64,000 nt of DNA from Demequina rhizosphaerae (lineage in GTDB: Bacteria; Actinomycetota; Actinomycetes; Actinomycetales; Demequinaceae), in the NCBI RefSeq assembly GCF_000971255.1, contig NZ_BBMC01000003.1, forward strand, positions 1 through 64,000, read 5' to 3'. Below, piece by piece: positions 1-64,000 of this stretch (positions are counted from its first letter, which is position 1; every line of letters starts with the position of its first letter). Below the pieces are notes generated by a model. The model ran no database searches. It saw only the letters and a program-made list of their open reading frames with translations, and was not told the origin of the DNA. The translations under genes were made by a program, and so were the position numbers.

Positions 1-725
1 GACTTGTACGCGGGCCCGTTGTCGGACAGCACGGCTTCGACGTGCACGCCGGCGGCGGCGAACCATGCGACCGCACGGACGAGGACGCCGATGGCGGTGG
101 CCGCGGTCTCGTCGTCGTGGATCTCGGCGTATGCGACGCGGGAGTGGTCGTCGATGACGGTGTGGACGTACGCATGCCGCATCAGGGGGTCGCGGTACTT
201 GGACTTGGCCTTGCCGGGTGTCGCGGCGCGGTTGCGGTCTCCTTGCTGGCGTCCGACGTAGCGCCAGCCCCCGCCATCAGGGACGTTGCCGAGCTTCTTC
301 ACGTCGACGTGGATCAACGAGCCCGGATGGTCGTGTTCGTAGCGGCGGATTACCTCACCCGTGCGGACGTCGACGTGGGACAGCCGGTTCAGTCGGCACC
401 GCTTGAGTACGGCATACACGGTCGATGCGGGCACGCCGGTGAGGGAGGCGATCTCGACCGGCCCACGCCTGGTCTTGATGCGCTTGTGCACGATCTTGCG
501 CACCAACGGTTGCGGGGTCTTGCTCGGCGAGCGATGCGGACGTGACGAGCGGTCGTCCATGCCGCCCCGACCCATCTCGAGATACCGATGCGCCCACTTC
601 GCCGCCGTGGGCCAGGAGACACGGAAGAACCGAGCCGCTTCAGCGACCGTCCAGCCCTCGTCGATCACCATGCGACCGATCCGAGCACGTTGGACAGGAG
701 TCAGCGCGGCATTAGCGTGGGACAC
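1..725 (-). CDS. IS481-family transposase, C-terminus beyond window
   Basis: DDE integrase-type transposase; 241 codons are visible. The GTG start at 725 has GGAGG about 6 bases upstream and begins V-S-H-A-N-A-A-L-T-P, the usual IS481 beginning. Residues 10-60 form a helix-turn-helix that includes the EGWTVAEAARFFRVSWPT segment. Residues about 70-115 are a second DNA-binding region. The rve catalytic core starts near 135, with Asp141 (IHVDVKKLG) and Asp235 (LSDNGPAY) as the first two acidic residues. The catalytic Glu would lie past the window edge. I see no frameshift or internal stop in the visible part, so the copy may be intact. The frame was read directly from the complementary strand. 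Confidence 0.88.
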   Translation of the reverse strand, partial: MSHANAALTPVQRARIGRMVIDEGWTVAEAARFFRVSWPTAAKWAHRYLEMGRGGMDDRSSRPHRSPSKTPQPLVRKIVHKRIKTRRGPVEIASLTGVPASTVYAVLKRCRLNRLSHVDVRTGEVIRRYEHDHPGSLIHVDVKKLGNVPDGGGWRYVGRQQGDRNRAATPGKAKSKYRDPLMRHAYVHTVIDDHSRVAYAEIHDDETAATAIGVLVRAVAWFAAAGVHVEAVLSDNGPAYK

Positions 726-782
726 GAGAACCTCCAGGTTCAGAGCGAAGTGGTAGCAGCTCCACTCTGCCTGGAGGTTCTC
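726..782 (-). promoter_or_regulatory. Long inverted repeat in the transposase leader
   Basis: GAGAACCTCCAGG (726-738) pairs with CCTGGAGGTTCTC (770-782), and CAGAG (741-745) pairs with CTCTG (765-769), leaving a two-base bulge and a 19-base loop. The transposase-proximal arm contains the GGAGG ribosome site and abuts the GTG start. A transcript entering from outside the element would fold and hide the site. Such folding is a known way for insertion sequences to limit impinging expression; its role here is inferred. Confidence 0.65.
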
Positions 783-822
783 TTCATCGCCCCAGATTCA
801 AACAACGTCCCTGGGCACTACA

Positions 823-828
823 TCTAGA
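823..828. other. IS target sequence TCTAGA at the element border
   Basis: TCTAGA lies directly next to the outer end of the element and fits the NCTAGN target rule of IS481. It would be one copy of the duplicated or retained target; the partner copy is outside the window. Confidence 0.55.
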
Positions 829-886
829 GGTGACGGCGACCTCTCTGGTAGGCATGGCGTGTCGCCCATGTCGAGGAGGACACGCG

Positions 887-3280
887 ATGACCGCTACCGC
901 GCCCATGCCGGCACTGGCCCACCCCCTCAGCGCGCTCGAGGGCGCCGCCTGGATCGCGCCGCACGAGCCCGACCCCGCGCCGCCCGGCGAGCGTCCCGCC
1001 CACCTGCTCCGCGCATCGTTCACCGTCGCGCCGAACCACGGACGTTTCCGGCTCGTCGCCACCGCGCACGGGATCTACGAGGCCTTCCTCAACGGCGCCC
1101 GCGTGGGCGACGACGAGCTCGAGCCGGGCTTCAGCGCGTACCGCAAGCGCCTCCAGGTGCAGGAGCACGACGTCACCGCGCTGGTCCGCGAGGGCGAGAA
1201 CACCCTGGTGCTCGTGCTCTCCGACGGGTGGTTCCGCGGCCGTCACGGCTTCCAGCGCCGCGCCGACGGCTTCGGCGAGCGCACCGCGGCGCTCGCGGCG
1301 GTCGTCGGTCCGGACGACGCGCCGCTCGCCGCGACCGGGCCCGGCTGGGAGTCGCGCGCGAGCCACATCACGCGGGCGGACCTCATGGACGGCCAGGCGG
1401 TCGACCTGCGCCTGCTCGACCCCGCCTGGTTCACCGGCGGCGGCGACGGCTGGCATCCCGTCGGCACGCCGGACGATGCGCTGCTCGCCGACCGCTCGCG
1501 CCTCGTGCCCGCCGAGGGCGCGCCCGTGCGCCGCGTCGAGGAGCTCGCGCCGGCCGCGATCACGACGCCGCGCCCGGGCACCGCGGTGATCGACCTGGGG
1601 CAGAACATCAACGGCTGGATGCGCCTGACGGACCTCGGGCCGGCAGGCACGCGCCTGACGCTCACCCACGGCGAGATCCTCGACGCGGACGGCCTCGTGA
1701 CCGTGGAGCACCTGCGCGCCTTCAACTTCGACACGCACGAGATGCTGTCCGCCGGACAGGTCGACGAGGTGGTCTCGGCCGGCCGCGTCGGCGACATCTT
1801 CGAGCCGCGGCACACCACGCACGGCTTCCGCTTCGTCCAGGTCGACGCCGTGCCGGACGGGCTCGACCTCACATCCGCCCGGGGCGTGATGGTGGAGACC
1901 GCCCTCGCGCGCACGGGCGAGTTCGCCTGCTCGGACCCGCGCCTCGAGCGGCTCCACGAGGCCGTGCGGTGGAGCCTGCGCGGCAACGCGTGCTCGGTCC
2001 CCACCGACTGCCCCCAGCGCGAGCGCTCGGGCTTCACGGGCGACTGGCAGATCTTCGTCGCCACGGGTGCGCTGCTGGCGGACGTCGACGAGTTCTCGCG
2101 CCGCTGGCTGCGCGACCTCGCCGCCGATCAGTGGGCGGACGGCCGCATCCCCACCGTGGTGCCCAACCCGCCGGGCGACCGGCCCTCGGGTGTCGCGTTC
2201 GAGGACATGTCCGCGGGCTCGGCAGGCTGGGGCGACGCCGCCGCCATCGTGCCATGGGAGCTGTGGCGGGCGTACGGGTCCGTGGACGGGCTGCGTGAGG
2301 CGCTGCCCGCCGCGCTCGCGTGGGTGCGGTACGCCGCGGGACGCGCCGCGGCGGGACGCCACCCCGACCGCGCCGCGGCGCGGCCGGAGCCGCTGCCGCA
2401 CGAGCGGTACCTGTGGGACACCGACTTCCACTTCGGCGAGTGGCTCGAGCCCGGCGAGGTCCCGAACCCCGACCCGACTGTCGACCACGGCATCGTCGCC
2501 ACCGCCTTCCTCCACCGCTCGGCGCACCTCGCGACGCTCATGGCCGGCCTCGTGGGGGAGGACGAGGCGGCCGCCGAGTGCCGCGCGATCGCGGACGGCG
2601 CGCTCGCGGCGTGGCGCGCCGAGTACCTGCGGCCCGACGGGAGCCTCGCGGAGGAGAAGCAGGCGCACTACGTCCGCGGCCTCGCGTTCGGGCTCGTCCC
2701 GGCCGAGCTGCGTCCGGCCGCGGCGGCCCGGCTCGCCGCGCTGATCGACGAGGCGGATGGGCTGCTCGGCACCGGCTTCCTCGCGACCGGCCAGCTGCTG
2801 CCGGCCCTGGCGGACCACGGCCAGGCGGACGTCGCGCATCGTCTCCTGGTCGAGACGCGGCTGCCGTCGTGGCTCGGCATGCTCGAGGCCGGCGCGACCA
2901 CGATGTGGGAGTGGTGGGACGGCGTCGCTGCGGACGGCACCGCGCGCGGATCGCTCAACCACTACTCCAAGGGCGCGGTCATCGGGTTCCTCCATACCCA
3001 CGTGGCGGGGCTGCGGCTGCCCGACGAGCCGGCGCCGGGGGAGGAGGCCTACCGTCGCGTGACGATCGCGCCGATGCCCGGCCCGGAGCTCACGTGGGCG
3101 CGCAGCCGCCAGCTGACGCGGCAGGGCCCCGTCGAGGTCGCGTGGCGGATCGACGGCGGGCGGTTCGCGCTCGCCGTCGACCTGCCGGCGGCGACCGAGG
3201 CAGACGTGCTGCTGCCCGACGGCACGTCGCACCGGGTGGCCGGCGGGGCGCACGAGCTCTCCTGCGCCATTGCGCGCTGA
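887..3280 (+). CDS. Alpha-L-rhamnosidase, GH78
   Basis: Predicted to release terminal alpha-L-rhamnose from rhamnosides (pectin side chains, flavonoid glycosides, saponins). It has 797 residues and no signal peptide, so it probably acts on imported oligosaccharides. The N-terminal half carries the beta-sandwich ligand-binding domain (A-H-G-I-Y-E-A-F-L-N-G; DGWFRGRHGF). The (alpha/alpha)6 barrel has the family signature DCPQRERSGFTGDW near residues 372-388, in which the Glu of RER is the expected general acid. A C-terminal beta domain follows. ATG 887 was chosen because AGGAGGA lies just upstream; in-frame starts back to 830 lack a site. Only 64 bases separate the start from an IS element, so its native promoter may have been displaced. 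It is a diverged second copy of the enzyme at 8766-11348. Confidence 0.9.
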   Translation: MTATAPMPALAHPLSALEGAAWIAPHEPDPAPPGERPAHLLRASFTVAPNHGRFRLVATAHGIYEAFLNGARVGDDELEPGFSAYRKRLQVQEHDVTALVREGENTLVLVLSDGWFRGRHGFQRRADGFGERTAALAAVVGPDDAPLAATGPGWESRASHITRADLMDGQAVDLRLLDPAWFTGGGDGWHPVGTPDDALLADRSRLVPAEGAPVRRVEELAPAAITTPRPGTAVIDLGQNINGWMRLTDLGPAGTRLTLTHGEILDADGLVTVEHLRAFNFDTHEMLSAGQVDEVVSAGRVGDIFEPRHTTHGFRFVQVDAVPDGLDLTSARGVMVETALARTGEFACSDPRLERLHEAVRWSLRGNACSVPTDCPQRERSGFTGDWQIFVATGALLADVDEFSRRWLRDLAADQWADGRIPTVVPNPPGDRPSGVAFEDMSAGSAGWGDAAAIVPWELWRAYGSVDGLREALPAALAWVRYAAGRAAAGRHPDRAAARPEPLPHERYLWDTDFHFGEWLEPGEVPNPDPTVDHGIVATAFLHRSAHLATLMAGLVGEDEAAAECRAIADGALAAWRAEYLRPDGSLAEEKQAHYVRGLAFGLVPAELRPAAAARLAALIDEADGLLGTGFLATGQLLPALADHGQADVAHRLLVETRLPSWLGMLEAGATTMWEWWDGVAADGTARGSLNHYSKGAVIGFLHTHVAGLRLPDEPAPGEEAYRRVTIAPMPGPELTWARSRQLTRQGPVEVAWRIDGGRFALAVDLPAATEADVLLPDGTSHRVAGGAHELSCAIAR

Positions 3281-3284
3281 GCCT

Positions 3285-3319
3285 GGTGGTCGGATCGATC
3301 GGCGATCGATCCGACCACC
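3285..3319. terminator. 16-bp perfect palindrome after the rhamnosidase gene
   Basis: GGTGGTCGGATCGATC (3285-3300) and its exact complement (3304-3319) flank a GGC loop, four bases after the stop codon. No T-run follows, as is common for high-GC terminators. It separates convergent genes. Confidence 0.7.
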
Positions 3320-3330
3320 GGGTACGAAAG

Positions 3331-3375
3331 AGCCCGTATGTCGGACCGACCGGGGATCGGTCCGACATACGGGCT
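3331..3375. terminator. 19-bp perfect palindrome, second of a pair
   Basis: AGCCCGTATGTCGGACCGA (3331-3349) pairs perfectly with 3357-3375 around a 7-base loop. It lies 16 bases past the minus-strand stop of the RhaD-like gene and would terminate it. The core GTCGGA(C/T)CGA is shared with the neighbouring palindrome, with matched changes in both arms. Confidence 0.72.
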
Positions 3376-3391
3376 CGGCGGCGTCGTGGTG

Positions 3392-4222
3392 TCAGGCCAG
3401 CCAGGGCGAGTCGATGTCGAAGGTCTCCGCGACCTCGCGGATCTCCTGCTTGGTGAGACCCTCGGCGCGGCCGCCGGCGACGAGGTCCATGTACTCGTAC
3501 TTCGCGCCCGTCTCGGCGTACTCGACGCGGTCGACCGCGCGGTAGACCGAGATGTCCGAGCGGGACATGGTGCCGTGCTTGGACCACAGCGTGATCTCGA
3601 AGTCGCGCAGGCCCTCGACGTTCGCGGTGCCCATCTCCTCGGAGCCGGGGATGAAGAACGGCAGCACCGCGATGCCCTGCGACAGCGACACGATGCTCTC
3701 CGGCTCCCAGCGCAGGATCGCGGCGTTCATGCGCGCGGTGTCGCGGTACGCGGGGATGTGGGAGAGGTAGGTGAGGTGCGGCGGCTGGGCGTGGACGACG
3801 GCCTGGAAGTCGACGCCGCGGCGCTCCACCTGGTCCTGGTGCACCGCGAGGTGCGAGTTGAACTCGGAGGTGAGCCTCGCGAAGCGGCGGATGTTGGAGG
3901 TGTAGAGCGTGCCGGTCAGGCCGCCCTCGTGGATCTTGACCGCGCCGATCGCGGCGAGGGGCTCCTCCTCGATCTGGCGCAGGCGGCGGCCCGAGCCCGT
4001 CGCGAGCACGGTGCCGCCGGCGAGGGCCGGGGCGGGCACGGGGAGCTCGATCTCCTCGGCGTTGGGGAAGTGGCGGCGCACCTCGACCTCCCAGCCCATG
4101 TAGACCGAGATGTTGCCGGCGCCTGCCTCGGACGCCTCGATGTCGCAGATGCGCGCGCCCGAGTGGCCCATCTGGGTGATGATCTCGTCGAGCGTGGGCT
4201 TGGGCTGGTCCGTGATGGCCAC
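3392..4222 (-). CDS. RhaD-like class II aldolase (rhamnulose-1-phosphate aldolase family)
   Basis: Class II aldolase/adducin fold, 276 residues, close to the 274 of E. coli RhaD, which splits L-rhamnulose-1-phosphate into DHAP and L-lactaldehyde. Matching blocks are TGSGRRLRQI (75-84), VVHAQPPHLTYL (142-153), VLPFFIPGSEEMG, LWSKHGTMSR and the C-terminal helix KQEIREVAETFDI. The zinc motif is unusual: where the family has HxH, this protein has His144-Ala-Gln146, with another His at 149. GTG 4222 is preceded by AGGAGGAA. A regulon operator lies 58-71 bases upstream. The rhamnose operon at 19.9-21.9 kb already encodes an aldolase domain with a standard HxHP, so this copy may be redundant or act on a related sugar phosphate. 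Confidence 0.8.
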   Translation of the reverse strand: MAITDQPKPTLDEIITQMGHSGARICDIEASEAGAGNISVYMGWEVEVRRHFPNAEEIELPVPAPALAGGTVLATGSGRRLRQIEEEPLAAIGAVKIHEGGLTGTLYTSNIRRFARLTSEFNSHLAVHQDQVERRGVDFQAVVHAQPPHLTYLSHIPAYRDTARMNAAILRWEPESIVSLSQGIAVLPFFIPGSEEMGTANVEGLRDFEITLWSKHGTMSRSDISVYRAVDRVEYAETGAKYEYMDLVAGGRAEGLTKQEIREVAETFDIDSPWLA

Positions 4223-4279
4223 GAGGTTCCTCCTGTGATCGGCGGCGCGACCCCTGTGGCGCGCTCTCTCCCTGCGGGA

Positions 4280-4293
4280 ATGAAACGATTCAA
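4280..4293. promoter_or_regulatory. LacI-type operator upstream of the RhaD-like gene
   Basis: ATGAAACGATTCAA differs by one base from the operator TTGAAACGATTCAA at 23592. It sits 58 bases before the start codon. I could not identify as good a -35/-10 pair here as at the other operators. Confidence 0.7.
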
Positions 4294-4374
4294 CCACAGG
4301 TTCCCGGTGGCCGCGCGCGCCCAAGGTCCCGGGTCGGGCGGAGGTGCCGACGGCGGGACGATGCGGGGTGCTTC

Positions 4375-5103
4375 TCAGGTGGGCAGCGCCGCCTCGGCCG
4401 CGGCGCGACCGGCGGCGACCACCGCGCCGAGGTCCCTGGTCTGCCACCAGGTGCGCCCCCGCAGGTCGGGGGAGATGACGAGCACGTCGGGCCGGGTCTC
4501 GAGCTCCCGCACGATCTTCGAGCTCGAGTAGCCCGGCACGTCCCAGTCCGGTGCGACCCGCACCGCGATCACGGGCGTCGCGCCCACGGCGAGCGCCTCC
4601 TCGAGGGGCAGGTTCGCCTTGAGCCCGCCGTCGAGGAGCCGGCGACCGTCGAGGCGGACGGGCCGGAAGAGCCCGGGCACGGAGATGGTGGCGCGGAGCG
4701 CGTCGACGAGCGATCCGCGCTCGATGATCGTCGAGCGGCGCGAGGTGACGTCCGTCGCGACGGCGGCGAAGCGCATCGGCATGTCCTCGATCGGCACGTC
4801 GCCGCCGATGATCTCCACGACGGAGGCGCGCAGGGCCTCCGCGTCGAGCAGCCCGGGTCCGGGGCGGCGCGGCACCGCGGCGACGTCCTGCCAGCGCACG
4901 TCGAGGAGGAGCTCCTCGAGCCGGTACGGGTCGATCCCCATGGCGTAGGCGGCGCCCACGAGCGCTCCCGCGGAGGTGCCGACCACGACGTTCGGGTGGA
5001 TGCCGCGCTCGTGCATCGCCTGGAGCACGCCGACGTGCGCGCCCGCGAGCGTCCCGCCTCCGCCCAGGCACAGGCCCAGCGCGGGTGCATCCAGGTCGAT
5101 CAC
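4375..5103 (-). CDS. Patatin-like phospholipase (RssA-type)
   Basis: Predicted serine lipid acyl hydrolase, 242 residues. It shows the three family marks: an oxyanion loop G-G-G-G-T-L-A-G near residue 14-21, the nucleophile elbow GTSAG near 43-47, and the catalytic Asp in LLDGGLKAN around residue 157. There is no signal peptide or membrane segment, so it is cytoplasmic or peripheral. The GTG start at 5103 lies 6 bases after a TAGGGT hexamer (5110-5115 on the complementary strand) with no ribosome site, which suggests a leaderless message. It interrupts the rhamnose genes and has no obvious link to them. Substrate unknown. Confidence 0.85.
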   Translation of the reverse strand: MIDLDAPALGLCLGGGGTLAGAHVGVLQAMHERGIHPNVVVGTSAGALVGAAYAMGIDPYRLEELLLDVRWQDVAAVPRRPGPGLLDAEALRASVVEIIGGDVPIEDMPMRFAAVATDVTSRRSTIIERGSLVDALRATISVPGLFRPVRLDGRRLLDGGLKANLPLEEALAVGATPVIAVRVAPDWDVPGYSSSKIVRELETRPDVLVISPDLRGRTWWQTRDLGAVVAAGRAAAEAALPT

Positions 5104-5239
5104 GGTTCCACCCTAGGCGCGAGGAGGGAGGGGGCCGGCGTTTGCGGCGCGCCGCGACGCGGCACCTCGCGAGCGCGTGGCGCGCGTGCGACGGGCGGCA
5201 GGCGGGCGGTCGACGCTCGTGAAGCGCGGCCGCACCTGC

Positions 5240-5253
5240 TGGGAGCGCTCTCC
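5240..5253. promoter_or_regulatory. CelR-like palindrome TGGGAGCGCTCTCC
   Basis: Differs in two right-arm bases from TGGGAGCGCTCCCA, the operator known for the LacI-family cellulase regulator CelR of Thermobifida. It lies about 330 bases upstream of the oligosaccharide transporter gene. A second LacI-family regulator could act here. Confidence 0.4.
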
Positions 5254-5276
5254 TCAGGATGCGGGCCGTTGCACCT

Positions 5277-5290
5277 TTGTATCGATTCAA
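5277..5290. promoter_or_regulatory. Degenerate rhamnose-regulon operator
   Basis: TTGTATCGATTCAA keeps the right half-site CGATTCAA of the regulon palindrome while the left half is altered. It lies 238 bases upstream of the strong operator at 5528. It may be an auxiliary site for repressor looping. Confidence 0.4.
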
Positions 5291-5493
5291 TAACGACGTC
5301 CGTGATGGTGGCGTTCACATCCGATCGACGGCGCGTGAGGCTTTGCGGGGGCCGCGCGCCGGTCTCGTCCGTCGCCGATTGCGAAACTCCTGGTAAGAGT
5401 GGGTTTCAGCCGGTTCGGGGGTCGGGTCTCACGGCGCGGATCGAGGGTGCGAAGCTGGGGGAAGCGGGCCGCGCGACGCGCAGGTCGGCGCTG

Positions 5494-5541
5494 TTGACAA
5501 CGCCCGGTGCCGGGCCTACGTTCCGAATTGAAGCGCTTCAA
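5494..5541 (+). promoter_or_regulatory. Promoter plus perfect operator for the oligosaccharide uptake operon
   Basis: TTGACA (5494-5499), a 17-base spacer and TACGTT (5517-5522) form a good vegetative promoter. The perfect 14-bp palindrome TTGAAGCGCTTCAA (5528-5541) covers the expected transcription start, where a bound LacI-type repressor would block initiation. Confidence 0.82.
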
Positions 5542-5572
5542 AGAGGTCGCGTTTCTGATTCAAGGAGGAATC

Positions 5573-6919
5573 GTGAAGCAGTCCCTTCGACGCGGTCGCC
5601 GGACTTTCGCGGCTGCCGCATTCATCGGGGCGAGCGCACTGGCGCTCGCCGCTTGCTCGGGCTCGTCGGACAGCGACTCGTCCTCGACCGCCGGCGGAGG
5701 CGGCGGGGGAGGCGGCACCACCAGCGACGAGTTCACCTACCTGGGCCAGACCCAGAACACCACCATCGCGGCGACCCTCGAGTCGCTCCAGACCGGCGCG
5801 TGCGCCGCCGCCGCGGACGGCACCCCGCTCGTCACGGACGCGATCGACGGCACCACCTGGGACCAGCAGCTGCAGGTGCTGGCGGGCAACGACGCGCTGT
5901 CCAACATGTCGATGGCGGCGGGCACGCCGTCGCTCATGCAGGACTTCATCTCCGCGGGGAAGGTGCTCAACCTCACCGAGGCCTTCGCGGAGCTCGGCGT
6001 GGAGGGCGCGGTCCTCCCCGCCGCAGAGGCGACCCTCAAGCAGCTGTACCAGGCGGACGACCTGTACGCGCTCCCGACCGAGTTCAACATCGAGGGCTTC
6101 TGGTACAACAAGGACCTGTTCGAGGAGGCCGGCGTCGACGTTCCGGAGACCTGGACCGAGCTGGTCGATGCCGCCGAGACCCTCAACAGCGCGGACATCC
6201 AGCCCTTCGTCGCCGCAGGCGGCGACGGCTGGCCCGTCACCCGCCTCGTGGGCAACTACATCTTCCGCTCGCTCGGCGCGGACGCCCTGCAGAAGGTCGC
6301 CGACGGCGAGGCGAGCCTCACCGACGCCGAGTACGTCGAGGGTGCGGACGCCGTCTCCGCGCTGGGCGAGGCGGGCTACTTCGGTCCGGCCGCCGGTTCG
6401 ATCGACTACAACACCGCGATGAACCAGTTCCTCACCGGTGGTGGCGCGATGTTCTACATGGGCAGCTGGGCGCTCGGCAACTTCAACTCGGAGGAGGAGA
6501 ACCAGATCGGCGTCGACGCCATCGGCTACTTCCCGTTCCCGGAGGTCGAGGGCGGCGCCGGCAGCATCGACGAGACGCCGGCCAACGCGGGCATCCCGGT
6601 GATGTTCACCACCGCCAACTACACCGACGACATCGGCGAGTGGCTCAAGTGCATCGCCGAGAACTACGGCAACGTGGCGCTCGCCGAGTCCGGACAGGTG
6701 ACCGGCTTCGAGATCACCGAGACCCCGGCCGACCAGTCGGAGCTCACCACCATGGTGCAGGACCAGATCGCCTCGGCGGCCGGATCGGTGCTGTGGTTCG
6801 AGGCGGCCTTCACCTCCGAGGGCACGACCGTGTCGCAGACGAACGGCGGCGGCCTCGCCACCGGCGACCTGTCGGGACAGGAGTTCATGGAGCTCGTCCA
6901 GGCGGCGAACGGCGGATGA
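5573..6919 (+). CDS. ABC transporter sugar-binding lipoprotein (CUT1 type)
   Basis: Extracellular solute-binding protein, 448 residues. The basic N-terminus and hydrophobic stretch end in a lipobox LAAC with the lipidated Cys28. A Ser/Asp/Gly-rich linker then leads into the binding lobes, where EFNIEGFWYNKDLFEEAGV is the typical hinge-region block of the family. The GTG start at 5573 follows AAGGAGGAA. It is the first gene of an operon with two permeases, a GH78 rhamnosidase and a GH43-like enzyme, so the ligand is probably a rhamnose-containing oligosaccharide. No ATPase gene is nearby; CUT1 systems often share one MsiK-like ATPase encoded elsewhere. The stop is followed by a stem-loop that may set the high ratio of binding protein to permeases. 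Confidence 0.9.
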   Translation: MKQSLRRGRRTFAAAAFIGASALALAACSGSSDSDSSSTAGGGGGGGGTTSDEFTYLGQTQNTTIAATLESLQTGACAAAADGTPLVTDAIDGTTWDQQLQVLAGNDALSNMSMAAGTPSLMQDFISAGKVLNLTEAFAELGVEGAVLPAAEATLKQLYQADDLYALPTEFNIEGFWYNKDLFEEAGVDVPETWTELVDAAETLNSADIQPFVAAGGDGWPVTRLVGNYIFRSLGADALQKVADGEASLTDAEYVEGADAVSALGEAGYFGPAAGSIDYNTAMNQFLTGGGAMFYMGSWALGNFNSEEENQIGVDAIGYFPFPEVEGGAGSIDETPANAGIPVMFTTANYTDDIGEWLKCIAENYGNVALAESGQVTGFEITETPADQSELTTMVQDQIASAAGSVLWFEAAFTSEGTTVSQTNGGGLATGDLSGQEFMELVQAANGG

Positions 6920-6926
6920 CCTGATT

Positions 6927-6957
6927 CCGCGCCCCGGGCGGACCGCCCGGGGCGCGG
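6927..6957 (+). terminator. 15-bp stem-loop between binding-protein and permease genes
   Basis: CCGCGCCCCGGGCGG (6927-6941) pairs with 6943-6957. As it lies inside an operon, it is more likely a partial terminator or an mRNA 3' stabiliser than a full stop. Confidence 0.65.
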
Positions 6958-6997
6958 ATCCCGTCGTCTCCGCCCCCCTCACACGCTAGGAATCATC

Positions 6998-7882
6998 GTG
7001 GACTCCGTCTTCCGCAACCGCACCGCCGCGGTCGTGATGCTCACGCCGGCGCTGCTGGTCTACACGTTCGTCATGCTGGTGCCGATCCTGTGGTCGGTCA
7101 CCTACACCTTCCAGTCCGGCAACGCGATCACCGGCTTCGAGTTCGTCGGCTTCGACAACTGGATCGAGTTCTTCCGGGACGACACGGCCCTCGACGCGCT
7201 GTGGTTCACGCTGCGCTACGCCATCGTGATGACCGTGCTGCAGGTCGCGACCGGCTACGGCCTGGCGCTGCTCTACATCTTCTTCCTGCGCAACAAGTCG
7301 CCGCTGGTCCGGACCACGATCTTCTTCCCCGTGATCCTCCCCACCGTGGCCGTGGCGCTCATGTTCTCGCGGATGTTCGAGGCGGCTCCGACCGTCGGCC
7401 CGATCAACACGATCCTCCAGTGGCTCGGCGGCGACCTCACCGACTTCCTCGGCACGCCGAGCCAGGCCTTCTGGGTCGTCATCATCATGGATGTGTGGCG
7501 GTCGATGGGCTTCTACGCGGTGCTGCTGTACGCGGGACTCGTCGAGATCCCCAACGAGGTGATCGAATCCGCCCGGATCGACGGCGCGAGCGGGTGGAAG
7601 CTGGTGCGGCGCATCGTCTTCCCGCTGTCGCTGCCCGTTCTCCTGTCGGCGCTCATCTTCTCGATCAACGGCACGCTCAAGGTCTTCGACTCGATCGTCG
7701 CCCTCACCAACGGCGGACCAGGGTCCGCCACCACACCGCTGACCCTGTACATGTTCCGCACCTCGTTCGCGTACGGGCAGTACGGCTACGGCAGCACGGT
7801 GGCGTTCATGCTCACGCTGCTGTGCCTCATCGCGACGATCTTCGTCTTCCGCTCGATGCGACGGGATGTGACCTCCTCATGA
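6998..7882 (+). CDS. Sugar ABC transporter permease (MalF/UgpA type)
   Basis: Inner-membrane subunit of the CUT1 importer, 294 residues with six predicted membrane helices. The cytoplasmic EAA loop, which docks to the ATPase, reads E-S-A-R-I-D-G-A-S-G-W-K around residues 190-201. The GTG start at 6998 follows CTAGGAATC. It ends in an ATGA overlap with the second permease, so the two are translationally coupled and should form a heterodimer. Confidence 0.92.
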   Translation: MDSVFRNRTAAVVMLTPALLVYTFVMLVPILWSVTYTFQSGNAITGFEFVGFDNWIEFFRDDTALDALWFTLRYAIVMTVLQVATGYGLALLYIFFLRNKSPLVRTTIFFPVILPTVAVALMFSRMFEAAPTVGPINTILQWLGGDLTDFLGTPSQAFWVVIIMDVWRSMGFYAVLLYAGLVEIPNEVIESARIDGASGWKLVRRIVFPLSLPVLLSALIFSINGTLKVFDSIVALTNGGPGSATTPLTLYMFRTSFAYGQYGYGSTVAFMLTLLCLIATIFVFRSMRRDVTSS

Positions 7883-8769
7883 CCACCACCGCCCCCGCAC
7901 CCGCCACCGACGCCCCGATGCGAGCGGGCCGCAAGCCGCTCCGCGTCCGCCTCCGTCGCGTGCCCGGGTGGATCGGGCTCGGCCTCGTGCTCCTCACGGT
8001 CGCCTACCCGATGTTCTGGATCCTCATGGGGTCCTTCAAGACGCAGCCGGAGTTCCTGTCGGAGCCGTTCTGGGCGCTGCCGCAGCAGTGGAACTTCGAC
8101 AACTACGTCTCGGCGTTCGTCGACGGCGGCCTCGGCACCTACATCCGGAACTCGGTCATCGCCGTGTTCCCGGCGCTCGCGCTCGTCATCGTCTTCGGCA
8201 CGGCCGCGGCGTTCGCGCTGCAGATCCTCGTGTGGAAGGGCCGCGGGCTGTTCCTCGTCCTGTTCCTCGCGGGGATCATGGTGCCGACGCAGATGATCCT
8301 GCTGCCGCTGTTCACGGTCTACTTCAAGCTGCACCTCACGCAGACGATGTGGCCGCTCGTCATCACGTACACCGCGATCGGGCTGCCGCTCACGGTGTTC
8401 ATGCTCGCGACGTTCATGCGCGCGATCCCGCGCGAGATCTTCGAGGCGGCCACCCTCGACGGCGCGAGCATCTGGCGCATCTTCCTCAACGTCACGGTGC
8501 CGCTCGTGCGCAACGCGATCTTCACCGTCGCGCTCGTGCAGTTCTTCTTCCTGTGGAACGACCTGCTCATCGCGCTGACGTTCATCACGAAGCAGGACCT
8601 GCGCACCATCCAGGTGGGCCTGCTCAACTTCACCGGGCAGTACGGTGCGGTCGACTACGGGCCGCTCTTCGCGGGCATCTCCGTGACGGTGTTCGGCACG
8701 CTCGCGATCTACATCTTCCTCAACCAGAAGGTGATGGCGGGACTGACCTCCGGCGCGGTGAAGGGATGA
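7879..8769 (+). CDS. Sugar ABC transporter permease (MalG/UgpE type)
   Basis: Second CUT1 permease, 296 residues and six predicted membrane helices. The N-terminus is an Ala/Thr/Pro-rich cytoplasmic extension of about 30 residues. The EAA loop EAATLDGASIWRIF is intact. The start codon overlaps the stop of the preceding permease (ATGA), and its own stop overlaps the start of the following rhamnosidase in the same way. This unbroken coupling from transporter to rhamnosidase supports import of rhamnosides followed by cytoplasmic hydrolysis. Confidence 0.92.
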   Translation: MTTTAPAPATDAPMRAGRKPLRVRLRRVPGWIGLGLVLLTVAYPMFWILMGSFKTQPEFLSEPFWALPQQWNFDNYVSAFVDGGLGTYIRNSVIAVFPALALVIVFGTAAAFALQILVWKGRGLFLVLFLAGIMVPTQMILLPLFTVYFKLHLTQTMWPLVITYTAIGLPLTVFMLATFMRAIPREIFEAATLDGASIWRIFLNVTVPLVRNAIFTVALVQFFFLWNDLLIALTFITKQDLRTIQVGLLNFTGQYGAVDYGPLFAGISVTVFGTLAIYIFLNQKVMAGLTSGAVKG

Positions 8770-11348
8770 GCGCTGTCACCGGCGTCCGCGCCGGGCTCCG
8801 TTCCGACTGCCTCGGTGCCGCCCTGCCCGCGCCGCGGGTGTCCTGGCGCATCGTGGACGCCCCGGCGGGCGCCGTCCAGGATGCCGCCGAGCTGCGCCTC
8901 GTGCGCGACGGCGAGGTCGACTCGGTCGCGCTCGACGGCGCCGACCAGAACCTCGTCGACTGGCCCTTCGCGCCCCTGCGCTCGCGCGAGCGCACCGTGC
9001 TGACGGTGCGGTCCCGCGTCGCGGGGGAGTGGACCGCGTGGAGCGCGCCCCTCGAGGTCGAGGGCGCCCTCTACGAGCCGCACGACTGGCAGGCGCCGCT
9101 CGTGATGCCGTCCGCGTCGTTCCCGCATCGCACGCGGCCGTCCTGGCTGCTGCGGGCGTCCTTCACGCTCGACGAGGCCCCCGTGCGCGCACGTCTGTAC
9201 GCCACGGCGCAGGGCGTCTTCGTACCGTCGCTCAACGGCGCGGCGGTGTCCGACGAGGTGCTCGCGCCGGGCTGGACCAGCTACGACCACCGCCTGCGCT
9301 ACCGGGTCCACGACGTCACGGCGCTGCTGCGCGCGGGTGAGAACGTGCTCGGCGCGGAGCTGGCCGACGGCTGGTTCCGCGGCAACATCGGCTTCGACGG
9401 CGGCGTGTGGGACGAGTACGGCAAGCACGTCGGCCTGCTGCTGCAGCTCGAGGTCACCGGCGCGGACGGCGTCGCGCGCATCGTCGCCCTGGACGATGCG
9501 TGGCGCACCGCACCCGGCCCCGCCACCTCGGCGGGCCTGTACGAGGGCGAGGTCCACGACGCGCGGCTGCTGCCGCCCGGGTGGGACGCGCCGGGCTTCG
9601 ACGATGCGGCGTGGACCCGGCCCGAGCTGCGGCAGGCGGACGAGCTCGCCGCGCGCCTCGAGCCCGCCATCAACGAGCCGGTGCGCGTGATCGAGACGCT
9701 CGCGCCGGTGTCCGTCGAGACGCGCCCGAACGGGCGGATCCGCCTCGACTTCGGGCAGAACATCTCGGGCGTGCTCCGCGTCCGCATCGACGCCCCCGCC
9801 GGTCGCACGGTGACCCTCCACCACGCCGAGGTGCTCGAGGACGGCGAGCTGGGCACGCGCCCGCTGCGCCGCGCCGTCTCGATCGACTCCTTCACGTCCG
9901 CCGGCGAGCCTGAGACGTGGCAGCCCCGCCACACCGTCCACGGCTTCCGCTACGCGGAGCTCGAGGGCTGGCCGGGCGAGCTGGGTGACGGGGACGTCGT
10001 CGCCGCGGTGATCCACACCGCCATGGAGCGGCGCGGCTGGTTCGCGTGCAGCGACCCGCTGCTCGAGCGGCTCCACGAGAACGTCGTGTGGAGCATGCGC
10101 GACAACTTCGTCGACCTGCCGACCGACTGCCCGCAGCGCGACGAGCGCCTCGGCTGGACCGGGGACATTCAGGTCTTCGCGCCCGCAGCCGAGTTCCTCT
10201 ACGGCGCGGACGGCGTGCTCGCGTCGTGGTTGCGCGACGTCGCCGCCCAGCAGGGGCCGGACGGCTGGGTGCCCAACTTCGTGCCGTGGCTCGAGTGCGG
10301 CTTCCCGTCGGGCGCCTCCGCCGCCTGGGGCGACGCCGCCGTCGTGGTGCCCTGGGTGATGTGGCAGCGGCGCGGCAATCGCGGCGTCCTCGAGAGGCAG
10401 TGGCCCAGCATGACCGCCTGGGTCGAGCACCTGCTGCTGCGCATCGGCGCGGACGACGTGGTCGAGGACAGCATGGAGCTCGGCGACTGGCTCGACCCGG
10501 CGGCGCCGCCCGAGGACCCGGGCGCCGCCCGCACGGACAAGTACCTGGTGGCCTCCGCGTACGCGGTGCGCTCCGCGCGGCTCGTCGCGCAGGCCGCCGA
10601 GGTCCTCGGCCGCGCGCCGGAGAGGGAGCGGTACGCCGCGGTCGCGGACCGCGTGCTCGCGGGCATGCGGCGGCGCTGGCTCGACGACCTCGACGGCCTC
10701 GCGCACGCGCCGACCGCGCTCGCGCTCGTCATCGGGTTCGACCTCGCGCGGGACGACGACGAGCAACGACGGGCCGGGGCGCTGCTCTCCGCCGCCGTCC
10801 GCGAGGGCGGGCATCGCGTGCAGACCGGTTTCGTGGGGACGCCGATCATCTGCGACGCGCTCGCCTCGACCGGCCACCTCGACGATGCCTACGCGCTGCT
10901 GCTGCAGACCGAGTGCCCGTCATGGCTCTACCCCGTGACCATGGGGGCGACCACGATCTGGGAGCGGTGGGACTCGATGCTGCCGGACGGGCGGATCAAC
11001 CCCGGCGACATGACGTCCTTCAACCACTACGCGCTCGGCGCGGTGGTGGACTTCCTGCACCGCGTGGTCGCGGGTCTCGCGCCGGCCGCGCCGGGATACC
11101 GCGAGGTCGAGATCCGGCCGCGCCCGGGCGGCGGTCTCACGTCGGCGAGCGCACGCCACCTCAGCCCGTACGGCGAGATCCACGTGTCCTGGCGCATCGT
11201 CGGCGACGAGCTCGCGCTCGACGTCGAGCTGCCCGTGGGCGTCACCGGCGTGGTGACCCTGCCCGACGGCACCACCGAGGCGGTCGCCTCGGGATCCCAC
11301 ACGTTCCGCGGCGCGGCGCGCGCCCCGAGGAAGGAGACGCTGCGATGA
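8766..11348 (+). CDS. Alpha-L-rhamnosidase, GH78
   Basis: Full-length GH78 enzyme of 860 residues with no signal peptide. An N-terminal Ig-like domain (residues about 1-110) precedes the ligand-binding beta-sandwich (A-Q-G-V-F-V-P-S-L-N-G; DGWFRGNIGF). The (alpha/alpha)6 barrel carries the canonical DCPQRDERLGWTGD near residues 453-466, where the Glu of DER is the expected acid catalyst. Conserved barrel elements such as GATTIWERWDSM and FNHYALGAV follow. Translation is coupled to the upstream permease. Compared with the 797-residue paralogue at 887-3280 it has the extra N-terminal domain and the standard motif, so the two may differ in linkage or aglycone preference. Confidence 0.93.
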   Translation: MSAVTGVRAGLRSDCLGAALPAPRVSWRIVDAPAGAVQDAAELRLVRDGEVDSVALDGADQNLVDWPFAPLRSRERTVLTVRSRVAGEWTAWSAPLEVEGALYEPHDWQAPLVMPSASFPHRTRPSWLLRASFTLDEAPVRARLYATAQGVFVPSLNGAAVSDEVLAPGWTSYDHRLRYRVHDVTALLRAGENVLGAELADGWFRGNIGFDGGVWDEYGKHVGLLLQLEVTGADGVARIVALDDAWRTAPGPATSAGLYEGEVHDARLLPPGWDAPGFDDAAWTRPELRQADELAARLEPAINEPVRVIETLAPVSVETRPNGRIRLDFGQNISGVLRVRIDAPAGRTVTLHHAEVLEDGELGTRPLRRAVSIDSFTSAGEPETWQPRHTVHGFRYAELEGWPGELGDGDVVAAVIHTAMERRGWFACSDPLLERLHENVVWSMRDNFVDLPTDCPQRDERLGWTGDIQVFAPAAEFLYGADGVLASWLRDVAAQQGPDGWVPNFVPWLECGFPSGASAAWGDAAVVVPWVMWQRRGNRGVLERQWPSMTAWVEHLLLRIGADDVVEDSMELGDWLDPAAPPEDPGAARTDKYLVASAYAVRSARLVAQAAEVLGRAPERERYAAVADRVLAGMRRRWLDDLDGLAHAPTALALVIGFDLARDDDEQRRAGALLSAAVREGGHRVQTGFVGTPIICDALASTGHLDDAYALLLQTECPSWLYPVTMGATTIWERWDSMLPDGRINPGDMTSFNHYALGAVVDFLHRVVAGLAPAAPGYREVEIRPRPGGGLTSASARHLSPYGEIHVSWRIVGDELALDVELPVGVTGVVTLPDGTTEAVASGSHTFRGAARAPRKETLR

Positions 11349-12415
11349 GCGGCGAGCGTTACACGAGCTTCCGACCCGGCCAGGAGTGGCTCGACACGTC
11401 CGGCAGCCCGATCCAGGCCCACGGCGGATCGATCATCGCGGTCGACAGCACGTACTACTGGTACGGCGAGAACAAGGAGCGCACCACCCCCGGCTCCGGC
11501 ATCTGGCACTGGGGCGTGCGCTGCTACTCCTCGACGGACCTCTACAACTGGACCGACGAGGGCGTGATCATCCCTCCCGACGAGGATGACCCCGCCTCGC
11601 CGCTGCACCCGGGCCGCGGCATGGACAGGCCCCACATCGTCCACAACCCGCACACCGGGAAGTACGTGTGCTGGATCAAGGTGATGTCCGGCTCGGTGCA
11701 GCTGTCGACCACGCTGGTCGCGGACTCGATCCTGGGCCCGTACACCAAGGCCAAGGTCGACTTCCGTCCGCTCGGCATGTACGCGGGCGACTTCGACCTC
11801 GTGGTCGACCCCGAGGACGGCAAGGGCTACTACGTCTTCGAGCGCGTCCACTCGGAGCTCATCATCGCCGACCTCACGGACGACTTCACGGACGTCACGG
11901 GGTACTACTCGACGCACTTCCACCACGGGCGGCCGCCGTTCACGCGCGAGGCGCCCGCGCATCTCCGCCGCCACGGCCGCCACTACCTGGTGACGAGCGG
12001 CACCACGGGGTACTACCCCAACGCCTCGGAGGTGGCGACGGCGCGCACCATGCACGGGCCGTGGACCATCGTGGGCGACCCGCACCCGGACGATGCGTCA
12101 CGCACCTCGTACCGCACGCAGGTGAGCTCCGTGTTCAAGGTGCCCGACCGGGACGTCTACATCGCGCTGGGCGACCGCTGGCTGCCCGACTACGAGGCCG
12201 ACGGCGCCGAGGCGTACGACCTGTTCGACGAGTACTTCGCGAAGATCGAGGCGGGGATGCCCGACACGGGCATGCGCGAGCTCACCGTGCCGGATCCGTC
12301 GCGGGCCCGCTACGTGTGGCTCCCCATCCGCTTCGCCGACGACGGCCGGGTCCTCATCGACTGGCACGACGAATGGACGCTCGAGGACACGGGACACGCG
12401 CCGGGCGGGCGCTGA
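11345..12415 (+). CDS. GH43-like glycosidase
   Basis: 356-residue protein with the five-bladed beta-propeller features of GH43/GH117-type enzymes. The opening IQAHGGSIIAVDSTYYWYGE is typical of family members related to exo-beta-1,3-galactanases. It continues with M-D-R-P-H-I-V-H-N, a Y-A-G-D-F-D-L-V-V-D segment and a final D-W-H-D-E-W strand. There is no signal peptide. It is the last gene of the transporter-rhamnosidase operon, coupled by ATGA. It probably removes galactose, arabinose or another sugar from imported rhamnogalacturonan-type fragments; the exact specificity cannot be read from sequence. Confidence 0.75.
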   Translation: MSGERYTSFRPGQEWLDTSGSPIQAHGGSIIAVDSTYYWYGENKERTTPGSGIWHWGVRCYSSTDLYNWTDEGVIIPPDEDDPASPLHPGRGMDRPHIVHNPHTGKYVCWIKVMSGSVQLSTTLVADSILGPYTKAKVDFRPLGMYAGDFDLVVDPEDGKGYYVFERVHSELIIADLTDDFTDVTGYYSTHFHHGRPPFTREAPAHLRRHGRHYLVTSGTTGYYPNASEVATARTMHGPWTIVGDPHPDDASRTSYRTQVSSVFKVPDRDVYIALGDRWLPDYEADGAEAYDLFDEYFAKIEAGMPDTGMRELTVPDPSRARYVWLPIRFADDGRVLIDWHDEWTLEDTGHAPGGR

Positions 12416-12431
12416 GGCTCCGGGACCTACG

Positions 12432-13496
12432 ATGAGCGGCATGGCTGATGGGGGCGTGGGAGCGGGCACGGGTAGGCGCGCAGTGCGCCGCACCAGCATC
12501 GCCGACGTCGCCCGTCTCGCCGGGGTGTCGCAGGGCACCGTCTCGAACGTGCTCAACCACCCCGACCGGGTGTCGGGTGACACGCTCGCGCGCGTCCAGG
12601 AGGCGATCGCGCTGCTGGACTTCGTGCCGCACGGGCCCGCCCGGTCCCTCGCGGCGGGGTCGACGCGCGCGCTCGGCCTCATCCTGTCCGACCTCACGAA
12701 CTCGCTCTTCGTCGACATCGGCCGGGGGGTCGAGAGCGTCGCGTGGGAGCGCCAGGCCTTCGTGCTCATCGCGAACACCGACAGCGACCTCGCGCGCGAG
12801 CGGCAGTACCTCGCGACTTTCGACGCGAGCCAGACCCTCGCGACCCTGGTGACCATCAACGACGCGAGCCACTACCAGCAGCTCGTCGACCTGCATCGTC
12901 CCGGCCGGCCGCTGGTCTTCCTCAACTACCGCGGCCCGGCGCGGGGCCACTGCACCGTGGACATGGACAACCGCCACGGCGCACGGCTCGCGGCGCGCCA
13001 CCTCATCGAGACCGGACGTCGCCGGCTCGCGATCGTCGGGGGCCCGATGATGCTGCAGCCAGTCGCGGAGCGCGTCGAGGGCTTCACGGAGGAGGCCTCC
13101 GCGGCGGGGGTCGCGCTCTTCCACGAGAGCGTTGCCGACCTCGACCGCTCGCACGGCTTCGCGGCGGGCCTCGCGCTGCGCGCGCGCGTCGAGGCCGGGG
13201 AGATCGACGGCATCTTCGCGGTCGCCGACCTCGTCGCGGCGGGCGTGGCGCAGGGTCTCGCCACATCGTCGTCCATCGAGATCCCGCGGGACGTGGGCAT
13301 CGTGGGGTACGACGACAACCGCGCGTCGTGGGACAGCCCCCTGCCGCTCACGACCCTCCGCCAGCCGGGCGCCGCCATGGGTGCGGCCGGAGCCGAGCTC
13401 GCCTTCGCGGAGATCGAGGACCCGGCCCACGAGCACCGGTCCGTCACGCTCGAGCCGGAGCTCGTGGTGCGGCGCTCGACCGTCGACCCGGGCTGA
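12432..13496 (+). CDS. LacI-family regulator, first of a tandem pair
   Basis: 354 residues. The N-terminal helix-turn-helix is TSIADVARLAGVSQGTVSNV with hinge helix region PARSLAAGSTRALG, followed by a periplasmic-binding-protein-like sensor domain (NYRG, DMDNRHGARLAARHL, VGYDDN). It starts 16 bases after the GH43-like gene, so it may be co-transcribed with the uptake operon. A downstream ATG at 12441 is an alternative start. It is closely related to the next gene: both share the blocks VSNVLNHP/VSHVLNHP, DNRxGA, VAERVEGF/IEERLAGF and YDDNxAxWDSPLP, which points to a local duplication. Confidence 0.9.
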   Translation: MSGMADGGVGAGTGRRAVRRTSIADVARLAGVSQGTVSNVLNHPDRVSGDTLARVQEAIALLDFVPHGPARSLAAGSTRALGLILSDLTNSLFVDIGRGVESVAWERQAFVLIANTDSDLARERQYLATFDASQTLATLVTINDASHYQQLVDLHRPGRPLVFLNYRGPARGHCTVDMDNRHGARLAARHLIETGRRRLAIVGGPMMLQPVAERVEGFTEEASAAGVALFHESVADLDRSHGFAAGLALRARVEAGEIDGIFAVADLVAAGVAQGLATSSSIEIPRDVGIVGYDDNRASWDSPLPLTTLRQPGAAMGAAGAELAFAEIEDPAHEHRSVTLEPELVVRRSTVDPG

Positions 13497-13606
13497 TCCG
13501 CCCCAGCCTCATCGGTTGTCCGGCTCCGCTGCCGCGCGCCCGCCGACCAGGGCGGACGCGCCCGTACCTGCCGTGAAGGCCGGCTCACGGCCCCTAGAGT
13601 GAGGGC

Positions 13607-14671
13607 ATGGTCCGGGACAACGGGGGTGGACGGCCTGCCGTCGCGCAGCGCTCCAGCATGGCCGACGTCGCGGCGCTCGCGGGGGTCTCCAAGGGGACCG
13701 TGTCCCACGTCCTCAACCATCCCGAGCGGGTGTCGCCGGCGACGCGCGAGCGCGTCGAGGCCGCGATCGAGAAGCTGCGGTTCGTCCCGCACGGCACCGC
13801 CCGGTCGCTCGCGATCGGCAGCATGCCGGCCCTCGGGGTGGTGCTCTCCGACATCTCCAACTCGCTGTTCGTGGACCTGCTGGAAGGCGTCGAGCGGGCC
13901 GCGCAGGAGCGCGGTGCCTACGTCCTCATCGCGAACTCGTACACCGACCTGCGGCGCGAGCGCCGCTACATGGAGATGTTCGAGTCCGTGCGGACGCTCG
14001 GGAACCTCGTCACCATCAACTCCCAGCACCACTACGCGAACCTCGTGCGCGACCGCGACCGCGACGGCCACCAGCCGCTCGTCTTCCTCAACTACCGCGG
14101 CGAGGACGACCGCTTCTGCTTCGTCCACGCCGACAACCGTGCCGGCGGCGCGATGGTCGCCCGCCACCTCGTCGAGACGGGCCGGCGCAACATCGCCGTC
14201 GTGACCACGCCGTGGCACCTGCAACCGATCGAGGAGCGGCTCGCCGGATTCGAGGAGGCCATCGCCGGCACGGGTGCGCGCATCGTCAGCCGCGAGTCGT
14301 GCGAGCAGATCCACCGCGCCGACGGCTGGCGCGTGGGACGCGCGCTGCTCCCGCGGATCAGGTCGGGCGAGGTCGACGCGGTCTTCGCCGTGGCCGACCT
14401 GGTGGCGGCCGGCATCGCCCAGGCGCTCGCGGACGATCCGGGCATCCGCATCCCCGAGGACGTCGCGATCGTCGGATACGACGACAACCAGGCCGCGTGG
14501 GACAGCCCGCTGCCGATCACGACCGTGCGGCAGCCCGGCGAGGGGATGGGGGCCACCGGGGTCCAGCTCGTCTACGAGGAGCTGAACGACCCGACCCACG
14601 AGCACCGCGTGGTGCGGCTCGGCCCCGAGCTCGTGGTCCGCGCCAGCTCGGTCCCGCGCGCCGCGGCCTGA
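13607..14671 (+). CDS. LacI-family regulator, second of a tandem pair
   Basis: 354 residues, the same length as its upstream paralogue. The helix-turn-helix is SSMADVAALAGVSKGTVSHV, and the sensor domain includes NYRGEDDRF and VGYDDNQAAWDSPLP. TAGAGT (13595-13600) lies 6 bases before the ATG and no ribosome site is present, so it probably has its own promoter and a leaderless message. The recognition helix differs from the first copy (K-G-T-V-S-H against Q-G-T-V-S-N), so operator or effector specificity may have separated. The GH3 gene downstream is a likely target. Confidence 0.9.
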   Translation: MVRDNGGGRPAVAQRSSMADVAALAGVSKGTVSHVLNHPERVSPATRERVEAAIEKLRFVPHGTARSLAIGSMPALGVVLSDISNSLFVDLLEGVERAAQERGAYVLIANSYTDLRRERRYMEMFESVRTLGNLVTINSQHHYANLVRDRDRDGHQPLVFLNYRGEDDRFCFVHADNRAGGAMVARHLVETGRRNIAVVTTPWHLQPIEERLAGFEEAIAGTGARIVSRESCEQIHRADGWRVGRALLPRIRSGEVDAVFAVADLVAAGIAQALADDPGIRIPEDVAIVGYDDNQAAWDSPLPITTVRQPGEGMGATGVQLVYEELNDPTHEHRVVRLGPELVVRASSVPRAAA

Positions 14672-14764
14672 CCCGCGCGAGGCGCCTCCGCCGCGTACCC
14701 CACGCCCTCGGTCTTGACGCGGTTCAGGCCAGAGCGAGCAGCATCGCCACGGCGATCCTGGCGT

Positions 14765-14776
14765 GTGAACGTTAAC
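14765..14776. promoter_or_regulatory. Near-palindrome GTGAACGTTAAC, possible second operator
   Basis: The arms of GTGAACGTTAAC match except at one pair, around an AACGTT core, resembling LacI-family operators but not the TTGAA type. It lies between the second LacI gene and the GH3 promoter and could be that regulator's own site. Confidence 0.35.
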
Positions 14777-14822
14777 CCATTCTTCCAGGCAGAACGCTGT
14801 GCCTTCGCAATCCGCACATATG

Positions 14823-14874
14823 TTGCAGGCGTCCTGGGGCGCTGCTAGGTTCGGCAGTGGTTGAACCGATTCAA
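14823..14874 (+). promoter_or_regulatory. Promoter and operator of the GH3 gene
   Basis: TTGCAG (14823-14828), a 17-base spacer and TAGGTT (14846-14851) are followed by the operator TTGAACCGATTCAA (14861-14874). The layout repeats that of the transporter and rhamnose operons. Confidence 0.8.
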
Positions 14875-14909
14875 CCGCAGGCATTCCTCAATGGCGAGAG
14901 AAGGAGCCC

Positions 14910-17126
14910 ATGTCCACTTCGACACCCCACACGAGGCGGAGGGGCGGCCTGCGGGCGGCCCTCGTCGCCGCCTCGGCCGGCGCGCTGCTCGTGCCGGTCG
15001 CCACCCTCCCAGCGACCGCGGCCGAGGAGGCCGAGGTCGACTGCTCGACCGTCCCCTGGATGGACACGAGCCTGTCCGCGGAGGCGCGCGCCGCCGCCCT
15101 GCTCGACGCGAGCACGCAGGAGCAGATCTACCGGTGGCTCGTGGAGCAGCCGGCCAACAGCCCGCAGCAGACCACCTTCGGGGGCGTGACGTACCCCGAG
15201 CAGGTGCCGTGCACCCCCACGGTGGTCTACACCGACGGCCCCGACGGCATCCGCTTCCAGGACGGGGTCACCGCCTTCCCGGCGACCCTCGCGCTGGCCG
15301 CGAGCTTCGACCTGGACCTCGCGGAGCTGAAGGGCGCCGCCCAGGCGGATGAGGCCTTCGACAAGGGCAAGAACGTCATCCTCGGCCCCGGCATCGCCAG
15401 CGGCCGCACCCCGCTGTCGGGACGCACGCCCGAGTACCTGGGGGAGGACGCCGTGCTGAGCGGGCTCATGGCCGCGGCCGGTGTCATCGGCATCGAGGAG
15501 GGCAACGACCCGGACAAGGCGGTGCTCGCGGACCTCAAGCACTACGTGGCGAACGAGCAGGAGACCGACCGCTCGCGCAGCTCCTCCAACCTCGACGAGC
15601 GCACGCTTCGCGAGATCTACTCGCTGCCGTTCGAGATCGCGATCGACCGCAGCGATCCCTCGTCGGTGATGTGCTCGTACAACCAGATCAACGGCGTGTA
15701 CGCGTGCGAGAATCCGGTGCTCGAGGACGTCCTCAAGGACGACGTGGGCTTCGACGGCTACGTGGTGAGCGACTTCGGCGCCGTCCACTCGACGGCGGCG
15801 TCGCTCAACGCGGGCATGGACCAGGAGCTCAACCGCCCGCGGTACTTCACGCCGGCCCTCCTGGACGCCGCGCTCGACGCCGGTGAGATCACCCAGGAGC
15901 GCGTCGAGGAGGCGGCGATGCGGGTCGTCGTCGCGTACATCGACGGCGGCCTTTTCGACCACCCGCTCGCGGACGAGCCGGTGGCGGACGCCTCCACCCC
16001 GGAGCACAAGGCCATCGCGCTGGAGATGGCGCAGTCGGGCTCGGTGCTGCTGACCAACGACGGCACCCTGCCGCTCGCGGAGGACACCACCGTCGCCCTC
16101 ATTGGGCCGACGGCGGCTCTGGACCCGGATGCGGACGTGGACGCCGGCACGGTGTGCGCGCTCCCGTGGCGGTTCAGCGGAGGCACCACGCTCACCTGCG
16201 AGGACATGGTGGCGCCGCTCGACGCGTTCACCGACCGCGGCGTGGACGTCGTGTTCGACGACGGCAGCGACCTTGCCGCCGCCGCCGAGACGGCTGCCGC
16301 CGCGGACGTCGCCATCGTCTTCGGCTACAAGACGAACGGGGAGTTCTCCGACCCTGCCGACCTCGCGCTCATGGGCGACGGAGACGCGCTCATCGAGGCG
16401 GTCGCCGCGGCCAACGACGAGACGGTGGTCGTGCTCACCACGGGCACCGCGGTCGAGATGCCGTGGGTCGACGACGTGTCGGCCATCCTCGAGATGTGGT
16501 ACCCGGGCGAGGTCTTCGGACCCGCGCTCGCGTCCCTCGTCTACGGCGACGTGTCGCCGTCGGGCAGGCTGCCGATGACGTTCCCCGCGTCGATCGAGGA
16601 CGGTCCTCTCCTCACCGAGGAGCAGTACCCCGGCATCACCGACGAGGACGGCATCCGGCAGGTGGACTACACCGAGGGCCTCGAGGTCGGCTACCGCTGG
16701 TGGGAGGCCAACGATGTCGAGCCGCTGTTCGAGTTCGGCCACGGCCTCACCTACTCGGAGTTCGACTACTCGAAGCTCCAGGTGACGCCCACCGAGCACA
16801 AGGGGTCGAACGACCTGCGGGTGCGGTTCCGGCTCACCAACACCGGTGACGCCACGGCGACCGAGGTGGCCCAGGTCTACCTCGAGTTGCCCGCCACCGC
16901 CGACGAGCCGTCGAAGCGGCTCGCGGGCTGGGCGCGGGTCACGCTCGATCCGGGCGAGCACCAGAACGTCCAGGTGACGTTCACCGCGGAGGATCTCGAG
17001 GACCTGCACCTCCTCGAGTACTACGACACGGACGCGGGCGGATGGGTGACCCCCACCGGCACCTTCACCGTCCACGTCGGCGGCTCGGTCGACACGGTCC
17101 TCACGGACACGTTCACCGAGAAGTAG
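14910..17126 (+). CDS. Secreted GH3 glycoside hydrolase
   Basis: 738 residues. A signal peptide (RRRGG, then a hydrophobic stretch, cleavage near A-T-A-A, residue about 38) directs export. The GH3 N-terminal barrel shows VVYTDGPDGIR and DLKHYVANEQE, with the nucleophile Asp288 in VVSDFGAVHS. The second alpha/beta domain holds TGTAVEMPW and the PSGRLPMTFP segment. The C-terminal fibronectin-III-like domain starts near GHGLTYSEFDYS. ATG 14910 follows AGAAGGAGCCC. Family members include beta-glucosidases, xylosidases and arabinofuranosidases; the substrate is not determined. Placement under a rhamnose-regulon operator suggests it trims rhamnose-bearing plant glycans outside the cell. Confidence 0.88.
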   Translation: MSTSTPHTRRRGGLRAALVAASAGALLVPVATLPATAAEEAEVDCSTVPWMDTSLSAEARAAALLDASTQEQIYRWLVEQPANSPQQTTFGGVTYPEQVPCTPTVVYTDGPDGIRFQDGVTAFPATLALAASFDLDLAELKGAAQADEAFDKGKNVILGPGIASGRTPLSGRTPEYLGEDAVLSGLMAAAGVIGIEEGNDPDKAVLADLKHYVANEQETDRSRSSSNLDERTLREIYSLPFEIAIDRSDPSSVMCSYNQINGVYACENPVLEDVLKDDVGFDGYVVSDFGAVHSTAASLNAGMDQELNRPRYFTPALLDAALDAGEITQERVEEAAMRVVVAYIDGGLFDHPLADEPVADASTPEHKAIALEMAQSGSVLLTNDGTLPLAEDTTVALIGPTAALDPDADVDAGTVCALPWRFSGGTTLTCEDMVAPLDAFTDRGVDVVFDDGSDLAAAAETAAAADVAIVFGYKTNGEFSDPADLALMGDGDALIEAVAAANDETVVVLTTGTAVEMPWVDDVSAILEMWYPGEVFGPALASLVYGDVSPSGRLPMTFPASIEDGPLLTEEQYPGITDEDGIRQVDYTEGLEVGYRWWEANDVEPLFEFGHGLTYSEFDYSKLQVTPTEHKGSNDLRVRFRLTNTGDATATEVAQVYLELPATADEPSKRLAGWARVTLDPGEHQNVQVTFTAEDLEDLHLLEYYDTDAGGWVTPTGTFTVHVGGSVDTVLTDTFTEK

Positions 17127-17134
17127 GGGGAAGG

Positions 17135-17169
17135 CGAGGGGCCCGGGGCTGACAGCCCCGGGCCCCTCG
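17135..17169. terminator. Bidirectional terminator between convergent genes
   Basis: CGAGGGGCCCGGGGCT (17135-17150) and its exact complement (17154-17169) flank a GAC loop. It lies between the stops of the GH3 gene and the lactate dehydrogenase gene and can serve both. Confidence 0.82.
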
Positions 17170-17185
17170 TCGGCTCCGGATCCGC

Positions 17186-18478
17186 CTAGGAGGAGGTGCT
17201 CGCCTTCGCGGCCGGACGGCGGCGCGCGGCAGGCTTCCTCGGCGCCGCTACCGGCACCATGCGCTGGAGCTGCGTGACATGGTCCGGGTTGAGCTCGGCC
17301 ACCGACGAGACGCCCAGCAGCTTCATCGTGCGGACGATCTCCTTCGACAGGATCTCGACCGCACGGTCGACGCCCTCGCGGCCGCCGGCCATGAGCCCGT
17401 AGAGGTACGCGCGGCCCACGAGCGTGAAGTCCGCACCGCACGCGAGCGCCGCGACGATGTCCGCGCCGGCCATGATGCCGGTGTCCACCACGATCTCGGT
17501 CCTGCCCTTGAGCTCCGCCGCGACGGAGGGCAGCAGGTGGAAGGGGATGGGGGCGCGGTCGAGCTGGCGGCCGCCGTGGTTCGACAGCACGATGCCGTCG
17601 ACGCCGCGGTCGACCACGGCCTTCGCGTCGTCGAGCGTCTGGATGCCCTTGACGGCGACCTTGCCGGGCCACTGGTCGCGGATCCACTCGAGGTCGTCGA
17701 AGTCGACCGTCGGATCGAAGAGGCTGTCGAGCAGCTCGCCGATGGTGCCGTTCCACTCGGACAGCGACGCGAAGGCCAACGGCTCCGTGGTGAGGAAGTT
17801 CCACCACCACTCGGGCCGGGGGATCGCGTTGAGCACCGTCTTCGGGGTGAGCTGCGGCGGGATGGTGAAGCCGTTGTAGCTGTCGCGCAGGCGCGCTCCC
17901 GCGGCGGGCACGTCGACCGTGACGAGCAGCGTGTCGAAGCCGGCCTCCGCGGCGCGGTTCATCAGCTGCATCGACTTGTCGCGGTCCTTCTGCATGTACA
18001 GCTGGAACCAGTTGCGGCCGTCGGGGTTGGCCTCGCGCACGCCCTCGGGCGACGTGGTGCCGAGCGTCGACAGCGAGAACGGGATGCCCGCCGCGCCCGC
18101 GGCGGACGCGCCCGCCCGCTCGCCCTCGGCCTGCATCATGCGCGTGAAGCCGGTGGGGGCGATGCCGAAGGGGAGGGCCGAGCGGCCGCCGAAGATCTCG
18201 ACCGACGTGTCGACGTTCGACACGTCGCGCAGGATCGCCGGGTGGAACTCGATCTCGCGGAACGCGCGCCGGGCGCGGGCGAGCGACAGCTCCTCCTCGG
18301 CGGCGCCGTCCGTGTAGTCGAAGGCGCCCTTGGGGGTGCGGCGCTTCGCGATCCGTCGCAGGTCCGCGATGGTGTGGGCCTTGGCCAGGCGGCGCTTGCG
18401 TCCGTCCAGCTCGAGCGGCTTGAAGCGCATGAGCGGAGCCAGGTCCGCCGGCCGGGGGATCCGGCGCTCCATCTTCAT
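17186..18478 (-). CDS. lldD: FMN-dependent L-lactate dehydrogenase / alpha-hydroxy acid oxidase
   Basis: 430 residues, with the TIM-barrel of the FMN-dependent alpha-hydroxy acid dehydrogenases: [30 protein letters not shown], the catalytic His301 in [11 protein letters not shown], and [18 protein letters not shown] for phosphate binding. It oxidises L-lactate to pyruvate. The ATG at 18478 comes two bases after the rhamnulokinase stop, making it the last gene of the rhamnose operon. This completes the route from lactaldehyde through lactate to pyruvate. The last 25 residues are rich in Ala, Arg, Lys and Pro ([17 protein letters not shown]), an unusual basic tail. Confidence 0.9.
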
Positions 18479-18480
18479 CT

Positions 18481-19902
18481 CTACAGTCCCTTCGGGGTGA
18501 ACACTCGTGGGTTGAACGTACGCGCCACCAGGTCGCGGAGCGACTCGAGCGAGCCGCTCACCGCGCCCAGGGCGCGCCCCTGGATCAGCACGTTGCCGAT
18601 CGCGGTGGCCTCGACCGGGCCGGCCATGACGGGCAGCCCGGAACGGTCGGCGGTGCGCTGGCACAGCAGCTCGTTGAGCGAGCCGCCGCCGGTGATGTGG
18701 ATCCGGCCGACGTCCTGCGCGGACAGCGCCCCCGCATCGTGCACCGCGTCGGCGAAGGCCTGCGCGAGGCTCTCGATGATGCAGCGCGCCATCTCCGCGC
18801 GCGTGGCGGGGACCCGCAGGCTCCGCTCCGACAGCCAGGTCGAGATCCGCGCGGGCATGTCGCCGGGCGCCATGAAGACCTCGTCGTTGGCGTCGAAGAT
18901 CGGCATCTCGTCCGCGACGGCGGCGGCCTGCGCGAGCAGCTTCTCGAGCTCGATCGTGGAGCCTTCCTTCTCCCACGTGCGGATGGTCTCGGACAGCAGC
19001 CACAGGCCCATCACGTTGTGCAGGAACCGCGTGCGACCGTCCACGCCGCCCTCGTTGGTGAAGTTGGCGCGCTCGGCGGTGCGGGTGAGCACGGGCGCCT
19101 CGGTCTCGACGCCCACGAGGCCCCAGGTACCGCACGAGATGTACGCGCCGCCGGGCTCGGTCATGGGCGTCGCGACCACCGCGGAGGCGGTGTCGTGCGA
19201 GCCCACCGCGACCACGGGCACCCCCTCGGCGAGGCCCGTGGTCTCGGCGAGGTGGGGGAGGACCGTGCCGATCGTCTCGCCCGGCTGCACGATGCGGGGG
19301 AACAGGCCGCGCGGGAGGCGCAGCCGGTCCATCAGCTCGCCGTCCCACTCCTTGGTGCTGACGTCGAGCAGGCCGGTGGTGGAGGCGTTGGTCGCCTCCG
19401 CCACCGTGGCGCCGGTGAGGTACCAGGCCATGAGGTCCGGCACGAGGAGCATCCGGTCCGCGACGTCGAGCATGCCCGTCTCGCGCTCGACCGCGAGCTG
19501 GTAGAGCGTGTTGAAGGGCAGGAACTGGAGCCCGTTGCGCGCGTACAGCAGGGAGAACGGCTCGTCCGCGTGGACGAGCTCGACGCCGTGCGCGGTGCGC
19601 TCGTCGCGATAGTGGAACGGTTCCCCGAGGACGCGGTCGCCGCGGAGGAGGGCGTAGTCGACGGCCCATGAGTCGATGCCGATGGACCGGATGCCCTCGT
19701 CCCAGCGGGCCGCGGAGCGCAGCCCGTCGAGCACGTGCGTGTACAGCTGCTGGAGGTTCCAGTGGAGCCCGTCCGGGGTGCGGACGGGGCCGTTGGCGAA
19801 CCTCGCGAGCTGACGCAGCTCGAGGGTGTCGGGGCCGATCTGCCCGACCATGACGCGACCGGAGGTCGCGCCCAGGTCGACCGCGGCGACCGCGGCCGTC
19901 AT
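18481..19902 (-). CDS. rhaB: Rhamnulokinase
   Basis: FGGY-family sugar kinase, 473 residues, phosphorylating L-rhamnulose at C1 with ATP. The N-terminal phosphate loop is [13 protein letters not shown], followed by [22 protein letters not shown] and [13 protein letters not shown]; the C-terminal adenosine-binding block is [14 protein letters not shown], as in RhaB. The start overlaps the stop of the aldolase/dehydrogenase gene by ATGA, so translation is coupled. Lactate dehydrogenase follows two bases after its stop. Confidence 0.93.
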
Positions 19903-21935
19903 CGGAGGAAGGCCGCGGCCACGCCTGCGTCCACGGGGATGTGCAGGCCGGTGGTGTGCGTCATGTCGGGCCCGGTCAGGATGGCCGTGGCGTTCGCGAC
20001 GTGCTCGGGGAGCACCTCGCGCTTCAGGATGGTGCGCTGCGCGTAGAACTCGCCCAACTTCTCCTCCTCGATTCCGTAGGTCTTGGCGCGGTTGGCGCCC
20101 CAGCCGCCGGCGAAGATGCCGGAGCCGCGGACCACGCCGTCGGGGTTGATGCCGTTCACCTTGATGCCGTGCTCGCCGAGCTCGACCGCGAGCAGGCGCA
20201 CCTGGTGCGCCTGGTCCGCCTTGGTCGCCGAGTACGCGATGTTGTTGGGCCCGGCGAACAGCGAGTTCTTCGACGCGATGTAGACGATGTCGCCGCCCAT
20301 CTGCTGCGGGATCATCACGCGGGCCGCCGCCTGGGAGACCAGGAACGAGCCCTTCGCCATGACGTCGTGCTGGAGGTCCCAGTCCTTCTCGGTGGTCTCG
20401 AGCAGCGGCTTCGACAGCGACAGTCCGGCGTTGTTGACGATGAGGTCGACGCCGCCGAAGGCCAGCACGGCCTCGCCGATGGCCGCCTCGACGGCGGCGG
20501 GGTCCGCGACGTTCGCCGCCACGCCGACGGCGACGTCGGTGCTGCCGAGCTCGGCGGCCGCGGCCTGCGCCTTCTCGAGGTCGAGGTCCGCGATGACGAC
20601 GCAGGCGCCCTCGGCCGCGAGGCGGGTCGCGATGGCCTTGCCGATGCCCGACGCGGCGCCGGTGACGAAGGCGACGCGGGTGGCGTGCGACTTCGGCTTG
20701 GGCATGCGCTGGAGCTTGGCCTCCTCGAGGGCCCAGTACTCGATGTTGAACTTCTCGGCGTCCGAGATGGGCGTGTAGGTCGACAGCGCCTCGGCGCCGC
20801 GCATCACGTTGATCGCGTTGATGTAGAACTCGCCGGCCACGCGCGCGGTCTGCTTGTTCGCGCCGAACGAGAACATGCCGACGCCCGGCACGAGCACGAT
20901 GGCCGGGTCCGCGCCGCGGATCGCGGGGGAGTCGTCGGTCGCGTGCGCGTCGTAGTACGCCTGGTAGTCCTTGCGGTACTCCTCGTGGAGCTCGTGCAGG
21001 CGCGCGATCGAGTCCTCGATCGAGGCGTCGGCCGGGAGGTCGAGGACCATCGGCTTGACCTTGGTGCGCAGGAAGTGGTCGGGGCAGGAGGTGCCCAGCG
21101 CCGCGAGGCGCGGGTGCTCGGCGTGACCGAGGAAGTCGAGCACGACGTCGGCGTCGGTGAAGTGGCCCACCATCGGCTTGTCGTACGACGCGATGCCGCG
21201 GATCACGGGAGCCAGCGCGATCGCCTTGGCCTTGCGCGCCTCGTCCTCGAGCGCGCCGAAGCCCTCGAGCGCGGGGCCGAAGGGCTCGGCCTTGCCGTGC
21301 TCGGCGATGTAGCGGGCCGCGGTGTCGATGATCTCGAGCGAGCGCGCCTCGCACTCGTCGGACGTGTCGCCCCACGCCGTGATGCCGTGGCCGCCGAGCA
21401 CGCAGCCGATCGCCTGCGGGTTGGCCTCCTTGATCTCCGCGATGTCGAGGCCCAGCTGGAAGCCGGGGCGGCGCCACGGCACCCACACGACCGTGTCGCC
21501 GAAGATCGTGCGCGTCAGCTCCTCGCCGTCGACGGCGGTCGCGATGGCGATGCCGGCGTCGGGGTGGAGGTGGTCGACGTGGGCGGCGTCGACGAGGCCG
21601 TGCATCGCGGTGTCGATCGACGGAGCGGCGCCGCCGCGACCGTGGAGGCAGTAGTCGAACGCGGCGACCATCTCGTCCTCGCGCTCGACGCCCGGGTACG
21701 TGTCGACCAGGCCGCGCAGGCGGTCGAGGCGGAGCACGGCGAGGCCGTTGGTGCCGAGCGTGCCGAGGTCGCCTCCCGAGCCCTTGACCCAGACGAGCTC
21801 GACCTGCTCGCCGGTGGCGGGGTCGAGGTCGGTGCCCTTGGCGGACGTGTTGCCGCCGGCGTAGTTGGTGTTCTTGGGGTCGGAGCCGAGGCGGTTCGAG
21901 CGCGCGATGAGCTCCGCGGCGGTGGGGTTGGTCAT
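19899..21935 (-). CDS. rhaEW: Bifunctional rhamnulose-1-phosphate aldolase / lactaldehyde dehydrogenase
   Basis: 678-residue fusion. Residues about 1-410 form a class II aldolase domain with the zinc motif [11 protein letters not shown] and a G-G-H-G-I-T-A-W segment. Residues about 420-678 form a short-chain dehydrogenase with the NAD loop [18 protein letters not shown] and the Tyr-Lys pair in [10 protein letters not shown]. The fusion matches RhaEW described in other bacteria, which cleaves rhamnulose-1-phosphate to DHAP and L-lactaldehyde and oxidises the latter to L-lactate. Channelling between domains is plausible. The start at 21935 follows AAAGGA. It lies between the mutarotase and kinase genes of the operon. 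Confidence 0.92.
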
Positions 21936-21999
21936 GGGGATGTCCTTTCCGGGGGCAGGAATCGGATGCCGGGACAGGTGTCCAGCGGCAGGTCTGGTG

Positions 22000-22350
22000 T
22001 CAGGGCCTCAGGCCCTCGGCGGAGAGCTGGTCGGCGAGGTTGAAGACCTCGGGGAGCTGCGGTGCTCCCTGGTCGGCGCGCTCGCCCTCGAGTGCGACGA
22101 AGAACGGCGCCATCGTCTCCTCCCAGCGCGAGGTGCGCGGGTCGGCGGCGAGGGCGGCCGCCGAGGCGGCGTCGTCATCGGTCTCGTAGTAGCCGACGAG
22201 CAGCCCGTCCGGGCGCAGGAACAGCGAGTAGTTCCTGCGCCCGGCATCGCGGATGGCCTCGAGCATCTCGGGCCACACGGCACGATGCGCGTCGACGTAC
22301 TCCTCCAGGCGGCCGGGGTCGACCTGGAGGGTGAAGCACACGCGGGCCAT
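22000..22350 (-). CDS. rhaM: L-rhamnose mutarotase
   Basis: 116-residue protein of the RhaM family (ferredoxin-like fold), which interconverts alpha- and beta-rhamnose anomers to feed the isomerase. Conserved features are the opening VCFTLQVDPGRLEEY, HRAVWPEMLEAI, R-N-Y-S-L-F-L and VGYYETDD. The ATG at 22350 comes five bases after the isomerase stop. A 64-base gap precedes the aldolase gene. Confidence 0.9.
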   Translation of the reverse strand: MARVCFTLQVDPGRLEEYVDAHRAVWPEMLEAIRDAGRRNYSLFLRPDGLLVGYYETDDDAASAAALAADPRTSRWEETMAPFFVALEGERADQGAPQLPEVFNLADQLSAEGLRP

Positions 22351-22355
22351 GGGTC

Positions 22356-23522
22356 TCAGGCGCCCCAGCCCGCCTGCACGCCGCCGACGCGCTCCTCGGC
22401 GATCGAGGTGAGGTAGCCGGAGTCGGCGAAGGCGGCCATCGGGTCGGCCGGCAGGCCGCGCTCCTCGCGCCAGGCGGCGAGGTCCGCGCGCACGTCGGTG
22501 TAGAAGGCGTCCATGAAGATGCCGTTCGCGGTGAGGACGTCGCCCTCGACCTGGGCCGAGGTGAGCGCCTCGCGGTCGAGCAGCAGCGCGCGCGCCGTCA
22601 TCTCCTGGACGTTCAGCACCGACCGGATCTGGCCGGGGATCTTGTCCTCGACGTTGTGGCACTGGTCGAGCATGAACGCGGTGTCACCGTCCTTGCCGTA
22701 GCCGCCGCCGCGGATCACCTCGACGATGATGCGGAACAGCTGGAACGGGTCCGCGGCGCCCACGATGAGGTCGTCGTCCGCGTAGTTGCGCGAGTTGAAG
22801 TCGAACGAGCCGAGCTTGCCCAGGCGCAGCAGCTGCATGACGATGAACTCGATGTTGGTGCTGGGCGCGTGGTGGCCGGTGTCGAGGCACACCGTGGCGC
22901 GCTCGCCGAGAGCCGCCACCTGCGCGTAGCTCGTACCCCAGTCCGGCACGTCCATGTGGTAGAACGCGGGCTCGAAGATCTTGTACTCGAGCACCAGGCG
23001 CTGGTGCTCGCCGATGCGCGCGTAGATCTCGCGCAGCGACTCTGCCATGCGGTCCTGGCGGCCGCGCATGTCGTCCTGGCCGGCGTAGTTGGTGCCGTCC
23101 GCGAGCCAGATCTTCAGGTCCCGCGACCCGGTCTCGTCCATGATGTCGATGCACTCGAGGTGGTGGTCGATCGCCTTGCGACGGATGCGGTCGTCGCGGT
23201 GCGCGAGCGAGCCGAACTTGTAGTCCTCGTCCTGGAAGGTGTTCGAGTTGATGGTGCCGAGCGCGACGCCGTGGTCCTCGGCGTGCTTGCGCAGCTCCGC
23301 GTAGTCGTCGACCTTGTCCCACGGGATGTGCAGCGCCACCGACGGCGCCAGCCCCGTGTACTTGTGCACCTGTGCGGCGTCCGCGATCTTCTCGAACGGG
23401 TCGCGCGGGGTGCCGGGGGTGCCGAACACGCGGAAGCGGGTGCCGGAGTTGCCGAACGCCCACGAGGGCAGCTCGATGGCCTGCTCCTCGAGGCGGCTTG
23501 CGACGTGGCTGCTGAAGGCCAT
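22356..23522 (-). CDS. rhaI: L-rhamnose isomerase (RhaI type)
   Basis: 388-residue TIM-barrel isomerase converting L-rhamnose to L-rhamnulose. It belongs to the Pseudomonas stutzeri-like RhaI family rather than E. coli RhaA. Metal and substrate segments visible are LEYKIFEPAFYHMDVPDW, CLDTGHHAPSTN and FDFNSRNYADDD, with FMLDQCHN further on. ATG 23522 follows GAAGGAGAGACCC; earlier in-frame codons lack a ribosome site. First gene of the operon isomerase - mutarotase - aldolase/dehydrogenase - kinase - lactate dehydrogenase. Promoter and operator lie 70-111 bases upstream. Confidence 0.93.
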   Translation of the reverse strand: MAFSSHVASRLEEQAIELPSWAFGNSGTRFRVFGTPGTPRDPFEKIADAAQVHKYTGLAPSVALHIPWDKVDDYAELRKHAEDHGVALGTINSNTFQDEDYKFGSLAHRDDRIRRKAIDHHLECIDIMDETGSRDLKIWLADGTNYAGQDDMRGRQDRMAESLREIYARIGEHQRLVLEYKIFEPAFYHMDVPDWGTSYAQVAALGERATVCLDTGHHAPSTNIEFIVMQLLRLGKLGSFDFNSRNYADDDLIVGAADPFQLFRIIVEVIRGGGYGKDGDTAFMLDQCHNVEDKIPGQIRSVLNVQEMTARALLLDREALTSAQVEGDVLTANGIFMDAFYTDVRADLAAWREERGLPADPMAAFADSGYLTSIAEERVGGVQAGWGA

Positions 23523-23591
23523 GGGTCTCTCCTTCGAGATCGGGCCCCGGGGTGGCGTCGGTCGACGTCGACCGCTCGGCCCGAGGGGGCG

Positions 23592-23633
23592 TTGAAACGA
23601 TTCAAACCTAGCCGGGGACGATGCTGAGGTCAA
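23592..23633 (-). promoter_or_regulatory. Promoter and operator of the rhamnose catabolic operon
   Basis: On the minus strand, TTGACC (23633-23628), 17 bases and TAGGTT (23610-23605) run into the operator TTGAATCGTTTCAA (23605-23592). A repressor bound here would overlap the -10 edge and the transcription start. The spacing and TAGGTT box match the promoters at 14823 and 28525. Confidence 0.88.
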
Positions 23634-23656
23634 GTCCGCCGCGAATGGCGAGGCCC

Positions 23657-23688
23657 GGCCCGGTGCGCCGCGCGCATCGGACCGGGCC
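23657..23688. terminator. Stem-loop after the rhamnose transporter operon
   Basis: GGCCCGGT (23657-23664) pairs with ACCGGGCC (23681-23688) around a GC-rich 16-base loop that can pair further. It follows the minus-strand stop of the binding-protein gene by 14 bases and insulates the catabolic-operon promoter. Confidence 0.6.
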
Positions 23689-23702
23689 CCAGGTGACGGC
23701 TC

Positions 23703-24761
23703 CTAGAAGTCGAAGTCGCCGATGTTGTCCGCGTTGAAGCGGTACGGGTCGCCGAGCAGCACGGTGGCGTCCGCGCCGACCTCGTACGAGCCGAGGTCGC
23801 CGGCCTCGAAGGTGTCACCCTCCGCGCCCGTGATCTCGCCCTCGATGAGCGCCTTCGCGGCGTAGGCCGCGAGGTAGCCGAGGTCGGCCGGGTTCCAGAG
23901 CGCGAACTCGGTGACGGTGCCGTCCTCGACGTACTCGCGCATCTGGTTCGGCGTGCCGAGACCGGTGAGCGCGACCTCGCCCTTGTAGTCGGACGTCGAC
24001 AGGTAGCGGGCCGCGGCCGAGATGCCGACCGTGGTGGGCGAGATGATGCCCTTGAGGTCGGGGTAGGTCTGCAGCAGCGCCGCGGTCTTGTCGAACGACG
24101 TCTGGTCGTCGTCGTCGCCGTAGACGGTGTCGACCAGCTCGATGTTCGGGTGGTCGGCCGCGAAGATCTCCTCCATGGTCGCGATCCACGCGTTCTGGTT
24201 GGTCGCGTTGGCCGAGGCGGACAGGATCGCCACCTGGCCCTCGTCGCCGATCTGCTCGGCGATCATGTCGACCTGGACCTGGGCGATGCCGTCCGCGGTG
24301 GCCTGGTTGATGAACAGGTCGCGGCACTCGGGGTTCGTGTCAGAGTCGAACGTGACGACCTTGACCCCGTTGTCGCGGGCCTCGTTGAGCGCGTCGCAGA
24401 TCGCGGCCGGGTCGTTGGCCGACACCACGATGCCGCCCACGCCCTGCTGGGTCAGCGTGTTGATGTAGCTGACCTGCGCGTCGGGGCCGGCCTCGGCCGG
24501 TCCGACCTCCTCGTAGGTGCCGCCGAACTCCATGATCGCCGTCTCGCCGCCCGCATCGGACGTGTCGAAGTAGGCGTTGCCGAGGTTCTTCGGCAGGAAC
24601 GTGATGGCGAGGTTGGCGTCGCCGCCGCCCATCGCGTCTCCGGACGCGCCGTCCGAGGACTCGTCGGACGAGCTGTCCGAGGAGCAGCCGGCGACGGCCA
24701 GCGCGAGCGCTGCCGCGACGGCGACGATGCCGCCGCGGGCCTTCGTGATCGGGAACTTCAT
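23703..24761 (-). CDS. rhaS: Rhamnose ABC transporter substrate-binding lipoprotein
   Basis: 352 residues. The signal peptide ends in a lipobox V-A-G-C with lipidated Cys26, followed by a Ser/Asp-rich linker. The periplasmic-binding fold has a first lobe with LPKNLGNAYF, VSYINTLTQQGVGGIVVSAN and VVTFDSDTNP, and a second with GQVAILSASANATNQNAW. This pattern matches RhaS of CUT2 rhamnose importers. ATG 24761 follows AGGGAGGG. It is the last gene of the ATPase - permease - permease - binding-protein operon. Acidic composition is typical of exported actinobacterial proteins. Confidence 0.9.
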   Translation of the reverse strand: MKFPITKARGGIVAVAAALALAVAGCSSDSSSDESSDGASGDAMGGGDANLAITFLPKNLGNAYFDTSDAGGETAIMEFGGTYEEVGPAEAGPDAQVSYINTLTQQGVGGIVVSANDPAAICDALNEARDNGVKVVTFDSDTNPECRDLFINQATADGIAQVQVDMIAEQIGDEGQVAILSASANATNQNAWIATMEEIFAADHPNIELVDTVYGDDDDQTSFDKTAALLQTYPDLKGIISPTTVGISAAARYLSTSDYKGEVALTGLGTPNQMREYVEDGTVTEFALWNPADLGYLAAYAAKALIEGEITGAEGDTFEAGDLGSYEVGADATVLLGDPYRFNADNIGDFDF

Positions 24762-24795
24762 TGTCTACCCTCCCTGTGTTGGCTCGCCTCGGGTA

Positions 24796-25881
24796 TCAGC
24801 CCGAGGCCGCTGTCCCTGGGTCCGCGCCCGCATGCGCGGACGTCTCGCCCTTTCTCTTCCCTCGCCTTCTGGCGCGCCAGGACTGGGCCCAGGCGAGGAG
24901 GCTCGGCATGACCACGGACAGGATCAGCAGGGTGCCCGTGATCACGTTGATGACGTCGGAGGTGACGCTGGCGAGGCGCAGCGCGCTCGCCATGGCGCCG
25001 ATGAGCAGCGCGCCGGCGATCGGGCCGTGGAGCGCGCCGCGCCCTCCGAAGATGCTCACGCCGCCGAGCAGCACCGCCGCGACGACGCTCAGCTCGAGGC
25101 CGGTCGCGTTGTCGCCGCGTGCGCTGCCGTAGCGCAGCGTGTAGTAGATGCCGGCGAGCGCCGCGACGCTGCCGCTGAGGACGAAGAGGATGAGCTTGGT
25201 GCGCTCGACCCGGACGCCTGAGAAGTGGGCGGCCTCCTTCGACTGGCCGATCGCGAAGATGCCGCGGCCGAACGGGGTGAAGTGCAGCAGCCATCCGAAC
25301 ACGACCGCCAGCACCGCGATGAGGATCACGACGCTCGGGATCGGCGTGCCCGGGATCTTCGACGTGGCGAGGTCGCGCCACGTCTCGGGGAAGTCGGTGA
25401 TCGCGGTGGTGCCGAGCAGCCCGACCGCGAGGCCGCGGAAGAGCGCGAGCGTGCCGATCGTGACCGCGAGCGAGGGCAGTCCCACCACGGTGACGAGGAA
25501 GCCGTTGATCGAGCCCGCCACGGCCCCCGCGACGATCGCGATGAGCGCCGCGAGCGCGAAGGGCAGGCCCGCCTGGTGGAGCGTGCCCGTGAGCACCGAG
25601 GACAGTCCGACCACCGACGCCACCGACAGGTCGATCTCGCCGGTGATGATGATGAGGGTCATCGGCAGCGCGATGAGCAGGATCGCCGCCACGTCGAGGA
25701 ACAGGTACGTGTACGTGATGGGCGCGCCGAAGTTGCGGACCGTGAGGCTCGCGTAGGCGATCACCAGGACGAGCGCGCCGATGACGGCCATCTCGCGGGT
25801 GAGCAGCACGCGCTGCCACAGCGGACGCTGGAAGTCGCGGTAGGTCCGCTCGGTCGGCGGGGCGAGGGTGGCGTTAGACAC
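24796..25881 (-). CDS. rhaQ: Rhamnose ABC transporter permease RhaQ
   Basis: CUT2 (ribose-type) permease, 361 residues with eight to ten hydrophobic segments. The family signature TLIIITGEIDLSVASVVGL lies near residues 74-92. The GTG start at 25881 overlaps the end of the neighbouring permease by eight bases. A hydrophilic, Lys/Arg-rich C-terminal tail of about 25 residues follows the last helix. It pairs with RhaP to form the channel for L-rhamnose. Confidence 0.88.
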   Translation of the reverse strand: MSNATLAPPTERTYRDFQRPLWQRVLLTREMAVIGALVLVIAYASLTVRNFGAPITYTYLFLDVAAILLIALPMTLIIITGEIDLSVASVVGLSSVLTGTLHQAGLPFALAALIAIVAGAVAGSINGFLVTVVGLPSLAVTIGTLALFRGLAVGLLGTTAITDFPETWRDLATSKIPGTPIPSVVILIAVLAVVFGWLLHFTPFGRGIFAIGQSKEAAHFSGVRVERTKLILFVLSGSVAALAGIYYTLRYGSARGDNATGLELSVVAAVLLGGVSIFGGRGALHGPIAGALLIGAMASALRLASVTSDVINVITGTLLILSVVMPSLLAWAQSWRARRRGKRKGETSAHAGADPGTAASG

Positions 25882-26914
25882 GGGTCGACTCCCTCTCCTT
25901 CGCGAGCCTGCGTTCCTGTCTGGTCGCGGCGAACCGGTCGAGCACGATGGCGCCGATGATGAGCGCGCCGACCACGGCCTGCTGCCAGAAGTCCTGCACG
26001 CCCAGGACCGGCAGCGCGCGGTTGATGGTCATGAGCAGGAAGGCGCCGATCGCGGCGCCGAAGACCGTGCCGCTGCCGCCGAAGATGGCGACGCCGCCGA
26101 TGACCGCCGCTCCCACGGACTGCAGCTCGTATCCCGAGCCGACCTGCGAGTTCACGGTGCCGTAGCGCGCGGCGTAGAGGACGCCCGCGAGGCCGGCGAG
26201 CGCGCCCGACACCATGAACGCGGTGATGAGGCGGCGGCGCACCTTGAGCCCGTACAGCGTCGCGGCGTCCGGGTCGGATCCCATGGCGTAGTACTCGCGG
26301 CCGGCGCGCTGCGTCGTCATGTACCAGCCGGCAGCTGCCAGCACCACGAGCGCGATGATCGTGATCACCGGGATGCGCCACACGGCGCTGGTGCCGAGGT
26401 CGAGGAAGCCGCGCGGCATGTCCGAGGCGTTGATGCGGTCCGAGCCGGTCCACATCACGTTGATGCCGCGGAAGGCGTAGAGCGTTCCGAGGGTCACCAC
26501 GAGGCTGGGCACCTTCGCGTAGGCGACGACCAGGCCGTTGACGAGGCCGAGCACGCCGCCGAAGGCGAGCCCGATGAGGAACACCGTGGGCCAGGGGAGC
26601 CAGGGCATGTCGACGAAGACCGTGCCGACCAGGTAGGCCGTGAGGCCCATCACCGAGCCGACCGACAGGTCCACGTTGCGGGTGATGATCACCATCGCCT
26701 GGCCGACGGCGAGGAGCATGAGGAGCGACGGCGTGAGGAGCAGGTCGCGGAAGCCGTCGTTCGAGAACAGGAAGTTGGGGTTCTTGATCGTGGTGACCAC
26801 CACCACGAGCACGAACGCGGCGAGCACACCCACCTCGCGCTGCTTGAGCAGGTCGAGGGCGCGGGTGCCGAGGCCTCGCTCGGCGACGCGGTCGCGGACG
26901 TCGGTGAGCGTCAT
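25874..26914 (-). CDS. rhaP: Rhamnose ABC transporter permease RhaP
   Basis: CUT2 permease, 346 residues, multi-spanning, with the signature MVIITRNVDLSVGSVMGL near residues 73-90. The ATG at 26914 overlaps the ATPase stop (ATGA). It is homologous to RhaQ but diverged, as usual for the heterodimeric RhaPQ channel. The name RhaP or RhaQ is assigned by gene order and similarity only. Confidence 0.88.
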   Translation of the reverse strand: MTLTDVRDRVAERGLGTRALDLLKQREVGVLAAFVLVVVVTTIKNPNFLFSNDGFRDLLLTPSLLMLLAVGQAMVIITRNVDLSVGSVMGLTAYLVGTVFVDMPWLPWPTVFLIGLAFGGVLGLVNGLVVAYAKVPSLVVTLGTLYAFRGINVMWTGSDRINASDMPRGFLDLGTSAVWRIPVITIIALVVLAAAGWYMTTQRAGREYYAMGSDPDAATLYGLKVRRRLITAFMVSGALAGLAGVLYAARYGTVNSQVGSGYELQSVGAAVIGGVAIFGGSGTVFGAAIGAFLLMTINRALPVLGVQDFWQQAVVGALIIGAIVLDRFAATRQERRLAKERESTRV

Positions 26915-28437
26915 CGGGCGTCCTCCAGGCTGTGGGTCGCGGCGTGCATGACCGCCTCGGGGGTGGCCTCCTCGCGCGTGAGGTTCGCGGTGATGCGTCC
27001 TTCGTGGACCACGAGCACGCGATCCGCCATGCCGAGGACCTCGGGCAGCTCGGACGAGATCATAAGGATCGCGAGGCCCTGGCCCGCGAGGTCGGACAGG
27101 AGGCGGTGCACCTCGGACTTCGTGCCCACGTCGATGCCTCGCGTGGGCTCGTCGACGATGAGGACGCTGGGCTCGGTCGCAAGCCACTTCGCGATGACGA
27201 CCTTCTGCTGGTTGCCGCCCGACAGGGTGCCCGCGAGCGTGTCGAGCGAGGGCGCGCGCACCTCGAAGCGCGCCGCCCACTCCCGGGCGGACGCGTTCTC
27301 CGCGCCGTTCGTGAGCACGCCGTAGCGCGTGAGCCGGTCGCGGATCGTGAGGGTCACGTTCCTGGCGATCCCCGAGTCGAGCACGGCGCCCTGCCGGCGC
27401 CGGTCCTCGGGGATGAGCGCGAGGCCGCGGCGCATCGCCGCGGTCGGGTCGCCGCCCGGCAGCGGCTTGCCCGCCACGGTCACCATGCCCTCGTCGTACG
27501 GATCGACGCCGAAGGCGGCGCGGGCGATCTCGGACCGGCCCGCGCCGACGAGGCCCGCGAGGGCGACGATCTCGCCGGCCCGCACCTCGAAGCTGACGTC
27601 GTGGAAGACGCCGGTGCGGGTGAGCCCGTCGACCTCGAGCAGCACGTCGCCCACCGGGGCGACCACCTTGGGGAAGAGGTCGGTGACGTCGCGGCCGACC
27701 ATCTCGCGCACGAGCTGGTCCACCGTCGTGTCGGCGATCGCGCTCGTCGAGATGTACTCGCCGTCGCGCATGACCGTGACCGTGTCGCACAGGTCGAAGA
27801 CCTCGTCGAAGCGGTGGGAGATGAAGAGGATCGCGCGGCCCTCGTCGCGCAGCGCCCGCGCCACCGTGAACAGCCGCTCGACCTCGACGCCGGAGAGCGC
27901 CGCGGTGGGCTCGTCCATGACCAGCACCTTCGCGTCGAGCGACATCGCCTTCGCGATCTCGACGAGCTGCTGGTCCGCGATCGAAAGGCCGCGCGTGGGG
28001 CGGTCCGGGTCGACGTGGACGCCGAGCTGCTCGAACAGCGCCACCACCTCGTCGCGCATCGCCTTCTTGTCGATGCGGCCGAGCGACAGCGTGGGCTGGC
28101 GGCCCATGAAGACGTTCTCGGTCACGCTGAGGTCGGGGAACAGCGTGGGCTCCTGGTAGATCACCGCGATGCCGGCGTCCTTCGACTCCGCGGTCGTGGT
28201 GAAGTCGACGGGTTCGCCGAGGTACTCGAACGTGCCCGCGTCGCGTTGGTAGAGGCCCGCGATGATCTTCACGAGGGTGGACTTGCCGGCGCCGTTCTCT
28301 CCGATGAGCGCGTGGACGGAGCCTGGTGTCAGCGTGAGGCTGCCCGAGCGCAGTGCGACCACGGGACCGAAGGACTTCGCCACGCCATCGAGCACGAGGG
28401 TGGGCGCCGCCGGGGATGCGGCTGGGGGAGCTGTCAT
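26911..28437 (-). CDS. rhaT: Rhamnose ABC transporter ATP-binding protein
   Basis: 508-residue sugar ABC ATPase with two nucleotide-binding domains. The first has Walker A GENGAGKST, a signature region LSIADQQLVEIAKAM and Walker B VLVMDEPTAAL. The second has the usual degenerate Walker A (GLVGAGRSE), signature LSGGNQQKVVIAKWL and VLIVDEPTRGID. First gene of the importer operon. ATG 28437 is preferred; an in-frame GTG at 28467 would add ten basic residues and would sit close to the operator. Confidence 0.9.
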   Translation of the reverse strand: MTAPPAASPAAPTLVLDGVAKSFGPVVALRSGSLTLTPGSVHALIGENGAGKSTLVKIIAGLYQRDAGTFEYLGEPVDFTTTAESKDAGIAVIYQEPTLFPDLSVTENVFMGRQPTLSLGRIDKKAMRDEVVALFEQLGVHVDPDRPTRGLSIADQQLVEIAKAMSLDAKVLVMDEPTAALSGVEVERLFTVARALRDEGRAILFISHRFDEVFDLCDTVTVMRDGEYISTSAIADTTVDQLVREMVGRDVTDLFPKVVAPVGDVLLEVDGLTRTGVFHDVSFEVRAGEIVALAGLVGAGRSEIARAAFGVDPYDEGMVTVAGKPLPGGDPTAAMRRGLALIPEDRRRQGAVLDSGIARNVTLTIRDRLTRYGVLTNGAENASAREWAARFEVRAPSLDTLAGTLSGGNQQKVVIAKWLATEPSVLIVDEPTRGIDVGTKSEVHRLLSDLAGQGLAILMISSELPEVLGMADRVLVVHEGRITANLTREEATPEAVMHAATHSLEDAR

Positions 28438-28473
28438 CGTCGACCTATCCGCTCGTCTGCGCTTCACTTCGTC

Positions 28474-28525
28474 GTGAAACGATTCACATACTTCGCAACC
28501 TAATGTCCGGCTCGTGGAGTGTCAA
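28474..28525 (-). promoter_or_regulatory. Promoter and operator of the rhamnose transporter operon
   Basis: On the minus strand, TTGACA (28525-28520), a 17-base spacer and TAGGTT (28502-28497) precede the operator GTGAATCGTTTCAC (28487-28474) by nine bases. The operator is a variant of the TTGAAnCGnTTCAA palindrome with symmetric GTG/CAC ends. Confidence 0.87.
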
Positions 28526-28680
28526 CGACATCGGGTCTCGAACGCGTAACGATGCGCCTTCTCGGGACGTCGGTCCCTGGCGGAGGGCGCCCGCGTCGCT
28601 GCGCCCGTGTCGCGCCTGGGATCATCGATGGAAGGTTTCAGTATCCTGACGGGACCATCCGTATCGATGAGGAGGCCGGA

Positions 28681-29694
28681 ATGTCGGTGAGCGTGCGCGA
28701 GGTCGCCGCTCGGGCGGGCGTGTCCGTGGGGACCGTGTCGAACGTGCTCAACCGACCCGACCAGGTCAAGGCCGAGACGGTGGAGCGTGTCCGCGCCGCG
28801 ATCGACGAGCTCGGCTACGTCCCCAACGCCGCGGCCCGCCAGCTCCGCGCGGGCCGCAGCCAGAGCCTCGCGCTGCTGGTGCTCGACGTCGGCAACCCGT
28901 TCTTCACCGACGTGGCGCGCGGCGCCGAGGCTCGCGCGTCGCAGGAGGGTCTCACCGTCCTGCTGGCCAACTCGGACGAGTCGCCCGAGCGCGAGGCCAA
29001 CCACCTCGACGTCTTCGAGCGTCAGCGCGTGAGCGGCATCCTCGTGTCCCCGGTCGAGGGCGACTACACGCGCCTCGAGGAGATCCGCAAGCACGGCATC
29101 CCGGTGGTGCTGGTCGACCGGGGCGCCGACCAGCCGCGCTTCGCCTCGGTGTCCGTCGACGACGCCGCCGGCGGCGCGCTCGCCGCGCGCCACCTGCTCG
29201 AGCAGGGGAGGAGGCGCCTGGCGTTCGTCGGGGGCCCGCTGCGCATCGGCCAGGTCGCCGACCGCTTCGCCGGCGCCTCGGCCGCGGTCGCCGAGCACGG
29301 CTCCGCCACCCTGCAGCTCTTCGGCACCGACGAGATGTCGCTCGACGAGGGTCGACGCGTGGGCGAGGCCCTGCGACCGCTGATCCGGGAGACCGGCATC
29401 GACGGCATCGTCGCGGCCAACGACCTGCTCGCGATCGGGGTCGAGCGCGCGCTGCTGTTCGGGCCCGACCCGATCCGCGTTCCCGACGAGGTCGCCCTCG
29501 TCGGCTACGACGACATCTCCTTCGCCGCGTCGGCCGTCGTGCCGATCACGTCGATCCGCCAGCCGCGCGAGCTCATCGGCGCCACCGCCGTCGAGCTGCT
29601 GCTCGAGGAGGCGTCGCGCGCCAAGGGCGACCGGCCCCGGCATGTGGTGTACGCGCCCGAGCTGGTCGTGCGGGAGTCGAGCGTCGGCGGCTAG
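28681..29694 (+). CDS. LacI-family regulator, divergent from the rhamnose transporter
   Basis: 337 residues. Helix-turn-helix SVREVAARAGVSVGTVSNV, hinge ARQLRAGRSQSLALLVLD, and sensor domain with SVDDAAGGALAARHL and VGYDDISFAASAVVP. ATG 28681 has GAGGAGG upstream. Divergent placement from the RhaTPQS operon, with the operator in the shared region, makes it the best candidate for the regulator that recognises TTGAAnCGnTTCAA; LacI-type RhaR regulators are known in Actinobacteria. That assignment is inferred. Its stop shares a CTAG with the convergent next gene. Confidence 0.9.
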   Translation: MSVSVREVAARAGVSVGTVSNVLNRPDQVKAETVERVRAAIDELGYVPNAAARQLRAGRSQSLALLVLDVGNPFFTDVARGAEARASQEGLTVLLANSDESPEREANHLDVFERQRVSGILVSPVEGDYTRLEEIRKHGIPVVLVDRGADQPRFASVSVDDAAGGALAARHLLEQGRRRLAFVGGPLRIGQVADRFAGASAAVAEHGSATLQLFGTDEMSLDEGRRVGEALRPLIRETGIDGIVAANDLLAIGVERALLFGPDPIRVPDEVALVGYDDISFAASAVVPITSIRQPRELIGATAVELLLEEASRAKGDRPRHVVYAPELVVRESSVGG

Positions 29695-30689
29695 GACGCC
29701 GGGCCGGTCGAGGCGCGCACGATCAGCCGCGGCTCGAGCGTGACCTCCGCGACCTCGCGGTCGCCGTCGATCCGCGCGCGCAGCAGCCGCATCGCCTCGC
29801 GGCCCATCGCCTCGCGCGGCTGCTCGACCGTGGTGAGCGCGGGGCGCATGAGGCGCCCGGCCTCGGCGTTGTCGTAGCCCACCACGCTGAGGTCGCCCGG
29901 CACCTCGAGGCCGCGCTCGAGCGCGTCCGCGAGCACCGCCGTCGCGATGCGGTCGTTGCCCGCGAAGCACGCCGTGGGGCCCCCGGGCGTCCCGACCAGG
30001 TCGAGCAGCCGTGCGACGCCGTCGTCCGAGGCGTCGAGCACCATGGGCGCCAGGTCCGCGGCGCGCATCGTCCTCTCGAAGCTCGCGCGGCGGGCCGTGG
30101 CCGCGGCCCGGCGGGACGAGGCGACGTGCGCGATCCGCAGGTGACCGAGCCCGAGCAGGTGGGAGACGGCGGCCTCCGCGCCGTGCTCGTCGTTGTTGCG
30201 GACCACGCTGACGCGGCGCGGCGGCGCGAACGGGCGCCCCACCATGACGACGGGGCGGCGGGCGGCGGCGCGGTCGAGCGTGTCCGCGTCGAGCATGGCG
30301 GAGATGACGATGACGCCGTCCACGCCGAGGTCGAGGATCTCGTCGAGCCGGCGCGCGAGCACGTCGGCCGAGCCGCGTCCGTGGCCGATGATCGTGCCCA
30401 GCCCGGTGGCCTCGGCGTCCGCCTCGATCCCGTCGACGACGTCCGCGAAGTACGGGTTCGCGAGGTCGCTCACCAGGAGGCCGACCACCTGCGTCCGCCC
30501 GCGGGCGAGTCCGCGCGCCAACGCGTTCGAGTGGTAGCCGAGCTCGTCGGCCACCTCGAGGATGCGCGAGCGGGTCGCCTCGGACACGCCCGCGTCGCCG
30601 CGGATCGCGAGGGACACGAGTGACTTGGACACCCCCGCCGCGCGGGCGACGTCGACGATGGTCGGCGCGGGCCTGGCGGGCGTGGTCAC
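29691..30689 (-). CDS. LacI-family regulator
   Basis: 332 residues. Helix-turn-helix PTIVDVARAAGVSKSLVSLA, where the serine-leucine in the recognition helix (SKSLVSLAIRGD) differs from the other regulators here. The sensor domain contains VVRNNDEHGAEAAVSHLL, AGNDRIATAVLAD and VGYDNAEAGRL. The GTG at 30689 follows TAGAAC by 6 bases with no ribosome site, suggesting a leaderless message. No cognate operator is evident nearby, and it may be unrelated to rhamnose. Confidence 0.88.
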   Translation of the reverse strand: MTTPARPAPTIVDVARAAGVSKSLVSLAIRGDAGVSEATRSRILEVADELGYHSNALARGLARGRTQVVGLLVSDLANPYFADVVDGIEADAEATGLGTIIGHGRGSADVLARRLDEILDLGVDGVIVISAMLDADTLDRAAARRPVVMVGRPFAPPRRVSVVRNNDEHGAEAAVSHLLGLGHLRIAHVASSRRAAATARRASFERTMRAADLAPMVLDASDDGVARLLDLVGTPGGPTACFAGNDRIATAVLADALERGLEVPGDLSVVGYDNAEAGRLMRPALTTVEQPREAMGREAMRLLRARIDGDREVAEVTLEPRLIVRASTGPAS

Positions 30690-30792
30690 CCTGCAGTTCT
30701 AGCAGAACGCCAGGTGAACGACGGGGGAACGACCGGCGAACTTGTGGGAACGGGACGGTGTGCGCCTGGAACGCTCCAGTAGCGTCCACGAC

Positions 30793-32448
30793 GTGACCTT
30801 CTCCACCCTCTCCTCCCCGGCGCCCGAGGCGCTTGAGGCGGCGGCCGTCCTGCACCGACCGCGCGCCCTGCTGCTCGACTTCGGCGGCGTCATCGTCACC
30901 ACCGCCAAGCGCGAGACCGGCCTCGACGAGGCCGCCGCGCTCGTCGTGGCGATGCTCGAACGCGGGCTCGTGCCCGTGGCCCCCACCGAGGTGCGCCGCA
31001 GCCTCCAGTCGGGGCTCACCGCCCTCACCCACTGGAAGCACGCCTCGAGCCGCCGCCTCGAGCCACGCGAGCTGACCCACCGCGAGATCGTCGAGGACTT
31101 CCTCGCCGCGGAGCTGCCGGCCCGCTCCCGCGCGCTGCTCGTCGCCGAGGCCGCGGAGCTGCTCGACGCGCTCCAGACCCTCATCAGCGACCACCACCTG
31201 CGTCCCGGCGTGCGGCGCCTGCTGCAGCTCGCGCGCAGCCGCGCGATCCCGGTGGGCATCGTGTCGAACGCCCACTCCGGACGCAGCCACCGGCGCATCC
31301 TCGCGGAGCTGGGCGTGATCGACGCGTTCGCCGTGCAGGTCTACTCCGACGAGGTCGGGATGCGGAAGCCGAACCCGCGCATCCTCGAGCTCGCCGCCGC
31401 CGCGACCGGCGTCGCGCCCGCCGACTGCTGGTACGTGGGCGACACGTTCGACCGCGACGTGGTCGCCGCACGCCGGGCCGGCATCGGCGTGGCCATCGTC
31501 ACGCGCGACAAGCACACCGACCACCCGCCGTTCGCGGTCGCGCAGCGTCCGGATGCGGTGTTCGACACGCCCGCCGAGCTCGCCGACGCGTTCGAGGCCG
31601 CCCTCGCCGTCCCCGCGGACGCGGCCGCCGCGCCCGAGCCCGCGGTCGACGCCCCCGCCGCCGCGCCCCGCCGCGGCGCGCTGCTCATCGACCACGGCGG
31701 CGTCATCTCGGCCTCGCACGCCGACCTCGACGCGCTGCTGACGCTCGGCGAGCACCTCTCGCGGCTGCTCTCGACCCCTGAGGCGCCGCTCAGCGCGGAC
31801 GACGCGGTCGCGATGATCCGCGTCGCCCGTCGACGCCGCGCCGAGCGCAAGGGCGACTCCCTCGCCGAGACCCGGCCGTTCGAGTTCTGGGTCGAGTGCT
31901 TCGGCGCGGACCTCGACGAGCGCGCCCGCGCGGTTCTCGCCGCCGAGTGCGTCGACCTCATGCACCGCTACGGCCGCGCCAAGAGCCGCCGCACGCTGCG
32001 CGCCGGCGTCGCGGAGGCGATGACCCACGCCCGGGTGCACGGCATGCCCGTCGTGGTGGTGTCGAACACCCTCTCGGGGCGGGCGGTGCGCGACGCGTGC
32101 GCGTCCCACGGACTCGCACCGCTGATCGGCGCGTACGTCTGCTCCGACGAGCACGGCATGCGCAAGCCGCACGCCGGCATCGTCGAGGAGGCGCTGCGCA
32201 TCGCGGACGCCGACCCGGCGTCCACCTGGTTCTACGGCGACAAGCCCCACGCCGACGCCGAGGCCGCGCTCGCGGCCGGCATCGCGCACCGCGTCATGGT
32301 GCGCGGCGGGGCCGTCGCCGACGACGTGCTCGACACCGCGCTGGCCGCCGGGACGGCGACCGACGTGGTGGACGACGCGAACGGCCTGCTCGCGCTCCTG
32401 CGGCAGGCCGATCCCACCCCGCAGTCTCCTGTCACCACCCTGTCCTGA
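30793..32448 (+). CDS. Tandem HAD-like hydrolase fusion
   Basis: 551 residues from the GTG at 30793, with two complete HAD domains. Domain 1 has motif I LLLDFGGVIV (Asp29), motif II GIVSNAHSGR, motif III MRKPNPRI and motif IV YVGDTFDRD. Domain 2 has LLIDHGGVIS (Asp300), VVSNTLSGR, MRKPHAGI and FYGDKPHAD. An Ala/Pro-rich linker joins them. Both domains have Gly where many HAD phosphatases have the second Asp of DxD; the DxGGV form is common in active members too. The start is uncertain: TAGCGT (30780-30785) seven bases upstream suggests a leaderless message, while an in-frame TTG lies at 30742. Only 14 bases separate it from the ECF S component. It may dephosphorylate the substrate of that transporter or a derived metabolite; unknown. 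Confidence 0.78.
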   Translation: MTFSTLSSPAPEALEAAAVLHRPRALLLDFGGVIVTTAKRETGLDEAAALVVAMLERGLVPVAPTEVRRSLQSGLTALTHWKHASSRRLEPRELTHREIVEDFLAAELPARSRALLVAEAAELLDALQTLISDHHLRPGVRRLLQLARSRAIPVGIVSNAHSGRSHRRILAELGVIDAFAVQVYSDEVGMRKPNPRILELAAAATGVAPADCWYVGDTFDRDVVAARRAGIGVAIVTRDKHTDHPPFAVAQRPDAVFDTPAELADAFEAALAVPADAAAAPEPAVDAPAAAPRRGALLIDHGGVISASHADLDALLTLGEHLSRLLSTPEAPLSADDAVAMIRVARRRRAERKGDSLAETRPFEFWVECFGADLDERARAVLAAECVDLMHRYGRAKSRRTLRAGVAEAMTHARVHGMPVVVVSNTLSGRAVRDACASHGLAPLIGAYVCSDEHGMRKPHAGIVEEALRIADADPASTWFYGDKPHADAEAALAAGIAHRVMVRGGAVADDVLDTALAAGTATDVVDDANGLLALLRQADPTPQSPVTTLS

Positions 32449-32462
32449 TGGAGGAGCTCCAC

Positions 32463-33371
32463 ATGTCCCAGACCACCGCCACCGACGAGCGCACCGGCAG
32501 GCTGCGCGGTACCGTCGCCGGCCTGCCCCGCGACCTCACCGGCTCGCAGAAGCTCATGGTCTTCGTGCTGTCCATGGCGCTGTCCGGCGTCGCCAACCTC
32601 GTGCTCGAGATCATCCCCGACGTGACGATCGGCCCGGTCGACGTCTCCGTCAGCTACTTCGTGTTCGTGCCCCTCGCGCTCGTCGCGCTGCTGAACCCGT
32701 TCTGGGCCGCGCTCGGAGCCCCGATCGGCGAGGTGATCTTCGTCGACCTGCTCATGGGCGACTTCTCCGGCCTCGCGGAGATCGAGGGCATCATCCAGAT
32801 GTTCCTCGCGCTCTACATCGCCGGCTCGCTCGTGCGGAACCCGCGCAACCGCCTGCAGATCGCCATCGCCGCCGTCACGGTGGTCGTCATCGACAAGGCG
32901 CTGTCGGCGCTGGTCGACCTCTCGAAGGTGTGGATCGGCGTCGAGGACGCCGAGTTCGTCGAGGGTCTGCCCGAGTCGATCCTGCTCCTCGAGGGCATCG
33001 GCTACGCGGTCGACATCCTCATGAGCGGCGTCCTGTTCGGCGTCATCCCCGCGATCTGGCTGATCCCGGCCCTGCACGGCCGCATCGAGCCGCTGCTCGG
33101 CATGCGTCCCCGCGTCCCCGGCGAGCCCATCCAGGGCTCGGCGCCGCGCAACGCGATGTTCGTCGCGATCGCGGTGGCGCTGTCCGTCGCCTCGTTCCTC
33201 TTCGCGTTCCTCGAGGCGTGGGACATCGAGCTCGGCGTGTTCGAGCCCGAGTGGCTCGACACCTACGGCCCGGGCTTCATCTGGGTCGGCGTCGGTGCCG
33301 CGGCGATCGCCTTCCTCGTGGGCGTCGCGCTCGCGAGGCTCGCGCGCCGCAACGCCGGCTCCGAGAACTGA
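32463..33371 (+). CDS. Putative ECF transporter S component, substrate unknown
   Basis: 302-residue membrane protein with about six to seven hydrophobic segments (for example SQKLMVFVLSMALSGVANLV, YFVFVPLALVALLNPFWAAL). It is larger than most S components, which are near 170-220 residues, because of an extra C-terminal portion. Its placement directly before a fused two-domain ATPase and a T component identifies it as the likely substrate-binding subunit; no known vitamin or metal S family is recognisable by eye. ATG 32463 follows GGAGCTCC. The preceding gene is the HAD-HAD fusion. Confidence 0.7.
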   Translation: MSQTTATDERTGRLRGTVAGLPRDLTGSQKLMVFVLSMALSGVANLVLEIIPDVTIGPVDVSVSYFVFVPLALVALLNPFWAALGAPIGEVIFVDLLMGDFSGLAEIEGIIQMFLALYIAGSLVRNPRNRLQIAIAAVTVVVIDKALSALVDLSKVWIGVEDAEFVEGLPESILLLEGIGYAVDILMSGVLFGVIPAIWLIPALHGRIEPLLGMRPRVPGEPIQGSAPRNAMFVAIAVALSVASFLFAFLEAWDIELGVFEPEWLDTYGPGFIWVGVGAAAIAFLVGVALARLARRNAGSEN

Positions 33372-33380
33372 CACGCGGGT

Positions 33381-33410
33381 TCCGGGCCGGGGCACCCGCC
33401 CCGGCCCGGA
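33381..33410 (+). terminator. 13-bp stem-loop between S-component and ATPase genes
   Basis: TCCGGGCCGGGGC (33381-33393) pairs perfectly with 33398-33410 around an ACCC loop. It lies within the operon and may set the ratio of S component to ATPase, or act as a partial terminator. Confidence 0.6.
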
Positions 33411-33439
33411 CCCTCCTCTCCTAGAAAGCAGCACCCCGC

Positions 33440-35158
33440 ATGACCGCCATCATCGAGCTCGACCGGCTCAGCTTCCGCTATCCGGGGGCGACCAGGGACA
33501 GCCTCCGCAACGTCTCCCTCAGCATCGAGGAGGGCGACTTCGTCGCCGTCATCGGCGGCAACGGGTCGGGCAAGACCACCCTGTGCAAGACGTTCAACGG
33601 GCTCGTGCCGCACTACTGGGTCGGGGAGTTCGCGGGCGAGGCGCGGGTGGCGGGGCTCGACACGTACGACTCGTCCGTCGCCGAGCTGTCCGCGACCGTC
33701 GGGTACGTCTACCAGGACTTCCAGAACCAGCTCGTCCGGCCGCGGGTGCGCGACGAGGTCGAGTTCGGGCCCATGAACTTCGGGATGGCGGACTTCGCGG
33801 CGCGCGGTGCGGAGGCGATGGCGATGCTCGGCATCGACCACCTCGCGGACCGCTTCGTGTGGCAGCTCTCCGGGGGTCAGGCGCACCTCACCGCCCTCGC
33901 GTCGGTGCTGTCGATGCGCCCACGCATCATCGTCGTCGACGAGCCGGTGGCGGAGGTCGACCCGGCGGGCGCGCACGCCCTCTACGAGCGGCTCACGCAG
34001 CTCAACCGCGACCACGGCATCACGGTCGTCGTGATCGAGCACCACGCCGAGTTCATCTCGCAGTACGCCAGGTCGGTGATCCTCATGGACGACGGCGCAC
34101 CCGTGTGGCACCTGCCGGTCGCCGAGGCCGCGGCCCGCGCCGACGAGCTCGCCGCGCACGGCATCCCCGCGCCGCAGATCGTCGACGCGTGCGCCGCCGC
34201 CGAAGTCCCAGGCGCCCCGCGCACCGTGGCCGAGGCGGCCACGCTGCTGCGTGACGCCGGCGTCTCGCCGAGCGCCGCATCGTCCCTGCGTGAGGACGAT
34301 GCGGGGGAGCGCGGCATCGCCGCGGCACCGCGCCCGGTGGTCGCCGCATCGTCCCTCTCGCACGGCTACCGCACGGTCGGCGGCGACCTCATGCCCGTCC
34401 TGCACGACGTCGACCTCACCATCCACGCGGGCGACCGCGTCGCGCTCGTCGGCGGCAACGGCGCCGGCAAGTCCACGCTCATGCGGCTGCTCGGCGGCCT
34501 GCAGGTGCCGCGCGGCGGCACGATCGTGCTCGACGGGGTCGACACGCGCTCCGCGCCGAGCGCGCGGCTGGCGGACCACGCCGCCTACCTGTTCCAGCGG
34601 CCCGAGCAGATGTTCCTCAAGGACTCGGTCCGCGCGGACGTGCTGCTGCATCCGGCCGGGCGCGGGCGCGACGACGCCGACGCGCTCGTCGACCGGGTCC
34701 TCGACCGCGTCCGGCTCACCGAGTTCGCGGACCGTGACGGCCGCACCCTCTCCGGGGGCCAGCAGCGTCGCGCGACGCTCGCGATCGGGCTCGCCATGAG
34801 CCCCGCGCTGATGCTCGCGGACGAGCCGACCGCGAGCCTCGACGTCGCCAGCCGTGACAGCGTCATCGGGATGCTCGACGAGCTGTCCGACACCATCGCC
34901 GCGGCGGTGGTCGCGACGCACGACATGCACCTCGTCGCCGAGTGGGCGACCCGCGTCGTCGTGCTGGAGCACGGGCGCATCGTCGCCGACCTCACGCCGC
35001 GCGCGCTCTTCGCGGACGACGCGTTGCTCGCGAAGGCGCGGCTCGTGCCGCCGCAGATCGTGGCGCTCGGGAGGGAGCTCGGCATCGACCCGCTGCCGCT
35101 GTCGGTGGCCCAATGGCGCGAGGCCGTCGCGCCGATCCGGACGGAGGCGCTCGCGTGA
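33440..35158 (+). CDS. ECF transporter ATPase, two fused domains (EcfA-EcfA')
   Basis: 572 residues with two ABC ATPase domains. Domain 1 (about 1-245): Walker A GGNGSGKTT, Q-loop VYQDFQNQL, signature LSGGQAHLTALASVL, Walker B IIVVDEPVAEVDP and switch His in VIEHH. Domain 2 (about 300-560): GGNGAGKST, LFQRPEQMF, LSGGQQRRATLAIGL, LMLADEPTASLD and VATHD. A linker of roughly 50 residues (245-300) contains three copies of the GGACGATGCG DNA word. Its end overlaps the T-component start (GTGA), so the two are coupled. Confidence 0.92.
   Translation: MTAIIELDRLSFRYPGATRDSLRNVSLSIEEGDFVAVIGGNGSGKTTLCKTFNGLVPHYWVGEFAGEARVAGLDTYDSSVAELSATVGYVYQDFQNQLVRPRVRDEVEFGPMNFGMADFAARGAEAMAMLGIDHLADRFVWQLSGGQAHLTALASVLSMRPRIIVVDEPVAEVDPAGAHALYERLTQLNRDHGITVVVIEHHAEFISQYARSVILMDDGAPVWHLPVAEAAARADELAAHGIPAPQIVDACAAAEVPGAPRTVAEAATLLRDAGVSPSAASSLREDDAGERGIAAAPRPVVAASSLSHGYRTVGGDLMPVLHDVDLTIHAGDRVALVGGNGAGKSTLMRLLGGLQVPRGGTIVLDGVDTRSAPSARLADHAAYLFQRPEQMFLKDSVRADVLLHPAGRGRDDADALVDRVLDRVRLTEFADRDGRTLSGGQQRRATLAIGLAMSPALMLADEPTASLDVASRDSVIGMLDELSDTIAAAVVATHDMHLVAEWATRVVVLEHGRIVADLTPRALFADDALLAKARLVPPQIVALGRELGIDPLPLSVAQWREAVAPIRTEALA
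34276..34303. repeat. Inverted pair of the GGACGATGCG word
   Basis: CGCATCGTCC (34276-34285) and GGACGATGCG (34294-34303) form a 10-bp stem with an 8-base loop inside the linker-coding part of the ECF ATPase gene. A third copy lies at 34345-34354. Confidence 0.75.
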
Positions 35159-35961
35159 GCCGCAAGACCAGGGACGTGCTGTCCGTCGAGTGGGTCAAGC
35201 TCGAGCTGATCCGCACCGCCTACGCCACGCGCGGCGGGCTGTTCGCGCGGATGGATCCGCGCATGGTGATCGGCTGGTACCTCCTGCTCGCGGTCGCGCC
35301 GTGGCTGACCCACAACTTCACGACGATCCTCGCGCTGTTCGTCATCACGGCGGCGAGCGCGGCGCTCGCGCGCGTGGGGCCGCTCGTGCTGGGGCTGTTC
35401 CTCATCGGCTTCTTCACGGACTTCCTCTACGCGTTCCTCGCGGCCTGGCTGTTCGGCGGCGACGCCAACACCGCGATCGCGCTGATCGAGATCAACCTCA
35501 AGCTCGCGACGGTGTCGCTCGCGTCGATCGCCGCGTTCGTGTCGCTCGACCCGGAGAAGCTCAGCACGGGGCTGCTCGCGCTGGGCGCGCCCGAGCTGCT
35601 CGCGTTCGGCGTGAGCTACGGCTACCGGATGATGCCGATCCTCTTCGAGGAGTTCGGGATCGTGTTCACGGGGCTGCGGCTGCGGTCGGCGCCGGGCGCG
35701 CGCGGGTTCCTCGGGCTCAAGGCGCTGTGGAGGTGGGGCACCTACGCGGTGCAGGCGTTCTACCCGATCTTCCTCAACACCGCGAAGAGCGTGCGGACCA
35801 CGGTGGAGTCGCTCGAGACGCGCGGCTTCACGGCCAACCAGGGGCGCGAGCTGCGGATCGCGCGGCTGAGCATCGGCGGGCTCGACGTGGCCGTCGTGGC
35901 CGTCACCGTGATGGCCGTGATGACGGCGTTCGGGCTCGGGTCGAGGTGGCCGCTGGGGTGA
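35155..35961 (+). CDS. ecfT: ECF transporter T component (EcfT)
   Basis: 268-residue membrane protein of the CbiQ/EcfT family with about five hydrophobic segments. The coupling-helix motif appears as SLETRGFTANQ near residue 225, an equivalent of the Ala-Arg-Gly motif that contacts the ATPases, with LRLRSAPGARG earlier. The GTG start overlaps the ATPase stop. It completes the S - AA' - T module. Confidence 0.86.
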   Translation: MSRKTRDVLSVEWVKLELIRTAYATRGGLFARMDPRMVIGWYLLLAVAPWLTHNFTTILALFVITAASAALARVGPLVLGLFLIGFFTDFLYAFLAAWLFGGDANTAIALIEINLKLATVSLASIAAFVSLDPEKLSTGLLALGAPELLAFGVSYGYRMMPILFEEFGIVFTGLRLRSAPGARGFLGLKALWRWGTYAVQAFYPIFLNTAKSVRTTVESLETRGFTANQGRELRIARLSIGGLDVAVVAVTVMAVMTAFGLGSRWPLG

Positions 35962-36046
35962 TCCCGGCGTGCCTGGACGGTCCTCCGGCGAGACAATGGA
36001 TGAGGGGCGTCCACCCCTCCGTGGAGTCGGAGAGAGGGTGATCGAC

Positions 36047-36511
36047 ATGGGCTCCACGCTCGCAAGGATGCGCTTCACGATGCTGTGGCTGGTGAGCGGC
36101 ATCGCCCTTCTCGGCGCGGCGGTGATCTTCTTCTACGAGCCGGACGTGCTCGCGGAGGGCGTCGCCGGCGAGATGGAGGGCGAGCCCGTGACCATGGGCA
36201 TGGCCCTGATGATGGCGGGCATCGCGGCTCTGCCGCTCGCGCTGGCCGTCGCGTCGCTGTTCGTGCCGGGCCGGGCGAACGCCATCACCAACCTGGTCGG
36301 CGGCGTCGCGCTCGGAACCTTCGGGCTGTTCGCGGCGGGCAGCGAGCTCGGCGGGGGCGTGTTCCACGCCCACCTGCTGCTCGCGCTGGTCGGGGCGGCG
36401 ACCGCATGGACCATCGCGGGCCTGAGCATCGTCGCGCTGCGACGGCACTCGCTGGAGGAGGCGCCGCCGGGCTCGCTGAAGCTCGAGTTCACGGCCACGG
36501 CGAAGGCCTGA
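36047..36511 (+). CDS. Small membrane protein, function unknown
   Basis: 154 residues with four predicted membrane helices (TMLWLVSGIALLGAAVIFFY; TMGMALMMAGIAALPLALAV; ITNLVGGVALGTFGLF; LLLALVGAATAWTIAGLSIV). The charged segment between helices one and two carries EPDVLAEGVAGEMEGEP. ATG 36047 was chosen because GAGAGAGGG lies eight bases upstream; the longer frame from 35969 lacks a site. It lies 85 bases after EcfT and may or may not belong to that operon. Confidence 0.7.
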   Translation: MGSTLARMRFTMLWLVSGIALLGAAVIFFYEPDVLAEGVAGEMEGEPVTMGMALMMAGIAALPLALAVASLFVPGRANAITNLVGGVALGTFGLFAAGSELGGGVFHAHLLLALVGAATAWTIAGLSIVALRRHSLEEAPPGSLKLEFTATAKA

Positions 36512-36609
36512 CGGAGGACCGCGGTCGTCTCGGCCGCCCAGGCCTCCGCCTCACCGGGCTCGTCGACGCATCGTCGCCGGCGGGCCCGACGCATCGTCCC
36601 GACCGTGCA

Positions 36610-37299
36610 TCACGCCTGCGGGCCGTGGACCTGGCGGTGGAGCCGCGCCATGCGCGCGTCGAGCTCCGCGGCGGTGGCGGCCGCCTCGCGCAGCTCCTCC
36701 GTGAGCTGCTCGGGGACCGCTGCGTCGTACTTGTAGTAGATCTTGTGCTCGAGGCTGGCCCAGAAGTCCATCGCGATGGTGCGGAACTGGACCTCGACGG
36801 GGACGGCCGTCCTGCCGGTCGACAGGAAGACCGGGATCTCGATGACCGCGTGCAGGCTCTGGTAGCCGTTGGGCTTCGGGTGCGCGATGTAGTCCTTGAC
36901 CTCGCGCACGGTGATGTCGTCCTGCTGGGTGAGCAGGGAGAACAGCCGGTGGACGTCGGCGACGAACGCGCAGGTGACCCGCACGCCCGCGATGTCGGTG
37001 ATGTGCGCGCGGATCGAGTCGAGGTCGCGGGCCACGCCCTTGCGGCCCACCTTCTCGAGCAGGCTCTCGGGCGACTTCACGCGGCTGGAGACGTGCTCGA
37101 TGGGGTTGTAGTCGTGCAGCTCGAGGAACTCGTCACGCAGGATCGACAGCTTGGTCTCGACCTCGCGCAGGCCGAACTCGTACTGGAGCAGGAACCGCTG
37201 GATGTCCTGGCGCAGAGCCTTCACCTGGTCCGCGGTGACCGGCGGGGCGCTCGCGTGCCCCAGGGTCGCCATGGTCTCGAACGGTGTGATCTGCGTCAT
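36610..37299 (-). CDS. Small alarmone synthetase (RelA/SpoT domain protein)
   Basis: 229 residues, the size of stand-alone small alarmone synthetases that make (p)ppGpp from GTP/GDP and ATP. The RelA/SpoT synthetase core shows SRVKSPESLLEK, DIAGVRVTCAFV, HPKPNGYQSLHAVIEI and VPVEVQFRTIAMDFWASLEH. There is no hydrolase domain, TGS or ACT region. Monocistronic on the minus strand; no clear ribosome site precedes the ATG. Confidence 0.88.
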   Translation of the reverse strand: MTQITPFETMATLGHASAPPVTADQVKALRQDIQRFLLQYEFGLREVETKLSILRDEFLELHDYNPIEHVSSRVKSPESLLEKVGRKGVARDLDSIRAHITDIAGVRVTCAFVADVHRLFSLLTQQDDITVREVKDYIAHPKPNGYQSLHAVIEIPVFLSTGRTAVPVEVQFRTIAMDFWASLEHKIYYKYDAAVPEQLTEELREAAATAAELDARMARLHRQVHGPQA

Positions 37300-37525
37300 C
37301 GTGTCCCTGTCGTCGTCGGCCGGGGGCGGTGCGGCCCCACCCAGTCTGACGCGTGCCGCGGGCGCCGGGTTCCCCTCCGGCGCCGATGCCGCGCGACCCT
37401 GCGCGAACGCGGGCTCGCCGTCAACCGTGCCGTCGCCGGGTGTTCGCCCAGCGTTCACGTGGCGGTCGCCCCGCGCGCGCTTTGCCGGCAGCAGGCTGGA
37501 GGCGACGCCGACCCGAGGGGGAGCC

Positions 37526-37699
37526 ATGGACGCTCGACAGACGGCCCGCACCGAGCAGGCGCGATCGGACAACGCGCATGAGATCGCCGTGCTCGCGGCA
37601 CGCATCCGGCAGGTCTCCTCCGAGGCCGCCGTCCAGGGCCTCGCGACCAAGATCGCGCGCATCGCCCGGAACCTCGAACGCGAGCGCGCCGCGCGCTAG
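37526..37699 (+). CDS. Small hypothetical protein
   Basis: 57 codons: a Lys/Arg/Glu/Ala-rich, helix-forming protein (RTEQARSDNAHEIAVLAARI; IARIARNLERERAAR) with no membrane segment. GAGGGGGAG lies close upstream of the ATG. It sits between the divergent alarmone synthetase and the LCP gene. Third-position G/C bias fits coding, but the gene is short and unrecognised. Confidence 0.45.
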   Translation: MDARQTARTEQARSDNAHEIAVLAARIRQVSSEAAVQGLATKIARIARNLERERAAR

Positions 37700-37783
37700 C
37701 GGAACCGCGCCCGTCGGGGTGGAAGCCGGCATCACCGGTCCGGTCTCCAGCCCCGACGTTCCCCCACGCGTTACCCTCGCACC

Positions 37784-38998
37784 GTGACAGACGACCGCGA
37801 CGGCAGCTCCGGCGCCGGCAACCCGCCGCGCCGGATGCCGCCCTCGATCCAGCCCCGCAGCGGGCAGGAGCGCCCCGGCACCGCGCGTCCGGCCCAGCCG
37901 GTCCGCCGAGAGAGCGTGCGCCCGCAGCCCGCGCCCGAGCGGCCGTCCACGCGCCAGCCCCAGCAGCAGGCCTACGCGACGCCGCCCGGCCAGCAGCGCC
38001 CCGCATCGTCCACGCGCACGCAGCAGGCGCCTGCCGCTCAGCCGCCGGCCGCCCCCAGGAAGCGGCGCAAGCGTCACCCGGTCCGCAACACGCTCATCGC
38101 GCTCGTGCTCATCCTCGCGATCGCGGTCACGGCCTTCTACTTCTGGGTGGACTCGCGCATCAACCACGTCGACGCGCTCAGCGGCGCGGCGGACACGCCC
38201 GGGCTGACGGTGCTCATCGTCGGGTCCGACTCGCGCGAGGGCTGGGACGACGACGGCACCGAGGGCGCGCGCACCGACACGATCATGGTGCTGCACAAGC
38301 CGGAGTCCGGTCCGACCGCGCTCATCTCGATCCCGCGCGACTCGTACGTCGAGATCCCCGGCTACAACCCCAACAAGATCAACGCGTCCTTCGCGTTCGG
38401 CGGGCCGCAGCTGCTGGTCGAGACCGTCGAGGGCGTCACCAACCTCACCATCGACCGCTACCTCGAGGTCGGCTTCACCGGCGTGGGCGAGATCGTGGAC
38501 GCGCTCGGCGGCGTCGAGCTCTGCTACGACCAGGACGTCGACGACAAGCTCAGCCGCCTCAAGTGGAAGGCCGGCTGCCACGTGGCTGACGGCGACAAGG
38601 CGCTCGCGTTCTCGCGCATGCGGTACGCGGACCCGCTCGGCGACATCGGACGGACGCAGCGTCAGCAGCAGGTGGTGGGCGCCGTCGCGGACGAGATCAT
38701 GAGTCCGGCGACCCTCCTCAACCCGTTCCAGCTGGTGCCCGTGGTGTCCGCGGGCCTGGACGCGTTCCGCGTCGACGAGGACGCGTCGCCGTTCGACCTC
38801 GCGCAGGTGGCGCTCGCGTTCAACTCCGCGCTGGGCGGCGACGCGGTCACCGGCACCCCGCCGATCGCGTCGATGGGCTACAGCGTGGCCGGCGTCGGCT
38901 CGACCGTGCTGCTCGACCCCGAGCAGGAGGACAAGTTCTGGCGCAAGATCGCGAACGGCAAGTTCAAGCCGGGCGCGGAGGTCGGCGGCGTCGAGTAG
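37784..38998 (+). CDS. LytR-CpsA-Psr family protein
   Basis: 404 residues. LCP proteins attach teichoic acids, arabinogalactan or capsule to peptidoglycan. A Pro/Gln/Arg-rich cytoplasmic region (about 1-95) precedes one membrane helix (TLIALVLILAIAVTAFYF, about 105-122). The extracellular catalytic domain has LIVGSDSREGW, R-T-D-T-I-M-V, SIPRDSYVEIPGY, KINASFAFGG and FSRMRYADPLGDIGR, including the conserved Arg and Asp residues for pyrophosphate binding. TACCCT (37772-37777) six bases before the GTG suggests a leaderless message. Confidence 0.92.
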   Translation: MTDDRDGSSGAGNPPRRMPPSIQPRSGQERPGTARPAQPVRRESVRPQPAPERPSTRQPQQQAYATPPGQQRPASSTRTQQAPAAQPPAAPRKRRKRHPVRNTLIALVLILAIAVTAFYFWVDSRINHVDALSGAADTPGLTVLIVGSDSREGWDDDGTEGARTDTIMVLHKPESGPTALISIPRDSYVEIPGYNPNKINASFAFGGPQLLVETVEGVTNLTIDRYLEVGFTGVGEIVDALGGVELCYDQDVDDKLSRLKWKAGCHVADGDKALAFSRMRYADPLGDIGRTQRQQQVVGAVADEIMSPATLLNPFQLVPVVSAGLDAFRVDEDASPFDLAQVALAFNSALGGDAVTGTPPIASMGYSVAGVGSTVLLDPEQEDKFWRKIANGKFKPGAEVGGVE

Positions 38999-39023
38999 CG
39001 CGCCGCCCCGGTCGCGGCGCCGG

Positions 39024-39899
39024 TCAGTCGACGTTGCGCGTCGGCCGGGTCGCCTGGGCGCCCCAGCGGATGCCGCGCGTCACCAGCCCCGCGGCGGCCG
39101 GTCCGAACGTGCGCGTGGCCCATCGATCGCGTCCCAGCTCCGCGCGCGCCCAGCCGGGCAGCAGCGCCACGGCGCCCGAGGCGAGCATCGCGTAGGGCGC
39201 GCGCATCGCCCGACCGATCGGCGGCTCGCGCAGGAGGAAGTCCGCCGCATCGAGGGCGGCGTCGGTCGCCTCGAGCTCGGGCCGGTAGCCCTCGATCGCC
39301 GCCTGCAGCTCGTCGACGGTCGTCGGCAGGCCGGTCGCGCCCAGCCGGCGCCCCACCTCGGCGGACTGCGCGACGTACTCGTCGCACCCGGCGGCGTCGA
39401 GCGGCTGCCGCCCGTAGCGGCGGTGGGCCGCGAGGAACGAGTCCGCCTCGGCGATGTGCACCCACCGCAGCAGGTGAGGATCGCTCGCCCGGTAGGGGCG
39501 CCCATCCGGCGCCTTGCCCCGCACGCGCTCATGGATGGCGCGGATCCGGTCGACGGTCTCCTGTGCGTCCTCGGCCGTGCCGAAGGTGGTGAACGCGAGG
39601 AACGTCGCCGTCCGGGTGAGCCGGCCCCACGGGTCGCCGCGGTACCCGGAGTGACCCGCGACGCCCGCCATCGCCAGCGGGTGCAGCGACTGCAGCAGCA
39701 GGGCACGGATGCCTCCCACGTACATCGACGAGTCGCCGTGCACGGTGCGGATCGCGCTTCCCGGAGGGAACCAGCGCGGCCCCGGGGTCTCGTGGACGCG
39801 CGCCCGGATCGCGGGACCCTCCGGTCCGCCCACCTTCGCGAACAGCGCGGCACCCATCCGCGCGCGGACGCGCTCGACCGGGTTCGCGGTGGTGGTCAT
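39024..39899 (-). CDS. MpaB-like oxygenase (DUF2236)
   Basis: 291 residues of the DUF2236/MpaB family, haem-containing oxygenases that include latex-clearing proteins and mycophenolate biosynthesis MpaB. Typical blocks are LLLQSLHPLAMAGVAGHSGY, DPWGRLTRTATFLAFTTFG, LLRWVHIAEADSFLAAHRRY and a Gly/Ala-rich hydrophobic stretch near the C-terminus. The ATG has no ribosome site; GATACT (39911-39906 on the complementary strand) six bases before it suggests leaderless transcription. Natural substrate unknown. Confidence 0.82.
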   Translation of the reverse strand: MTTTANPVERVRARMGAALFAKVGGPEGPAIRARVHETPGPRWFPPGSAIRTVHGDSSMYVGGIRALLLQSLHPLAMAGVAGHSGYRGDPWGRLTRTATFLAFTTFGTAEDAQETVDRIRAIHERVRGKAPDGRPYRASDPHLLRWVHIAEADSFLAAHRRYGRQPLDAAGCDEYVAQSAEVGRRLGATGLPTTVDELQAAIEGYRPELEATDAALDAADFLLREPPIGRAMRAPYAMLASGAVALLPGWARAELGRDRWATRTFGPAAAGLVTRGIRWGAQATRPTRNVD

Positions 39900-40133
39900 G
39901 TGGACAGTATCGCCCGGCGGGCCGCCGCCGGACGAGGTCCCGACCGGGGGAGGGCGAGGCCCGCTCCGGGGTCGGACCTGCCGCCGGACCAGCCCGGTCC
40001 ACGGGGCGGGCCGGTGGCGCGGGTTAGGATGACGCGCCGGTCTCACTCAGCCGTGAGGTGCACGCGAGAGCGGCACGCATCCGCCCTGCCGGCCGCCGAC
40101 GAGTACCGTCCCTGGTAAGGAGGATCCGACCGG

Positions 40134-41525
40134 ATGCCCACACGATCAGTCGCGTCCTTGTACGCCCGCACCACGTCCCAGCGCGCCCGCGCGTGGGTGA
40201 CGGTGTGGACCGTGGTGCTGCTGTTCTCGGGCCAGGGCTTCCGCTACCTCCTGGGCGTCCCGCTGTACTCGGTGCTCGTCGCGCTCACCGTCGCGGCCGT
40301 CGTCGTGACGTTCCGCCGCTTCCTGCGCAGCCTTCGCGTCCCGCCGCTGGTCGGGACCTTCACGGCGCTCGCGGCGCTCAGCGTGCTGTGGTCGCAGACC
40401 CGCGCGGTCACCGCGCTCGCGGCCGGCGTGCTCGCCGTCACGACCTTCATCGCGGTGCTCATCGCGCGCGGCACCTCCCGCGGCCAGTTCATGGCGTTCC
40501 TCTACCGCGGCCTGCAGGTGAGCCTCTTCGGAGGGCTGCTCTTCGAGATGATCGTGGCGTTCGTCGTGCGCGCGGACCTGCCCCCGCTCGCGACCGACCT
40601 GTCGAGCATCGCCAAGGTGGACGGCGGGGGAGAGCCGATCCTCTGGTCGCGCAACAACCTCCTCGTCGGCGGGCCGATCCAGGGATTCGTCGGCAACCGC
40701 AACCCGTTCGCCGCGATCGCGCTCTTCACCGCGATCGTCGCCGTAATCGTGCTGCTCGAGCGGCGCATCCGCCTGGTCGACGGGCTCATCACGCTCGCCG
40801 CGGCCGTCGCGGTCCACCTGCTCACGCTGTCCGCCACGGTCACCGTCGCGGCGGTCTACCTCACCGCCCTCACCGTCGCGGCCCTCGTCATCCGCCGCGT
40901 GCGGCCGTCGCTCAAGCGGCGTCTGTCCTTCGCGGTCCTCGCGTGCACCGCCATCGTCGCGGTGCTCACGCTGAAGTTCCGCGCCGAGATCTTCGCGATG
41001 TTCGACCGCGGCCCCGACGCCACCAACCGCACGATGATCTGGGACCAGGTCGTCCACTACGCGTGGCAGCGTCCCGAGGGCTGGGGCTACGTGGGCTACT
41101 GGCCCATCTGGGAGGAGCCCTACGCGACCATCGTCGACAAGGCGGGCGTGGTCGCGGCCCACGCCCACAACGCCTTCCTCGACGCGTGGCTCCAGCTCGG
41201 CCTCATCGGCTTCACGCTGCTGCTCGTCATGGTGGTGCTGTCGTTCGGCAGCGCGTGGCGACTGGTCGAGCGCGCGAGCCGCGGCGACACCTACATCCCC
41301 CTCGGCTGGGCGCTGCTCACGGCCGCGCTGGCCCTGCAGGCGCTCACCGAGTCCCGCCTGCTCGTCGAGGGCGGCTGGTTCCTCCTCGTGGTCCTCTACT
41401 GCTCCGGGCCCGCGGTCTTCACCCTCGCGATCGTCGACCCCGACCTCGTGCGCACGGGCGCGCCGGCGGGCGACGAGGCGCACGCGCAGGACCCCGTGTC
41501 GGTCCTCACGCGTCCGCCGCTGTAG
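40134..41525 (+). CDS. O-antigen ligase-like membrane protein
   Basis: 463 residues with ten or more hydrophobic segments. The Wzy_C signature region is AHAHNAFLDAWLQLGLIG (about residues 342-359), with the long extracellular loop before it containing NRNPFAAIALF and TNRTMIWDQV. This family polymerises or ligates surface polysaccharides. ATG 40134 follows AAGGAGGA. Monocistronic; a TAGGAT box lies at 40025-40030. A role in exopolysaccharide or wall glycopolymer assembly is inferred. Confidence 0.8.
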   Translation: MPTRSVASLYARTTSQRARAWVTVWTVVLLFSGQGFRYLLGVPLYSVLVALTVAAVVVTFRRFLRSLRVPPLVGTFTALAALSVLWSQTRAVTALAAGVLAVTTFIAVLIARGTSRGQFMAFLYRGLQVSLFGGLLFEMIVAFVVRADLPPLATDLSSIAKVDGGGEPILWSRNNLLVGGPIQGFVGNRNPFAAIALFTAIVAVIVLLERRIRLVDGLITLAAAVAVHLLTLSATVTVAAVYLTALTVAALVIRRVRPSLKRRLSFAVLACTAIVAVLTLKFRAEIFAMFDRGPDATNRTMIWDQVVHYAWQRPEGWGYVGYWPIWEEPYATIVDKAGVVAAHAHNAFLDAWLQLGLIGFTLLLVMVVLSFGSAWRLVERASRGDTYIPLGWALLTAALALQALTESRLLVEGGWFLLVVLYCSGPAVFTLAIVDPDLVRTGAPAGDEAHAQDPVSVLTRPPL

Positions 41526-41558
41526 GGTCGGCCTCTCACCCGAGCTACAGGAGGCAGC

Positions 41559-42611
41559 GTGCGCGCCACGATCATCCACGGCGAGCGGGACATCCGCGTC
41601 GAGGAGGTCCCGGACCCGGTCCTGTCGACGGGCCGCGACGCGATCGTCCGCGTGGTCGCGGCGTGCGTGTGCGGCTCCGACCTGTGGCCCTACCGCGGCG
41701 TCACGGAGGTCGCGGCGCCCAAGCGCATCGGCCACGAGTTCGTCGGCGTGGTCGAGGAGGTCGGGGACGCCGTCGAGACCGTCAGCGCCGGCGACTTCGT
41801 CATCGCGCCCTTCTACCAGTGCGACGGCACCTGCCTGAACTGCCGGAACGGCATGACGGTCCACTGCCAGCACGGCGGCTGGTGGGGCAGCGCGACCGAC
41901 GAGCTCGGCTTCGCGGACGGGGGCCAGGGCGCGCGGGTGCGCGTCCCCATGGCCGACGGCACCCTCGCCGTCGTCCCCGGCGGGATGCCGGACGATGCGC
42001 TGATCCCCGGTCTCCTCACGCTCTCGGACGTCATGGGCACGGGTCACCACGCCGCGATCTCCGCCGGCGTCACGGAGGGCAGCACGGTGGCGGTCGTCGG
42101 CGACGGCGCGGTCGGGCTGTGCGCGATCATCGCCGCCAAGCGCCTGGGCGCCTCGCGCATCGTCGCGATGTCGCGCCACGAGCCCCGCCAGGCGCTCGCG
42201 CGCGAGTTCGGCGCCACCGACGTGGTGCCCGAGCGCGGCGACGCCGGCATCGCGCGCCTCAAGGGGATGTTCGACGGGATCGGGCCGGACATCGTGCTCG
42301 AGTGCGTCGGCACCAAGGAGTCGATGGACCAGGCGCTGCGGTCGGCGCGGCCGGGCGGCCAGGTGGGCTTCGTGGGCGTGCCCAACGGCGGCCCCGAGCT
42401 GCCCGTGCGGCAGATGTTCAACACCAACGTGGGCGTCCGCGGCGGCGTCGCACCCGTGCGCGGCTACATCGACGAGCTGCTGCCCGAGGTGCTCGACGGC
42501 CGCATCCAGCCCGGCCGCGTCTTCGACCTCGAGCTCCCGCTCGAGGAGGCTGCGCAGGCCTACCGCGCGATGGACGAGCGCACCGCGATCAAGGTGATGC
42601 TCCGCCCGTAG
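41559..42611 (+). CDS. Zinc-dependent alcohol dehydrogenase family protein
   Basis: 350-residue medium-chain dehydrogenase/reductase. Catalytic zinc ligands lie in V-C-G-S-D-L-W and GHEFVGVVEEVG; the structural zinc site is CDGTCLNCRNGMTVHC. The nucleotide-binding loop is VVGDGAVGLCAI. The GTG start at 41559 follows AGGAGGCAGC. Specific alcohol substrate unknown. Confidence 0.87.
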   Translation: MRATIIHGERDIRVEEVPDPVLSTGRDAIVRVVAACVCGSDLWPYRGVTEVAAPKRIGHEFVGVVEEVGDAVETVSAGDFVIAPFYQCDGTCLNCRNGMTVHCQHGGWWGSATDELGFADGGQGARVRVPMADGTLAVVPGGMPDDALIPGLLTLSDVMGTGHHAAISAGVTEGSTVAVVGDGAVGLCAIIAAKRLGASRIVAMSRHEPRQALAREFGATDVVPERGDAGIARLKGMFDGIGPDIVLECVGTKESMDQALRSARPGGQVGFVGVPNGGPELPVRQMFNTNVGVRGGVAPVRGYIDELLPEVLDGRIQPGRVFDLELPLEEAAQAYRAMDERTAIKVMLRP

Positions 42612-42750
42612 CCGCACGCCTCCGCCCATGGGTAGGCCGTGGTCGCCGTCCGGCGATCGCGGCAACTCAGGGGTAGACCGGTGTCGTTCGGCCGCCCCAT
42701 CGCGGTGCGGCGGTAGCGTTGATGGGCCCCGTCGCCGACCCGAGGGAACG

Positions 42751-43728
42751 ATGCGCCTCCACACCTCCGCCCGCCTGCTCGCCGTTCTCGCGGCACTCAC
42801 GGTCGCCGCGACCGCGTGCTCGACGCCGACCAGCACGGTGTCGCCGGTGGGCGACTCGGCGCCCGCCGCATCGTCCACCGCGACCGCAACCCCGGCGGTC
42901 GGCCCGACGGCCACCGCGGAGAGCACGCCGCGCCCGTCGCACGGCGACGCGTACGCGGCGGCGCTGCAGCTCACGGTCAAGGGGCGCGCGCCCAAGACGG
43001 GCTACGACCGCGACGAGTTCGGCGACGGCTGGCAGGACACCGACGGCAACGGCTGCGACGCGCGCAACGACATGCTCGCGCTGCGCCTCACCGACCTCGA
43101 GATGCAGGGCGACTGCATCGTGCTCGCCGGCACGCTCGCGGACCCGTACACCGCGACGGAGATCCGCTTCCAGCGCGGCGGAGCGAGCGAGGTCGACATC
43201 GACCACATCGTGGCGCTGTCGGACGCGTGGCAGAAGGGCGCCTTCGCGTGGGACGAGGAGACGCGGGTCGAGTTCGCCAACGACCCGCTCAACCTCGAGC
43301 CCGTCGACGCGGGCGCCAACCGGCAGAAGGGCGATGCGGACGCCGCGTCGTGGCTGCCGTCCAACACCGCGTTCCGCTGCGCGTACGTCGCGCGCCAGGT
43401 CGCGGTGAAGACCGAGTACGACGTGTGGGTGACGCAGGCCGAGCTCGACGCGATGCTGCTCGTCCTCGACACGTGCCCGGGGGAGCCGCTGCCCGCGCGC
43501 GGGGACGCGCTGGACGTGGTGATCGAGCCGTCGGCGGCGGCCACCACGACTGGGACACCCGAGGCGACCCCGACGCCCACGGCGACCGCCGCATCGTCCA
43601 CCGACCCGAGGTTCTCCTCGTGCGCCAAGGCGATCGACGCCGGCTACGGCCCGTACGTCGAGGGCGAGGACGAGGAGTACGGCTGGTACCGCGACGGCGA
43701 CGGGGACGGGACCGTCTGCGAGCGGTAG
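42751..43728 (+). CDS. Secreted lipoprotein nuclease, DUF1524 plus Excalibur domain
   Basis: 325 residues. A lipoprotein signal peptide ends at V-A-A-T-A-C, followed by a Thr/Ser/Pro-rich spacer. The DUF1524 HNH-like domain carries VDIDHIVALSDAWQKGA, FANDPLNLEPVD and NRQKGDADAASWLPSN, residues expected of a metal-dependent nuclease. After a second Thr/Pro/Ala linker, an Excalibur calcium-binding domain (CAKAIDAGY, GWYRDGDGDGTVCER) ends the protein. Likely surface-attached and cleaves extracellular DNA. Both linkers contain the GGACGATGCG word, encoding Ala-Ser-Ser. The stop abuts that of the convergent next gene with no spacer. Confidence 0.85.
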   Translation: MRLHTSARLLAVLAALTVAATACSTPTSTVSPVGDSAPAASSTATATPAVGPTATAESTPRPSHGDAYAAALQLTVKGRAPKTGYDRDEFGDGWQDTDGNGCDARNDMLALRLTDLEMQGDCIVLAGTLADPYTATEIRFQRGGASEVDIDHIVALSDAWQKGAFAWDEETRVEFANDPLNLEPVDAGANRQKGDADAASWLPSNTAFRCAYVARQVAVKTEYDVWVTQAELDAMLLVLDTCPGEPLPARGDALDVVIEPSAAATTTGTPEATPTPTATAASSTDPRFSSCAKAIDAGYGPYVEGEDEEYGWYRDGDGDGTVCER

Positions 43729-45543
43729 TCAGACCTTCGCGTAGATGCCGTCGATGATGTCGGCGAAGTGGTCCTCGACCTGCTTGCGGCGGACCTTGAG
43801 CGAGGCGGACATCTCCTCGTGGGCCTCGCTGAGCTCGCGGGGGAGCACGCGCCACTCGCGGATCGCCTCCGCGCGCGAGACCAGGGTGTTCGCCTGGTCG
43901 ACGATGTGCTGGATGTGCTCCCGCACCGTGGCGTCCTTCGCGGCCTCCGCGGCTGACATGAGCGACAGGCCCTTGGACTTGAGCCACCCGGGCAGCATCG
44001 CCTCGTCGATCGACAGCAGCGCGCCGATGAACGGCTTGCCGTCGCCCACCACCACGACCTCCTGGATGAGCGCGTAGGGGCGGATCGCGTCCTCGAGGCT
44101 CGCGGGCTGGACGTTCTTGCCGCCCGCGGTCACGAGGATCTCCTTCTTGCGGCCCGTGATGCTGAGGAAGCCGTCCGCGTCGATCGAGCCGAGGTCACCC
44201 GTGTGGTACCAGCCGTCGGTCATGACCTCGGCGGTCGCCTCGGGGTTCCTCCAGTAGCCCGAGAACAGGTTGGGGCCCTGCGCGAGCACCTCGCCGTCCT
44301 CGGCGATCCTCACCGTGCCGCCCGGGTAGGGGTAGCCGACGGTGCCGACGCGCACGTCGGTCGGCGGGTTGACGGTCATGGGGCCGGCGAGCTCGGTGGT
44401 GCCGTAGCCCTCCATCACCGCGATGCCGAGGCCGCCGTAGAAGTGGGAGACGCGGGGCACGAGCCGGGCGCCGCCGCACACGATGTGGCGGAGGTTGCCG
44501 CCCAGCGCGGCGCGCACCTTGTTGAGGACCAGCGCGTTCGCGACCGCCATCTGCGCGCGCAGGACGATGCCGTGGCGGCCGCGCCGCACGCGCGCCTCGT
44601 CCACCTTGCGCGCGACGAACGCGCTCCAGCGGAACAGCCTCTGCTTGATGCCGCCGCCGGTGCGCTCGTCGACCACGTTGTAGAACGTCTCGAGCACGCG
44701 CGGCACCGCCATGAGCCAGGTGGGCTTGAAGGTCTGCAGGTCTGAGGCGAGGGTCTTGTGCGTCGGTGCGAAGCCGATGACGGCCTCGCACGCCAGGGCG
44801 AGGACCTCGACGTGCCGCGCGAGCACGTGGGCGAGGGGCAGGAACAGGAGGATGCGCGCGTCGCCGTCCGCGAGCGTCCCGAACTCGGAATGCGCGGCGC
44901 CGTTGAGCGAGTGCTCGACGAACGCGCGATGGCTGAGCGCGACGCCCTTGGGGCGGCCGGTGGTGCCCGAGGTGTAGACGATGGTCGCGACGTCGTCCGC
45001 GCGGACGTCCGCGGTGGCGGCCGCGAGCGTCGCGTCGTCGATGATGGCGCCGGCCTCGGCCAGCACGTCGAGCGCGGGCTCCTCGTCGCCGTCGATCACG
45101 AGCAGGCGCGGCGGGGTGTCCATCTCGCGGGCGGCGGCGGCCATCGTGTCGTTCTCGACGATGAGCATCGCGAGATCCGCGTCCTCGCGGATCCAGGCGA
45201 GCTGGTGCGCCGAGGAGCTCGGGTATACCGGCACCGTGATCGCGCCGGCGGCCTGGATCGCGAAGTCGATGACGACCCACTCGTAGCGCGTGTTCGCCTG
45301 GAGGCCGACCGTCTGCGTGGGCGCGATGCCGTACGCGAGCAGGCCCTTCGCGGCGCGGGTGACGTCCTCCTGGAAGCGCGCGCGGGACACCTCGACCCAC
45401 GCGCCGGACTCGTCCTTGTACTCGCCGAAGATGCGCGCGGGGTCCTCGGCGACGCGATCGCGCAGCAGCGACGTGAAGGTGTAGTCGCCGGGCTTGTGGA
45501 TCAGCTGAGGCGTCGTCGACTCGAGGCGGGGGGACTCGCTCAT
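43729..45543 (-). CDS. Long-chain acyl-CoA synthetase (AMP-forming)
   Basis: 604 residues, ANL superfamily; activates fatty acids to acyl-AMP and then acyl-CoA. The ATP-binding P-loop is TIVYTSGTTGRPKGVALSH; further motifs are MEGYGTTELAG, DGWYHTGDLGSID and TGRKKEILVTAGGKNVQP. The region after GKNVQP (PLILxSID-like, GALLSIDEAMLPGW) is typical of FadD15-like enzymes of actinobacteria. The ATG 45543 is preceded at seven bases by TAGGAT, suggesting a leaderless message; a longer reading from 45561 is less likely. Confidence 0.92.
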   Translation of the reverse strand: MSESPRLESTTPQLIHKPGDYTFTSLLRDRVAEDPARIFGEYKDESGAWVEVSRARFQEDVTRAAKGLLAYGIAPTQTVGLQANTRYEWVVIDFAIQAAGAITVPVYPSSSAHQLAWIREDADLAMLIVENDTMAAAAREMDTPPRLLVIDGDEEPALDVLAEAGAIIDDATLAAATADVRADDVATIVYTSGTTGRPKGVALSHRAFVEHSLNGAAHSEFGTLADGDARILLFLPLAHVLARHVEVLALACEAVIGFAPTHKTLASDLQTFKPTWLMAVPRVLETFYNVVDERTGGGIKQRLFRWSAFVARKVDEARVRRGRHGIVLRAQMAVANALVLNKVRAALGGNLRHIVCGGARLVPRVSHFYGGLGIAVMEGYGTTELAGPMTVNPPTDVRVGTVGYPYPGGTVRIAEDGEVLAQGPNLFSGYWRNPEATAEVMTDGWYHTGDLGSIDADGFLSITGRKKEILVTAGGKNVQPASLEDAIRPYALIQEVVVVGDGKPFIGALLSIDEAMLPGWLKSKGLSLMSAAEAAKDATVREHIQHIVDQANTLVSRAEAIREWRVLPRELSEAHEEMSASLKVRRKQVEDHFADIIDGIYAKV

Positions 45544-45735
45544 GCCTGCAATCCTAGGCAACGCGCCCTTAGGTTACGGTGCCGTAGGTCCCGAAGCGCC
45601 GCCCCGTCCCGACAGTGCGCACGGACGCGCCCGCGACGCGCCGGCGGGCGGGGACGATGCGCGGGCTTCCTCGGCGTGTCGGCGCGGGATCCGTGCGCGC
45701 CGTCGGGCGCCGGGGGGTTGTCAGCGTCCGTAACG

Positions 45736-45750
45736 CGATATATCGTGATA
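45736..45750. promoter_or_regulatory. AT-rich palindrome upstream of the PadR gene
   Basis: CGATATATCG (45736-45745) is a perfect palindrome that overlaps TATCGTGATA (45741-45750), 35-49 bases before the PadR start. Such AT-rich islands in a high-GC sequence are typical autoregulatory PadR sites; the box TATATC may also be the -10. Confidence 0.55.
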
Positions 45751-45784
45751 GCGCAACGATAGATAGAAACGAGAGGAGCGGGTC

Positions 45785-46462
45785 ATGAGGCACTCGCACC
45801 AGCGACCCGGGCCGCGCGGCTACCGCGGCGACATCCCCGGCCCCGTGTGGGCCGACGGCTCCGAGCCCGCGGGGCGCGGCGCGCGCCGCCGCCGCGGCGG
45901 CTTCGGGGACCACGACGAGACGGAGGGCTTCGGAGAGCCGCGCGGCCGCGGGCGCCATGGCGGGCCTGGCCACGGACCCGGCGGCGGCCGCGGCCGCGGG
46001 CGCGGACGTGGCGGCGGGCGACCGCGCGGCGACGTGCGCGTCGCGATCCTGCTGCTCCTGGCCGACCAGCCGCGTCACGGCTACGACCTCATCCGCGAGA
46101 TCGAGGAGCGCAGCGGAGGCGCGTGGGTGCCGAGCCCCGGCTCGATCTACCCGACCCTCCAGGCGCTCGAGGACGAGGGCCTCGTGGCGGTCGACACGGT
46201 CGAGGGGCGCAAGGTCGCCTCGCTGACCCCGGCCGGCGACGAATGGGCCGCCGAGCACGAGGGCGAGCTCGACGCGCTGTTCGAGGTCGACGACCGTGAG
46301 CAGCAGATGATGGCGCTGCGCCGCGAGCTCGACGCCCTGCGCGACGCCGCGCACCACGTCATGCGCCACGACCACGGGTCGGAGGTCGCCGCGAAGGCGG
46401 TCGAGGTGGTCGGCGCCGCGCGGCGCGACCTGTACCGGCTGCTCGCCGAGGCCGACGGCTGA
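45785..46462 (+). CDS. PadR-family regulator with Gly/Arg-rich N-terminal extension
   Basis: 225 residues. The winged-helix domain starts near 83 (DVRVAILLLLADQPRHGYDL), continues through GAWVPSPGSIYPTLQALEDE and ends with a C-terminal dimerisation helix (REQQMMALRRELDALRDAAH). The first 82 residues are unusual for the family: positions 27-82 are a low-complexity stretch of Gly, Arg and His with repeated G-R-G-R. ATG 45785 follows GAGAGGAGC. PadR proteins usually repress a nearby transporter; none is adjacent here, so it may act on itself and distant genes. Confidence 0.86.
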   Translation: MRHSHQRPGPRGYRGDIPGPVWADGSEPAGRGARRRRGGFGDHDETEGFGEPRGRGRHGGPGHGPGGGRGRGRGRGGGRPRGDVRVAILLLLADQPRHGYDLIREIEERSGGAWVPSPGSIYPTLQALEDEGLVAVDTVEGRKVASLTPAGDEWAAEHEGELDALFEVDDREQQMMALRRELDALRDAAHHVMRHDHGSEVAAKAVEVVGAARRDLYRLLAEADG

Positions 46463-46486
46463 CGCCGCCGGCGCATCGTCCCGCGT

Positions 46487-47095
46487 CTAGGCGCTGGTAG
46501 GCGCGAGGCGCGGAGCGATCCGCGCCTCGAGCCCGCTGCGTACCGCCGGCCACTCCCGGTCGAGGATCGAGAACACTACGGTGTCGCGCAGGGTGCCGTC
46601 GTGCCAGCGCTGGTGCTGGCGCAGCACGCCGTCCTGACGGGCGCCCAGGCGCGCGATGGCCGCGCGCGACTGGTGGTTGTGCCAGTGCGTGCGGAACTCG
46701 ACGGCGATGCAGCCGAGGTCGTCGAAGGCCCGCGACAGGAGCAGCAGCTTGGCGGCCGGGTTGATCCCGGTGCCCTGCGCCTCGCACCCCATCCACGTGC
46801 TGCCGATCTCGAGGCGCCCGTTGACCTCGTCGAGGTTGAGGTACGTGGTCATCCCGACCGCGCGGCCGGTCGCGGCGTCGACGATCGCCCACGGGGCGAC
46901 GCGGCCCTCGCGCTGCGACGCGAGCCGCGCCTCGATCTCCGCGGCCATGCCGTCGGGCGAGGGGATCCGCGTGTACCACGTGCGCCACAGCTCGCCGGGG
47001 ACCACGGCGGCCGCGAGGTCGTCGCGGTGGGCGGGGGAGAGCGGTTCGAGGCGCGCGAGCGCGTGCTCGAGCACCGGGGTGTCGTGGAACGCCAT
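46487..47095 (-). CDS. GNAT-family N-acetyltransferase (RimJ/RimL-like)
   Basis: 202 residues. The GNAT fold shows MTTYLNLDEVNGRLEIGSTW, then the acetyl-CoA-binding region QGTGINPAAKLLLLSRAFDD and the RimJ/L-type ending H-N-H-Q-S-R-A-A-I-A-R-L-G. TAGGCT lies six bases before the ATG with no ribosome site, so the message is probably leaderless. Acceptor unknown. Confidence 0.86.
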   Translation of the reverse strand: MAFHDTPVLEHALARLEPLSPAHRDDLAAAVVPGELWRTWYTRIPSPDGMAAEIEARLASQREGRVAPWAIVDAATGRAVGMTTYLNLDEVNGRLEIGSTWMGCEAQGTGINPAAKLLLLSRAFDDLGCIAVEFRTHWHNHQSRAAIARLGARQDGVLRQHQRWHDGTLRDTVVFSILDREWPAVRSGLEARIAPRLAPTSA

Positions 47096-47112
47096 GGCGC
47101 GAGCCTAGGGGC

Positions 47113-47949
47113 TCAGGCCTCCGCGGCCTCCTTGGCGGCCTTCTTCTCGGCCTTCTTGCCCGCCTTCTCGGCGGCCTTCTCCTCGTCACGCTCGCGCTTG
47201 GCCTCGACGGCGGCCGCCGCGGCCGCGCCGACGATGCCGGCGCCGTTGAGCAGCTCCGCGGGGACGATCGGGGCGCGCAGGCGCAGCTTCGGCAGGAACA
47301 TGTGGTGCGACTTCGAGATGCCGCCGCCCACGATGATGAGGTCGGGCCAGAGCAGCCGCTCCATCTCGGAGTAGTACTTCTGGAGCTCCTCGATCCACTG
47401 GTCCCAGTCGTAGCCGTAGCGGTCGCGAGCGGACTCGGCGGCGCGGTCCTCGGCGTCGTGGCCGTCGATGACGAGGTGGCCGAGCTCGAGGTTCGGCACG
47501 AGCGTGCCGTCGACGATCATCGCGGTGCCGATGCCCGTGCCGAGCGTCGTCATGAGGATCGAGCCGTTGCGGCCGTGCGCCGCGCCGAACTTGTACTCGC
47601 CGTAGCCCGCTGCATCCGCGTCGTTGAGGACGTGCACGTCGTGGCCCGCGTAGTCGCGGATGATCGCGCGCAGGTCGGTGCCGATCCACGAGTCGTCGAC
47701 GTTCGCGGCGGTCTTGACGATGCCGTGCTGGACCACGCCGGGGAAGGCCACGCCGATGGGCACCTTCTTCGACGGGTTGAACTTGGCGATCACCTTCGCG
47801 ACGGTGCGCGCGATCGCGTCCGGGGTCGACGGCTGCGGCGTCGGGATCCGGTAGCGGTCGTCGGTGAACTTGCCGTTCTTGAGGTTGACGGGTGCGGCCT
47901 TGATGCCGGTGCCGCCGATGTCGACGCCGATCGCGATGTTCTTGCTCAT
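47113..47949 (-). CDS. ppgK: Polyphosphate glucokinase (ROK family)
   Basis: 278 residues; phosphorylates glucose using polyphosphate or ATP. Conserved features are GVDIGGTGIKAAPV, VAFPGVVQ, VLNDADAAGYGEYKFGA, LTTLGTGIGTAMIVDG and LELGHLVIDG, as in actinobacterial PpgK. The start overlaps the map stop (ATGA), forming a two-gene operon. The last 45 residues form a Lys/Ala/Glu-rich helical tail (KKAEKKAAKEAAEA), longer than in typical PpgK, which might bind polyphosphate or nucleic acid. Confidence 0.92.
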   Translation of the reverse strand: MSKNIAIGVDIGGTGIKAAPVNLKNGKFTDDRYRIPTPQPSTPDAIARTVAKVIAKFNPSKKVPIGVAFPGVVQHGIVKTAANVDDSWIGTDLRAIIRDYAGHDVHVLNDADAAGYGEYKFGAAHGRNGSILMTTLGTGIGTAMIVDGTLVPNLELGHLVIDGHDAEDRAAESARDRYGYDWDQWIEELQKYYSEMERLLWPDLIIVGGGISKSHHMFLPKLRLRAPIVPAELLNGAGIVGAAAAAAVEAKRERDEEKAAEKAGKKAEKKAAKEAAEA

Positions 47950-48827
47950 GGCAGCGTGAGAACCTCCGGTCCGGTCTCCGTGATGACGATGGTGTGCTCG
48001 AACTGCGCGACCCACGAGCCGTCGTCCGTGACGACCGTCCAGCCGTCCTTCCACTCGTGGTTCTCCTCCGAGCCCATGCACAGCATCGGCTCGACGGTGA
48101 AGACCATGCCCACCTCGATGACGTCGTCGTGGTGCGGCGCCGCGTCGTAGTGGGGGATGACCAGCCCGGTGTGGAACGCGGGGCCCACGCCGTGGCCGGT
48201 GTAGCTGCGCACCGACTCGAAGCCGAAGCGCCCCGCGTACTTCTCGATGACCCGGCCGATGACGTTGACCTCGCGGCCCGGCTGCGCGGCCTTGATGCCG
48301 CGCATCATCGCCTCGTGGGTCACCTCGACGAGCTTGACCGCCTCCGGCGAGCCCTCGCCCGCGATGAACGAGCCGCAGTTGTCGCCGTGGACGCCGTTCT
48401 TGAAGGCCGTGATGTCGACCTTGACGATGTCGCCCTCCTGGACCACGGTCGAGTCCGGGATGCCGTGGCAGATGACCTCGTTCACCGAGGTGCACAGGGA
48501 CTTCGGGAAGGCGGGACGGCCGGCGGCGCCCGGGTAGCCGAGCGTCGACGGGTAGGCGCCGTGGTCGAGGACGAACTCGTGGCCGATGCGGTCGAGCTCG
48601 TCCGTGGTGACGCCGGGGGCCACGTGGCGGCCGACCTCGGCCAGCGCCTGCGCGGCGATCCGCGCGCTGATGCGGATCTTCTCGATGGTCTCGGCGTCGT
48701 GGACGTCTCCGCCGCCCCACGTGGCCGCGCGCCTGCGTCCCACGTACTCGGGCCGCGCGATCGCGGCGGGGACCTCGCGGATGGTCGACACGGCGCCCTT
48801 GGTGATGCTCTCGCGTACGGGGCTCAT
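47946..48827 (-). CDS. map: Methionine aminopeptidase, type I
   Basis: 293 residues. Removes the initiator methionine from nascent proteins. Metal ligands are seen as Asp138 (VKVDITAF), Asp149 (GDNCGSF), His in SYTGHGVG, Glu in TVEPML and Glu in QFEHTIV, with the substrate-binding His121 in ICHGIPD. The N-terminal extension of about 40 residues before DAETIEKIR is common in actinobacterial MapB. ATG 48827 is chosen because TAGACT lies seven bases upstream (leaderless type); an upstream in-frame ATG at 48845 overlaps that box. Confidence 0.93.
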   Translation of the reverse strand: MSPVRESITKGAVSTIREVPAAIARPEYVGRRRAATWGGGDVHDAETIEKIRISARIAAQALAEVGRHVAPGVTTDELDRIGHEFVLDHGAYPSTLGYPGAAGRPAFPKSLCTSVNEVICHGIPDSTVVQEGDIVKVDITAFKNGVHGDNCGSFIAGEGSPEAVKLVEVTHEAMMRGIKAAQPGREVNVIGRVIEKYAGRFGFESVRSYTGHGVGPAFHTGLVIPHYDAAPHHDDVIEVGMVFTVEPMLCMGSEENHEWKDGWTVVTDDGSWVAQFEHTIVITETGPEVLTLP

Positions 48828-48858
48828 GCCTGGCAGTCTATTCACGGAGGCGATGCCG

Positions 48859-49059
48859 ATGTCACCCGAGAGCGACCCGCCGGTCGAGTACTACTTCAAC
48901 ACCCGGACGAAGATGGTGGAGAAGGGCCGTCAGAGCTCGTGGGAGCACCTCATGGGGCCGTACCCGACCTACGAGGAGGCGGCCGGCGCGCTCGAGATCG
49001 CGAAGGCGCGCAACGAGCAGTGGGAGGACGACGACGACCGTTGGCGGAACGAGTCGTAG
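48859..49059 (+). CDS. Small conserved acidic protein
   Basis: 66 residues with the pattern YYFNTRTKMVEKGRQSSWEHLMGPYPTYEEAAGALEIAKARN (split: YYFNTRTKMVEKG, RQSSWEHLMGPY, then a helix and an acidic tail), a short SPOR-like unit that I recall as widespread in actinobacteria next to glutamine synthetase or map genes. GGAGG (48846-48850) lies eight bases before ATG 48859 and only two before ATG 48853, so the second is chosen. Divergent from map. Confidence 0.72.
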   Translation: MSPESDPPVEYYFNTRTKMVEKGRQSSWEHLMGPYPTYEEAAGALEIAKARNEQWEDDDDRWRNES

Positions 49060-49101
49060 ACCCCGCGTCGGAGGATCCGTCCTTGTAGGAGGAGGCTCGT
49101 C

Positions 49102-50046
49102 ATGAGCATCCGTGTCAACGTCGACACCTTCGTGCGCGCCGAGACCGACCGCATGTTCGCGGACATCCAGCGGAGCGCCGGCGGGCCGGGGCGCCTCGCG
49201 CACCATCGCGCGCCCACGCCGATCGACCAGCAGACCGTCATCCGCATGAACCGCGACACGCTCTACAGCTTCGGCGTGGTCGACCTCGCGCGCCCGGTCA
49301 CGCTCACGCTGCCGGACGCGGGCGGCCGGTACCTGTCCGCGATGATCGTGAGCAACGACCACCACATCCCCGTGATCCTGCACGATGCGGGCGACCACGT
49401 CCTCGACGAGGCGACGGTGGGCACGCGGTACGCGCTCGTCGCGCTCCGGATCCTGGTCGACCCCGGCAGCGAGGACGACGTCGCGGCCGTCGGCGCGCTC
49501 CAGGACGCCGTGGCGCTCTCCGGCGGCGGGGGAGAGCCCTTCGTGTACCCCGACTACGACGCCGAGAGCCTGGACGCCACGCGCGAGGCCCTGCTCGCGC
49601 TCGCCTCGGGGCTGAGCGACTACACGGGCGCGTTCGGCCGCCAGGGCGAGGTCGACCCGATCCACCACCTCATCGGCACGGCGTCCGGCTGGGGCGGGCT
49701 GCCCACGAGCGAGGCCGTCTACGTGTCGCTCGCGCCGGACGATGCGGCGGCGGACCGACAGATCGTGCTCGCCGACGTCCCCGTCGACGCGTTCTGGTCG
49801 ATCTCCGTGTACAACGGCGCCGGCTTCTTCGAGCCCAACCCCTACGACCGGTACACCGTCAACAGCGTCACCGCGACGGCGGACGATGCGGGGGCCGTGG
49901 CCGTCCGGATGGTGCACGGCGAGCCGGCGGGCCCGAACGACATCCCGGTCCCGGACGCGTGGGGGATCGTGCTGCGGCTCTACCGCCCGCGCGACGAGAT
50001 CCGCGACGGGACCTGGCAGGCGCCGCCGCTGGAGCCGATCGCCTAG
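49102..50046 (+). CDS. DUF1254/DUF1214 domain protein
   Basis: 314 residues. The N-terminal DUF1254 part has D-Q-Q-T-V-I-R-M-N-R-D-T-L-Y-S and a beta-rich core; the C-terminal DUF1214 part carries FWSISVYNGAGFFEPNP, N-D-I-P-V-P-D-A-W and LRLYRP. No signal peptide, although many relatives are exported. Function is not established for the family. ATG 49102 follows AGGAGGAGGC. The TAG stop shares CTAG with the convergent membrane-protein gene. Confidence 0.8.
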   Translation: MSIRVNVDTFVRAETDRMFADIQRSAGGPGRLAHHRAPTPIDQQTVIRMNRDTLYSFGVVDLARPVTLTLPDAGGRYLSAMIVSNDHHIPVILHDAGDHVLDEATVGTRYALVALRILVDPGSEDDVAAVGALQDAVALSGGGGEPFVYPDYDAESLDATREALLALASGLSDYTGAFGRQGEVDPIHHLIGTASGWGGLPTSEAVYVSLAPDDAAADRQIVLADVPVDAFWSISVYNGAGFFEPNPYDRYTVNSVTATADDAGAVAVRMVHGEPAGPNDIPVPDAWGIVLRLYRPRDEIRDGTWQAPPLEPIA

Positions 50047-50498
50047 GCGCCCTCGACGACCACCGGACGGCGCGCGTGCCATGCCAGGGCGAAGCCGAGG
50101 ACGGACGCGCCGGCGTGCATCATCGTGAACCACAGCGTGATCGAGAACCCCAGCATGCCGAGGCCCGACTCCGGGAAGTCCCAGTTCCACACGACGATCG
50201 CGGCGGCCAGCTCGACCACGGCTGCCGCGAGCCCGGCGATGGCGCTGCGCGCGGTCGCGAGCGGCCGGGACGCGGCGAGGGTGAGCCCGACGACCGCCGC
50301 GAACGCGACATGCACGAGCGCGACCCACGGCGCGGCGGTCTCGAGCCCCGTCGCGTTGCCCAGCCAGCCGCGGTTCTTCGACTCCGCGAAGGAATAGGTC
50401 GCCATCGCGAGCAGGACCAGTAGCGCCGCGCCGCCGCTCGCCGCGACCCACCCGGCTGCGGCGGCACCGCGCCCGGCAACCGCCGCATCGTCCCTCAT
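50043..50498 (-). CDS. Small four-helix membrane protein, function unknown
   Basis: 151 residues with four predicted helices (GWVAASGGAALLVLLAMA; WVALVHVAFAAVVGLTLAA; AIAGLAAAVVELAAAIVVW; TLWFTMMHAGASVLGFALAW). ATG 50498 lies seven bases after TAACTT and has no ribosome site, matching the leaderless pattern. A longer frame from 50549 would run into the neighbouring gene. Confidence 0.65.
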   Translation of the reverse strand: MRDDAAVAGRGAAAAGWVAASGGAALLVLLAMATYSFAESKNRGWLGNATGLETAAPWVALVHVAFAAVVGLTLAASRPLATARSAIAGLAAAVVELAAAIVVWNWDFPESGLGMLGFSITLWFTMMHAGASVLGFALAWHARRPVVVEGA

Positions 50499-50508
50499 AC
50501 GAGGGAAG

Positions 50509-51360
50509 TTACACGTGGTGGCGCCAGGAGTGCTGCGGCTCGTAGCCAAGAAGGCGGCGGGCCTTGTCGATCGACAGCATCGTCTCGTGCTCGCCGAGTT
50601 CCTTCACCACCGGGACGCCGGGGAACTCCGCGGCGGCCAGGTCCGCGGACGCGCGCGACATCACGGTGTCCGCGTTGGCGATGACGAAGCGGTCGAAGCC
50701 GCGGGGCTCGTAGTCGAGCGCCCTCGCCACGGCCTGCGCACCGTCGCGGCCGTCGATGTAGCCCCACAGGTTCCAGCGGCGGGCCTGGGGGTCGTCGTCG
50801 AAGTCCGGGAACGCGGCGTAGTCCTCGACATCCATGACGTTGGAGAAGCGCAGCGCGATGATCTTCAGCGCGGGGTCCCAGCGGCACAGCTGGATCGCCA
50901 TCTGCTCCTCGAGGTGCTTCACCAGGGAGTAGTTCGACTCCGGGCGGGCGTCGTACTCCTCGTCGACGGGAATGTACGGCGGGGGAGTCTCGAACGGCAG
51001 GCCCAGCACCGTCTCGGACGAGGCGTAGACGACGTTCGTGATGCCGGCACGGCGCGCGCCCTGGAACACGTTGAACGTCGCGAGCATGTTGTTCTGGAAC
51101 GTCGCCGTGTCCGTCATCTGGCCCGGCGCGGGGATCGCGGCGAGGTGGACCACGGCGTCGACGCTCCCGTAGCGGTCCTGGACGCCGAACATCGCGTCCA
51201 TGGCCTGGCCCGCGTCGGCGAGGTCGATGCGCGTGTAGTCCATCGCGGGGGCGATGGGCTTGGCGTCGAGGCGGTGGACCCGGTGGCCGTCCTCGCGCAG
51301 CCGAGCGACCACGTGGCGGCCGAGCTTGCCCTCCGAGCCGGTGACGACGATCGAGGCCAT
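50509..51360 (-). CDS. NAD-dependent epimerase/dehydratase family protein
   Basis: 283-residue extended SDR. The nucleotide loop is VTGSEGKLGRHV; the active-site Ser-Tyr-Lys triad appears as YASSETV and the YSLVK of NYSLVKHLEE. The C-terminal region (EHETMLSIDKARRLLGYEPQ) is typical of uronate dehydrogenase or sugar epimerase relatives. The start is one base after the panB stop, so the two are co-transcribed although no shared pathway is clear. Substrate unknown. Confidence 0.85.
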   Translation of the reverse strand: MASIVVTGSEGKLGRHVVARLREDGHRVHRLDAKPIAPAMDYTRIDLADAGQAMDAMFGVQDRYGSVDAVVHLAAIPAPGQMTDTATFQNNMLATFNVFQGARRAGITNVVYASSETVLGLPFETPPPYIPVDEEYDARPESNYSLVKHLEEQMAIQLCRWDPALKIIALRFSNVMDVEDYAAFPDFDDDPQARRWNLWGYIDGRDGAQAVARALDYEPRGFDRFVIANADTVMSRASADLAAAEFPGVPVVKELGEHETMLSIDKARRLLGYEPQHSWRHHV

Positions 51361-51361
51361 G

Positions 51362-52168
51362 TCAGCTCTCGAACGTGTGCTCGGCGGCGGGGAAGGACAG
51401 GGCCTTGACCTCGTCGACATATGCGGCCGACGCGTCGACCATCGCCTGGCCCACCGCGCCGAACTGCTTGGAGAACCGCGGGTGCCACTCGCCGACCCCG
51501 GCCATGTCGAGCCACACGAGCACCTGGCCGTCCGTGTCCGGGCCCGCGCCGATGCCGATGGTGGGGATGTCGAGCGCCTCCGTGACGGCCTTGGCGGCGG
51601 GCGCGATGACCATCTCGAGGACCACGGCGAAGGCGCCGGCCTCCTGGAGCGCGAGCGCGTCCGCGACGAGGTCCTCGATGCCGTGCTCGCCGCGGCCCTG
51701 GATGCGGCGGCCGCCCAGCGCGGTCTCGCTCTGCGGGGTGAAGCCGAGGTGGCCGCAGAACGGGATGCCCGCGTCCGTGACGGCCTTGACCTGGCGGGCG
51801 ACGCGTCGGCCGCCCTCGAACTTGATCGCGTGCGCGCCCGAGAGCTTGACCATGCGGATCGCCGACTCGACGGCCTGCTCGGGGGAGACCTCGTACGAGC
51901 CGAACGGGAGGTCGGCGATGACGAAGGCGTGCTCGGCGCCGCGCACGACGGCGCGGGCGAACGGCACCATCTCGTCGAGCGTGAGCGGGACCGTCGACTC
52001 CATGCCGAGCATGTTGTCGCCCAGGGAGTCGCCCACGAGGAGGATGTCCGCGCCGCCGGCGTCGAACGCCCGGGCGGTGGGGAAGTCGTAGGCCGTCAGC
52101 ATGGCGATCTTCTCGCCCCGCTGCTTCATCTCCTTGAAGTGATGGATCCTGACCTTCTTGCGGCTCAT
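51362..52168 (-). CDS. panB: 3-methyl-2-oxobutanoate hydroxymethyltransferase
   Basis: 268 residues; first step of pantothenate synthesis, adding a hydroxymethyl group from methylene-tetrahydrofolate to alpha-ketoisovalerate. Conserved blocks are MLTAYDFPTARAFDAGGAD, LLVGDSLGDNMLG, ADLPFGSYE, GHLGFTPQS, VLEMV and TIGIGAGPDTDGQVLV. panC/panD are not adjacent. Confidence 0.95.
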   Translation of the reverse strand: MSRKKVRIHHFKEMKQRGEKIAMLTAYDFPTARAFDAGGADILLVGDSLGDNMLGMESTVPLTLDEMVPFARAVVRGAEHAFVIADLPFGSYEVSPEQAVESAIRMVKLSGAHAIKFEGGRRVARQVKAVTDAGIPFCGHLGFTPQSETALGGRRIQGRGEHGIEDLVADALALQEAGAFAVVLEMVIAPAAKAVTEALDIPTIGIGAGPDTDGQVLVWLDMAGVGEWHPRFSKQFGAVGQAMVDASAAYVDEVKALSFPAAEHTFES

Positions 52169-52232
52169 GGCTCCACTGTCTCACGTGGTGATACGGGGTT
52201 GCGACGCCAGCGATACCGCTGGTGGTGCGGCC

Positions 52233-53867
52233 CTACTCGACCCAGCGGGAGGTGATCGGCAGGCGGCGGTCGCGGCCGAAGGCGAGCGCCGTCACCTTGG
52301 GGCCCGGCGGGTACTGGCGGCGCTTCCACTCCGCGCGGTCGACCAGCGACAGCACCTTGTCGACCACGGCCTCGTCGAATCCGCGCGCCAGCAGCTCCTC
52401 GCGGCCCTCGGCGTGCTCGACGTACGCGTCGAGGACCTGGTCGAGCAGCGCGTAGTCGGGCAGCGAGTCGCTGTCGCGCTGGTCGGGGCGCAGCTCCGCG
52501 GACGGCTCCTTGTCGATCGAGCTCTGCGGGATCGGCTCCACCTCGCCCCGGGAGCGCGCGAACGCGTTGCGCCACCGCGACAGCTCCCACACGCGGGTCT
52601 TGTCGAGGTCCTTGATCGGCGCGAACGCGCCCACCGCGTCGCCGTAGACGGTGGAGTACCCGACCGCGAGCTCGGACTTGTTGCCCGTCGCGAGCGTGAA
52701 CACGCCCTCCGAGTTCGAGATGCCCATGAGGATCATGCCGCGCACGCGGGCCTGGATGTTCTCCGCGGCCACGGCCGACAGCTCCATCTGCTGCTCGAAG
52801 GCCTCGACCATCGGCATGATGTGCTGCACGCGGTAGTCGGCGCCGAGGCGGTGCGCGAGATCCATGGCGTCGTCGCGCGAGTGCGGCGACGAGTAGCGCG
52901 ACGGCATCGAGACGCCGATGACGTTCTCCCCGCCGAGCGCGTCCGCCGCGATCGCCGCGACGAGCGCCGAGTCGATGCCGCCGGACAGGCCCAGCACCAC
53001 CTTCGACATCCCGCTCTTGCGCACGTAGTCGCGCAGGCCGGTCACGCACGCCCAGTAGGTCTGCTCGTCGAGCGACTCGTCGGGCGCGATCCCGGACGGC
53101 TCGGCGGCCACGCCGGCCTCCGGCACGTCCCACACCATGAGCGCGTCGGTGAAGCCGGGCGCGGACGCCACCATCTCGCCGGACGCCGACACGATGAACG
53201 AGTGGCCGTCGAAGACCAGGTCGTCCTGGCCGCCCCACAGGTTGACGTACGCCAGCGGCGCGCCCACCTCGCGCGCCCGCTTCGCGGCGAGCTCGACGCG
53301 CGTGTGGCCCTTGCCCTCCTCGAACGGCGAGCCGTTGAGCACCACGAGCAGGCGCAGGTCGCGGCCCGACAGCGCCGCGACGGTGCCGCCGTCCTGCCAG
53401 ATGTCCTCGCAGATGGCCAGGCCCACGGGGGACGATGCGGCGGTCACCACGCACGCGTCGTCGCCGGCCGCGAAGATGCGCCGCTCGTCGAACACGCCGT
53501 AGTTGGGCAGGTGGTGCTTGTTGTAGCGGGCGGCCACCTCGCCGCCCGAGAGCACCACCGCCTGGTTGAAGGGCATGCCGCCCTCCGACACCCCGAGCGT
53601 GCCGAGGATCACCATGAGCTCGCCGAGGCCCTCGGCCGCGAGCGTCGCCGCGATGTCGTCGACGGCGCGGGCGGCGGCGCGCTGGAAGCTCTCGCGCAGC
53701 GCGAGGTCCTCGATGGGATAGCCGGTCGTGGTCATCTCGGGGAACGCCACCACGTGCGCGCCGAGCGCATGCGCGGCGCGGCAGCGGTCGAGGATCAGGG
53801 CGGTGTTACCTGCGATGTCGCCCACGCAGGTGTTGATCTGGGCGAGCGCGATGCGAAGGTCGGACAT
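52233..53867 (-). CDS. nadE: Glutamine-dependent NAD+ synthetase
   Basis: 544 residues. The N-terminal nitrilase-type glutaminase domain has the triad Glu44 (FPEMTTTGYP), Lys117 (NKHHLPNYG) and Cys153 (AICEDIW). The C-terminal synthetase domain has the PP-loop LGLSGGIDSALVAAI. It converts deamido-NAD+ to NAD+ using glutamine nitrogen. TACGCT six bases before the ATG fits a leaderless message. Divergent from glnA. Confidence 0.95.
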   Translation of the reverse strand: MSDLRIALAQINTCVGDIAGNTALILDRCRAAHALGAHVVAFPEMTTTGYPIEDLALRESFQRAAARAVDDIAATLAAEGLGELMVILGTLGVSEGGMPFNQAVVLSGGEVAARYNKHHLPNYGVFDERRIFAAGDDACVVTAASSPVGLAICEDIWQDGGTVAALSGRDLRLLVVLNGSPFEEGKGHTRVELAAKRAREVGAPLAYVNLWGGQDDLVFDGHSFIVSASGEMVASAPGFTDALMVWDVPEAGVAAEPSGIAPDESLDEQTYWACVTGLRDYVRKSGMSKVVLGLSGGIDSALVAAIAADALGGENVIGVSMPSRYSSPHSRDDAMDLAHRLGADYRVQHIMPMVEAFEQQMELSAVAAENIQARVRGMILMGISNSEGVFTLATGNKSELAVGYSTVYGDAVGAFAPIKDLDKTRVWELSRWRNAFARSRGEVEPIPQSSIDKEPSAELRPDQRDSDSLPDYALLDQVLDAYVEHAEGREELLARGFDEAVVDKVLSLVDRAEWKRRQYPPGPKVTALAFGRDRRLPITSRWVE

Positions 53868-53941
53868 GGGTCAAGCGTAGGGCGCGCGGCGCGCCCGGCG
53901 ACGACACACGATCGACACATGGATGCGGCAGGATAGGCCGC

Positions 53942-55276
53942 ATGGACAAGCAGCAGGAATATGTGCTCCGCAGCGTCGAGGAGCGCGACATCCGCTTCAT
54001 CAGGCTCTGGTTCACGGACGTGCTGGGGATCCTCAAGTCGGTCGCGATCGCGCCGGCCGAGCTCGAGAACGCGTTCTCGGAGGGCATCGGCTTCGACGGC
54101 TCGGCGGTCGAGGGCCTCACGCGCGTGTACGAGGCCGACATGATCGCGAAGCCGGACCCGGCCACGTTCCAGATCCTGCCGTGGCGAGGCGAGCGCCAGG
54201 GCGCCGCCCGCATGTTCTGCGACATCTTCACGCCGGACGGCGAGCCCGCGATGTCCGACCCGCGCCAGGTCCTCAAGCGCACGCTCGACAAGGCCTCGGA
54301 CCAGGGTTTCAGCTTCTACACGCACCCCGAGATCGAGTTCTACCTCTTCAAGCAGTTCGAGAGCGGCCAGCAGCCGGTCCCCGTCGACCGCGCCGGCTAC
54401 TTCGACAACGTTCCGCGCGGCACCGCGCACAACTTCCGCCGCGAGGCGATCACGATGCTCGAGAACATGGGCATCTCGGTCGAGTTCAGCCACCACGAGG
54501 CGGGGCCCGGCCAGAACGAGATCGACCTGCGCTACGCGGACGCGCTCACCACGGCGGACAACGTCATGACGTTCCGCACGGTCATCAAGGAGGTGGCGCT
54601 CGAGCAGGGCGTGTTCGCGTCCTTCATGCCGAAGCCGCTGTTCTCCGCGCCGGGCTCGGGCATGCACACCCACATGAGCCTCTTCGAGGGGGACCGCAAC
54701 GCGTTCCACGAGCCGAGCGGCGAGATGGGCCTGTCGCTCGTGGCCCGCCAGTTCATGGCCGGCCTGCTCAGGCACGCGCCGGAGATCACCGCGATCACCA
54801 ACCAGTACGTGAACTCGTACAAGCGCCTGTGGGGCGGCGCCGAGGCGCCCTCGTACGTGTGCTGGGGCTCGAACAACCGCTCGGCGCTCGTGCGCGTGCC
54901 CGTGCACAAGCCGGGCAAGGGCCAGTCGGCGCGCGTCGAGTACCGCGCGATGGACTCCGCCGCGAACCCGTACCTCGCCTTCGCGGTCCTGCTGGCCGCG
55001 GGCCTCAAGGGCATCGAGGAGGGCCTCGAGCTGCCCGAGGGCGCCGAGGACGACGTGTGGGAGCTGTCGAACGCCGAGCGCCGCGCGATGGGCTACGAGC
55101 CGCTGCCCACCTCGCTCGCCGAGGCGATCACGGAGATGGAGCGCTCCGAGCTCGTCGCGGAGACGCTCGGGGAGCGGGTGTTCGACTTCGTGCTGCGCAA
55201 CAAGCGCGCGGAGTGGGAGGCCTACCGCGCCCAGGTCACGCCGTACGAGCTCGACACCTACCTCTCCGTCCTCTAG
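53942..55276 (+). CDS. glnA: Glutamine synthetase, type I
   Basis: 444 residues; makes glutamine from glutamate, ammonia and ATP. Beta-grasp N-terminal domain, then catalytic blocks GFDGSAVEGL, EIEFYLF, GPGQNEIDL, GSGMHTHMSL and NRSALVRVP. Where GSI-beta enzymes carry the adenylylated Tyr (NLYDLP), this one reads D-D-V-W-E-L-S, so it resembles the non-adenylylated GSI-alpha/GlnA2 type even though glnE follows 10 bases later. CAGGAT seven bases before the ATG suggests a leaderless transcript. Confidence 0.95.
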   Translation: MDKQQEYVLRSVEERDIRFIRLWFTDVLGILKSVAIAPAELENAFSEGIGFDGSAVEGLTRVYEADMIAKPDPATFQILPWRGERQGAARMFCDIFTPDGEPAMSDPRQVLKRTLDKASDQGFSFYTHPEIEFYLFKQFESGQQPVPVDRAGYFDNVPRGTAHNFRREAITMLENMGISVEFSHHEAGPGQNEIDLRYADALTTADNVMTFRTVIKEVALEQGVFASFMPKPLFSAPGSGMHTHMSLFEGDRNAFHEPSGEMGLSLVARQFMAGLLRHAPEITAITNQYVNSYKRLWGGAEAPSYVCWGSNNRSALVRVPVHKPGKGQSARVEYRAMDSAANPYLAFAVLLAAGLKGIEEGLELPEGAEDDVWELSNAERRAMGYEPLPTSLAEAITEMERSELVAETLGERVFDFVLRNKRAEWEAYRAQVTPYELDTYLSVL

Positions 55277-55286
55277 AGGGGGCGCC

Positions 55287-58286
55287 ATGAGCGCGCGCGA
55301 GGTCTCCTTCACCACGCTGCTGAGGCGTGCGGGCGCCGCCGACCCCGCGCGCGCGGCCGGCCTGGTCGAGGAGATCCAGGGCATCGTCGGGATCGAGTTC
55401 CCGGACCCGGCGACGCTCGTGTCGTACCTCGCGGACCCGGACGCGGGCCTGCTCCAGCTGGTGCGGCTCGCGGAGGCCGCGCGCGACGCCGGCCACCTCG
55501 ACACGCTCCGCGGCCTGGCGGCGACCGAGGCGGGCGCCAAGCTGGGCGTGCTGCTGGGCGGCTCGCTCGCGCTCGGCGACTTCCTCATCCGCCATCCCGA
55601 GCTGCTCGCGGACTTCACGGCGTGGGCGGACGCGCCGGCGTTCCCCGAGGTCGACGTGCGGGCTGTCCTGCTCGAGGCCGTCGGGGCAGACCCCGCGGAC
55701 GAGGCGCCGGTCGCCGCGCTCGGCGGCGCCGAGGGGCAGGTGGCGATGCGGGTGGCGTACCGCCGCGCGCTCATGCGCGTCGCCGCCGAGGATCTGTACT
55801 CGCCCGCGCCGCCGACGCTCATGCCGGCGGTCGGCGCCGCGCTCGCGGACCTCGCCGGTGCCGCGCTCGAGGCGGCGCTCGCGATCGCGCGCCACGACGA
55901 GCCGGACCACGCCGCGACGCGCCTCGCGATCATCGCGATGGGCAAGTGCGGCGCGCGGGAGCTCAACTACGTCTCCGACGTCGACGTCATCTACGTCGCC
56001 GAGCCCGCCGAGGGCGTCGAGGACGAGCGCTCGCTGCGGGTCGCCACGAGGCTCGCGGTCGCCGCCGCGAAGTTCTGCTCGGGCATGGGCATCGAGCCCG
56101 CGCTGTGGGAGGTGGACCCCAACCTGCGGCCCGAGGGCCGTGACGGGCCGCTCGTGCGCAACGTCTCCGCGCATCGTGCCTACTACGAGCGGTGGGCGGA
56201 GACCTGGGAGTTCCAGGCGCTGCTCAAGGCCCGCCCCGTCGCGGGCGACCCTGCGGTGGGGGAGCGCTACATCGAGGCGATGTGGCCGATGGTGTGGAGC
56301 GCGGTCGAGCGCGACGGCTTCGTCGAGTCCGCGCAGGCGATGCGCCGCCGCGTCGAGCAGCACGTGCCGTCCGCGGAGGCGGACCGGCAGATCAAGCTCG
56401 GCCCCGGCGGGCTGCGCGACGTCGAGTTCACCATCCAGATGCTCCAGCTCGTGCACGGTCGAGCCGACGAGTCGCTGCGCGTGCGGGGCACCCTCGACGC
56501 GCTCGCCCGGCTGCGCGCCGGCGGCTACGTGGGCCGCCCGCAGGCGGCGACGATGGACCGCTCGTACCGCCAACTCCGCGTGTGGGAGCACCGGCTCCAG
56601 ATGCGCAAGCTCACCCGCACCCACCTCATGCCCGAGGGGGACCAGGAGCGCCGGGTCCTCGCCCGCGCGTCCGGCTTCGCCACGGTGCACTACATGGACG
56701 AGGTGTGGACCGACATCCGGCGCGACGTCCGCGCGATGCACCTCGAGATGTTCTACCGGCCCATCCTGCCCGTGGTGGCACGCCTGTCCGCCGACGAGGC
56801 GCGGCTGGACGATGCGGCGGCCCGGGCCCGCCTGGCGGCGGTGGGCTTCGTCGACCCGGCCGGGGCGTACCGCCACATCCAGGCGCTCACCGAGGGCGTC
56901 TCGCGATCCGCGGCGATCCAGCGGCAGCTCATGCCGGCGATGATCGGGTGGTTCGCGCAGGGCGCGGATCCCGACGCGGGGCTGCTCGCGTTCCGCCAGC
57001 TCTCCGAGCAGCAGGCGAGCTCGCAGTGGTACCTCAAGCTCCTGCGCGACTCCGCGACGGCGGCCGAGCGGCTCGCCCGCCTGCTGTCGACCTCCGGGTA
57101 CGTCGCCCGCGCGCTGCTCGCCTCGGGCGAGGCGGTGACGTGGCTGGACCGCGACGAGGACCTCGTGCCGCGCGCCTACGAGCGGCTGTGGGGCGAGGCG
57201 GACGCGGTGCTGCGCCGCTCCAACGATCCCGCGCAGGCGATCACCGCGCTGCGCGGACTGCGCCGCCGCGAGCTGTCGCGCGTCGCCGCCGCCGACGTGC
57301 TCGGCATGATCAACGCCTCGCACGCCGCGAAGGCCGTGTCGCACGCGGCGGACATGGTGATCGAGGGCGCGCTGCGCATCGCGCAGCACCGGGTGCGGGA
57401 GGCGCGCGGCCTCGACGAGCTGCCGATCCGCTTCGCGGTCGTCGCGATGGGCCGCTACGGCGGTCTCGAGATGGGCTACCAGTCCGACGCGGATGTGCAG
57501 TTCGTGTGGGACGGGGACGCCAAGGACGGCCAGGCGATCGCGGTGCAGGTCGCGCAGGAGCTGCGGACCTTGCTCCAGAAGGTGGGGCCGCAGCCGCCTC
57601 TCGAGATCGACGCCGACCTCCGGCCCGAGGGCCGCAACGGCCCGCTCGCGCGCTCGCTCGCCTCGTGCACCGAGTACTACGGCCGCTGGGCGGACGCGTG
57701 GGAGGCGCAGGCGCTGCTGCGGGCGCGGCCCTGCGCGGGCGACCTCGAGCTGCGGGACGCCTTCGTCCGCATGATCGACGAGGTCCGCTACCCGCCCAGG
57801 CTGCCGGACGGCGCGCTCAAGCAGATGCGGCTGCTCAAGGCGCGCATGGAGGCCGAGCGCCTCCCGCGCGGCATCGACCCGCGCCGCCACCTCAAGCTCG
57901 GCCCCGGCGGCCTGTCCGACGTCGAGTGGGTGGTGCAGCTCACGCAGCTGCGCCACGGTCACGCCCACCCCGAGCTGCGCACCACCATGACGCTCGAGGC
58001 GCTCGCCGCCGCCGCGGACCTCGACCTCATCGCCCGTCCCGACGCGACCATCCTGCGGTCCGCGTGGGTGCTCGCGACGGACCTGCGCGGCGCGCTCGCG
58101 CTGCGCGGCAACGTCCGCGACACGGACGTCCTGCCCGGTGACGTGCGCGAGCTGGGCGTGCTCGCGGAGATCCTGGGCAGCACACGCTCCGGCTCGCAGC
58201 TCGACGAGCGGTACTCCCGCAACGCCCGCCGTGCCCGCGCCGTCACCGAGCGGCTGTTCTTCGGCTGGGACGAGGACGCGCGGTGA
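55287..58286 (+). CDS. glnE: Bifunctional glutamine synthetase adenylyltransferase/adenylyl-removing enzyme
   Basis: 999 residues, normal for GlnE. The N-terminal adenylyl-removing nucleotidyltransferase domain contains GKCGARELNYVSDVDVIYV (about 218-236); the C-terminal adenylyltransferase domain contains GRYGGLEMGYQSDADVQFVW (about 722-741). Each is followed by LKLGPGG(L)xDVE-type helices. ATG follows AGAGGGGGC. Forms an operon with glnA and overlaps the next gene by GTGA. Confidence 0.95.
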   Translation: MSAREVSFTTLLRRAGAADPARAAGLVEEIQGIVGIEFPDPATLVSYLADPDAGLLQLVRLAEAARDAGHLDTLRGLAATEAGAKLGVLLGGSLALGDFLIRHPELLADFTAWADAPAFPEVDVRAVLLEAVGADPADEAPVAALGGAEGQVAMRVAYRRALMRVAAEDLYSPAPPTLMPAVGAALADLAGAALEAALAIARHDEPDHAATRLAIIAMGKCGARELNYVSDVDVIYVAEPAEGVEDERSLRVATRLAVAAAKFCSGMGIEPALWEVDPNLRPEGRDGPLVRNVSAHRAYYERWAETWEFQALLKARPVAGDPAVGERYIEAMWPMVWSAVERDGFVESAQAMRRRVEQHVPSAEADRQIKLGPGGLRDVEFTIQMLQLVHGRADESLRVRGTLDALARLRAGGYVGRPQAATMDRSYRQLRVWEHRLQMRKLTRTHLMPEGDQERRVLARASGFATVHYMDEVWTDIRRDVRAMHLEMFYRPILPVVARLSADEARLDDAAARARLAAVGFVDPAGAYRHIQALTEGVSRSAAIQRQLMPAMIGWFAQGADPDAGLLAFRQLSEQQASSQWYLKLLRDSATAAERLARLLSTSGYVARALLASGEAVTWLDRDEDLVPRAYERLWGEADAVLRRSNDPAQAITALRGLRRRELSRVAAADVLGMINASHAAKAVSHAADMVIEGALRIAQHRVREARGLDELPIRFAVVAMGRYGGLEMGYQSDADVQFVWDGDAKDGQAIAVQVAQELRTLLQKVGPQPPLEIDADLRPEGRNGPLARSLASCTEYYGRWADAWEAQALLRARPCAGDLELRDAFVRMIDEVRYPPRLPDGALKQMRLLKARMEAERLPRGIDPRRHLKLGPGGLSDVEWVVQLTQLRHGHAHPELRTTMTLEALAAAADLDLIARPDATILRSAWVLATDLRGALALRGNVRDTDVLPGDVRELGVLAEILGSTRSGSQLDERYSRNARRARAVTERLFFGWDEDAR

Positions 58287-59164
58287 GGGCGCTGCGCACC
58301 GTCCTGTCGGCGCTGCTCATCCTCGCGGGCGCCTCGCTCATCGCGCTGTGGGCCGTGAGCGGCGTGGTGGTGAAGGCCGTCGAGGACGGCACCGCGGTCC
58401 ACGCCATCGCCGAGCGGGCCCTCGCCGACGACGTCATCGTCGACGCGGTGGGCGACGCGATCGCGGACGGCGCGCTCGACGCGCTCGCCGACGCCGGCGT
58501 CGACCTGTCGCTCCTGGGCCTCGACGACGTCGTGCGCTCGGCGATCGAGGGCGCCGCCCGCACGCGGGACTTCCGCACCGCCGTCCTCGCGCAGGTGGAC
58601 GATGCGCACGGTCAGTTCTCCGCCGAGCTCACCGCGGAGGAGCGCGAGCCGGGCCCGCTCGTCATCGACATCGACCCGTCGGACTACGTCAACGGCCAGA
58701 TCGACCAGATCCCGGTGGTGGGGGCGGCCGCGCCCGAGGTCACCATCGCGCCCGTCCCGGTCGAGGTGATGGACGCCGAGTCGTTCGACGACGTGCGCCG
58801 CGGCTACGGGCTCATCGAGCTCGCGCAGCGGTGGGCGCTGTGGGCGGGCCTCGCGCTCATCGTGCTCGGGCTGTTCGTCACGCAGCGGCTCCGCTGGTTC
58901 ATGGCGAAGGCGGGCCTCGCGGTCGGCGTCATCGCGGGCGCGCTGTGGCTCGCGCTGCGGTGGTGGGGCGTCGACGGCATCGCCGCGGTGCTGCCGGGCG
59001 GCGCGGACGGCACGGCCGGCAGCGCGCTCGTGCGGATCGTGAGCGAGGACACGGTCGCGATGCTCGAGGACCGGCTGAGCGTCATCGCGCTGATCGGCTT
59101 CGCGGTCGCGGCCGTCTTCCTGGTGGTCGCGCTCCTGACCCGGCCGCGCGCCCGCACCGCCTAG
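58283..59164 (+). CDS. Membrane protein of unknown function downstream of glnE
   Basis: 293 residues: one N-terminal helix (TVLSALLILAGASLIALWAV), an extracytoplasmic region of about 140 residues rich in Asp and Ala, then three helices (ALWAGLALIVLGLFV; AGLAVGVIAGALWLAL; VIALIGFAVAAVFLVVALL). GTG overlaps the glnE stop, so it is translationally coupled. No family recognised. Confidence 0.75.
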   Translation: MRALRTVLSALLILAGASLIALWAVSGVVVKAVEDGTAVHAIAERALADDVIVDAVGDAIADGALDALADAGVDLSLLGLDDVVRSAIEGAARTRDFRTAVLAQVDDAHGQFSAELTAEEREPGPLVIDIDPSDYVNGQIDQIPVVGAAAPEVTIAPVPVEVMDAESFDDVRRGYGLIELAQRWALWAGLALIVLGLFVTQRLRWFMAKAGLAVGVIAGALWLALRWWGVDGIAAVLPGGADGTAGSALVRIVSEDTVAMLEDRLSVIALIGFAVAAVFLVVALLTRPRARTA

Positions 59165-59180
59165 CCCGGCGGCGTCCCGG

Positions 59181-60086
59181 CTACCGCGCGGGGCGCGGGG
59201 CGTCGAGCAGCGGCGACAGCTGGCGGCTCGTGATCGCGCGGACGGCCTGCGCGGATCCCGCCTCGAGCGCCTCCCACAGCGCGTCGCCCGTGAGCGCCGC
59301 CGCGCCGCCCACGCGCAGCGCGTGCGACATCACGCCCGCGGCGAAGGCGTCGCCCGCGCCGTTGGGGTCGACCACGTCGACCTGGGGCGCCTCGACCCGC
59401 GCGAACGAGCCGTCGGGCCCGACCGCGATCGCGCCGCGCGCGCCCAGCGTGCAGACCGCGAGCGTCTTGCCGTCCGCCACGAGCCCGCGGAGGTAGGTCG
59501 ACGGCGCCTGGATCCGGTCGCCGTTCATCAGCACCACGTCCGCCGCCTCGAGGAACGGCCGGTGGAAGGCCTCCTCGCCGTCGTAGTCGTGGAGGTCGAC
59601 CCACACCTCGTGCGCGAGCGCCGTCACCTCCGGGATGAGGCGGCGCGAAAGGTCGGCGAGGTCGAGGAACACCGCGCGCACCTGGCCGAGCGCCTCGCGC
59701 GCGGTGGCGCGGGCGCGCCGCAGCTCCTCGTCGGGGAGCTCGCCGGCGGCCTGGAGGTAGATGGAGACCCGCTCGCCGCGCGCGGACATGAGGTTGAGGT
59801 GGCGCTCGGTCGGGCCGTCGGTCCGCGCGGCCCGCACGTCGACGCCGCAGCCCCGCAGCGCGTCCATGAGGCCTTGGCCCGTCGCATCGTCCCCTTGCGT
59901 GGTGAGGAGCAGCGTGCCGACTCCGCGGTCGACGAGGTGGAGGGCCTTGCCGGCGGAGGTGCCGCCGAGCGCGGTGGTCGAGGAGCGCGCGAAGACCGTG
60001 TGCGGCTCGGGGCGCGGGAGCTCGTCGAGCAGGACGATCTGGTTCTCGCTCGTGGGCCCGACCACGAGCACGTCGAGGTCAGTCAT
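59181..60086 (-). CDS. PfkB-family carbohydrate kinase
   Basis: 301 residues, ribokinase superfamily. The N-terminal GGTSAGKALHLVDRG and the C-terminal anion-hole/catalytic segment VDPNGAGDAFAAGV are seen; the usual Thr of DTTGAGD is replaced (DPNGAGD). The start overlaps the end of the LacI-family gene by eight bases. With the alpha-glucosidase upstream, a role in sugar phosphorylation under LacI control is inferred. Confidence 0.85.
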   Translation of the reverse strand: MTDLDVLVVGPTSENQIVLLDELPRPEPHTVFARSSTTALGGTSAGKALHLVDRGVGTLLLTTQGDDATGQGLMDALRGCGVDVRAARTDGPTERHLNLMSARGERVSIYLQAAGELPDEELRRARATAREALGQVRAVFLDLADLSRRLIPEVTALAHEVWVDLHDYDGEEAFHRPFLEAADVVLMNGDRIQAPSTYLRGLVADGKTLAVCTLGARGAIAVGPDGSFARVEAPQVDVVDPNGAGDAFAAGVMSHALRVGGAAALTGDALWEALEAGSAQAVRAITSRQLSPLLDAPRPAR

Positions 60087-61113
60087 GGCGCCCGGGCGCG
60101 ACGGCGGTCGAGCGCCGCACCGTGAGGTCGTAGGGCAGCTCGCGCGCGGTGTGCTCGTGCGGGCCCTGCGGGCGCAGCTCGGCGAGCAGCAGCTCCGCGG
60201 CGAGGCGGCCCTGCTCGACCGGCCGCTGGTCCACGGTGGTGAGCCCGAAGAACGTGCCCAGCTCGTGGCCGTCGATGCCGATCACCGACAGGTCCTCCGG
60301 CACGCGCAGGCCCAGGGAGCGGGCCGCGAGGATCGCGCCGATGGCCATCTCGTCCGACGCGGCGAAGATGGCGGTGGGACGGCGGCGGGGGTCGCCGAGG
60401 ATCTGCAGCGCGGCCTGGTGGCCGCCCTCGATGGTGAAGTCGCCGTCGAGGCGCAGCGCCGGGTCGAGCTCGATGCCGGCGGCGGTGAGCGCGTCCTCGT
60501 AGCCCTCGCGCCGGCGGGCCGGCAGGTGGAAGTCGAGGTTGAAGCCCTCGGAGCCGCCGATGAACGCGATGCGGCGGTGGCCCAGCGACGTGAGGTGGGA
60601 GGTGGCCAGGTTCGCCACGGCCCGGTCGTCGAGGCTGAGCGTGGTGACGCCGCGCAGCGGGCCGCCGAGGCCGACCATCGGCTTGCCCAGGTCGTGGATC
60701 CGGTCGAGCTCCTCGTCGGTGAGCTCGAGAGAGACCGCGATGAACGCGTCGACGCGCTTGCGACCGAGGAACTCGGAGAACAGCCGGCGGCGGCGCTCGG
60801 GATGCCGGTCGGTGTCCTCGAGGTGGTAGAGCGTGAGGTCGTAGCCCGCGTCGGCGAGCGCGCGGTGCGCGCCCTTGAGGACGCTCGCGTAGTACCAGCT
60901 GCCCAGGTACGGCATGACGATGCCGACGTTCCGGGTGCGGCCCGAGGCGAGGGACGATGCGTTGGCGGACGCGACGTAGCCGAGCGACCGGGCGGCCTCC
61001 TCGACCTTGAGCCGGGTGGCCTCGGAGACGGTGGACTTGCCTGCGAGCGCGCGCGACACGGTCGCGGTGGACACGCCGGCCAGCTCGGCGACCCGTTGGA
61101 TCGTCGCCACCAT
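60079..61113 (-). CDS. LacI-family regulator of the alpha-glucosidase cluster
   Basis: 344 residues. Helix-turn-helix TIQRVAELAGVSTATVSRAL, with the classical S-T-A-T-V-S-R recognition helix of MalR/CcpA-like regulators, and a sensor domain with LSLDDRAVANLATSHL and IGIDGHELG. ATG 61113 follows AAGGAGCC. The likely operator is at 62925-62938 before the GH13 gene. Probably responds to a glucoside or phosphorylated sugar. Confidence 0.9.
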   Translation of the reverse strand: MVATIQRVAELAGVSTATVSRALAGKSTVSEATRLKVEEAARSLGYVASANASSLASGRTRNVGIVMPYLGSWYYASVLKGAHRALADAGYDLTLYHLEDTDRHPERRRRLFSEFLGRKRVDAFIAVSLELTDEELDRIHDLGKPMVGLGGPLRGVTTLSLDDRAVANLATSHLTSLGHRRIAFIGGSEGFNLDFHLPARRREGYEDALTAAGIELDPALRLDGDFTIEGGHQAALQILGDPRRRPTAIFAASDEMAIGAILAARSLGLRVPEDLSVIGIDGHELGTFFGLTTVDQRPVEQGRLAAELLLAELRPQGPHEHTARELPYDLTVRRSTAVAPGRHD

Positions 61114-61179
61114 CGGCTCCTTCCGTCCGTGTCGGCCGCCCCGGTTCCCGGGGCGGCCGACCGCAATCCTGCGGGAATC

Positions 61180-62838
61180 CTACTCGGGCACGCGCACCCA
61201 GATCGTCGCGTCCGCGGGCAGCATGCCGTCCTCGAGCGCGTGCGACGCGACCAGCACCTCGCCCTCGACCGGGAACGGGTCGCCGCTGACGTTGGCGACG
61301 ACGTGGACGTCGCCGACGCGGTGGGCGAGCACGCCCGCGGGGGTCTCGTCCCACGTCACGCCGCCGGTGCCGGTGCCGAGGCCGAGCTCGCGGCGCAGGC
61401 GCAGCGCGGTGCGGTACATCTCGAGGGTCGAGCCCTCGGTGCCGAGCTGGGCGTCGCGCGCGAGCACTCCGTACACCTCGGGCTGGGGGAGCCACGCGTC
61501 GCCGCTCGGGGAGAAGCCGTAGGCCGGCGCATCGGCCTCCCACGGCAGCGGCACGCGACAGCCGTCGCGGCCGTAGCGCTCGCCCTCGGTGCGGTGCCAC
61601 GTCGGGTCCTGGCGCGCGTGGCCGGGGATGTCGACGGCCTCGGGCAGGCCGAGCTCCTCGCCCTGGTAGAGGTACGCGCCGCCGGGCAGCGACAGCATGA
61701 GCAGCGAGGCGGCACGGGCGCGGCGGATGCCCTCGTCGATGTCGGGCAGGCCCGGGGACTCGGGGCCGACGCCGTGGCCCTGCGGGGTGTCCTCGCCGAG
61801 CGACAGGCGGGTGGCGTGGCGGATCATGTCGTGGTTCGACAGCACCCAGGTCGACGGGGCGCCGACCGCGGCGAAGGTCGCGATCGAGTCGTCGACGACC
61901 TTGCGCAGCGCGTCCGCGTCCCAGCCGGTCTCCATGTAGCCGAAGTTGAAGGTCTGGTGCATCTCGTCGGGACGCACCCAGTTGGCCATGAAGTCGAGCG
62001 GGTAGACCCAGGCCTCGGCCGCGAGGATGCGGTCGCCCTCGTACTCGTCGACGATGCGGCGCCACCGGCGCCACACCTCGTGGACGCCGTCCTGGGCCCA
62101 GTACGGCGACTGGGTCGCGGCGCCGCCGCCCATCGACGCCTCGTCGTCCGCCTGGACGAAGTCGGGCAGCCCGTCCGCCTTGATGAGGCCGTGCGCCACG
62201 TCGACGCGGAAGCCGTCGACGCCGCGGTCGAGCCAGAAGCGCAGGACGTCGTCGAACTCGGCCCGCACCTCCTCGAGCTCCCAGTTGAAGTCGGGCTGCG
62301 ACGAGTCGAAGATGTGCAGGTACCACTGGCCGGGCGTGCCGTCGGCCTCGGTCACGCGGGTCCACATGGGGCCGCCGAAGACCGACTCCCAGTTGTTGGG
62401 GGGCAGCTCGCCGTTCTCACCCTTGCCGTCGCGGAACATGTAGCGCGCGCGCTCGGGGGAGCCGGGCGCCGCCGCGAGCGCCGCCTGGAACCACGGGTGG
62501 TCGGAGCTCGAGTGGTTGGGGACGATGTCCGCGATCACGCGCAGGCCCAGCTCGTGGGCGCGCGCCACCATCGCGTCGAAGTCGTCGAGCGTGCCGAACA
62601 GCGGGTCGACGTCGCGGAAGTCCGACACGTCGTAGCCTGCGTCGCGCTGCGGGGAGCGGTAGAACGGCGACAGCCAGATCGCGTCGACGCCGAGGTCCGC
62701 GAGCGAGCCGAGGCGCTCCGTGATGCCGCGCAGGTCGCCCACGCCGGTGCCGCTCGAGTCCGCGAACGAGCGGGGGTAGATCTGGTAGATGACGGAGGAC
62801 CGCCACCACTCCTGGTCGCGTGCGTCGGTGGGGGCCAC
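61180..62838 (-). CDS. Alpha-glucosidase, GH13
   Basis: 552 residues. GH13 barrel with SVIYQIYPRSFADS, ADIVPNHSS, the nucleophile Asp in GFRVDVAHGLIK, the acid Glu in LAAEAWVYP and the transition-state Asp in LSNHDMIRHATR. The pattern is that of actinobacterial cytoplasmic alpha-glucosidases/oligo-1,6-glucosidases. No signal peptide. GTG start at 62838. Followed by the LacI and PfkB genes on the same strand. It would split imported maltose- or isomaltose-type sugars. Confidence 0.93.
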   Translation of the reverse strand: MAPTDARDQEWWRSSVIYQIYPRSFADSSGTGVGDLRGITERLGSLADLGVDAIWLSPFYRSPQRDAGYDVSDFRDVDPLFGTLDDFDAMVARAHELGLRVIADIVPNHSSSDHPWFQAALAAAPGSPERARYMFRDGKGENGELPPNNWESVFGGPMWTRVTEADGTPGQWYLHIFDSSQPDFNWELEEVRAEFDDVLRFWLDRGVDGFRVDVAHGLIKADGLPDFVQADDEASMGGGAATQSPYWAQDGVHEVWRRWRRIVDEYEGDRILAAEAWVYPLDFMANWVRPDEMHQTFNFGYMETGWDADALRKVVDDSIATFAAVGAPSTWVLSNHDMIRHATRLSLGEDTPQGHGVGPESPGLPDIDEGIRRARAASLLMLSLPGGAYLYQGEELGLPEAVDIPGHARQDPTWHRTEGERYGRDGCRVPLPWEADAPAYGFSPSGDAWLPQPEVYGVLARDAQLGTEGSTLEMYRTALRLRRELGLGTGTGGVTWDETPAGVLAHRVGDVHVVANVSGDPFPVEGEVLVASHALEDGMLPADATIWVRVPE

Positions 62839-62924
62839 GGTGTCCTCTCATTCGCTTCCGGCCCGGCTCTCGGGCACGAAGGAACCCGCGTGCGCGCCGT
62901 CGAGCCTCGCGGGGTCCCGCCCAA

Positions 62925-62938
62925 TGTAAGCGGTTGCA
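62925..62938. promoter_or_regulatory. LacI/MalR-type operator and promoter of the alpha-glucosidase gene
   Basis: TGTAAGCGGTTGCA matches the general LacI-family operator TGyAAnCGnTTrCA. On the minus strand TTGCGC, 18 bases, then TACATT overlaps the operator's outer edge, so a repressor would cover the -10. It lies 87 bases before the GTG start. Confidence 0.65.
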
Positions 62939-63041
62939 GTCCCGGGGCGCAAACCGGCGCGCGGGGTGCCGGGAATCGCCCGCCGATGATGGTTGTTGCG
63001 TCATCCAACCGCGCGCGTGCGCGCCCGCCCGAGGAGGACCC

Positions 63042-63764
63042 ATGACCGCGATCTGCCCGAGCCGCCGCGGTGCCGCGGCATCCGGCCGCCCCGCCGACGC
63101 ATCGTCCGACCGTCCGCTGGACCCGCCCGCCGCCGAGCTCCGCACCGCCGTGACGGTGCCGCTGCGGTTCCCGGACGGCTATGCGACCACGGGGCGCGTC
63201 ATGACCTTCGACGACCTCGTCGACGGGCGCGAGCACCTCGCGATCGGCCTCGGCGACTGGGAGGGGGCCCTGGCCCGCGCGGCGGCCGGGGGCGAGGCGC
63301 CGCTGGTGCGGCCGCACTCGGAGTGCCTCACCGGGGACGTGCTGGGCTCCGAGCGGTGCGACTGCGGACCGCAGCTGCGCGAGGCCGTCGAGCGGATCGC
63401 CGACGAGGGCGGGATCCTGCTGTACCTGCGCCAGGAGGGCCGCGGCATCGGGCTGTACGCGAAGCTCGACGCGTACGCGCTGCAGGACGCCGGGCTCGAC
63501 ACGTACGAGGCGAACGTCGCGCTCGGACACGGCGAGGACGAGCGCGACTACGCGCCTGCGGCCCAGATGCTCCGCGCCGTCGGCGTCGAGCGGATCCGGC
63601 TGCTGAGCAACAACCCGGACAAGGCGGCGCAGCTCGAGCTGCTCGGCGTCGACGTCGACGAGCGCGTCCCGACCGGCGTGCACGTCACCGCCGCGAACGC
63701 GCGCTACCTCGCCGCCAAGGTCGACCGCACCGACCACACGCTCGCGCTTCCCGATCGCGCCTGA
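63042..63764 (+). CDS. ribA: GTP cyclohydrolase II
   Basis: 240 residues; opens GTP to start riboflavin synthesis. The zinc site is GSERCDCGPQL, with the upstream RPHSECLTGD, and YLRQEGRGIGL and LLSNNPDKAAQLELLGVDV further on, all family hallmarks. An N-terminal extension of about 35 residues is low-complexity and contains the GGACGATGCG word as Ala-Ser-Ser. ATG 63042 follows GAGGAGGACCC. No other rib genes are adjacent, so this may be a stand-alone copy. Confidence 0.93.
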   Translation: MTAICPSRRGAAASGRPADASSDRPLDPPAAELRTAVTVPLRFPDGYATTGRVMTFDDLVDGREHLAIGLGDWEGALARAAAGGEAPLVRPHSECLTGDVLGSERCDCGPQLREAVERIADEGGILLYLRQEGRGIGLYAKLDAYALQDAGLDTYEANVALGHGEDERDYAPAAQMLRAVGVERIRLLSNNPDKAAQLELLGVDVDERVPTGVHVTAANARYLAAKVDRTDHTLALPDRA

Positions 63765-63778
63765 GCCGCGCCCACCGT

Positions 63779-63807
63779 TTGACAGTTCCCCCTGGCAGGC
63801 GTGTGCT
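63779..63807 (+). promoter_or_regulatory. Vegetative promoter before the DUF2235-like gene
   Basis: TTGACA (63779-63784), a 17-base spacer and TGTGCT (63802-63807). It lies directly after the ribA stop and 32 bases before the next start codon. Confidence 0.6.
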
Positions 63808-63839
63808 GGGACGAGGCGCGGTTTTCGGGGGGAGGCATC

Positions 63840-64000
63840 GTGGCCAAACGCATCGTGGTGCTGTGCGACGGCACCTGGAGCAAGCACGACCAGAAGAACC
63901 TGACCAACATCGCGAAGCTCGACGACGCGATCCCCAGGATCGGCGCGGACGGCGTCGCGCAGGAGGTCGGCTACGTCAAGGGCGTCGGTGTCGGCGGCGC
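63840..64000 (+). CDS. DUF2235-like hydrolase, N-terminus only
   Basis: The first 53 codons are visible before the window ends. The start K-R-I-V-V-L-C-D-G-T-W-S, followed by N-L-T-N-I-A-K-L, matches the DUF2235 alpha/beta-hydrolase-like family, some members of which are phospholipases. GTG 63840 follows GGGGGGAGG. The conclusion rests on the N-terminal motif only. Confidence 0.6.
   Translation, partial: MAKRIVVLCDGTWSKHDQKNLTNIAKLDDAIPRIGADGVAQEVGYVKGVGVGG

Follow-up and report, generated by a model that had tools for sequence, protein, structure and literature searches.

The uptake signal sequence (USS) of the Pasteurellaceae combines a core of about 9 bp with a weaker extension and occurs at a density near one per 1 to 2 kb. 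In cyanobacteria, another short word, the palindromic HIP1, is hyper-abundant, its role being unclear. According to a 2025 paper (PMC12616744), uptake motifs are known from no families other than Neisseriaceae and Pasteurellaceae. Here, we describe the 10-bp word GGACGATGCG of Demequina, which is probably a DNA uptake sequence (DUS), with dialects, of naturally competent members of this genus. Among the literature matches listed, no actinobacterial uptake word was apparent from the title or the start of the abstract (most subscription papers and bioRxiv lie outside the scope of this search), and none of the listed matches containing the letters of GGACGATGCG concerned bacterial genomes, as judged by title.

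Abundance, positions, and structure of the word

The window, i.e., the whole stretch of 64,000 nt analyzed, contains 24 exact copies of GGACGATGCG between positions 1471 and 63107, 13 on the plus and 11 on the minus strand, a recount identical to that of an earlier sequence-only reading. The over-representation claimed there was confirmed, but not the chance number of 0.3, since 100 dinucleotide-preserving shuffles gave a mean of 0.78 and a maximum of 4. The whole 3.03-Mb genome holds 1371 copies (688 forward and 683 reverse), corresponding to one per 2.2 kb, whereas the reversed word, used as a control, occurs 3 + 0 times. A Markov model had been proposed earlier as the yardstick for the word; one of order 3 predicts 5.7 copies in 370,562 bases of this genome; the 174 observed are far above this expectation. 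Spacing is near-random (10-kb bins, mean of 4.64 and variance of 5.99 over 426,764 bases), with fewer copies in the low-GC half (1.73 versus 2.84 per 5 kb). Genome-wide over-representation, even strand use, and spread over the chromosome are properties that GGACGATGCG has in common with DUS and USS.

A crude GC3 gene caller placed 19 of the 24 window copies in called genes and 5 outside, one more than the four intergenic copies counted previously. The five are located at 4356..4365 (+), at 12088..12097 (+), after which an 18-kb copy-free stretch begins, at 36590..36599 (-), at 45652..45661 (+), and at 46472..46481 (-), the last between called genes 45785-46462 and 46487-47095. Copies within genes start with 1471..1480 (+) in an alpha-L-rhamnosidase gene (830-3280, +), 9491..9500 (+) in the called gene 7968-11348 (+), and 30064..30073 (-) in a LacI-type regulator gene (29691-30689, -). 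The ABC ATPase gene at 33440-35158 (+) carries three, namely an inverted pair with its left arm at 34276..34285 (-) and its right arm at 34294..34303 (+), and a further copy at 34345..34354 (-). These are followed by 38002..38011 (-) in a LytR-CpsA-Psr family gene (37784-38998, +), 41990..41999 (+) in a zinc-binding dehydrogenase gene, both 42867..42876 (-) and 43590..43599 (-) in the called gene 42628-43728 (+), 49737..49746 (+) and 49881..49890 (+) in a DUF1254/DUF1214 gene, and 50484..50493 (-) in the called gene 50043-50549 (-). The copy at 53430..53439 (+) is antisense in an NAD synthase gene (52233-53867, -) and has the same letters in D. gelatinilytica and D. silvatica; another antisense copy is found at 60952..60961 (+) in a LacI-type regulator gene (60079-61113, -). 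The remaining ones are positioned in glnE (56807..56816, +), in the called gene 58283-59164 (+) at 58597..58606 (+), in a PfkB-family kinase gene (59883..59892, -), and in the called gene 62820-63764 (+) at 63098..63107 (-). All in-gene copies but that at 30064..30073 share one frame (18/19), as the sequence-only reading had stated for nearly all of them; in a larger sample of the same genome the bias persists but is weaker, holding for 55 of the 69 copies in sense and 35 of the 57 in antisense orientation.

Among one-change neighbours of GGACGATGCG, those altered at positions 4 to 9 occur near expectation, whereas changes at positions 1 to 3 and 10 are mostly in excess. A weak flank preference on the 3' side (+12 G, +13 G, and +15 C), beyond which no conserved flanks are seen, gives the extended form GGACGATGCG-N-c-G-G-N-C. 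Divergent pairs within 25 bp number 5 versus 0.57 expected; one of them is located between convergent genes, and a scan for a T-run terminator at this pair found none. Opposed pairs within 60 bp are few (8 among 198 copies).

Dialects, related words, and competence genes

More than 450 copies of GGACGATGCG (dialect A) are present in 15 of 44 Demequina genomes. The sister word GGCCGATGC exceeds its control at least 8-fold in 19 of the 44, none of which belongs to the 15 genomes with GGACGATGCG. A third word, CCCGACGCTG, is the abundant word of one genome among the 44 (G009, 663 versus 17 for the control); G012 has 209 versus 33, and the remaining 42 genomes have 2 to 51. The dialects have a common core, CGATGC or CGAYGC, a sharing between relatives that is expected of DUS. 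In a ComEC tree of 30 genomes, including 10 of the 15 dialect-A genomes, the spellings largely follow the branches, with GGACGATGCG in two separate clades. A 40-kb stretch of G016 contains 23 copies of GGCCGATGC; one-strand runs of this word were taken as an effect of the listing, in which forward places come first, and the totals are balanced (G016, 23 versus approximately 12 forward).

De novo sampling of words in 24 genomes left G003, G007, G012, G018, G021, G027, G031, and G042 without a strong word, but whole-genome counts revealed one after all in G018, G021, G031, and G042. De novo words from samples of 20 to 80 kb were distrusted below approximately 10-fold or an lgP of -9, because a PilM-negative Phycicoccus reached an lgP of -6.4.

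The search was extended to the order with GGMCGATGC, counted in 297 genomes (23 of Demequina, 1 of the same family, and 273 others), a draw that left out several weak-word congeners, e.g., G001, G012, and G027. The word reaches at least 382 per Mb in 22 of the 23 Demequina genomes (G003, 108) and at most 239 per Mb in the others. Its ratio to the control is up to 10.5-fold in family f20 (G098, 599 versus 57) and up to 8.4-fold in single genomes elsewhere (G073); related words are thus possible in f20 and in these single genomes. An unrelated dense word, AGGAGGCGCG, was found in two Frigoribacterium genomes, and another dense word, CGGATGCCG, in Galbitalea, Microbacterium, Mycetocola, Herbiconiux, and Cryobacterium. 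PilM is encoded in 8 of 8 strong-word genomes (seven with whole-genome counts at least 15-fold over the control, plus D. gelatinilytica, represented by a 21-kb locus only) and in 6 of 22 others, 12 of which lack a whole-genome word count. Within Microbacteriaceae alone, with membership taken from record titles, the link (7/13 versus 0/4) is not significant by hand, and it is confounded with family. On balance, we lean towards the view that self-DNA uptake by word extends beyond two proteobacterial families, being widespread in Micrococcales and tied to the type IV pilus, with Demequina evolving dialects and Microbacteriaceae having independent words that include AGGAGGCGCG and CGGATGCCG.

The genome under study encodes ComEA-ComEC and a type IVa-like pilus operon with PilB, PilD, and PilM. 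Across the genus, ComEC is present in 43 and N-methyl pilins are present in all 44 of the 44 genomes; competence and pilus genes are what a DUS presupposes. ComEC and pilins also occur in G012, G027, and G001, where the word is weak or absent, so the gene set is no predictor of the word. In D. sediminis (G026) ComEC is in pieces; since the pilB and pilD matches are also short and completeness is 92%, assembly errors are as likely as a loss of competence, and the latter was not adopted. Regarding the determinant of dialect, the pilus operon comes in two divergent types (18 loci, that of G027 being one weak match), both of which occur with dialect A; the types cut across dialects, and operon type was rejected. 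An orphan pilin of approximately 134 residues, considered as the sole ComP-like receptor, was likewise discarded: neither its matches nor its tree track dialect. Specifically, dialect-A genomes G020 and G037 have no match outside the pilin cluster, G011 has a weak partial match elsewhere (37% over residues 42 to 134), and in a tree of 30 pilins the orphan pilins from dialect-A genomes are intermixed with those from dialect-B genomes. Inspection by eye of the ComEA HhH region in 30 genomes did not lead us to claim a dialect signature.

A probable uptake sequence and its rivals

Of the functions suggested for the word by the sequence-only reading, a DNA uptake signal is best supported, by balanced strands, by dialects in sister species, and by competence and type IV pilus genes. 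Demequina strains would accordingly be transformable and prefer the word in uptake, and the protein reading it would presumably sit on the cell surface, as a DNA receptor that is associated with the type IV pilus or with ComEA and prefers free DNA carrying GGACGATGCG. ComEC would bring in one strand, and recombination would then replace the resident allele. As word-bearing fragments would enter more often, word-bearing alleles would be copied into genomes more often; point mutations creating GGACGATGCG would consequently accumulate on both strands, wherever the protein tolerates them, until gain is balanced by mutation and drift. A shift in receptor specificity within a lineage could then lead to a slow rewrite of the genome to a new dialect.

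Alternatively, a chromosomal protein (a nucleoid organiser, or one for repair or segregation) may bind GGACGATGCG, which would then be under selection at many sites in an SMC-, MatS-, or HIP1-like manner. The dense, near-random spread over the genome agrees with such a role, as does the excess outside genes, where 72 of 198 copies fall in the 23% of sequence called noncoding (426,764-base sample of the same genome); both observations speak for an uptake sequence as well. Nevertheless, we regard it as unlikely: congeners differ in dialect, GGACGATGCG is kept at 0 of 29 aligned orthologous positions in seven more distant congeners, and the word is neither polar nor, by its sequence, a palindrome of the HIP1 kind. 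To our knowledge, there is no chromosomal protein with more than 1000 sites whose spelling changes within a genus.

Still less probable is an epigenetic or restriction-modification mark, with a methylase modifying GGACGATGCG and a linked process favouring the modified self DNA. Marking of self versus non-self would likewise yield species dialects, and asymmetric recognition sites exist among Type I and III systems; however, restriction sites tend toward avoidance rather than enrichment, and restriction alone multiplies no site. A nucleoid or methylation site had been among the functions listed earlier, and neither readily predicts dialects together with such a density.

A small repeat that spreads, likewise on the earlier list, or the remnant of a transposable element would account for the many copies but is highly improbable, as the flanks are unconserved save for the three weak 3' preferences and orthologous sites differ by substitutions. 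In four close relatives, 31 words of the window could be aligned, and a gap was found at 1 of these 31 sites and at 2 of 25 words of the relatives; in the seven more distant congeners, which align less well, gaps affect 6 of 29 aligned sites. GGACGATGCG sites thus turn over mostly by substitution rather than insertion, as would be anticipated for a DUS, and the longer conserved unit and insertion at empty sites typical of REP/BIME or MITE-like elements were not observed. Weighing against an uptake sequence are the gaps in the more distant congeners and the modest conservation of the word above background (13/31 versus 25.5%, P of 0.033, with rows that are not independent).

An equally poor case can be made for a Chi- or KOPS-type guide of recombination or segregation: the word is short, frequent, and non-palindromic, but instead of the skew that would be expected along replication, its strands show balance, both genome-wide and within four contigs sampled by at least 40 kb (35/29, 28/28, 20/19, and 10/6). 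The earlier argument from the window's strand split against such a guide is thereby supported.

Generation of GGACGATGCG by codon usage or mutational bias, in keeping with the in-gene frame preference for Asp-Asp-Ala, can practically be dismissed, since the synonymous spellings GGACGACGCG, GGATGATGCG, and GGATGACGCG occur just 17, 1, and 3 times (21 together) versus 197 for GGACGATGCG, the reversed control only 3 times, and the word is in excess in noncoding DNA and missing from congeners of approximately 70% G+C. Equal abundance of these spellings had been named as evidence for codon bias; their inequality supports the proposal that selection acts on the DNA word and not on the protein.

If GGACGATGCG is an uptake sequence, actinobacteria evolved uptake specificity separately from Neisseriaceae and Pasteurellaceae, and a single genus has several dialects, which some lineages seem to have lost or to be changing. 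The long-standing question of the reason for uptake words, mate recognition or a by-product of receptor bias, would become testable in a further lineage, natural transformation would be predicted in many environmental actinobacteria, and matching proteins to dialects would be a route to the receptor.

Comparison with known systems

HIP1 and GGACGATGCG are both hyper-abundant short words, GGACGATGCG being the non-palindromic one. Micrococcus luteus resembles Demequina in its actinobacterial competence with ComEA and ComEC, but it uses Flp/Tad pili, whereas Demequina has the type IVa-like operon; no uptake word was met in the available part of that report (PMC6370729). With the Pasteurellaceae USS, GGACGATGCG shares a weak extension (+12/+13/+15) and a comparable density of one per 2.2 kb, although the sequence is unrelated and the phylum is a different one.

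The DUS of Neisseriaceae differs in that Demequina is an actinobacterium with a GC-rich word of unrelated sequence. The receptor in Neisseriaceae is ComP, whereas the candidates compared in Demequina, i.e., the orphan pilin and the pilus operon, do not track dialect. Inverted pairs are present in both, described as occurring "in high numbers" in Neisseriaceae (PMC3630211) and being few in Demequina. The word of either system is short, non-palindromic, and present in more than 1000 copies, and the pilus-linked transformation of Neisseriaceae (PMC3630211) would have a counterpart in Demequina. In both, the dialects mirror phylogeny, largely so in Demequina, and retain a common core, which is CTG in Neisseriaceae and CGATGC or CGAYGC in Demequina.

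Abundance, form, and turnover of the word

A recount reproduced the 24 exact window copies of GGACGATGCG claimed by the sequence-only reading (13 plus, 11 minus), with 0.78 expected from shuffles. The complete genome count (3,034,373 bases in 15 contigs, 98.4% complete) is 688 forward and 683 reverse copies, i.e., one per 2.2 kb, compared with three copies of the reversed word, which served as control. Comparison with a Markov model, proposed as a check in the same reading, gave 174 copies versus 5.7 expected (order 3) in 370,562 bases of this genome. Strands are even on each of the four contigs sampled by at least 40 kb (35/29, 28/28, 20/19, and 10/6), and the spacing is close to random, with a mean of 4.64 and a variance of 5.99 copies per 10-kb bin (42 bins). 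Within the window, the 18 kb at positions 12098 to 30063 lack the word (approximately 0.05 expected over all gaps) and may be recently acquired DNA. This stretch contains sugar-use genes (GH3, an aldolase/SDR fusion, and an ABC ATPase).

One-mismatch neighbors altered at positions 4 to 9 are about as frequent as expected, the largest excess being that of GGACGAGGCG (25 versus 15.3 expected), and those altered at positions 1 to 3 and 10 are mostly well over expectation. Downstream, G at +12 (76%), G at +13 (69%), and C at +15 (63%; offset 0 is the first letter) form a weak extension. Eight opposed pairs lie within 60 bp (five divergent, three convergent; 1.36 expected per orientation), and the divergent pairs within 25 bp number five versus 0.57 expected (P = 3e-4). 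One of these divergent pairs is centered between two converging genes, which end 23 and 19 bases from its midpoint; a scan for T-run terminators there found none.

The earlier claim that the DNA word rather than the protein is selected is borne out by the synonymous spellings of Asp-Asp before GCG: that of GGACGATGCG occurs 197 times, the three others 17, 1, and 3 times (both strands, sample of the same genome). In addition, 72 of 198 copies fall outside called genes, in the 23.2% of sequence left noncoding by a GC3 gene caller; because this caller is crude, the 1.6-fold noncoding excess is approximate. It is the DNA, rather than the protein, that counts.

When 31 window words were aligned in four close relatives (82 to 86% nucleotide identity), 13 were identical, 8 had one mismatch, and 10 had more, with a gap in one; the background of unchanged 10-mers is 25.5% (P = 0.033, the rows not being independent). 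In seven more distant congeners, the word was kept at 0 of 29 aligned sites, with gaps in 6. Sites are gained and lost mostly through substitution, a pattern that would be expected if recombination favored label-bearing alleles. By what could be tested, GGACGATGCG appears to behave like a DNA uptake sequence, and we consider it a putative one, strict membership resting on uptake itself.

Dialects within Demequina

Named glnA loci place the genome that contains the window in Demequina. Among 44 Demequina genomes (41 plus three added), 15 hold 711 to 1564 copies of GGACGATGCG and the other 29 hold 10 to 235, with at most 11 of the control; three genomes from two other genera of the family hold 4 to 29. 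A de novo search in 40- to 200-kb samples of 24 Demequina genomes returned GGCCGATGCG (G014, G016, G033, and G034), GGCCGATGCC (G008, G015, G023, G036, and G039), GGCCGATGCT (G010), GGGACGATGC (G026), and GCCCGACGCT (G009). Whole-genome counts bear this out: the sister word GGCCGATGC is at least 8-fold over control in 19 of the 44 genomes, none of them GGACGATGCG-rich, and 1.1- to 6.0-fold over control in the 15 GGACGATGCG-rich ones. CCCGACGCTG has 663 copies in G009 (control, 17), 2 to 51 in 42 other Demequina, and 209 (control, 33) in Demequina sp. NBRC 110052 (G012), an intermediate abundance that can be read as a dialect decaying or rising. According to the counts of these three words, therefore, 35 of the 44 genomes have one strong word; the word is weak, unusual, or absent in nine (G001, G003, G005, G007, G012, G013, G026, G027, and G032).

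In 80 kb of G001 (loci L047, L048, L173, and L174), GCGCTCGCGG occurs 27 times versus 3.1, possibly as a further dialect in a clade without known ones. D. sediminis (L059 and L060) shows about ten repeats of CTCCGCCACA and longer forms in 40 kb; as this word is not among the top-ranked ones when no more than one copy is kept in every 150 bases, it is probably a local tandem repeat.

In a midpoint-rooted ComEC tree of 30 genomes, including 10 of the 15 GGACGATGCG-rich ones, GGACGATGCG occupies one clade of eight and a separate pair (G004 and G038) nested among G012, G027, and G001, all without it; the GGCCGATGC genomes sit in the remaining clades.

Putative uptake machinery and candidate readers

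ComEC was found in 43 of the 44 Demequina genomes, the one miss being an 85% complete draft, and N-methyl pilins in all 44. D. rhizosphaerae has comEA-comEC (L209) and, before aroC, a pilus operon (L207) with PilB, the major pilin, two more N-methyl pilins, PilD, PilM, and putative PilT-like and PilC-like frames; two frames at the PilN and PilO places gave no Pfam match. On this gene content, therefore, the parts for pilus-driven transformation exist. A literature search on natural transformation of the genus found no relevant publication.

Two divergent types of the operon before aroC (L207 and L210 to L225) exist, and their distribution does not match that of the dialects. The word of G002, G017, and G000 is GGACGATGCG in each case, and AroC of the first two is close to that of G000 (95 and 94%), yet in PilM, PilN, and PilD these two carry the other operon type. 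The types do not track AroC similarity, as if the operon had been exchanged between species. The orphan pilin, an N-methyl pilin of approximately 134 residues, shows no split by dialect, and in two GGACGATGCG-rich genomes a search for it gave no match beyond the pilin cluster. Possible readers of GGACGATGCG are ComEA or a surface protein other than the pilus operon products and the orphan pilin.

Words outside Demequina

The Demequina core GGMCGATGC reaches at least 382 per Mb in 22 of 23 Demequina drawn and at most 239 per Mb in 273 genomes from other families of the order. One of these families (f20) may have a related word, with the core up to 10.5-fold over control (e.g., 599 versus 57 in G098).

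A word scan covered 74 loci of 9 to 21 kb, and two words were then counted in whole genomes. Counts of CGGATGCCG are 15 to 40 times those of its reversed form in five genomes of the Microbacteriaceae (L127, L110, L135, L085, and L090): M. ureisolvens (2650 versus 128), Galbitalea SE-J8 (2375 versus 96), Mycetocola manganoxydans (1509 versus 38), Herbiconiux (1382 versus 91), and Cryobacterium tepidiphilum (1245 versus 58). Fifteen other genomes hold 150 to 822 copies, among them a Rhodoglobus MAG with an 11-fold excess (740 versus 66).

PilM was detected in 14 of 30 genomes tested, including all seven with a counted word at least 15-fold over control and D. gelatinilytica, whose word is known from a 21-kb locus alone. 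It was present in 6 of the 22 remaining genomes, 12 of which were covered by the short-locus scan alone. The chance of PilM in all eight strong-word genomes is 5e-4 (calculated by hand, with no correction for descent), and the link is not significant within Microbacteriaceae alone. Further sampling of four of the six other PilM-positive genomes revealed no strong word, and weak GGATGCC words in two. In Knoellia (L112 and L140, approximately 21 kb each), GTATGCCGT occurs 8 times versus 0.13 and 5 times versus 0.11, and a search of these genomes for PilM gave no match.

The second word, AGGAGGCGCG, has 1422 copies in Frigoribacterium sp. Leaf8 (L101) and 1214 in VKM Ac-2836 (L094), with controls of 13 and 18, and 11 to 99 in ten other genomes, including a Frigoribacterium MAG with 19. 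Some close opposed pairs occur in 61 kb of Leaf8. This Frigoribacterium word is unrelated to that of Demequina.
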